Positions 1 through 64,000 of a stretch of DNA of 64,000 bases are shown here, piece after piece; position 1 is the first letter of the stretch, and each line of letters begins with the position of its first letter. The stretch lies in contig RWJK01001498.1 in NCBI GenBank assembly GCA_004335835.1, positions 44,859 through 108,858 on the forward strand. Reading direction: 5' to 3'. The position numbers were made by a program, and so were the translations under genes. This DNA comes from Scenedesmus sp. ARA3 (lineage: Eukaryota > Chlorophyta > Chlorophyceae > Sphaeropleales > Scenedesmaceae). The notes below the pieces were generated by a model that was given only the letters and a program-made list of their open reading frames with translations, was not told the origin of the DNA and made no database searches.

Positions 1-1878
1 GCCAAGAACGCACAGCATCAGCCAAAAATGTCACGCTCGGCTGCTATGTGTACCTGACTGCTTACAAGCAACAGCTCTGCAAAATAGACTGTAGGTGTCT
101 GCTCCTGAGAGCAGGCTCCAGACGTGCTGCTGACGCCGTTGACAACTGCAGGATTGAGGCTTACTTTGGGCAGAACAGGAACTGGGGTGTGACGACCTTT
201 GTGTTCAATGGCGGGACCACAGCATGGCAGGAGGCTAAGCAGCAGCTGCGAGCTGCTCACGCTGTGCATGCTGACGGCTGCCTGCACATACAGGTGATAG
301 TCACAGGGATGGCGTGAGCTGCTGCTGCGAGGCAGAGCTGCTGGCCAGCTGGGCCCATGCCGTTGGTAACTCGTCTGTGCTGCATGGCGCACCTGCACCA
401 GACAAGGCTTTGAGGCCACCTGTTACACGTGTCTGTGCGCACAGCAGCATGCTTTTTCGTTACCAAAGGGGACCCATCTCACTGGCTGGTCACACAGCAG
501 CAGGCTTGTGGATTCCCTGTTACACAGGCTGACACCTTGGTTGAATGGGCAGATATCCAGTCGTGTTGCACACGTTACAGGGCGAGCAGGTGTCACCTGT
601 TGTGGAAAGGGTGTGTGCTACAGCAGCTCAGCAGCTGATGCATCTGCATGCCAGTTTTGTGTTTGCACACAGCAAGCGGCTGGCTGAGTGCCGGTGCTGT
701 GAAAGGTGCGACAAGCTGGTTCCGTGCGCCGCAATGCGCACATGCCTGTTTTGTCTGGTTATGAGGAGTGTACTGCTTGATTCGCTTGCGTTGTTGCTGT
801 GTATGGCGGGAAGATGGCTGGGTGCTGATATGCCCAGGTCCAAAATCAATACTGGTGTTGGGAATTGCATACGTGGTGGTTGTCAGCATCAACGCGGCTC
901 AGCGGTGGGATCACCTTTGCATTGTGCTTTGACTGCATGGTTGTTCAGCAAGTTGGTGACAATTGCGCTGAACACATTGTGGGGCAGCAGCATCGGCAGA
1001 AGTGGCTGTATAAAGAGTTGCAGCGTGCATGGCTGTGTGGACAGGGCATGCTTCTCTCGAACACACGTACACACTGTGGGACTTGTTTTCTGGGGAGACT
1101 ACCAGGGATGGTCTCTGACATGTGTGTTGTTCCAACCACGTGCCAGCATCATGCTGTAGGCTACAGTTGTTGCACAACCGTTGGCTTTTACACCATCTGG
1201 TAAAATAGCCGTCATGCCTCTGATAACCACCACTGATAACCACCATGGACCATCCGAACCATGAACTGCAAGGCAGCTGCAATGCCTACGAGATGCTGCC
1301 ACAGGCTAGGCTACACTCCGCCCTGCAGCTGTGTAGGTGTAGTTATACCCCGGTATTCACAGGGGGCGGTGGGGGCTGCACTGACACAAAGCATTCAGCA
1401 ACGTAGCATGCACCAACGCCTCAATCAATGCATGCTCATGCTGTCGGCCGAGGTGGCGTAGCTATAGGGGCGCGGTGCAGTCTGCTTGGCTGCTGGCTCA
1501 CAGCTGTGCGCACCGTCACTGTCGCTGGGCAGCTGACGCAACAACACATGCTTGCGCCTGCACATGCCATTGTCAGGCGTGCGCGGCTGCACAAACGCAG
1601 CATCAACAGCAACACTTGCACGGCTCGACAACCAACTCCTCAGTAATCGGGCCCTCGGGGCCAGACATCAGCATGATGCTGCAGATCTCTGCAGGTGGTT
1701 GGAAACCATGAGATGCCCCAAATGCACACCCTCATCCTGAGCACACTACCTGCCAGCAATCTGCCTTGTGCCCAGCTAGGCAGCGGCAACAGCAGCAGCA
1801 TCGGCACATGCGGGCTATCCCTGGTGTACCTTCTAGCCCCACATCATCTGCATCCTGTCAGTAACCACTTTCATAGTC
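1..1878. other. region with no recognisable gene, downstream of CAND1
   Basis: No reading frame here resembles a known family. The sequence is rich in CA/TG and CTG/CAG words and has only short overlapping frames without splice-consistent partners. It lies downstream of the CAND1 stop (minus strand) and may contain its 3' flank plus unrelated intergenic sequence. Confidence 0.5.
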
Positions 1879-2545
1879 ACAGCTCCAATGCCTCGCCCTC
1901 CACCTCCTGCAGCTCCGCCTGCGACGCAAGGAACTTGTCTTGCAGCGACGCAGCCATTGCTGCGCTCGAGTAAAGTGATGCCACTTGCTCTGACCGTTAC
2001 TGACAGCTGTCACTTACAGCTCCATGGCCTCGCCCTCTGCCTCCTGCCGCTCCGCCTGTGCTGCCAGGAACTTCTCCCGCAGCGGCCCGCTCATCACGGT
2101 GCGCTTCAGAAAGCCGCAAAGCGCTGCGTGCTGTCAGTTCGAACTGTTACTTACAGCTCCATTGCCTCGCCCTCTGCCTCCTGCCGCTCTGCCTGTGCCG
2201 CCAGGAACTTCTCCCGCAGCGGTCCACTCATCATGGTGCGCTTCAGGAAGCCTCACAGCGCTGCGAGCTGTCAGTTTGAACTGTCACTTACAGCTCCATG
2301 GCCTCGCCCTCTGCCTCCTGCCGCTCCGCCTGTGCTGCCAGGAACTGCAGCGCTCCGGCCACTGCTGCGCTCCAGACAGCCCCCAAGCACTGCGACACGT
2401 TCGTTCTACAACTTCTGCTTACAGCTCCATCGCCTCGCCCTCTGCCTCCTGCCGCTCCGCCTGCGCAGCCAGGAACTTCTCCCGCAGCGGTCCGCTCATG
2501 ACTGTGCGCTTCAGGAAGCCTCACAGCGCTGCGAGCTGTCAGTTT
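1879..2545 (-). repeat. five tandem copies of the end of the CAND1 terminal exon
   Basis: Copies of the last 60-110 bases of CAND1 exon 25, including the stop codon context, start near 1879, 2011, 2149, 2285 and 2417. They lie about 130 bp apart, all on the coding strand of CAND1 and downstream of its real stop at 2556. Each reads as a degenerate version of the C-terminal KFLAAQAERQEAEGEAMEL segment, and four keep the CTGTAAGT sequence that contains both the stop and a TGTAA motif. Confidence 0.9.
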
Positions 2546-2555
2546 GAACTGTTAC

Positions 2556-5500
2556 TTACAGCTCCATTGCCTCGCCTTCTGCCTCCTGCCGCTCCGCCTG
2601 TGCCGCCAGGAACTTCTCCCGCAGCGGTCCGCTCATAACGGTGCGCTTCAGGAAGCCTGTGAAGGGGGCGCTGGCCTCACTGCCTGGCAGGCGGTTGAGC
2701 GCGTCCACGGCGCGCAGGCAGCTGCGCAGCAGCTCCTCGTGGCGGTCAACCTGCGCGGACCACATGTTTGACCAATTGACTTTGACAGACTTGAACCTGG
2801 GCTGCAAGAATAGTGCTGATGGTGAGTTGAGAAACAGATGACGCGTGTGCTGAGGATGCTGAGTTCAAGCAGGACTAGCAGCTGCAAAGTCTTGAGGCAA
2901 TGTTGTTGTCTTGTTGTTGTCATGCAGCAGGCGCCTGTGTGCATTCCTGCAGGCACCCGCTGCTCTGCTTGCAGCATCTGCACTGTATTGAAACACATCC
3001 GTCCCAGCAAGTCAAATCCACTTCTGCTGCAGCCGGTTGCCATGCAAGTCAACCAGCAGCTGCACCACAACCCGCCCTATCGCGGACACATCAAAACTTT
3101 CCGTTTACATCACAGTCATGCAACAAGTGTAATCAATGTGGCTGCCGCCGCACCTCCTGCTTGACTGCGTCGCTCTTGAGCTTTGCGGTGAGCGTCTTCT
3201 CAAGCGGCTCCACCAGCTTGTCCAGCTGGCTCAGCACAGCAGGGCCGCCGCCTGCAGCACAGTGCAGCAACGGTACAGCACAAGGATTTAAGTGATTGTG
3301 TTGGCCTCAAGGCTTGTGCGGCTGGCTCAGCACAGCAGGGCCGCCGCCTGCAGAGTGGGCAACAGCAGTGCAGCACACGAATGCAATGAACACAGTCACA
3401 TTGGCTGTCACGGTTTGCCCAGCTGGCTCAGCACAGCGGGGCCGCCACCTGTAGCATGAATATAACACGAATTATGACAAACAAGAAAGGCAATTTGATA
3501 TACTTGGAGGCTGTTGCCAGCCCGTTCAGCTGCTGCTGCTGCTTCTGCATGCCTGAGCATGACACAGGACACGCCAAAACTCAACAGCCACTGCAACAAC
3601 CACAACCTCAGGTTCACATATCCACCAGGTCTGACACGCTTCACGCACAACTATGCAGGCAGCTGCTCTTATCCAACCCCACCTGGGCTTGCTGCCAGCT
3701 TGACCAGCATCAGGTGTGCAGGCGCCTTCACATCCTGGTGGTCCTTCAGCCCACTCTCCAACGCTGCCAAAAAGTCCGGCTGCTGCTGCAGCACGTGTGG
3801 CAGCGCCGTGAGCAGGATGTCGAGGCACTCGAAGGCAGCCTTGCGCAGCTCCAGGCCGTCGTCGATGCGGTGCTTGAAGGGGCCCAGGTCAACCGTGCGG
3901 ATCTGCATGTTTGACCAGAGTTTGACCGGGTGAGGAAGGGGCAGGGAAAAAGAATGCAGGGCACATGGCAAGCCAGGTGCAGCATAGAAGCCAACCAACC
4001 AGCAGCAATTTGAGCTGATGACGGATTTCAGATGGACAGGCAGCAGCTGGCACACCACAGAGACAGTAGTTTCACCACGCACCATCTCTGGCTTGATTGC
4101 TGTCTGGTCGTACAGCAGAGGCAGCAGCTGCTCCAGCCCAGCAGCCACCAGGCCCGGCTTGTGGTGCACCACAGCAGACAGCGCCACCACTGCCGCCTTG
4201 CGCACGTGCCGGTCTGGGTCCTTCATCAGCATGAGGAAGTCCAGCAGGCAGTCCTGCAGGAGAAAAGTAACAGTGTTATAACACATTCAAACGCAGATCC
4301 AGGCACTTGTGATGTTATCATCTGTAAGCGGCATGGCAACACTGATGTTGATACCTGCATGTGGCATGACACACAGAAGCAGCGAGCACCTGTCCTGGTT
4401 GCAGCAAAACATGGTGGCACACATATGATGATGTGTTGCACTGCACTTTGTGCTGCACAGTTATTGCGCCTCACCTTGAGCAGGTCATCCACTGGGCGGC
4501 GCTTGTCCACCACTATGTACTTGACAGCACCAAACTAACGGTGCAGCTGCAAAAAAAGTAATCGCGGATGCAGGCGTCCCAATGTTCTGCACGCACCTTG
4601 AGCAGGTCATCCACTGGGTGTGGCTTGTCCACCACCATGTACTTGACAGCGCCAACCACCACGCAGCGCGTGTGCTCGCTGTCACTCGACAGCCCTGCAG
4701 CAGGCAGCGCAGCAAGCACGTACACGCAGTCAAGCGTCAAGCCGCAACAGCAGCACCCACGCAACGGCAGCTGTCTGTGCGGGCATGTGCGCAGGCATAA
4801 GAACATATCTGTCAGGCACAGCAGCACATACATACAACAGCAAGCGTCCACACATTGAATGGCAGCAGCAGCATACAACAGCGCGGCTCCACACCTGTGC
4901 GCAGCCGCGCCAGCACCTCTGAGGGGTGCAGCAGCGCCAGCCGCCCCAGGCACTCCGCCACCACGTTCCTGCACTCCTCCTCTGCCCTGCTGCAGGACAC
5001 CAGCAGGTCCAGCACCTGCTGCACTTGCGCTGCAGGAGAGCACAAAAGAGCAGCAACACAGCAGCAGCGAGCAGACATGAGCCAGACAGCATGTGATGTG
5101 TGCACCAACAGTTTTGAGACGCCTGCTGTGCATGCATGGCGTGGCTGCGAGGCAGCATGTGGCAGTTGACATGCAAGGAACAGCAGGCACACGACATGCA
5201 AGGAACAGCAGACACACAACAGGCATGTATTGCTATCCTGCTTGCATGCATTCATATGCAATCCCTTCGTCAACAACACACTACACGTACAAATAGATGA
5301 AAGCTACTGCCCCTCACACACCTTCTGTGAAGCCTGCCCGCGTGTCTGCTGCCTTGCGTGCACTGACGGTGGTCACCACCTCGTTCAGCGCCTGCAGGAA
5401 ACAGCAGCAGCCAAAGAGACAGCACGTGAGTCACAAGGGTCAAACATGATCACACCGCCCACGCCTATCTGAACGTCTGAACATACATGAAGCACTGCAG

Positions 5501-8500
5501 TGGCGGCACAAACGTGTAAAGGCAACATCCTGCCCAACATCAACAGTGCCCTGCTCTGTACATACAGGTGTAGTGGCCTGAATAGGTCGAAGTGGCGCAA
5601 TACTTGCAGCTGCCAGCCCCGCGCTGACCAGTCAACGCACCTGCAACAGCAGGTACTGCTGCTTGCTCTGCCCGCTAGCGCCCTCAATGCTCTGCAGCAG
5701 CGCCGGCAGGAAGCGCCCCAGGTTGCCACATGCCACGCCACCCAGAGCCAAGCTTGCTGCTGCTCTGATGTCCTCATTCTCAGAGCTGAGGGAGGCGTTG
5801 ACTGCTGACTCAACGTTAGGCGCTGATGAGAGGTCTGTGCGACGGCCGATCTCTCCTAGGCACAGCAGCGCTAGGCGCTGGGAGGCTGCAAGACAAGGCA
5901 CATCAGCAGGCAGACAGAGGGTAGGTTACTACATGCCAAAGCAACAGGCGGGCAGGTACACGAGTGGGTGTGCTGCAATCTATCCTTGGCACAGACAGCA
6001 GCAGAACCTCCGCCATACACACAGCAAACAGCAGCCACCTGTTCCTTCCATTGACTGCAGCTGCATGCATAGCCCACAACCACCACCAAATTCACCCACC
6101 TTGGTCTGCTGACTTGAGCATCTGCAGCAGCTGCTTCACGGTTGCATCCACCTGCGCCTGCCCAGCCGGCACCACCAGCACCGCACAGCACTGCGCCACG
6201 CTGTGCTGGGCCTGCCGTGCGCTGCCGTCTGTGCTGCCGCCGCCGTCCCGCCTGCCCCTGCCCTCATCGAGCAGTGCTGACAGTAGTGCTTCTGTCATGG
6301 CTGCTGGGGAGCCTGTTCCTGCAAGGGCCGGGAACAGCGCCTGCAGCTCCGCCAGCGCTGCACCCTGCACGCGTTACATGCAGCACAATAACGACGGTCA
6401 AACGACGGTCAAACGCGGTTGGTGGAAGAGTAAGAGAACGCTATACAGGTTGATTGGCATGGGCAAAACAAACATGCCATTGCTTTATTACAAAACTGCA
6501 TGCATTCAAATGGCACGTGCACAGAACCTGAGCTGCAGACTCGGGCAGCGCATCAACACTGCTCCAACCAACAGCATCCTCGCTTCACAAACTTGCATCC
6601 TTCACGCCTGCCACGCGACCATGCTGCCTCACCACATCAAAACTTGTCTCACCTGCAGCAGCGGGCTGCGCACCAGCACCAGCCCTGCCGGCAGCACCCG
6701 CTCCACTACACAGGTGCATACGCTCACATAATAGATCATGCTCAATGTAGCATCTGCAGACCGCTAGCGCACCAGCACTGCTCGCACAGAGTGCATTCTC
6801 GCCGCCTCAGATTTGCTTTTATCTGCACGCTTGCCAAACCATATCAGAACTTTTCTCACCTGCAGCAGCGGGCTGCGCACCAGCACCAGCCCAGCAGGCA
6901 GCACCCGCTCCCATACACAGGTGCATACGTTCACAAAATGGATCATGCCCTCATTGCAGCATCTGCAAATCGCCAGCGCATCAGCACTGCTCACACAGGG
7001 TGCATCCGTGTTGGCCTCAAAAATGCTTTCATCCCGCACGCCTGCACGCAACCACGCTGCCCCAACCAAACCCTAACATACATTTCACCCTCACCTGCAG
7101 CAGCGGGCTGCGCACCAGCACCAGCCCAGCAGGCAGCATCCGCACTGCTCCAACAAAGCACCAAGAGTACCAGCACGCCACCACGCTACCCCAGTATACA
7201 TAAGCCAGTCGCGCTCACCTGCAGCAGCGGGCTGCGCACCAGCACCAGGACAGCAGGCCGCACCCGCTCCACCACACAGGTGCATACGCTCACGAAATGG
7301 TTCATGCCCCCATGTACCATCTGCAGGTTGCCAGCGCATCAGCACTGCTCCCAAAGGCGGCCGCGTCAGGTTTGCTTTCGTTTTGCACGCTGCCCGCGCC
7401 AAACCATAACATATAATTTCTCACCTGCAGCAGCGGGCTGCGCACCAGCACCAGCCCAGCAGGCAGCACCCGCTCCACGACCTGCTGCGCCACTGCCGGC
7501 TGCTGCCGCAGCAGCGTCACCGCCAGCTTTAGGCTCAGCGCCGCAATCGACAGGTCAGCGTCACTGATGAGGCTTGATGACTCAGCCAGCAGCGCGCTGG
7601 TGCCTGCAGGATCCAGGGATGGGCCGTATTTGGCTACCAAGGCTTCTAAAGCTGCCAATGCTGCTTGGCGCAGCAGGCGGTTGGCCTTTCGCAGGAAGCT
7701 GGTGAGCTCAGCCTGTTGGTGAGATTGGTGAGGTATAATATGCGGCAAGCAAACGAGAGGGTGAGTGAAATGGTCCTGTGGAGTTGCAGGTGTGGCAAGC
7801 GGCATCACACGGTGCCTGCAAGGCAGCAAAAATGGCCAGTGATGTGGTGCAAGGGTTGATGAGCGCTGCTTGGGAGATTCCGGCTGTTCCCAGCACCCAC
7901 CCAGCACCGTGCAATTCTCTTGATATGCTGCCAGCTGTGATGCTGCACCACCAGGCTATCATTGAAGAGCTGTAGATGCATGGGACAAACAGCTTGAACT
8001 GTTGTTGTACAAACAAACAAGGTTGCAAGCAGGCACCAACTAACAATCACCGGCTCCAGTGCGCTGTCCAGCCCCAGCTCCAGCTGCAACTGCGTGCTCA
8101 ACTTCAAACCTGATCCACTCACAGCCTCACAAACTCCCTATCTTGTGGTGCCAGCTGCAGTACTGTGGCTGTGCCACCAGGCTGTTCCCAGCCTGTATGA
8201 ATGCAAAGTGTTGCGTTCGCTGTGTGAAACCAACTGTGAAGAAAGCCGCACTCACAATGACCGGCTCCAGTGCGCCGTCCAGCCCCAGCTCCAGCTGAGA
8301 CTGGGCCAGGATGGCAAAGCCCTTCACAGCGGGCAGCCGGGTGATCTCGTTGCGCAGCCGCTCCAACAGCAGCTTCAGCACACCAGGCACCTGCAGCAGA
8401 CGATGTGATGCTGAACATGAATCATGGTGGCGATAGTGGAGTGATATCATTGTCTGGGTCGCTGACAACCACTTGCTTGTTTGCAATTGTCGCTGACAAC

Positions 8501-11500
8501 CACTTGCTTGTTTACAATTGACAAGCAGCAGCTTCAGCATGCCAGCGACCTGCAGCACACGATGATTGTTAATTTGTGATGATGGTTACGAGGGTGATCT
8601 TGCTGCGCAGAAGCACCAGCAGCAGCTTCAGCACACCAGGCACTTGCTCCTCCTGTTGCGCTGACTCAGCCAACCCACCTCAGCTGACAGCAGGTCCCCG
8701 AAGGTTGCAACCACATGAGCCATGCACAGGATGGCACACTCCTTGACCTCCCGATCTTGTCTGCACGCTCAAGCCCCTAACTAAATGTAATGTATGCTGC
8801 CTTGACACGCACCTCAGCTGACAGCAGGTCCCCGCAGGCTGCCACCAAATGGGACATGCACAAAATAGCACACTCCGTGACCGCCTGGTTCTCTCTGCAC
8901 ATTCGAGCCCATGCCTAACTATGAAGCATGCCGGCTCAGCCAACCCACCTCAGCTGACAGCAGGTCCCCGCAAGTTGCCACCAAATGGGCCATGCACAGG
9001 ATTGCACAATCCTTGACCTCCTGGCCTTCTCTGCCGCCTCGAGCCCAGAATATAGCTACAAATGAAGAATGCTGCCTCAGCCAACGCACCTCAGCTGACA
9101 GCAGGTCCCCGCAGGTTGCCACCAGATGAGCCATGCACAAAATTGCACACTCCTTGACCTCCTGGTCCTGGTCCTGTGCTGCCAGCCGCCCATTGATGCA
9201 GGAGAACATGCCAGCCACAACAGGCGCCAGCTCGGGGGCTGTTGGGGCGGCCGGGTTGGGCCGGATGACTGACACCATCTGCTCACACACCCGCAGCGCC
9301 TCGGCGGCGACCTGCAAACATGTACAGACATGTACACATGATTTCAGCTCACGCGCAGCTGCGCTGTTTAAGCTTCAATAGGGTGAGTGTTGAACAGTGC
9401 TCTGACAAAAAGGGTGCCGAGGACGCGCTTCAACACACCTATCCAGTTCTTATGTGAGGCACTGCTAAACAGCGCAACCAATCCACCTTGTAGTAGCGCT
9501 CCCCCACTGCCGCAAGCATGTAAATCATTCAGTAACTGACACGGTAGCACACGTTATTCTATGTCCCGGCAGCTGTACAAGCGCTGCTGTGTGCAGGCGC
9601 CTACCTTGTAGTAGCGCTCCCTCACTGCCGCAAACACGCCGCTGCGCAGCTGTACTTGCACCAGCTGTCAGGCGCTGCAGCAGGTGTGTGCAGCCTCGCT
9701 CAAACCCTCAACCCTTACCTTGTAGTAGCGCTCCCCGACTGCCGCAAACACGCCGCTGCTGAGCTGTGCAACGTGCTGCTGGAACACTGGGGGCGCGTTG
9801 CTCTCCATGGCAGCCCGCAGGAATGTGAGCGCCTCGATTTTGAGGCTGCTGCTGCTGGCTGACTTGTCCTTGCAGGCCAGCAGGATGCCTGCGGCAGAGA
9901 ATGTAGGGACAGCAACCATGCGCGGCAGTGTTGCAGCGGGAAACAGAGTCAAACATAACCTCTACAGCAGCTTAGAGGCTGCTGCTGCTGGCCGACTTGT
10001 CCTTGCAGGCCAGCAGGATGCCTGCAAGAGAAGAAAGTAGGGACAGCAGCCACGCGCAACAGCATTTTGATGGGAAGCACAACGAAACAGAATGGCATGA
10101 ATGGCATTGAAGCACCATACTATTCATGCTGTAACGTTGCTCCAGCCTACAGACGCAGCCGTGCGGAATGCCAGCACTGGATACACTTTTAGAATTTATG
10201 TTTCAAGAGGACATACAGCCAGTGATATCAGGCAACTGCTGGTTCACCAAGCTTAATGAATGCTGCAGTCCTCCCTCCCCAAGAGCAAGTGCAGCATGTA
10301 CTTGGAGGCGCAAATTGCAGTCAGTTGAGTCAGCAACTACTCGCATTGCGAGTTGTGGCCGGCTCAGCGACTGCAAACGGTGCCTCCCAAGTACATGCTG
10401 CCCTTGCTCTCCCATAAACACCGCTTAGTTCACTGCTATCCCAATATCGTATTGACGATTGTTGTACACACCTGGCACCAGCATGCCCACATGGTCGGGC
10501 ACACTGCCTGTATGGCACACTCCTCCTGCAACTTTGTAATCAACAGTAACATGAAACTAACACCCACCTGGCACCAGCATGCCCACATGGTCGGCCACAC
10601 TACCCGGCAGCAACCCAACCAGTGAGCGCAACACGGTGGACATGCCCATGCGCGGAAGGACGAATGGACATAAGTACCATGGTAGACATCACCAAGATGA
10701 CATAACAAGATGACAGCGTCATCAAACCCGTACTCACTTGCAACACCTTAACAATGACAAGATGGCATTATTGTCTCATCCACAGGATCCTGTGGATGAA
10801 ACAATGATGCCTCCTTGTCTTTGATGAGCTGCCGCAATATAGTATGGGCTTGATGACGCTGATCATGTTGGTCATACAGCCACCCTACCTGGCACCAGAG
10901 CATGCCCACAGTCACATTGCCCGGCAGCACCCAACCAGCGTGCCAGCACCGTAAACATGCCCATGCGCAATTCGAAAACAGAATAAGGTAGCATGGCAAT
11001 GATGGCCAAGATGACACACCAAGATGACCAGGGTGGTTGTATGACCAAAATAACCAGCGTCATCAACCCCATACTCACTTGCAACACCTCATCGTAACAA
11101 GATGACACAATGACGCCATTGTCGCACCTAGTTATTGATCAAGTGTCACAAGTCAGTAAGGGCTTGACGGCGCTGGTTACCTTGGTCATACCACCACCCT
11201 ACCTGGCACCAGAGCATGCCCGCATGGACGGCCACACCTGGAAGCACGCCACCGGCGTGCACACAGCACAGTGCCCATTGAAGTCCGCTTCCACACAAGA
11301 TCAACAACAACAATCGACACGATGAATGCGCGGCACCCACCTGGCACCAGCAAGCCCACGTGGTCGGCCACACTGCCTGGCAGTACACCAACCAGTGTGC
11401 GCAGCACGGTGAACATGCCCATGCGCGTCTTGAAGATTCAAAAACAACAACCATGCATCGAGCATCCACGCTGCATGGATGCTGCAGCTTTGTGTGAAAT

Positions 11501-13742
11501 GCTGCAACCCACTCACAACATGAAACAACCTGGCAAAATAACACCCACCTGGCACCAGCATGCCCACATGGTCGGCCACGCTGCCCGGCAGCACACCAAC
11601 CAGTGTGCGCAGCACAGTGAACATGCCCATTCGAGTCTTGGGTGACTTATCGGCCAGCTGCCTTGCTGCTGCCTTGAGCATGGGGCCCACGTCGCGCAGC
11701 AGCAGCTGCAGCGGGCTGGCAGGGTCGGTGGCATCATAGCGACCCGACACGATGCCAACCTGCAGCAATGACAGGTAAAAAGGCTCACAAAGAGTGCGTC
11801 CACGTGTCACAACAGCTGTCACAACAGCTGTAGCGACGGCCAGTGCAGTTGTCACTTTGATGATCTGACCGCAGGGCCGGCAGTTACCGGGTCTGACATC
11901 ATCGTCTAAGAAGCCCTTCGGCGGCAGCGGCAACAATGAGGCGCAGGAATCGATCCACGCGTCTACGGCTTGCTGTGGCAAGGGCAGCTGTGAAGCCCGT
12001 CAAACCTGAGTGCACGGCAGCCAACCTGCAGGAGGAGTGCGCAACACAACAGCTGCTGCAAATAGCCGCCCTGACAAAACTGCACCACGAGACTTGCCCC
12101 AGCAGGTCGCAGTAGAGGCAAACGCGCTCCCAACAGAAACAGCAACGTCCGCTCCCCCCATGCACAGCTACGAAGCTGCAGCGCCTCACCTGCCGCAGCA
12201 GGTCGCAGTAGGCTGCAAATACGTCCGCCTTTACGTTCTCCTCGCGCTCCCGGAAGCGCGCCACCAGCTCCCCAGCTGCCTTGCTGTAGATGTCTGCCAG
12301 CTGGTCGGGGTAGGCGTGCACCAGCGCCGACAGCAGCTTGGCAGCAGCCCTGCAGCATGGCCATCAAAGCAAAGATACCTAGAGGACATAGACAGTATGA
12401 GCGGTGTGCAGAACGAACAGTGCACCAGCTCTGACAGCAACTTGGCCGCAGCCCTGCAGCACAGCCAACACAGCATGGGGACTTGAGAAGTGCAGCAAGT
12501 GCAGGCTGTGCAATTACAGAAGTGCACCAGCGCTGACAGCAGCTTGGCAGCAGCCCTGCAGCACAGTGGACACAGCAGGTGGAACTGAGGCGGACACAGC
12601 ATGGGCACTGTGCGAATCGAGCAGTGCACCAGCGCTGACAGCAGCTTGGCAGCAGCCCTGCAGCATAGCCAACATAGCACGAGGACTTGAGAAGTGCAGC
12701 AAGTGCAGGCTGTGCAGGAGCACAGCCCAGAGCAGACAGCAGCTTGGCGCCAGCCCTGCAGGTAACACAGCATAAGGACTTGGGAAGTGCAGCAAGTGAC
12801 ATGGTGCAATGCAAAAAGGCACTCGGCAGCGCAACAGCAGCGCAACAGGGTCAGCCGTAACAAAAGCATTAATGTGCACGCATTTCTCAGTCATCCAGTG
12901 TTGTGCAGCTGCCGCAGAGGAGTGTCTGCGCGGGCTTTACCCTCACCTGCGCACTTTCCAGCTCATGTCCTCGTCATCGCTGTACTCTTCTTCGCTGCCA
13001 TCATCATCGTCTTCGCTGCCGCCCTCACCACCATCCTCATCCATGTCGTCAGCAGCTGCAGCAGCACACAGGGAGGCAGTACAAGGCAGGCAGTACACGA
13101 CAAGTGTTGTGAATTCAGGTGAGAAGTCGCTGCTGCCCTCACCACCATCCTCATCCATGTCATCAGCAGCTGCAGCAGCACACAGGGGGAAGGGGGCGTT
13201 CAAGGCAGGCAGTGCACATGAGTTAAGGTGTGTGTGGTGCTTTGCCGCCATCCTCATCCATGTCATCAGCAGCTGCAGCAGCAGGAGGGAAGGCAGGCAG
13301 TACACCAGACAGGCAGCGCAGAAGAAAGTGCGTAAGGCAGGCGATGCGCAAGACACGCATTACATATGGCAGACAGTCCGTAAGGGAGGCAGTATGTGAG
13401 GCGGGCAGTACTCAAGGAAGGCAGTACATTGACAGCAGCTCAGCGCAGGCTTATTAGGTTTTCAGAGTTTCATTCATGGGTTCATGGTTCATCAGCTTCA
13501 CTGTGTAACCTTGACAGACGAACCGCGTGCTCACCGTAGTTGGGGTCGTACTTGATGTAGCGCAGCGCCTCCGCCAGCAGCTGCTCCAGGAAGGGCCGCG
13601 CATCAGCAGGCGAGCGCGACACAAAGCTCTCCAGCGCCTGGCCAGCAGCAGAAGCAGCAGCAGCAGCAGCACGGTCAGTGAAGATGCAAATTAGTGAGCT
13701 CAGGAGGCCTAAAGGTACGATAACACCAGTGTCACCAAATGC

Positions 13743-13774
<32 letters not shown>

Positions 13775-16700
13775 AAGGATGCTGCTGCAGCAGGCAGACT
13801 CGCTGCGCCCCAGATTTTTGGGCTTGCCAGCAACCACCCGCAAATTGAAAACATTGCTAACACTGTGCGCAATCCTCGATGAGCCATGACGTACTGCTGC
13901 AGTTGAGCCCTCTTCAACCCTGCACATGTACCTGCAGCGCATACTCGCGCAGCTCCTCATCTCCTTCTGCTGCCTGCTGAACACACACACTTCACAGCCA
14001 TGTATGTTACATTTAGGCCTCAGGCAACACCCCTGACTGCAGATACAAAAAGCCCTTTCCCGCACCTGCAGCGCATACTCGCGCAGCTCATCATCACCCT
14101 CCGCTGCCTTCTGGCCGTACTGCACCATCAGCGGCACCGCCTGGGTCAGGTGACGGCCAAACCTGCGGGCACACAGGCGGCAGCGGGGACACAACGGTTT
14201 GCACAGCTGGACAGGCATGCGGCCTTCTATCCGCACTGTATCATACGCGGCACCGCTTCGGTCAGGTGGCGGCCAAACCTGCAAGGCAAAGGGTGCAGGC
14301 GTGCTCGGGGACACAAGGTTTGCACAGCTGGACAGTTGCGCGGCCTACAGTGCCAGCGCCTGACACCATGCTTTCAGGTGCTAAGCTGTCGATGTGTTTG
14401 TCCTGCAAACCGAGGACATGCCATGCACTGCTACGTGACACACACAGCACCTTGCAAGGCCAGCAGCCAGCCCTGCACTTTGCACAATCATATGTTTGCA
14501 CCGGCAACACGCACCTGTAGCCCACTGCCTTGCTGAGCGCGCCCACACACAACAACTGCCCACTAACGACACCTGCCAACTCAGCAGTCGGCTCTACACA
14601 CCATGATGTCCTAACCACGCTTACCTGTATCCCACTGCCTTGCTGAGTGCCCCCACTCCCTGCACATAGCTGCGTGCTGTGTCGGGCTTGAGGGCGCCTC
14701 CCTTCAGCTGGCCCAGCTTGTGCTGAGCCACTGCATCCAGCTGCGCATCAGACAGGCATGGAGACAGCGCACCTGCTTGCACGCAGCAGCAGCAGCAGCA
14801 GCAGCAGCACATGTTAGGTGCAATGGCAGCCAGCTAGCTTGTGCTGAGCAACTGCATCCAGCTGCGCATCCGACAAGCACGGCGACAGCGCACCTGCAGC
14901 AGCCGCCGCCGCCGCAGCAGCAGCAGCGCATGTTAGATTGGACAAACGGACACAACACAGTTTCCAACGTTAGTAGCGCTACAGCTGCCGCATGCCACAC
15001 GTATGCAGCGCAGCGCACGCTTGCAGATGCCCTGCCTGCTGTCACTCCCTGAACACTACTACCACGTTTCCTACATCAGCATGCTAACTGATGCTGCATG
15101 CCCACCTATGCAGTCCAGCGCGCGCTTGCGGATGCCCTGCCTGCTGTTGCTGCCTGAACACGATAACCGCTATATGCACACCCAATCAGCCAACTGCTGC
15201 AACCTGTGCGCACCTATGCAGTGCAACGCGCGCTTGCGGATGCCCTGCCTGCTGTCGTCCAGGTATGGCTGCAGCAGCTGCACGATGGTGGCGTGCTGCT
15301 CCGGCAGCAGGTGCCCAAACTTGGCCACCACGTCAGTCAGGATGTCCAGGCTGTCCGTGAGCACCTCAAAGTTGTCCTGACAGCAGCAGAGCGCATGCAG
15401 GAGATACACAAAACATATCCGTTGAGAGCCACTGATCGCTTGAGTCAGTAGTAGTACCAGTCTAAAGTTTTTGACGAGTGTTTAAACAGGCCGCAATACA
15501 GCAGCCTCTGCTGGTTTGTGGGTACAAACAGAATCAACTCATGCAACTGTTGGCAGCGGCTTCCGACCCTGCCAGCACCCGCTCACCTTGTGCATCACTC
15601 CATCCAGCATGCAGCTGCAAATCAGCGGCTGTGGAGGCAGGGTGAATGGCTGTGGAGGTAGGGTGAAGTACAGCAGAACCCACCAGCCAGTGGGCGTCGA
15701 TTGACTGACTTTCTCACTGTCACCAGACTGATACTTCCAAGCGCCACCCCCTCACCTTCTGCGTCACACCGTCCAGCATGCGGCTGCAGATCAGCGCAGC
15801 AGCAGGGTGCGCCAGGCTGCCGCCCGCCACCTCGATCACTGTCTTCAGGCCAATGCTCGCAATGTCCCTGCTGCTGCTGTCCTTCTTGGAGGGAGCCGCC
15901 ACCTTTTCGCAGAGGCCTTTGACTAGCTCCATCACGCGCGCCTCACCAACCTTGCGCACCAACACGCCGAGGCTGCGGCAGGCAGCAGGCAGCAGCAGCG
16001 GCAGCAGCAGGGATATGCATTTCCAGGATTGCCTATTTCGTAGTACCAAAGAAGAGTAGATCAAACACGGCGAAGAGACGACGCTGGTGTCCAACATGTA
16101 TTGCCGCCACAAATGCATGCATTACTTGTGTCATGGCTGCAGTGATATTTGCACCAAACAAGACGCTGCGAATGAGCATCAGCAGCAGCTCAGCAGCAGC
16201 TGCTGTCATGACAAGCTAACTACTACTGCACCAGGACAGCTGCGAGGCGCACCACTTGACCGTCAGCCCCAGACATGCTTTGCAGTCCCTACAGTTGTAT
16301 GGGTTTACATTTCACATGCACCATCACCACCCCTCAGCCGCACCACTTGACCGCCAGGCCTGAGATGTCGCCGCTCTGGTCCTCCAGCTGCACTGCCACC
16401 ACATTGCACAGCTTGCGCTCCAGCTCAGGGTCCACCTACACATGACAAAATAACAAGCAACATAACAGCACAAGGTGCCAGCAATGACGTCAACACATGT
16501 CTAATGAAGCGTCAAATGAATCGGCAACACGAGGGAAGGCTACTTTTGATGTGATCTTTCAAGTGAAATGCCTTCATTGGCGCTATTGCAAGGCGATGCA
16601 CGGGGTTGTGCAATTCTCAGCTCCATGCAGCAGCACCAGAGAACTCTCGTGCGCTCCCTGCTGCTGGCGCGGCCACCCTGGGAGTGACAGCTTACAGCAG

Positions 16701-17516
16701 CAAGAGCATATGTCTCGTGATGCCTGCTGCCTGCACGCTGCTGCGCTGCTCACTGCACGCCTGTAAGGCTGCTGATAGCTCTGCTGCTGCTGCTGCTGCC
16801 TAGCTGCTGCTGGATGCTGCTGGTCACCTGGAAGGTGTCTTTGCTGAGCTCATTGAGCAGGTCAGAGGTGGCCATGTAACGGAAGTCCTTGTCCTTGGAG
16901 GCCACCTGCAGCAGCAGCAGCAGCCCAGCCAGTGCCTCCTGTTACATTTGCTGGTTCATAGGCAGGCTTGCTGTATGGCATGCTGAGACTGCTTGCCGCA
17001 CCTGTGCATGTTCATGATCAGTTCCAAGCATTCAACTCGTGAGTGCGACTGTCAGGCAGGGAGTAGCAGTACAACAAAATGCGCACGATGCCATACCATG
17101 TGCAAGGATCGTGTCCATGCTGTGCAGCTGCAGACTTGCAATAATTGCACCCCATTGAACCTTGAAGCGACCCAGCAACTGAGATGCTTTCTGACATAAC
17201 CACGAACTAACAACTGAGATGCTTTCTGACATCAAAAGTCAAGTACATGATGCTGCATGTGGCGGGTGCTGCTGCCATGGACGCTGCTGCTGCCACGTCT
17301 TGCTGTTGCAGCAGCATGGCAAGCCTGGCACAACCTAAATGAACCAATCAAAAAACATTGCACATGCAGAGTATGACCGCTGTCACGGGGGTGTAGCTCT
17401 GGGTGTCCCGAGCCACCAGAAACAACTGCTGGATCCTCAGGCGGGGCAGTCTACAGACACCATGAACGTGCGCTGCTGACCTTCTCCAGGATCACGTTGA
17501 TCGCTGCCGCCGACAT
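2556..17516 (-). CDS. CAND1: CAND1, cullin-associated NEDD8-dissociated protein 1
   Basis: HEAT-repeat exchange factor that binds unneddylated cullin-RBX1 and swaps substrate receptors on SCF-type ubiquitin ligases. Twenty-five exons assemble in phase to about 1,271 residues (Arabidopsis CAND1 is 1,219): 17516-17481, 16905-16828, 16435-16344, 15972-15756, 15376-15214, 14772-14625, 14162-14066, 13637-13535, 13055-12947, 12349-12190, 11987-11898 (least certain), 11759-11549, 9888-9719, 9311-9090, 8390-8256, 7712-7425, 6364-6100, 5885-5641, 5391-5322, 5029-4895, 4694-4597, 4253-4083, 3902-3683, 3251-3154, 2750-2556. Diagnostic stretches include KDKDFRYMATSDLLNEL near the N-terminus, the acidic EEEYSDDEDMSWKVRR loop, REREENVKADVF, RNVVAECLGRLAL, TVDLGPFKHRIDDGLELRKA and LVEPLEKTLTAKLKSDAVKQE. 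Start chosen as the first ATG giving the conserved INVILEK. Most introns carry partial copies of adjacent exon ends. Family assignment is secure; a generic HEAT/importin protein is excluded by the end-to-end match. Confidence 0.95.
3316..3455 (-). repeat. two copies of the start of CAND1 exon 24
   Basis: About 38 bases at 3316-3353 and again at 3418-3455 repeat the acceptor plus first codons of exon 24 (real exon starts at 3251, reading GGPAVLSQLDK). Both copies keep an AG acceptor and lie in the upstream intron. Confidence 0.8.
4470..4527 (-). repeat. one copy of the end of CAND1 exon 21
   Basis: The stretch repeats the KYMVVDKPHPVDDLLK end of exon 21 and its GT donor (real donor at 4596), now reading KYIVVDKRRPVDDLLK. 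It sits in the following intron about 127 bp from the original. Confidence 0.85.
6648..7275 (-). repeat. four copies of the end of CAND1 exon 16
   Basis: Copies of the last roughly 45-65 bases of exon 16 (ERVLPAGLVLVRSPLLQ plus GT donor; real donor at 7424) begin at about 6651, 6858, 7096 and 7218. All keep CTGCAGGTGAG at the donor. Spacing is about 120-240 bp. Confidence 0.9.
8040..8098 (-). repeat. one copy of the end of CAND1 exon 15
   Basis: Repeats the QLELGLDSALEPVI end of exon 15 with a GTTAGT donor in place of GTGAGT, about 215 bp downstream of the original in the following intron. Confidence 0.85.
8522..8650 (-). repeat. two copies of the start of CAND1 exon 15
   Basis: Stretches near 8522-8558 and 8610-8648 repeat the acceptor and the first codons of exon 15 (VPGVLKLLL); the copies read VAGMLKLLL and VPGVLKLLL. 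They lie in the intron upstream of the real exon start at 8390. Confidence 0.75.
8675..9040 (-). repeat. three copies of the end of CAND1 exon 14
   Basis: Copies at about 8678-8755, 8813-8885 and 8943-9030 repeat the KECAILCMAHLVATCGDLLSAE end of exon 14 (real donor at 9089). Spacing is about 130 bp. Each keeps GAGGTG at the exon-intron junction. Confidence 0.9.
9484..9645 (-). repeat. two copies of the end of CAND1 exon 13
   Basis: Two stretches near 9484-9520 and 9601-9645 repeat the AAVGERYYK end of exon 13 plus GT donor. They are about 118 bp apart and downstream of the real donor at 9718. Confidence 0.85.
9972..10030 (-). repeat. one copy of the start of CAND1 exon 13
   Basis: Repeats the acceptor and the GILLACKDKSASSSSL start of exon 13, lying upstream of the real start at 9888. 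Together with the end copies at 9484-9645, this exon is flanked by partial copies on both sides. Confidence 0.85.
10470..11420 (-). repeat. five copies of the end of CAND1 exon 12
   Basis: Copies near 10480, 10565-10650, 10890-10970, 11200-11250 and 11338-11430 repeat the MGMFTVLRTLVGVLPGSVAD / HVGMLVPG end of exon 12 (11759-11549) with its GGTG donor. Lengths vary from about 30 to 95 bases and divergence varies, so they did not all arise at once. Confidence 0.88.
12085..12180 (-). repeat. one copy of the end of CAND1 exon 10
   Basis: Repeats the AYCDLLRQ end of exon 10 (real donor at 12189), reading ERVCLYCDLLGQ followed by a GT donor at about 12087. Confidence 0.75.
12408..12765 (-). repeat. 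four copies of the start of CAND1 exon 10
   Basis: Stretches near 12418-12462, 12523-12562, 12624-12665 and 12722-12763 repeat the acceptor and the AAAKLLSALVH start of exon 10, about 100-110 bp apart. They lie upstream of the real exon start at 12349. All keep the CTGCAG-type acceptor. Confidence 0.9.
13125..13285 (-). repeat. two copies of the start of CAND1 exon 9
   Basis: Two stretches at about 13128-13180 and 13243-13285 repeat the acceptor and ADDMDEDGGEG start of exon 9 (real start 13055), about 115 bp apart. Confidence 0.88.
13925..14285 (-). repeat. copies of both ends of CAND1 exon 7
   Basis: The real exon is 14162-14066. A copy of its end (GDEELREYALQ plus GTAC donor) lies at about 13930-13982. 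A copy of its start (acceptor plus FGRHLTEAVPR) lies at about 14222-14281. The exon is thus bracketed by partial copies. Confidence 0.85.
14514..14893 (-). repeat. copies of both ends of CAND1 exon 6
   Basis: The real exon is 14772-14625. A copy of its end (GALSKAVGYR with GTGCG donor) lies at 14514-14550. A copy of its start (GALSPCLSDAQLDAVAQHKL) lies at about 14829-14893, next to CTG repeats (sense strand). Confidence 0.85.
15000..15135 (-). repeat. two copies of the end of CAND1 exon 5
   Basis: Copies near 15001-15047 and 15105-15146 repeat the GIRKRALHCIG end of exon 5 (real donor at 15213), about 107 bp apart. One copy keeps the GGTG donor; in the other the junction reads ACGTGTGG. Confidence 0.85.
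15586..15645 (-). repeat. one copy of the end of CAND1 exon 4
   Basis: Repeats the LICSRMLDGVTQK end of exon 4 as LICSCMLDGVMHK with a GTGAG donor, about 165 bp downstream of the original. Confidence 0.8.
16241..16268 (-). repeat. one copy of the end of CAND1 exon 3
   Basis: A short stretch repeats the GLAVKW junction and GTGCG donor of exon 3 (real donor at 16343). Confidence 0.65.
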
Positions 17517-17972
17517 TTTGAGGAGCCGATTGGTGTCTGTGCTACGCCTGGCTGTTCCCTTTCAGCACATGAATTCGCCCGAGGCCCAGTCTCTGGCCTC
17601 TGTCGGGCTCAGCTGCCACAAGTTCGTCTCAGACGTCTTTGAAACGTCACAACTGTCTTTAAAGTGTGGCAAAAAACGTTGATCCTGTCCTGTATTTGAA
17701 TTAGCGAGCGTACGCAAGAGCACGGACGCGCTCAATTGATCACAAACCTAATGGATGTCTTTCCCACTGCCTTCAAACCCCTTGATTCTCTTCAATGAGC
17801 GTCGCCAAGGCATCGGGTAGGCATTCGCGGCACTTCGACACCTCAAACCCTTGCGCAACAGGCAACGCAACATTGCTATAAATAAAATTCTTACTTCCTT
17901 TGATGGTTTTGTCCCTGGTCCGACGCAGCTGTACAGTACTGCTCTTGGCCCCACCTGGTCACTAGTAGTGGC
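17517..17972. promoter_or_regulatory. divergent promoter region between CAND1 and RbcX
   Basis: The CAND1 start (17516, minus) and the inferred RbcX start (17973, plus) are separated by 456 bp with no conserved coding frame. The spacer must contain both promoters or a shared one. The only clear core element seen is a plus-strand TATA-like sequence at 17877-17886. Confidence 0.55.
17877..17886 (+). promoter_or_regulatory. TATA box-like element upstream of RbcX
   Basis: TATAAATAAA lies 87 bp upstream of the inferred RbcX ATG, in the correct orientation. It supports the chosen start, but is a short motif and has no other support. Confidence 0.5.
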
Positions 17973-20829
17973 ATGATTGCCGCACGTTGTTCCGTGGTGC
18001 CTTGCCATAGACCTACTGCATGCCTTAACTGTCATCCATGCACTCACCCAGCGAGCTACAGCAGCAGCACAAGCAGGAGACCAAGTGGCTTCACCCTTCA
18101 AGCTGTCGCACGCACTGCTTACAGGTCTGGCCCACCTCAATGCCACAGACAGCATTGTATAGGCGTCAGGGCCAGTCGGGCCACATGCATAATGTGCTGG
18201 TGCTGGCGTCATCAATAGCAGCAGCATTTACTTGTTCAAGCAGGTACTGCAGTGTGGCCAGTGCCGCACTGGGCCTGCTGCACGTGTTGCCCTCAGCCAT
18301 CCTTCAGTTAGCAGCTTGCATGCCAGCGCACATCTTATCTGTGGCAAGATATGCTGGAAGTATCATGCACAGCTCGCACTAGCCAGCAGCAGCAGCGACA
18401 GCAGCAGCAACAGCAGCAGCAACACGCAGCTCACCCGACTGCTGCCCGCTGCCGCTGCTGCAGCTACGAGACGCAGCGCCTGCTGAAGACGCTGCTCACG
18501 CGCCAAGCTGTCAAGACAGTGCTTAACTACCTGAGCGAAACAAATGGCGAGCTGCACTTTTTCCTGCATAACTATCTGTCAGAGCACCCGCTGCCACTCG
18601 CAGGTGTGGGCAATACAGCAGTGGCCTACACACAGCGTCACATGCGTTATGCTGAATGATTCGCAGCAGATGCCTAGTTGACAAGGCTGTTAGCCGTGTA
18701 CTTTAAGCACGTGCTTTCTACTGCTGCTTGGTTTGCTTGCAGGATGGACTGATGCAGATGCCTGGCTAGTGGATCTGGCCAGCAGCTCCTTCAGCCAAAT
18801 CTGGCAGCTGTGACGTACCTGCACACCGCATCAGCATTGCATGTCTGCATGCACTGTCCTGCTGGTCGCTTGACTTCATCTGCTTGTATTCTGTTACAAA
18901 TCTGTGCTGCTGGCATTGCAGGAGAGACTGATGCAGATGCCTGGCTGGTGGAGCTGGCCAGCAGCCCCTTTTCAGCATGTCTACCACACCTGCATACCGC
19001 ATCAGCAACACTGCAGGCGTGCAGCCTGCATGCATTGCCCTGCTGGGCTCGTGACCTATTTTGCTTGAGTTGTGCTGCGATCTGCTTGCATTGCAGGGGA
19101 AACTGATGCAGATGCCTGGCTAGTGGAGCTGGCCAGCAGCCCTTACACTACTGTCAGCGACCCGCGGCGCAGCAGCGTGCCGACGGTTGCAGCCAAAGCA
19201 GTTGTGATGCAGGGCGAGCGTGCGGTCAGCCCCAGGTGCGTGCCACGAGGGTCATGCTGCACATGCTGACCATGTTGGTGGTGCTGTGCAGCCGAACAAT
19301 GGTTGAGATGCGGCTGATCCCGGAATCATGAGGAGAAGGCGGAAGCAGCTGTCTGTACTCCAGCATAGCGCGTCTGCTGAGCTTCACATGCCTGCCAGCT
19401 TCATCATTTTGCTGCAGCCCATGCCGCTGTGCCTGCTCTGCCGCAGGGACGTGGCTGACCGCATCAGGGGCCTGCGTGAGCACAATGCTCAACAATTGCG
19501 CCACATTGCTGCTGAAGCTAATTGATTAGTGCTCCCGTGCCGCTGTGCCTGCTCTGCTGCAGGGACGTGGCGGACCGCATCAAGGGCCTGTCTCAGCATA
19601 TTGCTCAAGAACTGCGCCATGTGGCTGCTGAACCCAACACGATGATGCACCCATGCCGCTGTGCCACATCACTCTGCTGCAGGGACGTGGCGGACGGCAT
19701 CATGGGCCTGCTTGAGCACAATGCTCAAGAACTGCGCCATGTTGCTGCTGAACCCAACACAATGATGCACCCGTGCCGCTGTGCCGCATTATTCTGCTGC
19801 AGGGACGTTGCGGACCGCATCATGGGCCTGCGTGAGCACAATGCTCAAGAACTGCGCCATGTCGCTGCTGAACCCAACACAATGATGCACCCGTGCCGCT
19901 GTGCCGCATTATTCTGCTGCAGGGACGTTGCGGACCGCATCATGGGCCTGCGTGAGCACAATGCTCAAGAACTGCGCCATGTCGCTGCTGAACCCAACAC
20001 AATGATGCACCCGTGCCGCTGTGCCGCATTATTCTGCTGCAGGGACGTTGCGGACCGCATCATGGGGCTGCGTGAGCACATCGCGCAGGAGATGCAGGAG
20101 GAGCTGGGGGCCATACACGGCGCCAACAGCGACGTCAACCGCAGGTGGGCAGGGAAGGCATCAAATATGTTGCTGCAAGACATTACCATTATTGCTACCA
20201 TTCTTATTGTGGGCGCATCATGCTACCCTGATGCATAGCCAGATGACGCAGAAAAGGAAAACGCAGGAGGAGCTGCGCGCCATATATGGCACCAGCGGTG
20301 ACGTGAGCCGCAGGTGGGCTGCCGCAGCGCTGTTGACAGAGACTTTGCATTGTACATGTAAGCAATGGACCGAAGCGGGCGTCAAAATGATGTTTTCCAC
20401 TGGGATCAAAGGTTTATGACACGCTGCGTGTGTGCCAACAGGGCCTGCCAGGCATCATACCTGCTGCTGCCAGGCACCTTCAGTGTGCATACATGCAGCA
20501 TATGCTGCTGGTGCATGCAGGTCTCATGGTCAGCCAGTTTGAGGGCTGCTTGTTAGGAAGAGCACAATGCGCTGCTTGACTGCTTCTTTGCAAGGCGTCA
20601 GGCACCGTGTGACAGTCTGGTGTTGATTGGCATGCCGCTGCGTGCCTTTTCTGTAGCAGAACCCCCAGCCATGTGAGCCTGCATGCAGCCACAACCACGG
20701 GTGCAAGCAGGCTAAAACTGTTGACTATGTGCTGTTTTTGTTGTCATTGCCTGTTGTTGCAGGGCACTGGAGAAGACTATGACAGACTTCACTGTCGAGC
20801 CAGGAGCCAATGCTCAACAAGGCGAATGA
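17973..20829 (+). CDS. RBCX: RuBisCO assembly chaperone RbcX, plastid-targeted
   Basis: RbcX dimers clamp the C-terminus of the RuBisCO large subunit during holoenzyme assembly in the chloroplast stroma. Five exons close in phase to 199 residues: 17973-18124, 18464-18603, 19097-19235, 20043-20144, 20763-20829. Exon 1 encodes a basic Ser/Arg/Cys-rich leader typical of a plastid transit peptide (inferred from composition and phase, plus a TATA-like element upstream). Exon 2 reads TRQAVKTVLNYLSETNGELH, matching the helix 1-2 region of RbcX. Exon 3 reads GETDADAWLVELASSP. Exon 4 reads DVADRIMGLREHIAQEMQEE, the conserved long helix. Upstream of exon 3 are two partial copies and upstream of exon 4 five, all with usable acceptors, so alternative splicing is possible. 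The family assignment is from remembered RbcX sequence patterns; exon 1 is the least certain part. Confidence 0.82.
18743..18990 (+). repeat. two copies of the start of RbcX exon 3
   Basis: Copies begin after AG acceptors at 18743 and 18922 and read GWTDADAWLVDLASSSFS and GETDADAWLVELASSPFS. The complete exon begins at 19097. Period is about 175-180 bp. Both keep the same codon phase as the real acceptor, but the first runs into a stop after about 20 codons. Confidence 0.9.
19447..20042 (+). repeat. five tandem 120-bp copies of the intron 3 end and RbcX exon 4 start
   Basis: Acceptors at 19447, 19563, 19683, 19803 and 19923 precede the real one at 20043. The last five starts are spaced exactly 120 bp. 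Each unit holds about 45 bases of exon 4 (DVADRIMGLREH), 60-75 bases of intron and the acceptor. Units 19801-19920 and 19921-20040 are identical base for base. The units from about 19522 onward stay open in the exon 4 reading frame. Confidence 0.97.
20258..20313 (+). repeat. one copy of the end of RbcX exon 4
   Basis: Repeats the QEELGAIHGANSDVNRR end of exon 4 as QEELRAIYGTSGDVSRR, followed by the same GTGGGC donor. It lies about 170 bp downstream of the real donor at 20145. Confidence 0.9.
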
Positions 20830-21631
20830 TGACCTGTGCTGCCGACCAATGGCGGCAACTGGTGAAGCACTGCACTGGTATCGTACTCTGTGTGAGTTGT
20901 TCGTACTCTGTATGAGTTGCGCAGATCTGGGAAAGCACTCACCCGCAACATAGTATGTTGAGCTTGGGATCTGTTACAACGCAATGCGCAGGACACTGGC
21001 AGTGCTTCTTTGACACATAGTGACAGTGCCTCGGCATGTACGCTCTCAACGCAATGAAATGTGCACGCATCCAGTGCACTTGCATGTGCAATTTTGGTTC
21101 ACCATCACAATCAACAGCATCCCCTGCTGGGTCTGTCAATGATTTGCTGAAAGAGTTATTATTGAGACATATGCGCACATGCGTGCCTGCCCATCAAGCA
21201 AGGCGCACGCCATACTGTACACATCAATGTGACTCACAACACACAGATTCAAGTTGTCACCAGCTTGCTTTCAGGCCACTGATTCGTCTGTGGTGCCGCG
21301 CATGCAAGCCATGCCGCATGGCTGCCGTGAGTGCTGGACCAGCATGCACGTTGCTGACTATGAAGCATCATGATGCTCCAACAGCAGCACTTGGTAATGC
21401 TGCGTGATGTTACTCTCGCAGCGTGTCATGCATCACAAGGGTACTGTGCTCTTGTTGGCTATGGTTTGTTATTGCTGAGCCGCAGCAACAGGCATGGCAC
21501 GTGTTGCAGTGCCGTTGGTGATGCTTGCTCCCTTGTGCTGCAATGCTGCAGACCTGTACTATAAGCGTGGGTACTACCAAATGTAACAAGCTCCTGTAGC
21601 ATTATCCGGCGATTGCGCACAGACATCGCAG
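20830..21631. other. convergent intergenic region, RbcX to hydrolase
   Basis: No coding similarity is seen. It should hold the 3' ends of RbcX (plus) and the alpha/beta hydrolase (minus), whose stops face each other 802 bp apart. Confidence 0.5.
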
Positions 21632-24163
21632 CTACCGGTGCTGCTGCAAGTCCGCAGCCAGTGCCTCAATCGCTGCTGTCTTGTGTGTGTGCATCAGCCC
21701 ATCATGTGTGCCTCCCTCAACCGTTATCAGCTCCACATTGCCTGCTGCTGCGTGCTGTGCCCAATGCTGCACATGACTATACACCATCACTGCATCTGCT
21801 GTGCCCATGAACACCCGAATTGGCGCTGTTATGTCTTGGCAGTAGTTGAAGTGCAGCGGGTTGGAGCGCTCTGTGCAGAGCTGCATCTCCTGCATGATGC
21901 CTGCCAGGCTGCCCCTGTTGGTGCAAGCAGTACAGGCAGCAACAGAACACAGTCCGAGTTAAGGCAGTGTTTTACTCTGCCGGCAGCACTGGTAGCAGCA
22001 CCAACAGCATGTGCAGCAGCAGACGCCCGTGCCGCTTGCTTTTTGAGGATTCATCCAGCCGTTGCCAACCATGCAGCTTACGCTGCGTATCATTCATAAC
22101 CACACCAAGACTGTTATGATGCAGGACCTGTCACTGCCAGCCACTCACGTCCACTCGTTGATCATGGCTTTGTAGATCGCGTCGTTGCCAGGGTCGGCCG
22201 CAAACGCCGCCACCTCCTGCGCGTTAGACCGCGTCATCAGGTCCGTCACAGGGCGGGTGCGCGACTGCGGCACACCATGCAGGACATAAAAATAGTCTTC
22301 TTGTAAGCCATACTTATCGGCATCGGCAACCGCGCCCCGTAATGGAGCGGAAACTACGACTATTATTGCCTCTCTATTGGTGAGGGGTAGACCACCCAGA
22401 CCATGCAGGACATGTAGACAGGTCAGGACAGGATTACAGTACGCCAGGCCGCGCACAGGCAGATGTCGCAGCAGCAGGCAGCGCAGCGGGAGGCTGCTTG
22501 GGCGTGGACCGCATGCACCAAACATGCACGCATAGTGTCTGTTGACGTCAGCACTTCCAGGCTGCCAGTGCAACCACTGCAAGGGCAGCAGCAGCAGTTC
22601 TGTCAACTGCGAACGCCACTGCACAACACGCCCAACAGCAGCTGCCGCACTTGCCAACGAGCTGCGCCCCTCGGTGACCTTGCCCTATCATCCAGGAAGA
22701 TGACACAAACTATTCAACTACATGTGCGAGGCGATGTCAACCCATTTGCTTCTACATTTGTTGCAACTGCTGAGGCAGAGGCATTTGCTGCGCTCACCTG
22801 CGCCACCACCCGGCAGTTAGAGAAGCCCACAACAGTTACAATCAAGCTGCACATGCTAAAACCCATGACTCAACAGGCCATGCGCTGCGCCCACCTGCGC
22901 CACCACCCGGCTGTTGGGGAAGCCCACAAAGGCCTGCTGCCTACCAAGCCCAACAGCAGCTGCAAACAGCAGATGTGGTCCACTAATATGAAGAGCGGGC
23001 TGCATCAGCTGACCTCGCCGACAAAGCGAGTCATATCGTGCACAGGTGCGCCCACCTGCGCCACCACCCTGCTGTTGGTGAAGCCCACAAAGGCCTGCAG
23101 CAGCGGCAGCGGCGTCCAGCCCCCCAGCAGCGCCAGCAGGCCCCCAAAGCCAGGCGGCCTGCTGCTGGGCGGCAGCCACGGCGCAACCAGCGTCACCTGC
23201 ATGTGTGGTTTACGGCAGCAGCCACAGCATGACAAACAATTTAGTTCTGAATGGAGTGTGCTCGCACAGCAGATATGGCAGGGTGTTGCGAAGCCGACCG
23301 CCGCGACTAGCGCCACCTGAACGCAAGCCGCAAACAACGCCAGTAGTACCGCCAGTGAATCAGCGCTAACGTTGTGCTTGCGCACTGGCAGATACATCTG
23401 TCACAATAGCTCAGCGGATGCACACCGGCTAATGCAAGCAAGCCAGCTGTCACAGCATGCCGCTGCAGGACTGTGCAGCTGCAGCTGCGCCGCACCTTGC
23501 CGACAATCATGTCGCGGGTCTCGGGCGCCAGTGTCAGCGCCAGCGCATACAGCGTGCCTGCTGAGCTTGCCATGACGCTAAACTGCTTGATGCCCAGCTG
23601 CTGGCATATCTCTGAGATATCTGCTGGGTACTGCTGCACTGTGCGGCATGGCAGTGGGCTGGAGCTGCCTATGCCAGGCCTGTCTGGTGCGATGATGTTC
23701 AGCTGCAGGGATGAAGCTGCTTTGTGCATGGTGAGGGGCATGAAGCGGTTGCCCTGTGTATGGATGTGGAAGGTGCAGCGGGCAGCAGCAGCAGCAGCAG
23801 CAGCGGCGGCAGCAGTGCAGAGCATGTGCCACTGACACCTCCAACGTATGTAAGGCCCGATGCACATGTAACAGCTGTTGCAGATGACGATGCACGTAAG
23901 CATGCACGGTTGCTAGCATGTTAACGCATCGATGCTCCCAGCGTGCGTTACTGCTGCTGGCTCGTCTGCTGCTGTTGTTGCTGTGTGCCTTGCTTCCCAT
24001 GCCAGTGGCATATGCTGCATACCTGGATGGGATGCAGAAAGAACACAGGTCTACCGGTAGGGTCCCCACACAAAGACAAAGACACTTTTCGTCCATCTTT
24101 GAGGGTGAGGGTTCGCAGTGACTCTGGGCTGTGCAGAATGCTGGGGCGCTGTTCCTGCGGCAT
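21632..24163 (-). CDS. alpha/beta hydrolase fold protein
   Basis: Predicted serine hydrolase; substrate not deducible. Exons in phase: 24163-24023, 23753-23496, 23196-23056, a tentative 22618-22547, 22264-22149 and 21914-21632, giving about 336 residues. Exon 1 encodes TLKDGRKVSLSLCGDPTGRP then VFFLHP, joined to GNRFMPL, the oxyanion-loop region. Exon 2 has IIAPDRPGIGSSSP and the nucleophile elbow ASSAGT (catalytic Ser in an A-x-S-x-G variant). The last exon has VFMGTADAVM (acid) and GGTHDGL (catalytic His). The start is the ATG at 24163; a longer frame upstream to 24310 is open, so an N-terminal extension is possible. The intron between exons 3 and 4 has two copies of the exon 3 end. Confidence 0.8.
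22790..22945 (-). repeat. two copies of the end of hydrolase exon 3
   Basis: Stretches at about 22790-22835 and 22891-22945 repeat the QAFVGFTNSRVVAQV junction of exon 3 (real donor at 23055). They keep the GTGGGCG-type donor in one copy and GTGAGCG in the other; about 100 bp apart. Confidence 0.88.
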
Positions 24164-25546
24164 GGCAGCTGATCGGCACGCAGCAAAATTTCGTCTATAT
24201 GCTACACTGCGACTACGTGTACGTATCGTTTTGGGCTTGTGTCCTAGCGACGGATTCTGCACGCAAAGAGCAGTCCTCATGTAGCAGCACACCCCAATCA
24301 CACACTGCACAGAGTCACCGCATCATTGCCAAGCAAAACATATTCGTGAATCCGACCCAGTCAACAAACAGTTGTTGGGTGGGGTGCTCAGCTCCAGCCG
24401 CAAACCCTGGACAACAATGCTGCTAACAAGGGTGCGGTACCATGGCATGGCTACACTTGATGCCTGGGGTAGCCACTGCCACTTGCCAGACCAAAAGCGG
24501 CAAAGCCCCCAACGTAACTTCAGGTAATCCCGTACGTCAATGAGCATCATACAGTACGGGTGCTGTCAGCTGCTGCTTCATTATGTGCCTCCTCCCACCC
24601 CAGCTTTGAAGCAGCATATGACATCAAGCCTTTGCTGCAAAGGCTGCGTTCCGCCTCCAGACATCCTGGCGTGTAGCAACAGCCGATTGCGCGGATGGCG
24701 GCATGCAGCATATGCGCTTGGGCGACATCGTATTTCAGCAAAGGGGTGGCCCTGTGAATCAGCTGCTTCTGCTGTGCCGTCAGTGCAGCTACGCGCAAGC
24801 AGTGTGCCTGCTGCTGCAACTGTGCAGCATTGCTGCCCACTAGTCGGCTATTGAAAGCTTCAAAGGTTGGAACACCCACGGGAAAAGAAGCCGACTGCAC
24901 AGCGCCTTGTCACCAATCAAGCTGGCAAGGCGCTTGTAAGAGCGTCTTACGTTACGTGACGTAACTGTAGCCCATGGGTTACACGTCTCCTGCACACAGA
25001 AGTCCTGTTCCAGGGTGCACGCTTCTGCACTTTCACATTAACTAGCCGCTTCAAATTCAGAACGGATTTCTTTATACACCTGAATTGTGGAACGCCGCCA
25101 GCACGCTGGTTACAGCACGCACTTCAGATGCACAAGTCAAAGTCATGGCAACTGTACATTGTCATGACAGCTGTACAGCTGACACAGCTGACAGGCCAGC
25201 TGTACGTTATCTGAGCAAGTGCTGATATCCTCGGCGAGGGATGGTACCAGCCGTCAAAAGAGTCGCCTTGATAGATCGATATCAATTACATTGTGAAACG
25301 GGCGAGTTCTGATCATGTGCTTCCGGTGCTTCCAGCAAGACATCAAAGCAGCGCATGAGGTCGAGATGAATACTATCGCAAGCACCATAACAGCATGTTT
25401 TCAGTAGTCCTTCTGGGTGATGGCGTATCCTGTGCTGCAGGCCTGGTCGTGTCGGAAACGTCCCGGTGAAGCTGCATTGAGGCTTGAAGTACGCAAGCAC
25501 AACTGCAGCTGAGCCACGTTTATGATCGGCACGATAATTTGGCTGC
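24164..25546. other. divergent intergenic region, hydrolase to membrane protein
   Basis: Apart from a doubtful small minus-strand frame (24547-24900), no gene is recognised. A near-palindrome with an ACGT core, GTTACGTGACGTAAC, lies near 24951-24965 and could bind bZIP-type factors; this is only a motif guess. Confidence 0.4.
24547..24900 (-). CDS. hypothetical small ORF or upstream exon
   Basis: A 117-codon open frame with protein-like composition (an N-terminal half rich in Ala, Gln and Leu that could form amphipathic helix). No family is recognised. It is on the hydrolase strand and upstream of it, so it could be a 5' exon of that gene, a separate small gene, or chance. No clear GT donor links it to the next exon. 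Confidence 0.2.
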   Translation of the reverse strand: MQSASFPVGVPTFEAFNSRLVGSNAAQLQQQAHCLRVAALTAQQKQLIHRATPLLKYDVAQAHMLHAAIRAIGCCYTPGCLEAERSLCSKGLMSYAASKLGWEEAHNEAAADSTRTV

Positions 25547-26830
25547 TTGGTAGCGGCTTCACGTTGCTTGGCGAAGCCATCTTGTGCCTTGGTGACGTTT
25601 TCAATGGCTGGCGATGACACCCATACACATTGCAATGTGTATCATCGCCAGCCAATTGGCTGGGGTATCCTCAGGTCCATCTTCCACGCCTTGGTGGGCT
25701 TTTGCAGACCAGGCCCTGCCAATGACCCCGTTGCTTATGCGGAACACCCATATTCAGTTTGGAAGGGCGTGTTCATGGCCTATGTATGGGAGCTGGCTGG
25801 TTTAGAGCGGGGCATAGATCCGCCATGTGAAGTTACAGTAGATGTCGACGACCCACGCAGACCAGCAGCTGCACCACAACCGTGGCCTGGTTATGTACCC
25901 AGCATCCACTGCTTTGCGCCTGTGCCAGCTCGACATGCAGGCGGGCTCAAGTGCAAGCAGGCAATGAAAAACACGGGGTTGCGTCGCGCGGTGGACACTG
26001 TGGCGGCTCGCCTCGGAGTGACAACCAGCATTCTGCAGCAAGCAGGGAAGGAAACCCGAGACAGGCTGACTGCAGAGCTCTCCACAATGCGGACGGTCTG
26101 CACCTTCATTGGTGGCTTCATTTTTACCACTCTCGTAGACCCAGCTGGCACAGGTGCTGGCGGAGGTGGGCCTGCAAGCAGCAGCAGGGCCGAGATTACG
26201 CTGCAGAGCAACCTCACAGGAGCCGCAACACGGTTCTACACTGGCACCGACACGTTCAACCTCAGCAGCACTCAAACCAACAGCACGCAGACGTCGCCTG
26301 CATTTGGCACCACGTTCGGCAGTGCAGCCAGTTGGGACTTGTATGGGTTGCTGGCTGGGCTCACCCTGGTAATATCGCTGACTTGTGTGGGCATTTACGC
26401 CAGGCTGCTTGTGCTGCTGCAGTGGTCTGCCAGTACAACAAGTCTGTACAGATTGATTGCAAGATGGGAGCGCGCCATGTCAGCGAACCAGGTCATGTTC
26501 TTTGCGGTGCTTACGCTGTCATACGCGTCTGCCCTTGTAGCCTGCTGGGACAGGTATGGAGGAAGCAAGCACTGGGTGTTCAAGGTGCTGCTGGCTGCGT
26601 CAGTAGTGTTTTGGTGGTTCATTGCCAACTTTTGGGCTCGCAGCATGTGGTGGCGTGAGGATGGCATAATGCAGAAGTACTCCAGGTTATACCACCAGCG
26701 CCTGGTGGGAGTTGACCAGGGCATGTTTAGTAACGGTTGCAGTTTGACAGCTCAGCGGATCCCTGTTGCAAGCATACGATACACACTTCATGGGCTGTTG
26801 GATCAGCATTTACTGGGCATTAATTATTAG
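25547..26830 (+). CDS. intronless four-TM membrane protein, unknown function
   Basis: Single uninterrupted 427-codon frame in a region where all other genes are intron-dense. Hydrophobic segments are at about residues 181-197, 265-291, 313-333 and 343-363. The roughly 65-residue loop between the first two is Gly/Ser/Thr-rich and has N-x-S/T sites near residues 222, 238 and 245, so it probably faces the ER lumen or outside. The N-terminal 180 residues look soluble. The first ATG is at 25547; an alternative in-frame ATG at 25604 lies at a long palindrome, so the true start is unclear. Not recognised as any named family. Lack of introns could reflect retroposition or a fast-evolving lineage gene. 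Confidence 0.7.
   Translation: MVAASRCLAKPSCALVTFSMAGDDTHTHCNVYHRQPIGWGILRSIFHALVGFCRPGPANDPVAYAEHPYSVWKGVFMAYVWELAGLERGIDPPCEVTVDVDDPRRPAAAPQPWPGYVPSIHCFAPVPARHAGGLKCKQAMKNTGLRRAVDTVAARLGVTTSILQQAGKETRDRLTAELSTMRTVCTFIGGFIFTTLVDPAGTGAGGGGPASSSRAEITLQSNLTGAATRFYTGTDTFNLSSTQTNSTQTSPAFGTTFGSAASWDLYGLLAGLTLVISLTCVGIYARLLVLLQWSASTTSLYRLIARWERAMSANQVMFFAVLTLSYASALVACWDRYGGSKHWVFKVLLAASVVFWWFIANFWARSMWWREDGIMQKYSRLYHQRLVGVDQGMFSNGCSLTAQRIPVASIRYTLHGLLDQHLLGINY
25605..25654. repeat. near-perfect 22-bp palindrome (cruciform-capable)
   Basis: Left arm 25605-25617 plus 25624-25632 pairs with right arm 25633-25654 with no loop; only the six bases CACCCA at 25618-25623 are unpaired. It falls inside the first codons of the membrane-protein frame and creates the same MAGDDTH start on both strands. 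Confidence 0.9.
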
Positions 26831-27426
26831 GGCCGGCTGAGTAGCAATATTTACGTTGGGTGCATGTTCGTGCAGGCACGAGGCTGCGCTCCAGCGCTCC
26901 AGCGCCTGGGCAGGCATTTGTCATATGTTGCCACATGTCATGACGTCACGCCGCGGCTTGAATGTAGGGCATGCACCACACGGCAAATTCGTGTTGTTTG
27001 ATGGTGATATTTCTGTGTGTGCTCCTTGTACTCTGCTCCATGGGTGGGAAAGGCTGCAGGTAGAGCAATGGAACAACTAGGGTTCTGGTGGAGATGGCAC
27101 TTGTGCAGTGCAACTGGCCGTCGGCTCTTCATGTTTATCCTGCGGGGTATGCTGCACGTTGCAATAGTTCATTGCCTTTCGTCTGTCGAGATACGCTTCT
27201 GCCCAGCCACACGCCCACATGTCCTGAGCTGTCTCACTGTCTTTCACAAACGTCTTGATCGCAGAAACACGAGGTCTTTTGATGTCTTCAGTAATCGAGC
27301 GTGTTTCACCAAATCCTTCGAAAACGCTTGCAGCGGATCAGGGACGCAACCACCTTACCTGGTACTGCTCTAGCCAACTTCTGCCCACACGACGGTAACA
27401 TGTCAAGCACATGGCTCTAGTCCGTC
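26831..27426. other. intergenic region before delta-tubulin
   Basis: No coding similarity or clear promoter motif is seen between the membrane-protein stop and the delta-tubulin ATG. Confidence 0.5.
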
Positions 27427-29693
27427 ATGCCTGTCATAACGGTGCAGCTTGGACAGTGTGGCAACCAGGTAAGGGTGGCGGAACAGCACACAGATGCACA
27501 GCAGCAGCAACGTCAACATCATCATCACAAGCAGTACATGTACAATCCCAGCAGCTCTGGGTACTAATCGTGTCCTGCAACTGCAGCTGGGAGCTGCTTG
27601 GTTTGACACCTTGGCGGAGGAGCTGTCCAGTGGAGCCTATGGCCCCTACGCTGCAGATGCGTACTTCCAGCAGCAGGACACACTCCGCAGCAGCAGCAAC
27701 AGCAATGCTGCTGCAAGCTTGGCTGCACGCGCAGTGCTGGTTGATATGGAGCCCAAGGTACTAGGCTGCCGGGAAATATGAAATTGCAATGCACAGCTGC
27801 AGGCAGCAAGAGCAGTTGTTCGATGTATGGCGCCTGGGTAGACAGCAGGCTGCTGTGAGTGCCCGCCGCTGCAGTGCTATGGTGTCCTCGCACACAGTCG
27901 TGGCTTGCAGGAAACACGGCCGCATCAATACCATCAGCCTGCAAGCATGTGCTGCTTGCCATGCGCTGTACACCATACGCACTGCTAACAAGCTTCAGCT
28001 GCACCCCGCTGCACCCCGCAGGTGATCTACTCTGCGCGGCAGCGGGCGCAGGCCAGCAGCCACGGCTGGTGCTACAGCAGCGGCAGCGCAGCCAGCGGCC
28101 AGAGCGGCAGCGGCAACAACTGGGCCATGGGCCACCACCAGTGGGGCCCGCGCATGGCCCCGGCAGTGCTGGAGCTGGTGCGGCGCCAGGTGGGTTGACA
28201 ACAGTGTGGTTGCCACGGGTGTGTGTGTTGAGGGCTGGGTGGACTGGGGGAGAGGGCGCTGCTGGTGCATTAGGCAGCAGCATGCACCTTGCATGATGCA
28301 TGCGCCTGCAGTGCTGGAGCTGGTGCGGCGCCAGGTGGGCTTTGAGTGATGGTGTGCGCCATGTGTGTGTAGCATGGGGTTGAGGTGGGAAAGGGGCAGT
28401 GCTGCAGGTGTGCTGTTGTGGGCATCTGTAGCAGCCATGGCGCCTGCAGTGCTGGAGCTGGTGCGGCGCCAGGTGGGTATGCTAGTGGATGAGAGTATGA
28501 GTCACTGAGTGCTGTGAGTTTGTGTGGGTGTGAGTGTGGGTGTGTGTTGTGTGGGGGTGGGGGTGGGGGACGGAGAAGAAGGTAAGTGGTGCTTATGGGT
28601 GTCTGGTACGTGCAGAAGTCATGGCCGCTACCAGATGCAGGCCAGTGCAGCATGCTGCTGCTTGCAGGAGCCTGGCGAGTGGTGGCTGGATGGCAGCAGG
28701 CAAAGGGGTGGTCTAGATGTCGGTTGAGAGAGCGATCTGTCGGTTGAGGTGTCCAATGTAACCACTTCATGCCAGTGTGTCTCTGAGGATAGAGCATGAC
28801 CTTTCCGCAGGAACAGCCCCTGTGTGCAGGGCATGTTGTTGGGGTTGGCCAGAAACAAGCCAGCCGCGCGAGAGAGAGAGAGAGGTGTCTGCCGCGCCGG
28901 GGCGACGGATTTGGAGCGTCTTCGCTGTTTTCCACTGCCAGCAGCAGCAGCATTGCCACAGCCGCCAAGCAGCTGCTGCCTCAGTTCCTCAGGGGTGTTG
29001 CAGTGCTGCAGACGAGGTGGCCGAGCGGTCTAAGGCGCACGGTTCAGGTCCGTGTCCGAAAGGGCGTGGGTTCGAACCCCACCCTCGTCAAAGGACACGC
29101 TCAGTACAGCTGAGCATCACCCTGGTAGTTATTTTGCTTGCACACCTGTGATGGGGTTGAGTGGCGGCTGCTGGGTTGCGGTGGGGAGGCTGAGATTGGT
29201 GGCAGCTGCAACGGCTGCGGCTGCTGAGGGGCAGCTGCAGCGGGATTCCTGCTGCTGTGTGTCCAGCTGCAGTCCCAGCCGCCGCAGCTGTCACAAGACG
29301 GCTGAACATAGCTGCTGGTGGTGATGGTGTCTATGTTCGCTCAATGCGAAGCTGTACCTGCCGCTGCTACCACCTGTCAAGCCTTTGTTGTCATCAGCCA
29401 TCTGCTGGGTTTGGCGGTGCATGTGCAGCTGCTGCCTGCTGGCCCTGCACACTGCCTCCTGCATCCTGGTTGCACCGCCTTCAAGCATGATTCTTTCGTG
29501 CTCTCTCTGCAAGAAAGGCGCCCTACAACCAGGCCTCGTCACACGTTGCTGCTGGCTGGGCTTCTGGGATTGCTGTGCTGCCTGTTACAATCCCAATGCT
29601 GCGATTGCTTCAGCTATGATGCATGGTGCAGCTGAAGGCCTGCTGCTGCCAGAATGGCTCCGCGTTTTGCCATGAGGTCACTTGCTTACCAGT

Positions 29694-29729
<36 letters not shown>

Positions 29730-32646
29730 CTGCAGGCTGAGGCATGTGATGTGCTTGAAGGCTTCCTGCTGCTGCAGAGCGTGGCTGGCGGCACTGGCGC
29801 TGGCGCGGGCACCTTCATAGCAGAAGCACTCGTGGATGAGTACAGCAGCGCACACATGCTCAACTGCTGCGTGTGGTGAGTTGAGCGGGGCCTGTTACGG
29901 CTGTTGCTGCTGCACCGCTACACACATGTGCCAGAGCTGCCATGTCTGCTTGGCACCTAGCTATCCTCGATTCACTGCTGTCCTGCATACCGCATGCTGT
30001 TGTGGCAGTTGAGCAGCGTCACAAGTCAGGGCTGCTGTTGACGGCTGCAATTCACATCGTCTTGTGTGTGTGTTGCCATTGTTCATCTGCTGTCATTGAA
30101 TCAATCTATATGCTCCTTTCCTGCAAGCCATGCGCTTACACGATCAGTTTGTATGCCAATCTCCTGCAGGCCGTATGCCTCTGGGGAGGTGACTGTGCAG
30201 CCCTTCAACAGCCTGCTGAGCATGACAGCGCTGGCCCAGATCTCCTCAGGCATGCTGCTGCTGCAGAATGAGGCGCTGCATGCCACCTGCACCCGGCTGC
30301 TGGGCATCAGGCACCCAGGCTTCAAGGTGGGTGTGGGGCCCTAGTACATACATACCAGGCACTGGGACGGCTAATGATGGGTGCTGCGCAGTTTTGCGTG
30401 TGCCATTTCTTTGTCGTGCTCATTTGAAGTACATGTTCTGACAGCGTTGTTTATTAGATGTGCTGGCAGGAGCGTGCGTTGTGGATCTTACATGCAGTGC
30501 TGTGCTAGGCAACTGTGCAGCGATTTCCTCCAAGGTAGATTTGAGATGCACTTTGATGTTTGCTGTTTCTGGCAGTGCTGGAATCTGCCTCGCCGGCTGC
30601 TGCACAAGTCATGGTGTGCATGTCAAGTGTTGCTGCATGCATCTGCTGTGCTGTGCTGTGTGTGTTGACGCTTGCAGGACCTGAATGCAGTTGCCGCAAG
30701 GGCCTTAGCCAGTGCGCTACTGCCTTGCCGTGCACGCTTAACCACAGCAGGTCCCACTGCTGCAGCAGCAACAGCAGCAATGCCTGGCACTGCACAGTCG
30801 TCACAACGGCCTTCCCCAGGCAGAAGGAGCCAGCAAAGACTTGGCAGCAGTGAAGCTGAGCAGCAGCAGCAGCAGCAGCAGCAGCAGGCGTGGTGTGGGA
30901 TGAGTGTGGGCAGCCCTCAGCTGCACAGCATGGCAGACCTCACCTGCCACCTCTTCAGCCACCCCAGGTGAGACAAGCATGTACACGTGTGCAGATGTGC
31001 ACGGTCCTGTGCTGCTGCTGAGGCAGATGCTGCTGTGCTTTGTCTTGACTGCTGGTGCTACACTCCTCTATGTTGGTGCTGTCTCCACCCTTTGCACTTT
31101 ACATACATACACATAGTCAACTGCACTGCATGAGCTGCAGCTGCTGGTGTTTGCTGTCGCCGTTCCCTGCAGCTACCGCCTGGCGTCGATCCGCTGCGTG
31201 CCGCAGTTGCCGGCTGGCTCGGTTGACTTCACCACCTTCACTTGGCCGGCGCTGCTGCGGCGGCTCAAGGCCATGGGCGTGTCAGGTCAGTGAGGCATTT
31301 GAGCAGAGCAGTGTTGCTGCTGTTGTGTATGGTCCTGGGGGTGAGGTTGTAGCAGGTTCTGTGTCAGTATTGCGCTGCCGCAGCGTGATGGGCCTGGAAC
31401 GTGTTCGGTTCATTTACGGGCTGCTATATGCGTGTGCAACAGCATTTTGGCTCTGTTGACTTCACCACCTTCACATGACCTGCGCGTGTCAGGTCAGCAG
31501 TCTGTTACATCATTGCGTTCTATAAGTACAGTGTTCCTGCTGTTGCTGCTGGGGTTGGCACGGGGTTGCAGGGCCATGGGCGTGTCAGGTTAGCGGGCAA
31601 TTAGTGCCAGCATCGTCTGCTGATGCTGTTGCTGTTGCTGACGTCGGGCCTGAAGATGTAGCAGATTGCGATCATTTCTTGTGCTGCCGCAGCGAGATAC
31701 GTCTGGCACCTGTTCTGTCATTGCAACAGGCTGCAGCATGAGGTGCGCCTGCATATTCTGGCCAGCAGGCATATGCTAAGAGCTCCTCTTTTCATCTGGT
31801 CTCTAAATTATTTGCTCTTCAGTTATCTGTGCTTGACGCTTCTAACCACCCTTTTGCCGTGTCTTGCTACCCGCAGGCAGCTACCTGGAGGAGGGCCTGT
31901 CAGGCTTCACCACGTCAGCACCAGGCGGGCTGCTGCCGCTGCACAAGTACAAGAACAGGGCAGCCAGCAGCATGCTGCTGCTCAGGGGCCAGGACGCAGG
32001 TGCGTGCACTGCATGCATGAACTCAGCTGTTACAAATCTGGGCATGTGTGCAGCACACACCCTTTGTGCATGTGCAACGGCTCTGCTGCTGCTGCTGCTG
32101 CTTGCACTTCAGGCTCAGTACCTGTCAGCGAGTTTGACGACCCTCACTTCCATGCGCCCTGGGCAGTGGACCCGCTGCTGGTGGCGAGCCACAGCGCCAA
32201 GTTCGCTGGCTGGCAGATGGCAGCTACATTGCTGGCCACCGATCAGGTGAGCCGGCCGCATGTGCCGGCCTGCCTGATTGCTACTGCATGAAGCTCCGCT
32301 GCTTACTGTTGCGGTCTCAATCGCCAGGCAGAATCTTTGTATGGTCTAGGCGTGCAGGTGGGGTTGACGGGGAGGTCAGGAGGCTCGACCTCGTGTTGCC
32401 AACAGATGGCAGGAGTTTTGATGATGTGCCTTGGCGCCAGAGTTATTGACAACACCCTTTTGCTGCTGCCTCCGCTGCTGCCAGGCATGTGTGGCTGAGC
32501 TGCAGCCGATGCTGGCCAAGGCCTACGCCATGGCCTCAGCACGCGCCTACCTGCACCAGTATGAAGCATACGGCCTGGGAGAGGCAGACATGCAGCAATG
32601 CTTCGCAGCAGTAGAGGACGTGCTGGCAGCGTATGCAGCGCTGTGA
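27427..32646 (+). CDS. TUBD1: delta-tubulin
   Basis: Delta-tubulin (UNI3 in Chlamydomonas) is needed to form the C-tubule of basal-body and centriole triplet microtubules. Ten exons in phase give 499 residues: 27427-27468, 27587-27757, 28022-28189, 29736-29875, 30170-30326, 30678-30967, 31173-31285, 31877-31999, 32113-32246, 32485-32646. The N-terminus is MPVITVQLGQCGNQ; ARAVLVDMEPK, GSGNNWA and the GTP-binding AGGTGAGAG loop follow, then PYASGEVTVQPFNS. These match delta- rather than alpha/beta/gamma-tubulin (VDMEPK plus GSGNNWA plus GEVxVQxxNS). Exon 6 carries an extra low-complexity segment rich in Ala, Ser and Gln with a nine-Gln run near 30860-30886, absent from canonical delta-tubulins. 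A tRNA-Leu gene lies in intron 3. Confidence 0.93.
28298..28472 (+). repeat. two copies of the end of delta-tubulin exon 3
   Basis: Stretches at 28298-28335 and 28436-28472 repeat the APAVLELVRRQ end of exon 3 with GTGGG donors (real donor at 28190), about 137-145 bp apart. Confidence 0.93.
28518..28570 (+). repeat. GT-rich low-complexity tract
   Basis: Mixed GT/GGGT repeats inside delta-tubulin intron 3. A short (GA)n tract is also present at about 28868-28884. Confidence 0.7.
29011..29090 (+). tRNA. tRNA-Leu (anticodon CAG)
   Basis: An 80-base cloverleaf: acceptor GACGAGG pairs with CCTCGTC, the D-arm is GCCGAGCGGTCTAAGGC, the anticodon stem CACGG/CCGTG encloses TTCAGGT (anticodon CAG), there is a class II long variable arm, and the T-arm is GTGGG TTCGAAC CCCAC. 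Discriminator is A at 29090. No intron. It lies in the sense orientation within intron 3 of delta-tubulin. Confidence 0.95.
31444..31595 (+). repeat. two copies of the end of delta-tubulin exon 7
   Basis: A stretch at 31453-31494 repeats VDFTTFT and the VSG donor junction of exon 7. A shorter one at 31571-31590 repeats AMGVSG with a GTTAG donor. Both are downstream of the real donor at 31286. Confidence 0.8.
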
Positions 32647-33008
32647 ACTGGACATCACTGGCCTGGGCAGCTGTACTAGTAGAAAGCTTCCTGCAGGCAA
32701 TGAGTATGGCAGGTTGCGTGGACACAGAGGGATCAGCAGCATTTTATCAATCATCTGCCACGTAGCGACGGGGACAGTGGGCTGACAGTTTGTCATGTGG
32801 TGGTAGCCCAAAACACCAATCCAGCTGTTTGATATGTAACGTTTGCCGCACTCGCCTGCTCTGTAGCATGTCTGGGGTGCTTTGTGTAACCGAAGAACCG
32901 AGCTAGCGGTTTACTTTTCGCGAGCTCGCTGGTACTGCTTTACGCGCCAAATCTCGAAATGCACCGGGAGCTGCTTTCCAGCCTAACTGACTGAGAAACG
33001 CTCGACCA
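32647..33008. other. intergenic region, delta-tubulin to jacalin-like gene
   Basis: 362 bp between the delta-tubulin stop and the next start codon on the same strand. No motif stands out. Confidence 0.5.
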
Positions 33009-34975
33009 ATGATGAAGTTCCACGTTAAAAAGCTGTTGGTCATGGTGCTAGCCCTTGCAGTGGGCGTGTGGCCATCTGGTGACTTGCTACTGCTGTCAGC
33101 AAAGCGATGGCAGCATGCCATTCCGTAGAACCACCTGTAGCACATGAAACCATCATGCCAGGCATTGACATTGTGCTTTGTATTGCCATACGTTGCAGAA
33201 GGCGGATCCTGTGCGAAAGAGCTGGTGCTGGGGTCCTCCCAGCTGCACGGCATCCTAGTGTCTTCTGCTGCAGCTGCCAACTCCAACAGCAAGCTGTTCA
33301 GCTACAGCGATGCCAGAGCAGCTTCTGGCCCCATCACAGCACTCAAGGTCTACTGGCAGCCAGGTGGATGCATCAATGGCATCTCGTTGAGCTATGGCAC
33401 TGCTGCTGTAAAGACGCTGGGCACTGCATCAGGGATGTTGTCCAAGCAGCTGCAGCTGGCAGCTGGGCAGACCATCACTTCTGCACAGCTCAGAGCCACT
33501 GACAGGTGAGGCGTGCAAGTTCCCAGCAGCAAGGTTCGGCTACATTGCTGTCTTTCCAGCCTGAACACCCGAAATGCACATCAACATGGTTGCACGCCTG
33601 GCACACGTCATCACAATTAGGCAGTGATGTCCAGTCAAGCGCTGTGCAAGCTGCTGCCATGAATACCCTGCTCAGATGCAAGCTTCAGTGCTTTGCAGAC
33701 TTATCATTGCTGTTGCGGTCCTGCAGGTGCATCATTTGGCTGCAGCTGTCAACCAGCAACAAGATCATGACCAGCAGGGCATCATTTGGCACTGCGTTAC
33801 CCACTGTCGCTCTGCAGACGATCGTCGCTCCAGCTAGCAGCCAAGGCAGCTCTCCTTACCTGTACAACCTCATCGGCACAACCAGCCAGAAGGGCTCACC
33901 CTTGCAACAGCTGCAGTGTGTTTGGGCAGAATGCCCGCCAATGCCCAGCAACGGAAGCACAGCAACAGTCGACAGCCCCGCACTTCAAACGTTCTCCCTA
34001 TCTAGCTGCCGCGCCAACCCCAACCAGTGCAACTTGACAGCAGCAGCTGCTGCAGCAACCGGAGGCATCTGCAGCACCCGTCCCGTGCCGGAGCTGTGGG
34101 CACAGCCGGATTATGCCTATGAGCTCTGTGCAGCTGCAGGACTGGGTGACACAGTTGACTTTGTCAACTGTATAGGCGTCCAAAGCAGCGCCAGCTACAA
34201 CGCCTCGATAAATGACGAGGCAGCGCAGTACAGCGGCACCTACTCATCACAGTATAGCTACATCTACTCTGAATGCACAAACCTGGCATGCAGGCGTGCA
34301 CAGCCGGGCTGTGTCAGTGATGCAGATGCCGGGAAGCTATGCTGGGGCACAGTAGTGCAGCTGGACCCTTCTTACCCCACCCCTGCAGCTGCTAAAGCAT
34401 ACATTGGCTATCCCTGCCTGGAGACGCAGCCGGCACTGGTACCAAAACCTCGGCTTGCACACAGCATGCACAGCACGCTGCCGCCAGATCAGCAGGCGCT
34501 GTATGCAGATGGCACATGGCAGGCCTGCGACTGCGCTGCTCCTGCAGGCACGGAGCCTCAGGTGGATGCTGCGATCCGCAACACAGCGCGCGACCTGTAC
34601 TGGACAGAGAAGTGCGGGTCGGGCAGCGTTGATCTGCTGCCAAGCCCTGTGAGGCAGCGCTGGTGCTCTCCAGGTGGATCAAAGTATGGAGCATGGCAGC
34701 GTGCAGGGCCCCTGAACATCGGCATGCCAGCAGTGCGGCAGCTGCAGATAAAGCTGCAGATCCTGAGGAAGCTCCGCGAGTTCCTGACAAGCCCAGATTA
34801 TGCTAGCTCGCCCCTGAAGGACTTTGCTGATTCCTGGAGGGAGCTGCGGGACAAAGTGGATGATGCACTGGCGTGGTGCAAGATTGGGCAGGCTGCGATT
34901 ATCCCGCTGCTGCCGCTGGTGCTGGTGTTCCCGCCGCTGGCGATTGGGCTGTTTATGAGCTTTGATTCGTGCTGA
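33009..34975 (+). CDS. secreted or membrane-anchored jacalin-like lectin-domain protein
   Basis: Three exons (33009-33078, 33199-33505, 33727-34975) close in phase to 541 residues. Exon 1 encodes a classic signal peptide (basic MMKFHVKK followed by a hydrophobic core). Residues about 24-145 resemble a jacalin-like beta-prism: GPITALKVYW, CINGISLSYG, LAAGQTITSAQLRATD and IIWLQLSTSNK followed by SFGT. The remaining 390 residues are Cys- and Asn-rich with no recognised domain. The C-terminus has a hydrophobic stretch (IIPLLPLVLVFPPLAIGLF) that could be a TM anchor. A cell-surface or wall carbohydrate-binding role is inferred, not shown. Its two introns are short (120 and 221 bp). A GCATCATTTGG word is repeated within exon 3 near 33729 and 33780, offering an alternative in-phase acceptor at about 33779. 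Confidence 0.7.
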
Positions 34976-35672
34976 AGCTCTTGAGTGTATTTGCTTCAGC
35001 AGTCTATTTGCTGCTGTGGCCCTAGCCTGATTCTTCAGTCGTACCAGTGGTGGTCACCACTTGTCCACGCCGCTTTATGCAGTGCAGCGACTGTGGGCAG
35101 CATCCCATTCCTGCTGCGACCGCAGTCCTTGAAAATCCGCTAGGAGTATCTGTGCAGGGTACTAACCTGCATGTTTTTTTTGTGCTTTTGCCATTTGTGC
35201 ACGTCTTGCTGGCAGCGGCCAGCCGGCTGTAGCTACTAGGCTAGTAGCCTGATGACACGGCTTGCACTGGTACTATTACTACTAGCAAGCGTTGCACCTG
35301 TGCCTGCAGGCTGCACAACCCATGTCAGAAACGTCTGACGTACTCAGAGCACATGAGGTGCCCAGCCTACGTTCGTGTGCACTGTGGCAGGCTGAGAGTC
35401 CCAGAAGGCAGCAAGGGCAAGTACAAGCTGCAGTACAGTCATGCCAGCACTCTTTGTGGGCGCGCGTGATATGCAATCTCATCAAACGTGTCTGATGCCT
35501 ACACTGCTGTGTTAGTGCCGATAACACCGGTATTACAGAGGCAGTTTGGCGGGTGACTTTGTAACACAGCTGCTCGTTCGCGCAAAGCAGCATGTGTTCC
35601 GCCCACGTTGCTTGTCGGTGCGTGCGCCTGCTTGATCAACAACTTCAAGCTAAGCTGTGATTGCTCGCCACA
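34976..35672. other. intergenic region upstream of eIF3b
   Basis: No coding similarity. A short imperfect inverted repeat, GCTACTAG/GCTAGTAG, lies near 35229-35248. Confidence 0.5.
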
Positions 35673-38600
35673 ATGGCAGCCGTCACAGAACTCGACCCCC
35701 TCGAGGTGGCTCGCTCCCTGTTCAGGGATCAGCCTGCTGGTTTTCCTTACGAGAACTTTGATCTTGAAGAGCTGATTCTTCCAGAGGACGATGACATGGG
35801 CATCAGGAGCGACGAGGACGAGGAAGAGGAGGAAGAGCTGGAGACTGAGACAGGCTTTGGCTCTGTGATCGGTGCGTGATCCATTGTTTCGTTGATGTCG
35901 AAAAGTATCAGATGTCCAGCTGAGCTTTCGTGAAGCAGCATGGTCTGATACCTGCTGCTGGTGTGGGTTGCTGCTGCAGTGGTGGACTGCCTGCCCGTGG
36001 TGCCAGAAGACAAGCACGAGAAGCTGGCCAACGTGCTGAAGAAGATTTACAGCCAGATTGGCAACGTCAGGGAAGGTGCGCATGCACCTGGAGCACAGCA
36101 GCAGCGGCAGTTGCGGCAGCAGACTGTTGCAAGTGTGCATGGTGGCAGCAGCTGGGCCCACTGCCAGTGATGTTGGTCAGCAGAATCAGCTGTATCTGGT
36201 CATGGTCCAAGGGCAATAGAGCATCAGGCAATGCTGAGTTGCCCAACAGGGTCGCTCAGATTCAAACGCAGCGTGGAGCTGTAGTTGCTCTGCAGTACAT
36301 GTGCACTGGAGCAAAGGCAGCAGCGCCTGTCTCTTTGGAGCTTCAGCGACGCAAGCAGCAGCAACCACAAGCCCGTAGTCAGGGTTCCAAGAACCTTCAC
36401 GTAGTGCAACTGCGTGAGTTGTGCAGCAGCAGCAGCAGCAGTTGCTGCTGAAGCAGTGCACCAGGCAATGGCCAAGCTGCTGGCAGCAAGTGCATTACAT
36501 GGGGCATGCCACAGAACACACAGTGGCGGTTGTAAGGCTCGCTTCCAGTGCGCACGCTTCTGTTGCTAGCGCCAGCGCTGCTGCTCATGGGTTTTTTTTG
36601 TGACTTTGTGCAACTGCTGCAGGTGGCATCTTCATGCCCAAGGACGCCAACAACATGAGCAAGGGCTTTGCCTTTGTGGAGTTCTTCAGCCCACAGGTCC
36701 GTGCAGCAGCTGGAGCAGCAGCGGCAGCAGCAGCAGCAGTGATGATGGCAGCAGCAGCTGTGGAAACTGCAAGTGCAGCAGTAAACAGCCAGCCAGCGAG
36801 CTGCGGCAATGCTGCACCAGCCTAGTCCAGTCATTGGGGCCAGGCTGGCATGCTGTTTTTCCAGCTGCAGCAGCAACAGCAGGAGCAGCGGCAGCAGCAG
36901 CAGCAGTAGCAGTAGCAGTAACAAGTGTTGCAACCATGCAACGGTCTGGTTGATGAGCTGACAGCACCAGTGCTCACACCACATGCTATGAGGACAGCAG
37001 CCTAGGACGGCGCAGCTGTGTGTGGCTCCTCCGCAGCAGTGTGTGGCAGTTGTGCAGCCGAGCCTGCGCACACCCAGCGCCTCCTGCTTTGCAGCAGCTG
37101 CACTGCAGAGCTATCGCAGGGCATGTTTGGCATGCTGATGCTTGCTGTCCTCACGCTTGCCGTTCCGCTGCCTTTCTGTTTTGTCTGCTGTTGGTGTTAT
37201 GCTGGGATACGACAACAGGAGGCACAGGCTGCTCGCGCGCAGACTGACGGCTACAAGCTGGACAAGAACCACACCTTCAAGGTGTCCATGTTTGACGACT
37301 TTGACAGATACGCAAAGGTGCCGGACGTGTACGCGGCACCAGAGATCAAGGAGTACTCCGCAGCGGTGAGTGAGGGAGTTTCTGGCAGTTGGGTTCAGTT
37401 AAGTGCCAGTTTGCGGGTGCCTTGTTGTGCCTTGTTTCTTGGAGCAGCCGCTGTACTGCCTGCATATTAGTTTTCCCAGCGTAGTGGTTGTGTTCCGCGC
37501 TGCGCGACAGTTGGACAGTCACCTACGTTGTCAATGCGGGCTGCTGTTCGACCTATGCCCGTGACGTTCCTTTGCTTTGTGGCCTGATGCCTGTGTTGCC
37601 TGCCTGCAGGAGAACCTGCACAGCTGGATGCTGGACAAGCTGTCGCGTGACCAGTTTGCCATCAAGTATGGCGACGAGGTGGTGGTCATGTGGAATGATG
37701 GGAGGCGCTTCCGCAGCGAGGAGGCCTACAAGCGCACCTACTGGACAGAGTCCTTCGTGCAGTGGTGCGTGTTTTTGTAGCGGAACATAGAACCTATCGG
37801 GGTCTGTGCACAGTGGGAATTGGTTGCAACGGTGCTTTGGGTGGGTTTGAGAGCAGAGAGAGCAAAAGCAACTGAGGAGGGGTTTGACGTGCACAAGCTA
37901 TTCAGGTTGTGCTGTGGGAGCAGCTGTTGCCTGAGATCACACGCGGACAGGATTGCTGCATCCAATCAACATTTGCTGCTGAAATTCATGTCTTGTGCTC
38001 TCAGCTGTTGTGCTGCTTTCTTTGCTCGTATCTGTCCAGCCTGCAGGTCGCCCATGGGCGACTGCGCGGCCACTATGCAGCAACCCAATGACTGCTGCAG
38101 CAACTCAATGTTTGCTGCCAAAGTGTCGACATATCGCGCCGCCGGCTGTTGTACTGCTGCTTTGCTCGCCTGCAGGTCACCCATGGGCAACCACCTGGCC
38201 ACCATGCACAGGCAGGGTGTAGCAGCAACTCCATATATCTGCTGCCAACGTGTTGACATTCATGTACCGCCGGCTGTTGTGCTGCTGCTTTGCTCGCCTA
38301 CAGGTCTCCCATGGGCAACTACCTGGCCACCATGCACAGGCAGGGTGTAGCAGTGTGGGGCGGGCCCAGCTTCCAGCGCCTGGCGCGCTACAGCCACCAG
38401 AACGTGCAGCTCATCGAGTTCTCGCCGGCCGAGAAGTACCTCATGACCTACAGCAGCATTGAGCCCACCAACCCGCGGGAGAAGGTGCAGGTGAGAGGAG
38501 CAAGAGTACAGCTGGCATGGCTAGGGATGATACCTGGGTGGGTTTCAGCTCTGCAAGTGTTGATTTGCAGTTGCATGTGATGACGAGTACATGCGATCAG

Positions 38601-39690
38601 CATTGCACTCCGGCTGATGAAGCTGTTGTGGGCATGCGGCCAACAGCTGCATGTGCACACACAGCAGCACGCCGCCTCCGACCTGTACAGGTAAGCATAG
38701 CCGTGTCTGGTATATAATAACTTACACACTCTGCCGTTCACCGTGCTGCCGCAGGTGGCGCTCAACGTGTTTGACACGCGCAGCGGCAAGAAGCTGCGCA
38801 TCTTTGCCGGCAACATGGAGGACTACGCCATCGGCAGCAGCGCGGGGCCAGGAGGGGCGCTGCGCTGGCCCATTTTCAAGTGCGTGGCATGTTGTTGTTC
38901 ATATCATGGCTGCGTCCTGCTTGTGTGCGGTGTGTGCTTTTAGTGGGCGGTCTGTGACAGGCAGCAGCGCAGGGAGAGGCGGCGCGCTGCGCTGGCCCAT
39001 CTTCAAGTGCGTGGCCGGGCCTTTAGAAATGTTGCGTGCTGCTAGTGTGCAGTGTGTGCTTGTGCTGTTGCGAAGCAATCTGCACCTACAGCAGCCCTTT
39101 CGGTCGAAACATCCAGAACCTGGAAGTTTACCTGGCCTAAGCACCTTGCACCTCTTGCTGCACCTCCTCACCTGCAGGTGGGCTGGCGGTCTTGAGGACA
39201 AGTACTTTGCGCGGCTGGCCAAGGGCGCCATCAAGATCTACGAGACGCCCGAGATGACGCAGCTGGACAAGAAGGACCTCAAGCTGGAGGGAGTGCAGGT
39301 GCGTGATGGTCTGCTGTTATCAGTGCGAGAGCTGCAGCTGGTGTGTCTGATTTTTGACTGATACAGGACCTCAAGCTGGAGGGAGTGCAGGTGTGAGGGG
39401 GATGAGCCCATGTGTTTTGCGGTTTTTCTTTCTCGGTTGTACTTGATTTGAACTTCATGGACAAGAAGGACCTCAAGCTGGAGGGCGTGCAGGTGAGAGG
39501 GGGATGCTGCGGCTGCCGCATGACGTGGTGATTAATGCTGGTTGATTGCACAGGCATGGCGTGATCGCCTATTTCTCTGGGAGTAGCAGGAGTAGCAGGT
39601 TGAGCTGCTCTGGGATATCTGCCTGGTGTTGCTATTGGGTTCAACACTTGGAAGGAGCTGTAGCAGGCCTGGTAGTGTTGTAGCCTCACC

Positions 39691-39723
<33 letters not shown>

Positions 39724-42700
39724 TTGCTGCTGCCGCCGCCAGGACTTTGAGTGGAGCCCGGCGGAGCCGCTGCTGGCTGCCTACACGCAGGAGGTGGGCG
39801 ACAGGCCCGCCAACATCACGCTGTACCGCATCCCGGAGCGCACCAACGTGCGCAGCAAGCAGCTCTTCAACGTCAGCGGTGAGTAACAACGTCTTACAAA
39901 GTTGGATCGTGTGTTTCAATTGGTGTATGTGCTGCCAGATGCTTGTAGATTTGCAGGGGTCACTGAGATGCCATCAGCATACGTTGTTTTGTTGATTGAA
40001 TTGTTGAGCAGGTGATCCTGCAGCTCGTATGCATCAACAGGGCACTCCAGTGCTGAGCTTGTACTAGTCCTCATCTGGAGTCATCAATTATTTCTGATCA
40101 TCTGACCATGTCACTTGTCACTTTGACTGGCGCAGACGTGAAGATCTTCTGGCACCCCCAGGGCGACTACCTTGCTGTCAAGGTGGACCGCTTCACCAAG
40201 ACCAAGAAGTCCACCTACACAGGCTTTGAGCTGTTCAGCATCCGGGAGAAGGACATCCCCATGGACGTGAGTGCCACACTGTGTTGCTGTTGCAGCTGCA
40301 GCCGCAGTTGCTACCAGCCGTTTGTACCTCTGTGCTTGCTGACGTCAGCCGAGTCACAGATTGTGTGCGCCCAACAGTAGTTTTTTGGTGTGCGTGGGCT
40401 TTGGCTGCTGCGCTGCGTCTGCCTGACTTGCCTGACTTCCCCTGCAAGCTTTGACATCCTCTGCGCCACTGCATCTCATCGGCACAGCATCGTAATTTAT
40501 GTTTGTGGCTGCATCATCACTTGCAGGTGCTGGAGCTGCCCAACAAGAGCGAGAAGGTGCTGTCGTTTGCGTGGGAGCCCAAGGGCCACCGCTTTGCGCT
40601 GGTGCACGGCGACAGCGCGCGGCCCAGCGTGTCCTTCTACAGCATGAAGGACGACAAGGGCAAGCTGGGCGTGAAGCACCTGGGTGAGCGCTGATTGTGG
40701 TTTGATATGGTCAGCAGTTCAATATGATTTGATTGTGGTTGATTTTGGGATATATCATGGTGAAGGACGGCAAGGGCAAGCTGGGCGTGAAGCACCTGGG
40801 TGAGTTGGTGTAGAGTGATGATGGTGTTGCATTTGATGTCATCGTGACATGAGTTTGATGCGGTGAAGGACGGCAAGGGCAAGCTGGGCGTGGAGCACCT
40901 GGGTGAGTTTTTGAGATTGCACATCTTTTATCCGGTTTCATCTGTGTATGTTGTGGTGTGACAGCATGAAGGAGGACAAGGGCAAGCTGGGCGTGAAGCA
41001 CCTGGGTGAGTTGCTGAGGTTGCATATCCTCATTTCAGCATTTATTTCCGTATGGCGTGTTGTATGACATGGTGAAGGACGACAAGGGCAAGCTGGGCCT
41101 GACGCACCTGGGTGAGTTTGTGAGGCTAAATGTCTTCAGTTGTTACCTTTGTATGTTGTGACATGACATGGTGAAGGACGGCAAGGGCAAGCTGGGCGTA
41201 AAGCACCTGGGTGAGCGGTCGGGTAATGTGTCGTCAGCCTGATACATTGTCAGCCATTGCAGTGATGTTGAGCATCGCATGGCAAGGAGGGGTCCGGCTT
41301 GACACCGGTTGCCGGTTGCTGCTGTCAGCAGTGGCTCTGTGCAGCTTGCGGCGCCAAGCCTATCTTGCTGCAGAAGTCAAACTATACTCCTCGCTCACCC
41401 CTGCCGTGCTGGTTCTCTGTCACCTGCAGGCACGCTGGCCAACAAGGCCTGCAACGGCATCCACTGGAGCCCCATGGGCCACAACATCATACCAACTGTC
41501 TTTCTGCTCTGCTGTTTCTTGTTTTCTTCCAGGCACGCTGGCCAACAAGGCCTGCAACGGCATCCACTGGAGCCCCATGGGCCACAACATCGTGCTTTCG
41601 GGGCTCAAGGCGCTCAACGGGCAGCTGGAGTTCTTCAACGTGGACGAGTTCGAGGTGCTGGCGGCGGCAGAGCACTTCATGGCCACAGGTGAGGGTCGGC
41701 TTCAGTGTCAAATGTGTTCTAATGCAGATATGTGTTGTGAACATCGTTTTCAGCTGTGCGGACGAGTTGCAGGTGCTGGCGGCAGCAGAGCACTTCATGG
41801 CCACAGGTGGGTGTGCAGTTGCTTCAACTTTGAATCCGCCTATACGTTTGTCTTATGAGAAATGTGTTGTCGTCGCTGGCGGCATTGGAGCATCTCACGG
41901 CCACAGCTCAGTTGAGCTGCACCAGTGTTGGGCTGGAGTTTTTGAACGTTCAACTGCACGGCTGTCGGCAGTGCAGCGCTTCATGGCCATGGTTGCGGCT
42001 CGTCCTCTAGCTGCGCTGTTCCAATGTGGTGCTGTCCTTCGCTGTTCTGACACATGCATCAAGCTGTTGCTTCTCCTGCTGCTGCTGCTGCTGCCGCCAG
42101 ACGTGGAGTGGGACCCCACTGGCCGCTACGTGGCGAGCAGCGTGACCAGCATCCACCAGATGGAGAACGGCTTCAACATGTGGAGCTTCAACGGCAAGCT
42201 GCTCTACACGTGAGTCTGCTGTGCACACAGCCAGCTGCAACACCAAACATTCAACAGCGCAGTTGCCGAATAAGGATCTGCACTGGCGCTTGTTCTGGGC
42301 GACACAATATGCATCGGACAGGCTTGCTCTCGCAATCATGCACTTTGGCTTCACAGCTGCACCCGTAACGTATCTGCTTCTCCTGCAGCTACTATGGCCC
42401 CTGCTGCTCCTGCAAGCGCGGATTCCTGCAACTGCCTTGTCATCAGCATCTCCATGGGTCGGCTCTTTCTCTCCTTGGCGTTGCTGCACGACTCTGACTG
42501 CTGCTGTTGCCTGCCGCCTACCCCCACACCGTCTGGCATCAACCATATTCCAACCCTGCAGCATGCCTCACGACCGCTTTGGCCAGCTGAGCTGGCAGCC
42601 TCCTAGTGGGCTCTTCTGTTCCTTGCTTGCTGCACGACACTGACTGCTGATGTTCCCCTTGCCGCCTACCGCCGCACCTCGTTACTGTACATCTGTTCTT

Positions 42701-43347
42701 TGCAGCATGCCTCGCGACCGCTTTGGCCAGCTGAGCTGGCGGCCGCGCGTGCCGAGCCTGCTGCCTCGTGAGAAGGAGGAGGAGATCCGCAAGGGGCTCA
42801 AGGAGTACAGCAGGCGCTACGACGAGGAGGACGAGGCGCTGCTGCTGCAGGTGCGTGCGCTGTGTGCTGCTTGTTGCAATGATGCGTACGGCATCATGCT
42901 ATGACTGCAGTAATAGCGTGCTTGGTGTCCTACCTTTGCATATGCTGTGCCGGCGAAGCGGCTGAATTCACGTCTGTCTTTCAATGCATCTGGCGTTGCG
43001 TGGTTGTGCTCTGCAACCGCCCTGCGACGGCCTGCATGCTGACGTGGACGTGCTGCAGAAGCGGCAGTCACCGCGCTTCGCTTGCAGCTGCTGTATCACT
43101 TCACTAACGTCTATCCATGCGCAACCTTTTTCCGTGCCTGCAGGCTGATGCGGACGTGCTGCAGGAGCGCGCGAAGCAGCAGGAGGAGTGGGATGCTGCA
43201 GCAGCAGCACGCCAGGAGCATGCCGCGCAGCTGCGCGCCTTCTACGAGGCAACGTATGGCGAGGCAGCCAAGGAGAAGGAGTACAGCATGACAACAGTGG
43301 TGGTGGAGCAGCTGCTGGATGTGCGGGAGGAGCCCTACAACGCCTAA
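35673..43347 (+). CDS. EIF3B: eukaryotic translation initiation factor 3 subunit b
   Basis: Core eIF3 scaffold that binds the 40S ribosome in the cytosol. Fifteen exons in phase give 713 residues (Arabidopsis 712): 35673-35871, 35980-36075, 36623-36696, 37219-37365, 37610-37764, 38304-38490, 38755-38879, 39178-39298, 39743-39878, 40136-40266, 40527-40683, 41533-41688, 42101-42209, 42706-42850, 43144-43347. Order: acidic N-terminus; RRM in exons 2-4 (RNP1 KGFAFVEF; GYKLDKNHTFKV); beta-propeller blades (SPMGNYLATMHRQGVAVWGG, DFEWSPAEPLL, VKIFWHPQGDYLAVKVDR, FAWEPKGHRFALVHG, IHWSPMGHNIVLSG, DVEWDPTGRYVASSV); C-terminal FGQLSWRPRVPSLL and a charged helix. The ATG has a good context (CACAATGGC). 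A TGTAA motif follows the stop at about 43351. Many introns carry junction copies. Confidence 0.96.
38040..38225 (+). repeat. two copies of the start of eIF3b exon 6
   Basis: Acceptors before 38047 and 38177 are followed by SPMGDCAATMQQ and SPMGNHLATMHRQGVA, copies of the real exon start at 38304 (SPMGNYLATMHRQGVA). Period is about 130 bp. Confidence 0.95.
38955..39015 (+). repeat. one copy of the end of eIF3b exon 7
   Basis: Repeats the GSSAGPGGALRWPIFK junction with its GTGCGTGGC donor, about 128 bp downstream of the real donor at 38880. Confidence 0.93.
39366..39493 (+). repeat. two copies of the end of eIF3b exon 8
   Basis: 39367-39391 and 39459-39493 repeat DLKLEGVQ and DKKDLKLEGVQ with GTGTG and GTGAG donors (real donor at 39299). 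Confidence 0.93.
40755..41215 (+). repeat. five copies of the end of eIF3b exon 11
   Basis: Copies at about 40758-40799, 40861-40903, 40964-41007, 41070-41112 and 41169-41211 repeat KDDKGKLGVKHLG. All five keep the GGTGAG donor of the real exon end at 40683. Period is about 100-105 bp. The copied exon tail is far more conserved than the intron sequence between copies. Confidence 0.95.
41428..41495 (+). repeat. one copy of the start of eIF3b exon 12
   Basis: After an acceptor ending at 41429, GTLANKACNGIHWSPMGHNI is repeated base for base before diverging. The complete exon starts 103 bp later at 41533. Confidence 0.95.
41757..41912 (+). repeat. copies of the end of eIF3b exon 12
   Basis: 41760-41807 repeats the VLAAAEHFMAT junction with a GTGGG donor. 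A more decayed remnant follows at about 41870-41912. With the start copy at 41428, exon 12 is flanked on both sides. Confidence 0.85.
42555..42605 (+). repeat. one copy of the start of eIF3b exon 14
   Basis: The acceptor and MPHDRFGQLSWQPP repeat the real exon 14 start at 42706 (MPRDRFGQLSWRPR), then reach a stop. Confidence 0.92.
43020..43065 (+). repeat. one copy of the start of eIF3b exon 15
   Basis: A stretch near 43034-43063 repeats ADVDVLQKR after a degraded acceptor; the real exon (ADADVLQER) starts at 43144. Confidence 0.75.
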
Positions 43348-44715
43348 GGTGTAAGGCTGCAAGGGTTTTGAGGAGCCTTAGAACGCCTAAACCACAGCTT
43401 GTTGGTAGTGAGGCTGCAGGGGATGTTGGCATGTTGAGGCATGCAGCAGTGTGCTGTTGCTGGTTGGCAGCAGCCGAGGCTGCAGGTGCCTCCCGCAGGC
43501 TGCGCTGCGCTGTGACTGGTTGGCAGCAGCAGCAGTGCTTTTGGGGTGCTGGAAGCTGTGCCAGCTTCAGCTGTCCTGCAAGCGATGGTGGTTGGGATGG
43601 GGTTGAGAGTTGCTGTGGCGCTGCGATGCGTTCATGGCAGTGTTTGGTTGGTGTGCTGGGCCATGCGTTTCAGGGCTCACTATCTGTGTATCAGGGAGTC
43701 ACCTGCATTGCTGCTGCTCTGCTGTAGCCGTGGCAGGCGAGCTGTTGCTTTCAGCAGTGATCTGTTGGGGGTGAGCCAACTGCATGTGAACTTGTACAGG
43801 CAGCAGTGGTCATCCGCAGGGGTCATTGCCCTGGTAACCAAGTACATCGTTCATCAAGAAATGAAAGTGGATAGTGCTCAGGTGTCGATGCTCAAAGGGG
43901 CATTGAAGTAGCAGCCATGAATCATGAAAAAGAAGTTGGCGCTGTGGCAGGTGTCCAACAATGAAGTGCATCAGTCCATCAAGCAGCCACCAGCCCAGCC
44001 TCAGCAACCCTTCATCGATAAATGCACCTACTCTGATATCTTTTGGACAGGATATTGTTGCCAGTGCGTCGTTATCACTCTCTTTGGGGTTGTGCACTCA
44101 ACCAAACCCTTAACGATGTTTGACGTCTTCCGGCATGCATCAACGCACGCTTCCTGCACTACATGCGGCTTGCTGTACAAGGATCGACACTGTGAGAGCA
44201 TTGAGAGACTTTGCGTGCACAGCTGGCTCACTCACGTTGATTTGGCAGGAGTCTGGTTCGGCTTGATAGCAGATGCAGCTACTTACAGGGAGGGCCGAAG
44301 AGGCCCTCGCCTGTCGAACTGGCAAAAGCGGAGCCCCTGCCTTCGGGATGCACAGGTACAGCGACAGCAGCAATAGGCTTGCTCACGGCAGCAGGGGCCG
44401 TTTGAGGTTGCCAGATCGCTTTCGTCCTGCGCTCGCTAACTCTTCTTTCCTGCAGGCTAAGTGCCGGCAGAGTCAGGCCAGCAGCTAGGGCAGTGGCTTC
44501 ACCCGCAAACACCGGACGCAGCTTGCTCTGCGCTCGCCATGGTGCGTGATCGAGGTGTTCCTGCTTGTGAACATGATTCTACGCACGTACTTGGCAGGAA
44601 TACTGCAGCTCGAGCGTGTCTGCATGCTTTCGAGCACTTGAGCAGCAACTGCCTAGCAGGCAGCTACCGGTCAAGGCCTGTCAAGTGCTCATGCCGTGAT
44701 CTGCGCTGCATGCAG
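43348..44715. other. eIF3b 3' flank and GWD 5' region
   Basis: No conserved coding segment is seen until 44716. A well-placed ATG (GCCATGG) at 44539 with a GT at 44555 could supply the first GWD exon in the required phase (MVRDR, then G); this is tentative. Confidence 0.4.
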
Positions 44716-47700
44716 GCCTCTCAGCAGCAGCCAGCCGCAGGAGCAGTGTCCAAGTGCAGGCTGTGGCTGCAACAGAGCGGCCTTTGAAAAAGGTGGACAG
44801 TCAGACGTTTGACCTCCCCAAGGGCTCAAAGATTACGGTGGGCACAGCAGCACACATAGCTGAGGCCCCTGCTGTAGCGGCTCATTGCTTCAAAATGATG
44901 TGATTAATGAAACACAACATGGCGGCGACAGATGGTGCAGAGCTCTCAGCAGGCTGGTCGGACGCTTAGACGCTTAGACGGGCCTGCATTCAACAGTAGC
45001 ACCCAGTGGCTGCCGACTGACCAGCAGCAGCCCAGTATGCATGCACCAGGCTCAGTACCACCTGTACAGCAGCCACCAGATATTCACAGCAGCTGTACAG
45101 GTCATGCAACTTGACTTGCATAACCACTGCTCGCGGGCATCACCAGCAATGCAGCTTGTGCACATGATGCAAGTATCATCGCCAGCTTCACCTGGAAACC
45201 TGAGGCTCCACTATTTCCTTGCGCCTTTCCTTGCGCCACAGCAGCACACCCTGCAAAGCACACTCACTTGCACCAACTTGTCAACACCAACCGCCATGCT
45301 CCTTGCACGCTTTGGTTGCGCTTCATTCCCAGGTCACTGTGAGCCTGGATGGCAGCGACCAGATCATCGACTTGAAGACTGATCTTGAGGCAGGCAGGCT
45401 GCTGCTGCACTGGGGAGTGGAGGGAGGCAGGAACTACAAGGGCGGCTGGCGTCTGCCGGGCGGCGAGTGCAGGCCAGAGGGCACGCAGCAGTACAAAGAC
45501 AGGGCGCTGCAGACGCCGTTCAGGTGCGTGCAAACCCACAAGGTGTTCTGTCTCCTGCAAGTGCAAGCAGCAGGCTGCAGTGGCATAATGTGGCTGCAGC
45601 AATGCCAGTGCTGCAACTGCAACAAGCCGCAGCAAGGTGCATGCCGCAGCAGCTAGAGGCAGTTTGGAGTGAGCTTGGTGGCAGCGCAACCAACTTCAGC
45701 AACTCCAAATTGGCAGTTGGCTGCAGCAGCAGTATCTTTGCAAGTCCCACCCCTGCATTTGCCCCACATCTGCAGCAGCGGCAGTCTCCAGCTTAAGGCA
45801 AGGGCCCCACGCGCCCCACACAGACACGCCGACACCGCATGGTCTGCTGCCTGTGTTGCTTTGCCTGTGTTGCTCTGCTGCTGTTGCCATTGCCTGCCGC
45901 TGCGCCTTGCTGGCTGCAGGAATGGCTCCCTGCGCATTCGGCTGGATGGCGATGAGGCGTCTGACATCATCAACTTTGTGCTCAAAGATGATGCCACCAA
46001 CACATGGTGGGTGTCCCACAATAATGCACCTCGGCTGCAGGTGCAGTTTTGCCCATGTGATATGCAGCCCTGCATGTGCACGTTGTGTGGTGTCTGATGT
46101 CATTTGCTTCATGAACAAGGACGACGCCACCAACACATGGTGGGTAACCGACAGCCATGCAGGCGGCTGCAGTGGCACGCGGCACACAGCTTTCCACGTG
46201 TTGTGTTGTTGCAGTTTTCCTTTCAAATGGGCTACCCTTGGGTCATTAGGAACTTCCTGACCAGTTCGTTCTTTGTGCTGTACTTGATGAATACAGCACA
46301 AGCACGAACCAGTCAGCAAATCGCCCAATGGCCTGAAGGAAGCACTGGCCCGTGTGAATGGGTGTGTGCCTCGCACACGCAAGGAAACGAATGATCACGC
46401 CTGTTGACGCAGTCTGCGTGCAACAGTGAAGCATGCTTGTAACAGTGCCAGTTGCCCCTCTCCATCAATGATACTCCGTCGCACGCGCAGGTACAACCAC
46501 CGCCTAGGCTTCAACTTTATCGTGACGCAGCACTCCAGCAAGGGGGGAAGCCGGGCCATGTCAAGCTGCATGCAAGCCTTAACCGTACTGCCCGCTGTTG
46601 CTGCATGCAGGTACGACCACCTGGGGTCAAACTTTGCAGTCCCCCTGCGCTCTGGCAAGGAGGAGGCAGGGCAGGCGGTGGTCAAGACAGCCGAGCGCCA
46701 GAAGCTGCCGCAGGCGCTGTGTGACACGTGGGCGTGGATCCGATGGGACCACGCGGGCAGGCCGCACCGCAGCGAGGAGCAGGCCGACCTGGAGTATGAG
46801 GCGGCTGTGGCGGAGATGAGCGGGCTGCTGGCAGCTGGCAGGTGCGTGTTTGTTGAACGTCGCGAGTGCGTGTACATTATCGTGTCTTCTTGGTTGGTTG
46901 CTGCATGACTTGCTGCATGACTTGGTAGTATGAGGCTGCAGTGGCTGAGATGAGTGGCTTGCTGGCGGCTGGCAGGTGCGTGTTTGTGAAACATGTATGT
47001 TATTGCGAGTGCATGAACATTGTTTTGTCAACTCAGGTGGGTTGCTGCATGACCTGGAGTTTGAGGCGGCTGTGGCGGAGATGCGCGGGCTTCTGGCGGC
47101 TGGCAGGTGCGTGGTTGTTAAACATGTATGTTAATGCGAGTGTATGTACATGAATTGTCTACTTGGTGGGTTACTGCATGACCTGGAGTATGAGGCGGCT
47201 GTGGCGGAGATGCGCGGGCTTCTGGCGGCTGGCAGGTGCGTGGTTGTTAAACATGAATGTTATTGCAAGTGTATGTACATGAATTGTCTACTTGGTGAAT
47301 TACTGCATGACCTGGAGTATGAGGCGGCTGTGGCAGAGATGAGTGGGCTGCTGGCGGCTGGCAGGTGCGTGGTTGTTAAACATCGCAAGTGCATGTTCAT
47401 GTACTTGTGTCTGTTTGCTGGGCTACTGCATGAATTATCGTATGAGGCTGCTGTGGCTGAGATGAGTGGCTTGCTGGCGGCTGGCAGGCGCGTGTTTGTG
47501 AAACATGTATGTTGTTGTGAATGCATGTCCATTTGTCTCTCTATTTGGTGGTTATTGCACAACCCTGGAGTACGAGGCGGCTGCAGCAGAGGTGTCACTC
47601 GCGTCCATCTGCCGCATTGCCGCCACCGCTGCTGCTGCTGCTGCTGCTGCCGCACCAGGTCGCTGGCGGAGCTGCAGGCGGTGGCTGACGGCAAGCTGAT

Positions 47701-48826
47701 GTACAGCAACTACCGCATGGAGGTCATCGACCCCATGCTGGGCCTGTCAGCGCTTGACTCCATCATGCAGGTGCGGCCCTGAGAGTTTGAGATGGTTTTG
47801 GCATGATAGACTGAACCTGAGGTGTGACTGTTGCTGTAGTGTTGTTGGTGTCACATGCTGGGGCTGTCGGCGCTGGACCTCAGCATGCAGGTGGGGTCCA
47901 GCCTGAGGGGTTAGAGGTGGTTGCGCCATACTCAACTAGCCGTCTGTAGTGCTGCTGCAACTGTAGTGTACATGTGCGCGTGCTTGTTGCTTACAAGCCA
48001 TGATGCCACTCCTCGGGCACCACACTGATGCTCACTACCACTTTGCATCTTGCTGCCTAATTTCCCTTGTCTCCTGTGCTTGCCCCCTGCAGGTGCCTGT
48101 GCAGTCACGTGCCGGGCCTGATGCGGACATCCCGGTCATCATCCCTGACAGCCTGGTGGCGGTGCAGGCCTTCGTGATGTGGGAGCAGGCCGGCAAGCCG
48201 CAGGTGGGTTGCGCCGATGCTTCCTTGCTGTCTTGCAATGCAGATGGCGTTTCAATAGGCATCTGCACGTGCGCATCCGCAACACACTGCCGTTTGCTGC
48301 ACATTTCAGTATTAACTGCAGATTGCAAGTCCAACAGAGAGTGCAATGCGTCAACAGGTGCTGGCGCTCGAAAAAAGATTGAGGCCAAGCTGAGGTTGTG
48401 CATCAAGTTTACTCTTTCTGCTTTGAATGTCCCTGCAGGGTGCCGACTTTGGTGCTGGGGCGCGCAAGGAGATTGAGGCCAAGCTGCGGCAGGGCCAAAC
48501 CCTAGAGGAGATTGAGTGGCGGCTGAAGAACCCGGGCAAGGAGTACAACAAGCAGGCAGCAGCCAAGGAGCAGCGGCAGAAGCAGGAGCAGGCGCAGGCG
48601 CAGCAGCAGCAGGCGCAGGCAAAGGTGGGGGTGCGGCTGCGTGGGTGGCTGCAGCTGCTGTTCTGCTGTGTCTGGAGAAAACACCGACCCTTACGCCCAG
48701 CTGCGCTTTATCACGTGACACATCACTGGCTGGCGGTCCGCTTTCACATCCTGCTGCTGCAATGTCTTGCCTGCACATACACAGAACTGACACACGTACA
48801 CGCCTTTGCTGCTGCTGCTGCTCCCA

Positions 48827-48858
<32 letters not shown>

Positions 48859-50071
48859 TCAAGGAGGCTCCCAGGGCTCCCTCGCCTCCGCCAGCCCCCA
48901 AGGTGGAGGTGGGCCAGTCCATGATCGGTGGGGAGGTCAAGCGCGACCCCCTCAACCTCATCAAGGTGCGTCGGTGCAGCAGCAGCAGCAGCAGCAGACG
49001 TTTGGTAGCATATGATTGTATGTTGTGTACTTCAGCTTGTTGCAACGGCACATACCTTCCGCAATGAAACTGGCTGCACACCATGCCTCTGTCTGCTGGT
49101 GTTGCTTAGGCCGCATGTCTTCCTGCCAGCTCCTCATTCCTTTTACTGAAAATTAACACCATAATCTCAATCCTGCAGAAGAGCGAGGCGCAGGACCTGT
49201 CCCAGGACAAGCGCTCCTGCCAGCCGCCGCTGCATGTCATTTTGCTGTCTTCTCAATGTTCTTGGTGTTTGTCCCATATTGCCACCTTGCAGAAGAGCGA
49301 GGCGCCTGACCTGTCCCAGGACAAGCGAACCTGGCAGGAGAAGCCGCTGCATGCCATTTCGCTGTCTATTCACTGGTTTGGTGTTTGTACCTTGTTTACT
49401 CCTTGCAGAAGAGCGAGGCGCCCGACCTGTCCCAGGACAAGCGCTCCCGCCAGGAGAAGCCGCTGGACTTCCTGGTGCAGCAGGCGGCAGTGGACCCAGC
49501 CACAAAGTGGCGCCGCGTGTACCAGCTGGGCAGGTGCGGTGCAAGCAAGGAACAAATCCTCGTTGCTTTGTGTGTGTTTAACATGTCTCTTTCAAGGTAC
49601 ATCACAGGAATGTGCGTGTGTATGCGTGCATGTGTCGATGCGTGAACGGCCTGCAGGGCATTATTGTGACGTGCCAAGCCTGCATGTGCAGCAGTGCCTT
49701 TCACAGCGCTCTGCCACTGAAGCTTGCTGTGCTGCTGCCCGCCGCTGTGCCGTGCCGTGCTCTGTATCAACCCCCTGCAGCAAGAGCGAGCTGTTTGCTG
49801 TGGTGAAGCAGCCTCAGGGCCTTGAGGGGCCCACACACATCAGCCTGGTCACTGACAATGCCAACCAGCTGGTGCTGCACTGGGGAGTCAGCAAAGCAGG
49901 TGCGGCCGCTGCTGCTGCTGCTGCTGCTGGTGTTGCCGTGTCTGTCTTGCTGAGGGTGTGGCCACATGCGGGCAGTTGCGATGGCACAACAAGCAGCAAC
50001 TTTAGCTTCCAAACCTGCCCCCTGCTCACTCATATTTGCATGCACATACATTCTCTGTTACTCTTTCCTTG

Positions 50072-50109
<38 letters not shown>

Positions 50110-52290
50110 GCAGGCTCGCGCGACTGGCGCCGTGCCCCGGAAGACCTGCGCCCCGAGCACAGCATCGTGCTGGAGGGCGGCACCGCCTGCGAGACGCACT
50201 TCCAGGACTGCCAGGGCGAGGAGGAGTGTGATGTGGAGATTGCTGGGGCCAAGGTGCCACTGCAGCGGCTGGCGCTGACACTGCCTGCGGGGCAGCAGGA
50301 CGTGGGCGGTATTACATTTGTGCTGCGCAGGTGAGGATGTGTGTGTTACTTTGTGTGTGTGGTGTTTGCGGGAAGCAGGGGATAGTGTGGGTGGCGGAGA
50401 AAGTGCAGTTTTTTGTTTGTGGCCAGTGGGTGGGGTGGGTGGGGTGATGGTGTGTGCTCATGAAAGGGGTGCTTGACAGCATGCGAGCAGTTGTGTCAGG
50501 GTCAGAAACAGTGTACCTGTGTAAAAGCAGTTGATGCAAGGCTTCTGTCAGTTGGCCTGGCTGCGCAACAGCAACTCTGCAGGTGCCTTGGTTGAGTGCT
50601 GCTGTTTGCTGCATGTGCACCGGACAGCCCGAATTGAACCTGCTGGTTCAGCCTAACAGACAACGCAACTGCAAGCGCTGTGGTTGCTGCTTACTTACCC
50701 TTTTTGTGTCATGTGCTGTGTGCCTGCTGCTGTGCCGCGCCGCAGTGCTGACCAGACGCGCTGGTACCGTGACGCCAACGGCAACTTTTTCATCCCCATC
50801 CCCACCAAGCGCGGCGAGGACCTGCAGGCAGCTGACCCCATGTCCAGGTGAGAGATTTGATCACTGCCTTGTTTTGACAAACACAACCGACCCAACTATC
50901 TTTTCCACCAAAAACGGTACTAGCGTTCACTACAAATGACTTCACGGGTGAAACAGCAGCTTTAAGTTGAGTAGCGCGGCAGCTGTGTGTCCTCTACAGC
51001 CACCCTGCTGTGCCGTGCTGGCTGCAAGCTGGCCAGTGGCTGAGCTGCAGCGGCTGGCAGTCAGCTTGAGCCTGCTGGCAGCATAGCAGCTGCAGCGCGC
51101 CGCAGCGCTGTCGAAACCAGCTTGCTGTCGGTCTTGCACTGCGGCTCCAGCTTGCTGCACCAACAACTGACAAGCAACCATGGTGTAGTCGGTTATCACG
51201 TGTGCCTCACACGCACAAGGTCCCCAGTTCGATCCTGGGTGGTTGCATGTATGCTACTGTTGTAGCCTGCGCAGCAGGCAATCTGATACAATGCATTGTT
51301 TTTGTGTATTGTGCTTCTCCTGTTTCTCAGCAAAAAAATAGAGAGGTCTGTTACAGGGGTGTCTCAGCAGCTTGAGCTGGGTGGGTCCAAGGAGCACTCA
51401 TTACTTTTTTTAGAGGGCAACTTGCGCTGCTGTCCACTGGCGTTGACCAGCAGCGGCTGTTGCATTGACCATACGCATTGTGCATCCTTGTGCTGCTGAC
51501 GGCTGCTATTGCACCATTACGTATGTGGCGTTGCCTATTCGTGCTTGTGTGGTGAGGCCCGCGCAGCTGTAAAAGCCCTCAGACGCATGGCAGCGCATAT
51601 GGCGAAGCACTGCGTGCTGCTAGCCAGCAGCCGCAGCGGATTCTGGCCTGCAGTTGTTGGAAACGTGCCAGGAGTGGCCACAGGACTCTTCCCACATGCA
51701 GGGTGTGCCAGCAAGATGGCAGGCTGCCTGGCGCCTGGAACCGGATTGTGCCGGCGCTCCGTGCAGCGGCGCGGCGCCGCAGCGCAGCCGAAATCGCGTT
51801 GTTGCGTGATAACAGATGGCGTTTCCTGCTGCTGTCATATCTTATCAGCAACCATGGTGTAGTCGGTTATCACGTGTGCCTCACACGCACAAGGTCCCCA
51901 GTTCGATCCTGGGTGGTTGCAGTATCACAGCCATGAAGACTATGGCAGCAGCTGCTCATGGAGCTGTTTTGCACCCTGCTGAGGGTGGCTGCTGCAGTGG
52001 TGTGGCTGCACTGCTGAGGGTGGCTGCTGCAGTGGTGTGGCCAAGGTGTTCTGCCAACTGGAGCAACACCCACATCATCCCAAGCTGCTACCCTGGCCTG
52101 GACTGTTATCAACTCTTCCAACAATATGCGCCGCGCGCGACGCCTTACTGATATGCACTCGCATATGTACTTGACGCCCTGCTGGCTGCTGCTGCTGCTG
52201 CTGCCGCTGCTGCTGCTGCCGCGCCCTGCAGCTTCCGCAACGACCTGCAGCGCACCTTCCACTGCAACATGCACCTGACGCCTGACTCGC

Positions 52291-52322
<32 letters not shown>

Positions 52323-55300
52323 CCCGCCTTGCAGCTTCCGCAACGACCTGCAGCGCACCATCGCCGACAATGAGGTCAACACCTACCACTGGACGCTCAT
52401 GCACCGCTACCACAAGGCGGCAGACATCATCAACGAGGTGCGCTGCTGCTGCTGCTGCTGTTGTGGGTGTATGGTGCCCATGTTATGCTGTCGTGCGGGG
52501 GCTGCGTGGTCGGGGGTTGGATAGAGACGAGCCTCAAGGTTGCAGCTGATGCAGCGCGACCGTCATGTTGATGTGCATCAGGCAGCCAGGCAGTGCAGTC
52601 TGCTGCATTCAGCAAGTGGCTTGCCATTCGCACCAGTAGTGTAGACAGAACAGCATGTGGTAGGGGCAGGCACAGCCTCGACTGCAGTGCCGTGGCAGGG
52701 AAACCTGCAGGCGCCGCGAGAGCAGCAGCGACGGCCGCCGCTGGCCGGTGAAGAGCGAGCGCTGCAGTGCTGGCATCAACAGCTGCAGTGGAGTGCAGCC
52801 CTATTAGCTCAGTTGGTTAGAGCGTGGTGCTAATAACGCCAAGGTCATCCGTTGAGCCGGGTATGGGGCATTGTCCACTTTTTGCCACGTGCTGTGCAGC
52901 AGGGTGTGTGACACTGCTGCTGCTGCTGCTGCTGCTGCCAGGTGGTTGATGGCTTCTTTGAGGTGGACACTGCTGAGGCCATGGGCGACATCTACGTGTG
53001 GCTGCGCTACTCAGCCAGCCGCCAGCTGACCTGGCAGCGCAACTACAACACGCAGCCACGCATCCTGTCGGCAGCACAGGTGCGAGCTACTGTGTTACTT
53101 CTAGATGTTACTTTTTGTGTTGGGCGGCTGCGACAGCTGCGGCGGTTGCATAGCGGCTGCTGCATTCAGTTGGGTGCTGGTGCTGTGCTCCACCACTGCT
53201 GCCTCCAATGCGATGCAAACAATGCGCCTGCAAGTGCATCAGCGATTAACAACATCTCCCAGCTGTCAGCAGCCGGATGTCTGCAACTGCATCTCTCTGT
53301 TGACACCAGATGCAAGTCGCCGCCTAGCGTATTGTGCCCTGCGCAGCCCCTGCTGCCACTGCACTGCTCCGCCCCTCCCCGCTGCGCTCCACATTCCCTG
53401 TCCATCAACCATTGCAAATGCAAATGCAAATGCGACACACATTTTTCCTCTGCCAAACAAACCATCCTCCACATGCGCAGGAGCGGCTGACGCACACCAT
53501 CGCCAAGGCGCACTCCAAGACCACCGGGGAAGCGCAGGAGTGGGTGCGGCTCATGCTGTCGTGCGTGGGGCGCGGCGGCGACGGCCAGCGCATCCGCGAT
53601 GAGATCCTGCACATTATGCACAGGTGCGGGGTGCAACATAACCCTTAGTCGCAGTGCTTTGTACAAAAACTGTTTCGGGGCAGATGGCCAGCGCATCCGC
53701 GATGAGATCCTGCACATTATGCACAGGTGCGCGGCGGAGAAGTGAAAATGCAGGAAGTGCAGGATTGGATACTGTTGGTCAGTGTGTCATGGCGGCCAGC
53801 ACATGTGCGGCGAGATGCTGCACTTCATGCATGGGTGCGAGAGGAAACGCGGTGCAGCCGCGTCTGTAGTACTAGGTGCTGCAGCTGCTGCATGCTTTAA
53901 TTGGGCGGCGCATCATGCACGCAGTGCCTTCTGTTGCTGTGTGGATACCCGGGGCTCAACGAGCATTGCGGAAAGTGCATGATACCTGATCATTGGTCAG
54001 CATCTTGTTGACGTCTGCAGCATTGCCTGCATGCTCACTGCTGCTGCTGCTGCTGCTGCAGGAACCACATCCCCGAGAAGAAGGGCACCTGGATGGAGGA
54101 GTGGCACCAGAAGCTGCACAACAACACCACACCCGATGACGTGCCCATCTGCTCCGCATACCTGGCCTTCCTGGAGGTGCGCTGAGGCACTGCTGTTGCC
54201 GGGGTGCCCACTTGTGGGGTTGGTCTCAGTGTGTGGTTGTTAGTGGATGCTGCGTCTTTCAATGTGGGGGGGAGGGTGGTCTGCTGCAGCGGCTGCCCAT
54301 CTGCTCCGCATACCTGGCCTTCCTGGAGGTGCGCTGAGGCACTGCTGCCGTGGCTGTGTGTCCGCATGCGGGGGTGTTGTCTCTGTTTCAATCAACTTTT
54401 GTGTGAATGCTGTGCCCTTCTTTTGTGGAGGATGTCAGGGCCTTGCTGTTCGTGTTGCGACGTCTTTATCGTGCGGTTGTTGTGCATGTAGTGCTGCAGC
54501 GGCAGCCCATCTGCTCCACATACCTGGCCTTCCTGGAGATGCGTTGAGGCACGGCTGCTGTTGATTATGGTAAGATCCTCATACGTTCCTGCATCCACCT
54601 TATTGCAGGCCAACGGCGACCGCGGCGCATACTGGCGCGTGCTGAGTGACGCTGGCATCAGCCGGCAGCGCCTGGAGAGCTTCGACCGGCCCATTGTGTG
54701 TGAGCCGGAGTGGTTTGGCAGCGGCAAGAAGGACGCGCTCATCAGGGAGTTCAGGAACTACCTGGGCATCCTCAAGGCGGTGCACTCAGGTGGGATGTTA
54801 CGATGGTTGTTGATTGTACTGAGCTTTTGTTGCAATGGCACATGGTTCTGTCCTGTTGCAGCAGCTTCCCCATTCGAGAGTCAGGAACCACCTGGGCATC
54901 CTCAAGGGGATGCACTCAGGTGGGGCTGCTGTTTGGTTTGCTGGCTGAGGTGGTTTGATCTTTATGGCGCATGCTGGTGTCCTGTTACAATAGAAGAGCT
55001 CGTATCTGTCTGGCTAAACCGTGTGCGCAACTCAGGCAAGAACGGAGCAGCTGTGGCATTGCTTGTGCTATTCAGCTATGCCACCCTCCCTCTGATCACA
55101 GAACGTGTTGACCCCTTTCCTCGCTGTATACCGCTGCGGCCACATCTGCACCTGCACCTGGACACATTCTCTTCCATCATGCAGGCGCCGACCTGCAGGC
55201 CAGCGCAGCCAATGTGGGCAACAGCTTTCCCGGTGGTGCCCGTGGCTACCTGGGCTATGTGACCAGCCACATCAACAGCCCGCACACTCACTCCGCTCAC

Positions 55301-58300
55301 ACGTTTCTCCTGCCTCTCTCTGTCTGCTGCTGCACCTTTCCACCATGCAGGCGCCGACCTGCAGGCCAGCGCAGCCAATGTGGGCAACAGTCTGCCCGGT
55401 GGTGCGCGCGGCTACCTGGGCTATGTGACCAGCCACATCAACAGCCCGCAGATCCTGCCCTTCCTGGAGGCTGCTGTTGAGGCCCGCACAGAGATTAGCC
55501 AGAGCCTTGTGGGCAACAGGGACCTGCTGTACCTGGATGTGGCGCTGGAGAACAGCATTCGCGGAGCAGCGGAGCGCGGCGTGGGCAGCGCAGGTGGGCG
55601 CGCCGTTTGAAGTGTGGTTTTATCAATGCTATTGTTGATGGTTATGTTATGTGCATGGTGGGCAACAGGGACCTGCTGTACCTCGATGTGGCGCTTGAGA
55701 ACAGCATTCGAGGAGCAGGGGAGCGCGGCTTGGGCAGCGCAGGTGCGCTGTAGTTCACCTTGCATGCTGATGTTATGTTGAATATATTCTGGTGGGCAAC
55801 AGGGACCTGCTGTACCTTGATGTGGCGCTGGAGAACAGCATCAGAGGAGCAGCAGAGCGCGGCGTGGGCAGCGCAGGTGCGCTGTACTTCACCTTGTATG
55901 CTGTTTTTATGTTGGTTTGTATAACCATGTTATATTCTGGTGGGCAACTGGGACCTGCTGTGACTTGATGTGGCGCTGGAGAACAGCATCCGGGGAGCAG
56001 CGGAGCGCGGCCTTGGCAGCGCAGGTGCGGAGCTTGTGTGTTTACAGCTGTGATGCTATACAGTGCATCATATGTGCCGTGCATCGGTATCGCTGCTTGT
56101 TGAGCAGCGAGCTTACTTTTCAGGCAGTAACTGCCGACAACTTGAAAGCTGGCTTTTTAACCAACACAATACTGCCATGTGTTGCCGCTGTGCTGCAGGC
56201 TTTGGCGCTGCCGCCTTCATGGCGCCGCTGCTGCAGAACCTGTGCCTGAGCAAGGGAGACAACGAGGAGGCCTGCTACTGCCTCAAGGTGCGGGGCTGCA
56301 GGCAGCAGCTAAAATATAGTTGATGCTTGTCTAATGTCTATATACAGCTTTGTGCTTGTGGCATGTACAGCAGCTTCCTGGCCTCCGCAGCTCATGTCTA
56401 TGTACAGCTTATGTGCTTGCAGCATGTACAGCAGAGTCTGAGGGAGTACTTGCTCCTGCTGTGTGAGGCAAGCTCAGGCATATAGCATCGTTACCTCGCA
56501 TACACCCTTCAGCGTACAATCGAGGAAGTGTTGCTTTGGCGCTCATACACAAACCGCCATTGCCAACCGCAGGCCTGGACCAGCCTGCCAGGCAGTGTAC
56601 GCAGCGGCGGCCGCCCCAGCCGTGAGGAGGCGCTGCAGGCGGTGGCGGTGCTCAACAGGGTGCGGCGGCTGCTCAGCGAGACCTCAGGTACGGGGGCAGG
56701 GCTGCATTGCTGCTGCTGCTGTTGTTGCTGTTGCTACCGCTATTGGACTGCATGGCTGCTGTGCCTGGTGCTGCTGCTGTGCCTGGTGCTGCTGCTGTGC
56801 CTGGTGCTGGCAGCAGTGGATCTGGTACGTGGTCTGGTAGTCGTTCAACAGCTATACACATGCTGCCTGCTGCTGCTGCTGCTGTTATCTGTGCTGCTGC
56901 CCCTACACGCAGATCACATCGTGAACACGATTGGCGCCTTCTCAACCGCGCTGGGCACTGCTGCTAAGTGCGACCCCTGGGCCGTGGAGATTTTTGCTGA
57001 GGAGGTGGTGCGTGGCGGCCCTGCCTTCGCGGTCAGCCTGGTCATCAGCGCCATTGAGCCCACACTGCGGCAGCTGGCAGAGCTTGGCGCGTGGCAGGTG
57101 CGCAGAGTGAACAGCGGTGTTGTGGCAGCGCTGTACGCCAGGGTCAGCATTAGCAAGGGCGGGCTTGTTGAAGCTGTGGCTGTAGTTGAGGACGCGGCTG
57201 TTGTTTCGATGGAGTAGCAAGGGTTTGAAGATCTTTGCTGAGGAGGTGGTGCGGGGGGGCCCTGCCTTTGCGGTCAGCCTGGTCATCAGCGCGATTGAAC
57301 CCACACTGAGGCAGCTGGTGGAGCTTGGTGCATGGCAGGTGCGTTGCGACAGAGTTGAAACTGGTTTTCGCAGTTGCTGCTGTAGTAGTTGAGGGTTTGT
57401 AGGTGCTTTTTATAAGCAGCATGGAAGGGCACTGTGCAGTCCATTTAATTGCAGATGGTTTGTCCTGCCGCTGCTGCTGCTGCTGCTGCTGCCAGGTGAT
57501 CAGCCCTCACGAGGTGATGGGTCTGGTGGAGGTGGTGGAGCACCTGAGCACTGTGCAGGACAAGGTCTACGAGGAGCCCACAGTGCTGGTGGTGCACAAC
57601 GTGACAGGTGAGCTGCTGTTCACAGCGGGGCTCTGACTGCGCAGCTTGCTGCACGACACTTGTGTTTGCGCACTGTGGCTTGTGGTTCGGCTTAGGAGCC
57701 CTTGGTTTGCTGCACAGCATGTGCAGCTACAATGTGTTAACACCAACTGTAACTGCGTTGTCGGCCGACTGCGGTTAGGCAAAGAGAGCAGCTCCCGCAT
57801 GCTGGACCTGATTGTCCCTGAACAGCATGTACACACCTGTACTATGCCCTTGGCACCTTCAACCTGTGATGTACAGTAAGTCATTTCTGACTCGAACCTT
57901 ATTTGTCTTTCTCTTCCCGCCAGGCGAGGAGGAGATCCCTGAGGGCGTGGTGGGCCTGCTCACCCCCGATGCCCCGGACGTGCTGAGCCACGTGAGCGTG
58001 CGCGCGCGCAACATGCACGTGCTGTTCGCCACCTGCCACGACGAGGAGCCGCTGAAGCAGATCAAGGACGCCGCAGGACAGTGAGTCATGCGGCTGTGTG
58101 GCGCATGCGGCTGTTCAAACTTCAGTTAGCAACTTAGATCATGATGAGGAGCCGCTGAAGCAGATCAAGGACGCCGCGGGACAGTGAGTGCACGCGGCTG
58201 CTGCTGTGTTGCGGCTGTTCGCGGCGGTGTACATCGCCTTTGCGGCACAGCACAAACGGTCCTGTTGCGTGCAGCTGTGTTTATGGCGGGGTTATGGCGG

Positions 58301-61300
58301 GATTCTGGTTTGGGGTTATGACGGACTGCAGACTGATGCACACAGCGGGGGTCTGGTGTGTGAACATCCTGCCTGCCTGCCTGCTTGCTTGCTTGCGTGC
58401 TGAACAAGCCACTGCTGTGCCGTGCTGCTTGCAGGTACCTGCGCTTCAAGCCCACTGCTGCTGGTGCGGTGACGTGGGTGTCACCCAGTCTGCAGTCAAT
58501 TGATGCGTTCACGGGCGGCATCCTGTCGGGCGAGAGCCAGCAGGGCCTCAACCAGGTGGGTGTTGTTTCGGCGTGATTTGCACAACTAGGCTTCCCTGAA
58601 TCTGCGTATTGACTTTGAAACAACTGTGCTGGTTGCTGGCAGTATGGAGTGCAAACAAGGTCACACGGATGTGATTGCTAGCAGCAGCTGATAGAATGCT
58701 GCTTAACTGCCTGGCGGCCCGCTGCCGTCTGCTGTGCTGCACTGCACGTGTCCTCTTGCAGGTGCTCAACCTCACCATCAACATCCCCAGCTAACCATCA
58801 ACATCGTCACTGTGTAGCTGATGAGCCGCTGCCGACAGTTCTGCCTCCATCTTGCCTCGCATTTTCTGCGCTGTGCTGTGCTGTGCTGCACTGCTTCCTC
58901 TGCAGGTGCTCAACCTGACCATTGACATCCCCAGCTGGTGCGGCAAGTGGGTGCTGCCCATGAACGAATTTAAGGACGGCGTGGTCGGCGCCAAGTCCAA
59001 GAACATCGCCAACCTGCGCGGCAAGATACCAGACTGGATCAGGCTGCCGGCTGCAGTCACGGTGCCCTTCAGCAGCTTCGAGCAGGTGCGGCAATCTGCG
59101 GCAGTAGCAGGCCCCTGCGTGTTTCAATAATTGCGAAAGACACGCTGTTGAGCTGTCGGGTCGGTGTTGCGGCCGGGATGAGGTCTGCTGGCACACGATT
59201 TGCTCTCATCCCAACGCTGAATTCTGTCTTTGCCTGCCACATATGCCATGGGATTCGCCCTTTTGATGCAGGCGCTGGAGCTTCAGGAGAACCACGGCGT
59301 GCGCGACCAGCTGCGCGGCCTGGTGCAGCAGCTCAAGCAGCTGCCGCGCAACGTGCCGGCGCCCATGCAGCTGCCTGGCGCAGCCGGCAACGGGCGCAGC
59401 GGCAACGGTCACCAGCCTGAGGGCCCGCAGGCGCTGCTGGCGCGCTGCAGGGAGCTGGCGATGCAGGTCCAGGTGCGTTGGCGGCAGCAGGATTTGTACA
59501 CAGTGCCGCTTGCGGGACACATATCATGCAAGCTGTACATGCTGTGTCTTGCTGTTAACAGGAAGTTGTCAGAGTTTTTTTTAGCATGTGAAGCAGATGG
59601 AGGCAGTCGAACGAAGTGCTGTGTATCACCTGCCCAGTGTCTCGTTCTGATCATGTGCCTCGTCCCTGTGGCTGTGGTATGGATTCGCCGCCCTTGCACA
59701 ATAGAAGCAGACTATGACACCTATCTGAACAACTGAAGCAGAGTATGACACCTTGCTTTTGCCCTGCATGCAGGTGCCTGGGGAGCTGCGGCAGCAGCTG
59801 GCAGCCGCCCTGAAAGAAAGCGGCATCCCAGTGCCCGAGAACGAGCAGCGCTGGAGCATGGCCATTGAGGCGCTGAGGGGCGTGTGGGCCAGCAAGTACA
59901 ATGACAGGGCCTTCTACAGCCTGCGCAAGTGCGGCATTGATGCGGACGATGTGCGCATGGCGGTGTGCGTGATGCGCGTGGTGCCTGCGCGCTACGCGTT
60001 TGTGATCCACACCAAGAACCCCAGCAACAACGACGCCAACGAGGTGCGGCGCGAGGATGCTGCTGCACAGGATGGAGGCAGCTGCAGCAGTCGATTATGC
60101 GTCTCCTGCTGTTGTTATGCTAAACTGCCATGCCAGGTCTCCTGTAAGTGTTTGGCCTGCTGCTGCCTGTCCCCGCCTTGCGCTGTTGCTCTCTCTTGTC
60201 GCAATTTGACAAACCCTCTCCTGCCGCGTCACTACACCTCCGATCCCGCCTCTATCACTGCCTGCAGGTGTTCTGTGAGCTGGTCAAGGGCCTGGGCGAG
60301 AGCCTGGTCTTGTGCAAGTGTAGCCCCTCACAACTGCTGCGCTGCCGCCTGTCTCCGTGCCTGCAGGTGTTCTGCGAGCTGGTGAAGGGCCTGGGCGAGA
60401 GCCTGGTCTTGTGCAAGTGTGGCCCCTTACGACTGTTCTGCCACCGCCTTTCGCCCTCTGGCTGTTGTTGGCAGGTGTTCTGTGAGCTGGTGAAGGGCCT
60501 GGGCGAGAGCCTGGTGTCGGGCATGGTGCCGGGCAGCAGCATCGCGTTTGCGGCGCGCAAGGACAACCTGGAGCACCCGGAGACGCTCAGCTACGCGAGC
60601 AAGAGCGAGGGCATGTTTGTGCGAGAGAGCCTCATCTTCAGGTGCGGCCGGGGAGCCAGCAAATTGTGTGGCTGCGGCAGCAGGCCTTTGGTCTGCATGC
60701 GCCATGCAGGCGTTGCTCCTTGTACGATGCTGCTGCTGGCAGCAGCCACGAGCAGCGCGAGCTGCCATCATGCGTTGCATTTGCCATCTGACAATCACCT
60801 AGCGCTTCACCTCGGCACAACCCTCACTGTCACGCATGCCTGCACCTGCGTGCAAGGTCTGACAGAGATGCTGAGGAGGGCTACAATCACATGCACACAA
60901 AGCAAAAGCATGTTTTGCAAGCTTCAACCTTTGTTTTGCATTTGTCCCCTTGCAGGTCTGACAGCAACGGCGAGGACCTGGAGGGCTATGCGGGTGCGGG
61001 CCTGTACGAGTCCATCACCATGGACGAGACGCAGCTGGTGCGCGTTGACTACAATGACGACCCCATCACCAAGGATCCCAACTTCAGGCGCAAGGTGAGA
61101 GGTGTGACATGTTATGTAACATGGCAGGTAACATCTTGAGTGACAGGTTGTGTCGGTTGTCATGTTCTTTGCTTTGTTGGTCAGGGGTGTAACTGCGATG
61201 CAGCGACGACCCCATCACCAACGACCCCAACTTCAGGCTCAATGTGGGAGGTGTAACATGTTATGTAACATGGGAGGTAACATCTTCGGTGACATGTTGT

Positions 61301-61831
61301 GTGGCGTGTTGCACTGCGGCTCTGGTGGTCGAGGACGTTGCTGGGATGCAGCGGGGACCCCATCACCAAGGACCCCAACTTCAGGCGCAAGGTGAGGGAT
61401 GTGACATGTTACGTAACATGGTATGTGACAGTGTGTACGGCGTGTTTTGTGTTGGGTTGTAAGATGTCTCTGGGGATGCCTCCATGGTCCTATCACCAAA
61501 GCACCGCAAATACAGGCGCAGGGTGAGGCTTGTCATGTCATTCAACATGTTACTGGAAGCGGCACTGCATTGCGCTGCAAGAGCAGGGCATGATAGAGGA
61601 CGTGCGGAGGCTAGGCATCCCAGCACTTTGCAATGCACACAAGCTGCCACCAAACTGACGTCTGCCCCCACACTGCTGCTGCTGCTGCTGCTGTTGCTGC
61701 TGCAGGTGATGAGCGACATCTGCAAGGTGGGTGCCGCCATTGAGGCTGCGCTGGGCAGTGCGCAGGACATTGAGGGAGTGGTGGACCCAGAGGGCAACGT
61801 GTACGTGGTGCAGACGCGCCCCCAGGTGTAA
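44716..61831 (+). CDS. GWD1: alpha-glucan water dikinase (starch phosphorylation)
   Basis: Plastid enzyme that uses ATP to phosphorylate C6 of starch glucosyl units, opening granules for degradation. About 30 exons, all in phase from 44716: 44716-44837, 45333-45523, 45920-46006, 46611-46841, 47659-47770, 48093-48203, 48439-48624, 48858-48965, 49409-49533, 49781-49899, 50114-50330, 50746-50847, 52335-52437, 52942-53079, 53481-53623, 54062-54176, 54609-54789, 55351-55593, 56199-56287, 56573-56687, 56913-57097, 57496-57607, 57924-58080, 58435-58555, 58906-59085, 59272-59472, 59774-60043, 60475-60641, 60956-61094, 61706-61831; about 1,500 residues. Two CBM45-like starch-binding regions lie near the N-terminus (LLLHWGVEGG, LVLHWGVSKA). 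The phosphohistidine domain has LTPDAPDVLSHVSVRARN, with the catalytic His codon at 57989-57991. The C-terminal ATP-binding part has RSDSNGEDLEGYAGAGLYES and ends VYVVQTRPQV. The leader is Ala/Ser/Arg-rich, as in a transit peptide; the first exon with the ATG is unresolved. PPDK and PWD are excluded by overall match. Confidence 0.95.
46095..46145 (+). repeat. one copy of the end of GWD exon 3
   Basis: Repeats the DDATNTW junction and GTGGGT donor; the real donor is at 46007, about 135 bp upstream. Confidence 0.9.
46487..46545 (+). repeat. one diverged copy of the start of GWD exon 4
   Basis: The acceptor is followed by YNHRLGFNFIV, a diverged copy of YDHLGSNFAV at the real start, 46611. Confidence 0.75.
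46927..47592 (+). repeat. six copies of the end of GWD exon 4
   Basis: Copies of the LEYEAAVAEMSGLLAAGR junction end near 46976, 47107, 47236, 47365 and 47489, with a sixth partial copy at 47563-47592. Period is about 125-130 bp. The first five keep an AGGTGCG or AGGCGCG junction (the fifth has GC in place of GT). The real donor is at 46842. Confidence 0.95.
47853..47892 (+). repeat. one copy of the end of GWD exon 5
   Basis: Repeats MLGLSALDLSMQ with a GTGGG donor; the real junction (MLGLSALDSIMQ) is at 47770. Confidence 0.92.
48349..48400 (+). repeat. one copy of the start of GWD exon 7
   Basis: GAGARKKIEAKLR after a CAACAG acceptor copies the exon 7 start at 48439 (GADFGAGARKEIEAKLR), with an internal deletion. 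Confidence 0.88.
49180..49350 (+). repeat. two copies of the start of GWD exon 9
   Basis: Acceptors at 49180 and 49294 are followed by KSEAQDLSQDKRS and KSEAPDLSQDKRTWQEKPL. The complete exon starts at 49409. Period is about 115 bp. Confidence 0.95.
51174..51247 (+). tRNA. tRNA-Val (anticodon CAC), copy 1
   Basis: A 74-base cloverleaf: acceptor GCAACCA/TGGTTGC, D-arm with GTAGTCGGTTAT, anticodon stem TGTGC/GCACA around CTCACAC (anticodon CAC), T-arm CCCAG TTCGATC CTGGG, discriminator A. It lies in GWD intron 12, sense orientation. Confidence 0.95.
51848..51921 (+). tRNA. tRNA-Val (anticodon CAC), copy 2
   Basis: Identical in sequence to the tRNA at 51174-51247 and 674 bp downstream in the same GWD intron. 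The flanks of the two genes are not obviously similar, so only the tRNA itself is duplicated or conserved. Confidence 0.95.
51970..52043 (+). repeat. tandem repeat of about 35-38 bp, two copies
   Basis: The block starting CTGCTGAGGGTGGCTGCTGC and ending GTGTGGC occurs twice in a row with a TGCA spacer, in GWD intron 12. It shows no exon similarity. Confidence 0.85.
52226..52262 (+). repeat. one copy of the start of GWD exon 13
   Basis: The acceptor and SFRNDLQRT copy the exon 13 start at 52335; the unit is 106 bp and contains CTG repeats. Confidence 0.93.
52798..52870 (+). tRNA. tRNA-Ile (anticodon AAT), probably a pseudogene
   Basis: Acceptor GCCCTAT/ATGGGGC, D-arm GCTCAGTTGGTTAGAGC and anticodon arm TGGTG CTAATAA CGCCA (anticodon AAT) are intact. 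The T-loop reads TTGAGC, one base short: the expected C of the TTC motif is missing. Length is 73. The loss affects the B-box promoter and tertiary folding. It lies in GWD intron 13. Confidence 0.75.
53675..53837 (+). repeat. two copies of the end of GWD exon 15
   Basis: 53683-53727 repeats DGQRIRDEILHIMHR and its GTGCG donor almost base for base. 53795-53837 is a diverged copy (CGEMLHFMHG). The real donor is at 53624. Confidence 0.93.
54292..54542 (+). repeat. two copies of the end of GWD exon 16
   Basis: 54294-54329 and 54506-54539 repeat PICSAYLAFLE and PICSTYLAFLE. The first keeps GTGCG; the second has AT in place of the donor GT. The real donor is at 54177. Confidence 0.95.
54884..54922 (+). 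repeat. one copy of the end of GWD exon 17
   Basis: Repeats RNHLGILKGMHSG with GTGGG donor; the real junction (RNYLGILKAVHSG) is at 54789. Confidence 0.93.
55184..55290 (+). repeat. one long copy of the start of GWD exon 18
   Basis: Acceptor plus about 100 bases reading GADLQASAANVGNSFPGGAR, then GYLGYVTSHINSP, copy the start of the real exon 167 bp downstream at 55351. Confidence 0.96.
55660..56025 (+). repeat. three copies of the end of GWD exon 18
   Basis: Copies ending at about 55741, 55876 and 56024 repeat GNRDLLYLDVALENSIRGA and ERGVGSAG with GTGCG donors. Period is about 135-148 bp. Exon 18 is flanked by partial copies on both sides. Confidence 0.95.
57223..57338 (+). repeat. one long copy of the end of GWD exon 21
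   Basis: About 115 bases repeat KIFAEEVVRGGPAFAVSLVI through ELGAWQ with a GTGCG donor; the real donor is at 57098. Divergence is low. Confidence 0.96.
58141..58186 (+). repeat. one copy of the end of GWD exon 23
   Basis: Repeats DEEPLKQIKDAAGQ with its GTGAG donor, about 105 bp downstream of the original at 58080. Confidence 0.95.
58760..58800 (+). repeat. one copy of the start of GWD exon 25
   Basis: The acceptor and VLNLTINIPS copy the exon 25 start at 58906, followed by a stop. Confidence 0.93.
60268..60422 (+). repeat. two copies of the start of GWD exon 28
   Basis: Acceptors before 60268 and 60367 are followed by VFCELVKGLGESLVLCKC; the complete exon starts at 60475. Period is about 100-108 bp. 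Confidence 0.96.
61205..61525 (+). repeat. three copies of the end of GWD exon 29
   Basis: Copies ending near 61243, 61391 and 61521 repeat DDPITKDPNFRRK with progressively altered sequence. The following intron words (GTGACATG, ATGTTATGTAACATGG) are copied too, so the unit of about 130-150 bp includes intron. Confidence 0.93.
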
Positions 61832-61904
61832 GGCAGTTTTGGTGTAGTTGGCTTGCTGTACTGCTGCGGCTGCTGCTGCTTCTGCTGGGGTGGCAGAAGT
61901 GCTG

Positions 61905-62203
61905 TGGAGTCCTGAGGGCAACGTGTACGTGGTGCAGACGCGCCCGCAGGTGTAAGCCTGACCGCTTATCATGGCATTAGCCACAAGCACGCTGTGCAGC
62001 TGCTGCTGCTGGGGTGCTGAGGGAGTGGTGGTGGACCCCCAGGGCAACGTGTACGTGGTGCAGACGCGCTTCCAGGTGTAAAGCGCGTGTGGTGAAGTTA
62101 GGGAGGCATGCATTGCTGTGGCTGCTGCTGATGAGGTTGCAGGGGTGCTGTGGAGTCCTGAGGCCCACCTCTGCGTGCTGCAGACGCGCCCGCAGGTGTA
62201 GGG
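61905..62203 (+). repeat. three copies of the GWD terminal exon end
   Basis: Copies near 61905-61955, 62023-62081 and 62150-62200 repeat PEGNVYVVQTRPQV and the following stop (GTGTAA, GTGTAA, GTGTAG), downstream of the real stop at 61829-61831. Period is about 120-128 bp. Confidence 0.93.
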
Positions 62204-63182
62204 CGCTTGTGGTGAATTAGCATGCAGTGCCGCGGCTGGGTGCGTACAGTGTGCAACGCGCCGACAGGTCAACCTGCCGTGGCAGGGCTAGCATCAGCAT
62301 CACTCATTGCAGTCGGTGGAGGAGCCGGATAAATGTGCGGATCAATTGACATGGCGTGCTAGCGCCAATCGTGCACACAGTTGGAGGGTGCACTGTGTGC
62401 GCAGTTTTTGCCTCTTTATGGGTTGTGCAATGGGTGCGCACATTTGGCATGTGGTGAGCATAGTCCTAAATGCCAAACAACTAATCGTAAGACTTAGACC
62501 AAGTCTCTTGTTGGTCAGCCGATGGGCATGGCAGGCTGCAGCGGGCATTGTGCGCGCTGTGCGCATGTACTAGCGCTTGCATGTATTACATCTCCACTGT
62601 TGTCTTCATAGCTGCCGCGTCTCGTGCAGGCGGTCTTGTGGATTGTCAGCATATACAACAGTCAGGTGTTTTGCTCTGGGCCGGGAGGGTTGTTTGCACT
62701 GTTGTGCAAGGGCATTGGCAGCTGCATAGCGGCAAGACCGTCTACCAGGGGATTAGTGTTGTTGTGTTACGCATGTTGTGTTATGCACAGTGCACCCTTG
62801 TTACTCAGGAACCAACTGTTGGTCTGTATCATGACAGTCATGTTGACACGCTGTACACGTGTACTGCTGTTGGAATCCGAATCGTGTGGTTGGCATGGGT
62901 CGCCTTGTTAAAGGCTAGTGTGTGCGCGCAACAGCACTCCTTAGATATGCATGGCTCGTTTCTGTCAGGTACCTGGAGCAGCAGCTCTCTCTGCAGTTGG
63001 TGTTGCCCGACTGTGGTCACACCAAGGCTACTCAGCTGTTTTCCTCCATTTGGTGTCTAGCCACGCCAGGCAGTGTCGCTGCAGCAGATGCAGCACCTGC
63101 TGTGCCGCGGGCATCTCCCCTGTACTATCTTTGGCGTGTGAGGTGCATGCCAGCATGCTGTGTCCCTACCTGCTGAATTGTG
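62204..63182. other. region between GWD and the reverse transcriptase
   Basis: No recognised gene. It may include the 5' part of the retroelement at the right edge. An acceptor-like TTGCAG lies at about 63217-63222, inside the start of the RT frame. Confidence 0.4.
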
Positions 63183-64000
63183 ATGGAACGTTGCTGGGTG
63201 ATGACAGGGGTCTGCTGGTTGCAGGGAGACGAGCATGTGCTTTATGTGTGCTGCCACTGGGTTAAGCTTTTGAAACTGTCTATCCCGGTAACTTTCAACA
63301 CAGCAGCGTTGTTGCCACCGTTGAGGACTGCGGGGTCCATGCTGGCTCGAGCACAGCGTATGGCAGCAAAACTGCAAGTTTTGCCATATGCTAAAGCGTT
63401 GGTGAAGTTACACAAAAAGTCCCTGCAAATGCGGTTTCTGGCATGCAGCGGCGACAACGGCCTGAAACCAGTAGCACTCTGGCTCACGAGCCTCTTCAGA
63501 GCTATCAATGTTGATCTGGTCAGAGAGTGGCGTTTCCAGTTGAGACGGTGTGGTGTATCTTGGTGGATGGATGATCCTTTTTACATTACACGGTCTGCCA
63601 AAATTCCGGAAGCACAGGGTGCCTTCAATGGCACGCGGTTTACGGAGGAGAAATTCGTAGCGAGTGGTGGTTGGCAGGGTTGGGATTTTGCGAGGTTGTA
63701 CACCAACATCCCACAGCAGGATCTGATAGATAAACTACACTGGTTCCTGCGACATTTGGTTTGGGGCAAACACACAACCGACACGCAGTTATTTAAGGTC
63801 TATCGTGATAAGGATGAGCAATCACAATGGCTTGATGTTGGTGACAATTTGGATTCAATAGAATTTGATTACGGCAGAGTTGCTAGGCGAGGTGACGACC
63901 GAAAGTGCATGAAGACAGACAGGCTTGGCGTGGAGAATTCCGGCCAACAGTTTTACCTGTTTGACTTGCAGGAAGCATGCAACATGGTTACACTGCTGAT
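63183..64000 (+). mobile_element. Penelope-like retroelement reverse transcriptase, partial
   Basis: An open frame of 272 codons runs from an ATG at 63183 off the window edge. It holds LVKLHKK (63399-63419) followed by RFLACS, matching the PKLHK...RPI/RFI motif of Penelope-like RTs. WDFARLYTNIP follows (LYTNIP at 63696-63713), matching the catalytic-Asp motif DxxxLYTNIP that marks this class. The YxDD-type motif and GIY-YIG endonuclease would lie beyond 64000. The frame could also begin at an acceptor near 63222. Codon use and lower CTG content differ from the neighbouring genes. Confidence 0.72.

Follow-up and report, generated by a model that had tools for sequence, protein, structure and literature searches.

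The question raised by this window, the whole 64,000-nucleotide stretch of Scenedesmus sp. ARA3 DNA that was analysed, is why so many of its introns hold repeated copies of a neighbouring exon edge, and whether, as proposed in an earlier note made from the letters alone, a process that re-copies splice junctions is responsible and makes introns grow.

Extent and form of the exon-edge copies

The green alga concerned is Tetradesmus obliquus or closely allied to it. Exon models for eIF3b, GWD, and CAND1 were built by spliced alignment of the T. obliquus proteins P0001, P0122, and P0241. Within these exact gene models, exon-edge copies were found in 35 of 69 introns (24 on the donor side and 17 on the acceptor side, six of these on both), amounting to 75 direct copies in all, of which 50 repeat the exon edge at the donor and 25 that at the acceptor (Table 1). 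One of the 69 "introns" is spurious because P0122 annotates a copy (hereafter, a decoy) as a 42-nt exon; the corrected tally without this CAND1 pseudo-intron is 34 of 68. Eight further copies follow two stop codons, in arrays (1835-2658 and 61771-62238) that had been taken for splice-junction copies and instead repeat a coding end with its stop codon and no splice donor. The process is therefore not tied to splicing.

The arrays were described as pervasive, direct, and always beside the exon copied, and the control set of the three genes bears this out: 41 of 138 exon edges matched their own intron, as opposed to one of 138 in reverse complement, none of 96 in the wrong-side intron (exons of at least 110 bp), and 13 of 9384 tests against other introns. 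Self-comparison of the window gave 152 repeat pairs, of which 89 were left after a length and complexity filter; 86 of these were direct and less than 3 kb apart, three were inverted, and none lay farther apart. The estimate of about 50 arrays agrees with the 47 clusters of offset below 450 bp in the window, and the assignment of three genes to the RbcX, tubulin, and alpha/beta hydrolase families was confirmed by Pfam. Nor is the pattern limited to a few introns of this window, as exon-edge arrays were also present in nine of 16 sampled stretches from other parts of the genome. A gene finder retrained on the aligned exons recovered 69 of 72 exons with at least one end, 11 of its 79 predictions in gene regions being false. 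Of the 90 clusters of the window and the 16 loci, 77 reach the end of an exon, modelled or predicted, none lies wholly within one, and none was seen at the three start codons. The remaining 13, noncoding, were kept among the 90. Eight of them were inspected by eye: four look noncoding, and four resemble unpredicted exon edges (L012 2980, L018 9196, L020 1580, and L020 4880).

The dimensions first given for the copied unit, 30-110 bases of exon and 100-200 bp in all, hold with slightly wider limits, the exon part being 22-113 bp and the first copy lying 92-253 bp away in 40 arrays (92-170 bp in 35 of them). The first unit is never shorter than 92 bp in these 40, a sharp lower limit; two of 36 further arrays fall below it, at 51 and 83 bp. 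The arrays are not whole-exon duplications, which the earlier note had called very rare, the first copy stopping 22-113 bp into the exon in all 40 arrays. The copies are half-exons rather than mini-exons: AG directly precedes four of 74 donor-side copies (5.9% expected), and GT directly follows none of 52 acceptor-side copies (7.6% expected).

Table 1. Positions in the window of the exon-edge arrays and copies, with unit lengths and copy offsets in bp.
Feature	Position	Strand	Details
CAND1 coding end, stop codon, and 3'UTR, real edge and 5 copies	1835..2658	-	unit 131-137; stops TAA x5 (real included), TGA x1
CAND1 acceptor-side array, copies at 96, 197	3216..3456	-	real exon start 3251
CAND1 donor-side copy	4472..4655	-	unit 122
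CAND1 donor-side array, 4 copies	6546..7476	-	exon end 7425
CAND1 donor-side copy	8039..8303	-	unit 211
CAND1 acceptor-side copy	8339..8647	-	unit 253
CAND1 donor-side array, copies at 141, 277, 411	8660..9170	-	exon end 9090; P0121 reads the 141 copy as coding
CAND1 donor-side array, copies at 114, 232	9485..9767	-	
CAND1 acceptor-side copy	9839..10057	-	unit 133
CAND1 donor-side array, 5 copies, in 1660-bp intron	10466..11640	-	exon end 11549
CAND1 acceptor-side array, 4 copies	12316..12841	-	unit ~102
CAND1 acceptor-side array, copies at 114, 217	13013..13320	-	
CAND1 decoy AAEGDEELREYALQ	13932..13973	-	annotated as 42-nt exon in T. obliquus P0122
CAND1 acceptor-side copy	14103..14346	-	unit 116
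CAND1 intron, donor-side copies (108, 213) and acceptor-side copy (121)	14715..15256	-	
RbcX acceptor-side array	18733..19144	+	predicted exon; unit 179
RbcX acceptor-side array, 120-bp unit x5.4	19410..20080	+	predicted exon
Alpha/beta hydrolase exon-edge array	22787..23101	-	predicted exons; unit 97
Exon-end array upstream of tubulin match	28152..28478	+	predicted exon; unit 146
Tubulin-family gene donor-side array	31215..31734	+	predicted exon
eIF3b acceptor-side array, copies at 128, 257	37951..38353	+	exon start 38304
eIF3b donor-side copy	38833..39061	+	unit 127
eIF3b donor-side array, copies at 92, 194	39264..39506	+	
eIF3b donor-side array, 5 copies	40639..41217	+	exon end 40683; unit ~103
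eIF3b acceptor-side copy	41401..41591	+	unit 103; exon part 59/59 identical, intron part decayed
eIF3b donor-side copy	41642..41809	+	unit 118
eIF3b acceptor-side copy	42458..42744	+	unit 144
GWD donor-side array, 5 copies and a partial one	46786..47594	+	exon end 46841; unit ~129
GWD acceptor-side array, copies at 116, 230	49174..49465	+	exon start 49409
GWD donor-side copy, weaker second copy at 211	53580..53734	+	unit 103
GWD donor-side array, copies at 152, 362	54142..54561	+	exon end 54176
GWD donor-side copy	54751..54924	+	unit 130
GWD acceptor-side copy, exon part 100 bp	55172..55450	+	unit 166
GWD donor-side array, copies at 149, 283, 431	55506..56029	+	exon end 55593
GWD donor-side copy, exon part 113 bp	56985..57343	+	unit 241
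GWD donor-side copy	58037..58220	+	unit 103
GWD acceptor-side array, copies at 108, 207	60229..60523	+	
GWD donor-side array, copies at 149, 297	61056..61430	+	exon end 61094; intron part still clearly similar
GWD coding end and stop codon, 3 downstream copies	61771..62238	+	unit ~123; stops TAA (real), TAA, TAA, TAG

Tandem register, decay, and intron growth

The intron half of each unit was also duplicated and has since decayed. For 26 of 40 arrays, against about 6.7 expected, the best match of the first spacer within its intron lies no more than 25 bp from where a tandem copy would put it. Counting register with any copy raises this to 29 of the 40, and each of the 23 spacer matches that reach p ≤ 0.01 is in register; 11 of the 40 arrays lack a register match. 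In orientation, side, and register, the arrays are thus what tandem genomic duplication produces, namely direct head-to-tail copies of a contiguous segment. Flanks unrelated at birth are excluded by the spacer-match register for 23-29 of the 40 arrays. Fourteen donor copies show no flank similarity; in these, agreement is 93-100% at positions +1, +2, +3, and +5 and only 29-36% at +4 and +6, as is seen between unrelated working donors.

Decoy divergence stands at 0.052, and the intron halves have diverged by more than twice that. Only 10 gaps, nine of them frame-shifting, were found in the exon parts of the 75 copies, and homology resumed past the copy end in six of 124 cases; the clearest intron halves show 74 gaps against 222 mismatches. 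In the comparison that gave these last two figures, the exon parts had been defined without gaps, which biases their gap count there downwards. Copies with an ungapped exon part below 20 bp were left out of the codon counts (75 reduced to 71). Pooled over 6148 sites, 272 silent and 216 replacement differences were counted, giving a dN/dS near 0.3 versus 0.5 expected; the per-copy count for the three genes (177 silent, 108 replacement) puts it nearer 0.24. Single-copy arrays and singly covered positions gave 62 silent and 47 replacement differences, with about 44 silent expected from the pooled rates, a deviation of about two standard errors. The silent-rich, splice-consensus pattern was seen again in 36 further arrays (55 copies, predicted exons).

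Selection on the decoy protein, first suggested by the silent excess and the intact splice sites, was ruled out by comparison with orthologs: replacement changes in the decoys matched orthologs in 22 of 110 cases versus 22.7% expected at random, with three nonsense changes, so that purifying selection on the protein sequence of the copies was not detected. As the control, real exons of this strain were set against database proteins, whereby the database residue was seen in orthologs in nine of 12 cases and both residues in six of 12. The copies behave as unselected decoys with neutral amino-acid changes. Gene conversion of decoys by the exon was rejected by reasoning only, as it would give fewer, not more, silent differences.

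Arrays span 34% of the intron sequence in eIF3b, GWD, and CAND1. That they lengthen introns, as first surmised, is seen in a mean length of 562 bp with arrays versus 310 bp without (34 and 34 introns), which falls to 269 bp once the array span is removed. PMC5966456 gives a mean intron of 462 bp in this species versus 230-302 bp in four other green algae, which fits the lineage-specific process suggested in the earlier note. Purely intronic duplications are scarce: seven of 62 intron stretches exceeded every one of 40 shuffles, where chance would give about 1.5. A rough placement estimate, itself partly conjectural, would predict about 20 and leaves such duplications about four-fold too rare; some preference for junctions may therefore exist.

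Origin of the arrays

The arrays are probably explained, albeit with considerable reserve, by recurrent tandem duplication of about 90-260 bp in this genome, retained wherever an exon edge is left intact. A duplication across an exon edge would leave the exon with one intact edge and add a surplus copy to the intron or 3'UTR, this copy lying 3' of the real donor, 5' of the real acceptor, or 3' of the real stop codon. The real edge would remain under selection, and the surplus one would become a neutral decoy, its splice site still usable in appearance, and would then decay. Duplications within exons would be purged and purely intronic ones would soon be lost from sight, since both of their copies drift and accumulate indels; the visible remainder would therefore consist mostly of exon-edge copies, and introns would lengthen stepwise with the protein unchanged. 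We infer both the duplicating lesion, for example staggered-break fill-in followed by end joining, and the selective filter. Observations in favour are the register of the intron half in most arrays, the neutrality of the decoys, their share of intron length, and two copies in another source. The silent excess, the divergence of the intron halves beyond twice that of the decoys, the scarcity of decoy indels, the rarity of intronic duplications, the 11 of 40 arrays without a register match, and the lower unit limit sit less easily with tandem duplication. The earlier note's process targeting splice junctions is not borne out, given that the intron half is duplicated too and stop-codon edges likewise; much of the association with junctions would follow from selection and from coding sequence being easier to recognise.

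Copying anchored in the exon, with a diverged allele or strain as template during repair of an intron break, is a possible but distinctly less probable origin, for which the sharp lower limit of unit size also leaves room. A diverged homologous chromosome would be invaded, with pairing only in the conserved exon, and the ends then joined; given such a template, the copy would already be unlike the real edge when it forms, the differences falling chiefly on silent positions and on intron sequence. This would accommodate the silent excess, intron halves that are unlike beside an identical exon part (59/59 at eIF3b intron 11), the absence of correlation between exon divergence and flank similarity (Spearman -0.10), the 14 flank-less donor copies conserving +1, +2, +3, and +5 but not +4 and +6, the few purely intronic duplications, and GWD intron 6, where copies 1 and 5 diverge from each other by 2% and depart from the real exon chiefly through silent changes. 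However, the silent excess, no more than about 1.4-2-fold, could stem from context-dependent mutability, in-register matches persist for 23 of 40 spacers, and a second haplotype, sought also for copy-number comparison, was not found in this assembly with two probes. The randomness of decoy replacement changes further implies that much of the divergence arose after birth. Equally tentative is junction-biased intron growth, whereby each repair event would add to the intron about 25-110 bp of exon edge and about 45-130 bp of intronic sequence, because pairing with a diverged homologue would be possible only in exons.

That the decoys are functional, as alternative or recursive splice sites with each GT...AG unit removable as a small intron, is improbable. 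GT is kept in 45 of 47 decoys and AG in 22 of 24, TGCAG is commoner in decoy acceptors (21 of 24) than in real ones (40 of 69), the first unit keeps to its 92-bp minimum in the 40 arrays, and P0121 and P0122 annotate the use of a decoy. Yet amino-acid changes are unconstrained, only five of 24 first donor units have a length divisible by three, and GT retention is probably close to that expected from the age of the decoys. That AGGT decoys serve for recursive splicing found no support, as AG before GT is not enriched (32 of 47 decoy donors versus 53 of 69 real ones) and just nine of 25 acceptor copies begin with GT; a search for branch points near the acceptors, bearing on units as mini-introns, gave no clear motif. 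An artefact of assembly or haplotype, which the fragmentation into 1567 contigs might invite, is very unlikely. Two copies recur in CAND1 models from another T. obliquus source (P0121 and P0122), and the P0121 decoy has the same 141-nt unit as in the window and agrees at 45 of 47 residues. Outside it, the P0121 protein differs from the one encoded in the window, so that an origin in this assembly is unlikely. Private random amino-acid changes and nonsense in the decoys, single arrays with a real edge and five differing copies, and a paralogous gene with its own array at its own junction also speak against it. Introner-like transposable elements would supply many units of similar size within introns, but with no far pairs after filtering, exon edges matching other introns in only 13 of 9384 tests, and each unit stemming from its own exon edge, they can be practically dismissed, as the earlier note had judged.

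Significance and comparison with known systems

The usual explanation for intron lengthening is transposons and small insertions. In the three genes studied here, tandem-duplication arrays at exon edges account for a third of all intron sequence. As neutral fossils of exon edges, the decoys could serve for neutral mutation spectra. They offer a test of how the spliceosome ignores good sites near the real one, and, to judge by the two CAND1 models, they lead gene prediction astray. Were copying from diverged alleles to prove true, intron length would be tied to recombination between such alleles and introns would hold a datable record of past ones.

A description of the exon-edge copy pattern was not found among the best matches considered in the open-licence literature. 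Introner elements represent widespread addition of intronic sequence in an alga; here, unlike introners, neither an element family nor inter-intron similarity was found. In tandem exon duplication with mutually exclusive exons, exon sequence is likewise repeated in tandem within an intron, whereas the present copies are half-exons with one splice site and decaying coding sequence. Stwintrons share the repeated or nested splice-site elements within an intron, but there is no sign here that decoys are required. Intron gain by tandem genomic duplication is reportedly known from potato. As set out in PMC3443670, a duplicated exonic AGGT makes a new intron; common to both cases is a short within-gene duplication that copies splice-site-like sequence and leaves coding intact if splicing adapts. 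A new intron bounded by duplicated AGGT in a former exon was not seen in the present arrays, which sit in existing introns by real junctions or after stop codons: here existing introns and 3'UTRs lengthen, with copies in half of the introns examined. Small direct tandem duplications with end-joined junctions arise by fill-in of staggered induced breaks in mouse and human cells (PMC8355091); that work, in its accessible text, draws no tie to exon edges, where the copies lie here.

Reality and extent of the exon-edge arrays

The tandem copies of exon junctions that an earlier note had described within introns proved to be real by self-comparison, by counts in three modelled genes, and by controls. 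Draft proteins built from predicted exons of the window (64 kb, 57% GC; assembly of 87.3 Mb in 1567 contigs) matched those of Tetradesmus obliquus at 97% (eIF3b), 95% (CAND1), and 99% (GWD), and the DNA is therefore from T. obliquus or a very close species; a higher-scoring CAND1 model, P0121, gave a 92% match. Exact exons were obtained by aligning the T. obliquus proteins P0001, P0241, and P0122 to the DNA, namely 15 for eIF3b, 32 for GWD, and 25 for CAND1, the last including one decoy (a single copy of an exon edge); four zero-length alignment artefacts were discarded. Pfam matches to RbcX, to a tubulin, and to an alpha/beta hydrolase were found between the modelled genes.

Filtered self-comparison of the window left 86 direct pairs less than 3 kb apart, 3 inverted pairs, and none farther apart. 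Copies of the adjoining exon edge were present in 35 of the 69 introns of the three genes (75 copies). As for the controls, 41 of 138 edges found a match in their own intron, compared with 1/138 for the reverse complement, 13/9384 against other introns, and 0/96 for the intron on the wrong side of the exon. Sixteen stretches outside the window were also sampled, 15 on other contigs and one on the same contig, two being short (889 and 4798 bp). Together with the window they yielded 90 clusters with an offset below 450 bp, of which 77 reach an exon end and 13 are clear of any, none of the 90 falling wholly within an exon; exons other than those of eIF3b, GWD, and CAND1 are predictions. At least one exon-end cluster was present in 9 of the 16 stretches, and near repeats in 10, one of these solely at offsets above 800. 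A gene with a segment in common with GWD (L023, G000:C1287:95001-98000) bears an acceptor-side exon copy (unit 146), although the shared segment adjoins a donor in GWD itself; another relative, on contig C213, carries no copy. L016 (G000:C1000:20001-24798), in which no exon was predicted, holds a different, larger repeat type whose direct copies are spaced 833-2728 bp apart. The exon-edge array pattern in this alga is real and dense, and searches of an open-licence library turned up no account of pervasive exon-edge arrays.

Two database CAND1 models lend independent support to the arrays. P0121 contains an insert of 47 residues, an in-frame translation of a piece of CAND1 intron 14 together with that intron's first decoy, 45/47 residues being equal to the window (intron part 21/21, decoy 24/26), and a 14-residue decoy is annotated as an exon in P0122. 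The window CAND1 differs from P0122 by 6 residues and one single-residue gap, and P0121 equals P0122 at every aligned residue; both models are therefore derived from a different strain or assembly. CAND1 of Scenedesmus sp. NREL 46B-D3 (P0123) has neither insert, and that of Scenedesmus sp. PABB004 (P0124) lacks the 14-residue insert and has none at the 47-residue place. Such decoys are a likely gene-prediction trap in this species.

Stop-codon arrays, decoys in CAND1 models, and other repeats (window positions)
Feature	Position	Description
CAND1 stop-codon array	1835-2658	Coding end and stop codon, five repeats into the 3'UTR
GWD stop-codon array	61771-62238	Coding end and stop codon, three repeats
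Decoy in P0121	8949-9089	
Decoy in P0122	13932-13973	
Palindrome, CAND1 intron 12	10282-10410	129 bp, imperfect, ~80% self-complementary
Palindrome, CAND1 intron 12	10706-10870	165 bp, imperfect, ~80% self-complementary
Direct repeat, GWD intron 14	51173-51252 / 51847-51925	80 bp, 98.8% identical, 674 bp apart; not of exon-edge type

Anatomy and decay of the unit

In 40 arrays, the unit comprised 22-113 bp of exon and 44-201 bp of intron (56-128 bp in 36/40). No splice signal marks the end of its exon part: AG immediately preceded 4/74 donor-side copies (background 5.9%) and GT immediately followed 0/52 acceptor-side copies (background 7.6%). In these 40 arrays the first copy always lay at least 92 bp away, in a search with no lower limit; among 36 further arrays, two had shorter distances (51 and 83 bp). 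Across donor junctions, the final 30 exon bases were 72-98% identical (at least 80% at all positions but one). On the intron side, identity was 96% at +1, +2, and +5, 86% at +3, 64% at +4, and 50% at +6 and +7; farther in it was mostly 24-46% (50% at one position), versus ~25% between unrelated donors. TGC/CTG runs (CTGCT, TGCTG, GCTGC) were enriched directly 5' of acceptors in the window introns, as a putative pyrimidine-rich tract, and the long CAND1 intron 12 with both palindromes also carries a donor-side array.

The intron halves of the units are copies too. In 26/40 arrays the first spacer had its best match no more than 25 bp from the tandem position (6.7 expected), and in 29/40 the match was in register with any copy, including all 23 matches with p ≤0.01; the first spacer had no register match in 11/40. 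Alignments of 12 arrays displayed decayed similarity with many gaps. Intron halves were clearly alike in 28 of the 123 pairs, where they showed 222 mismatches and 74 gaps over 1516 aligned bases and the exon parts (there defined without gaps) showed 105 mismatches and 0 gaps; a gapped count of exon parts in the three genes gave 10 gaps in 75 copies.

Exons and copies differed by 133 silent and 108 replacement changes in the three genes; the 36 further arrays held 139 silent and 104 replacement differences, plus 4 nonsense ones. Selection on the copies, as suggested by the silent excess, was rejected because replacement changes were random with respect to orthologs: 22/110 gave a residue present at that site in 16-20 orthologs, where random mutation predicts 22.7%, and three of the 110 were nonsense. 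The same test on this strain against T. obliquus database proteins gave 9/12 (both residues present in 6/12). The copies therefore evolve free of protein constraint, with the exon still changing at silent sites, and are neutral decoys. At a decoy divergence of 0.052 per site, the retention of GT (45/47) and AG (22/24) is about what decoy age predicts.

Tandem duplication and a probable selection filter

The CAND1 array beyond the coding end, counted in the earlier note as a junction array, instead repeats the coding end and stop codon, the GTAAGT there overlapping the stop codon. No cluster followed the eIF3b coding end or occurred at the three start codons (eIF3b, GWD, CAND1), where an ATG copied upstream would presumably be harmful. 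The duplication process is not specific to splicing. Because stop-codon edges are repeated too and start codons are free of clusters, a filter by which duplications persist where an intact edge remains is favoured. The pattern most likely reflects ordinary short tandem duplication at a high rate, viewed through such selection.

This simple model does not fully explain the data. Pooled dN/dS was ~0.3 (per copy nearer 0.24 in the three genes) versus ~0.5 expected if copies were identical at birth, single-copy arrays held 62 silent differences versus ~44 expected, and intron-half divergence exceeded 0.1. In 14 donor copies without flank similarity, consensus positions were intact and free positions agreed no more often than by chance, which is also how unrelated functional donors compare. 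The silent excess, intron-half divergence, and unlike flanks fit copies templated on a diverged allele, or later substitution of the real edge by such an allele, and there is room for an exon-anchored, allele-templated copying process; alternatively, context-dependent mutability may account for the silent-site excess. Purely intronic tandem similarity surpassed all shuffles in 7/62 intron stretches (1.5 by chance), below a rough placement estimate of ~20.

Intron length and known duplication routes

Arrays span 9956 of 29,662 intron bases (33.6%) in the three genes, and introns with arrays average 562 bp versus 310 bp for those without, the array-bearing introns dropping to 269 bp once array spans are subtracted. 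According to published figures, introns average 462 bp in T. obliquus UTEX393 and 230-302 bp in four other green algae (PMC5966456). Tandem genomic duplication has been described as a true source of new introns (PMC3443670), and in mouse and human cells small tandem duplications are produced when staggered breaks are filled in and their ends joined (PMC8355091).
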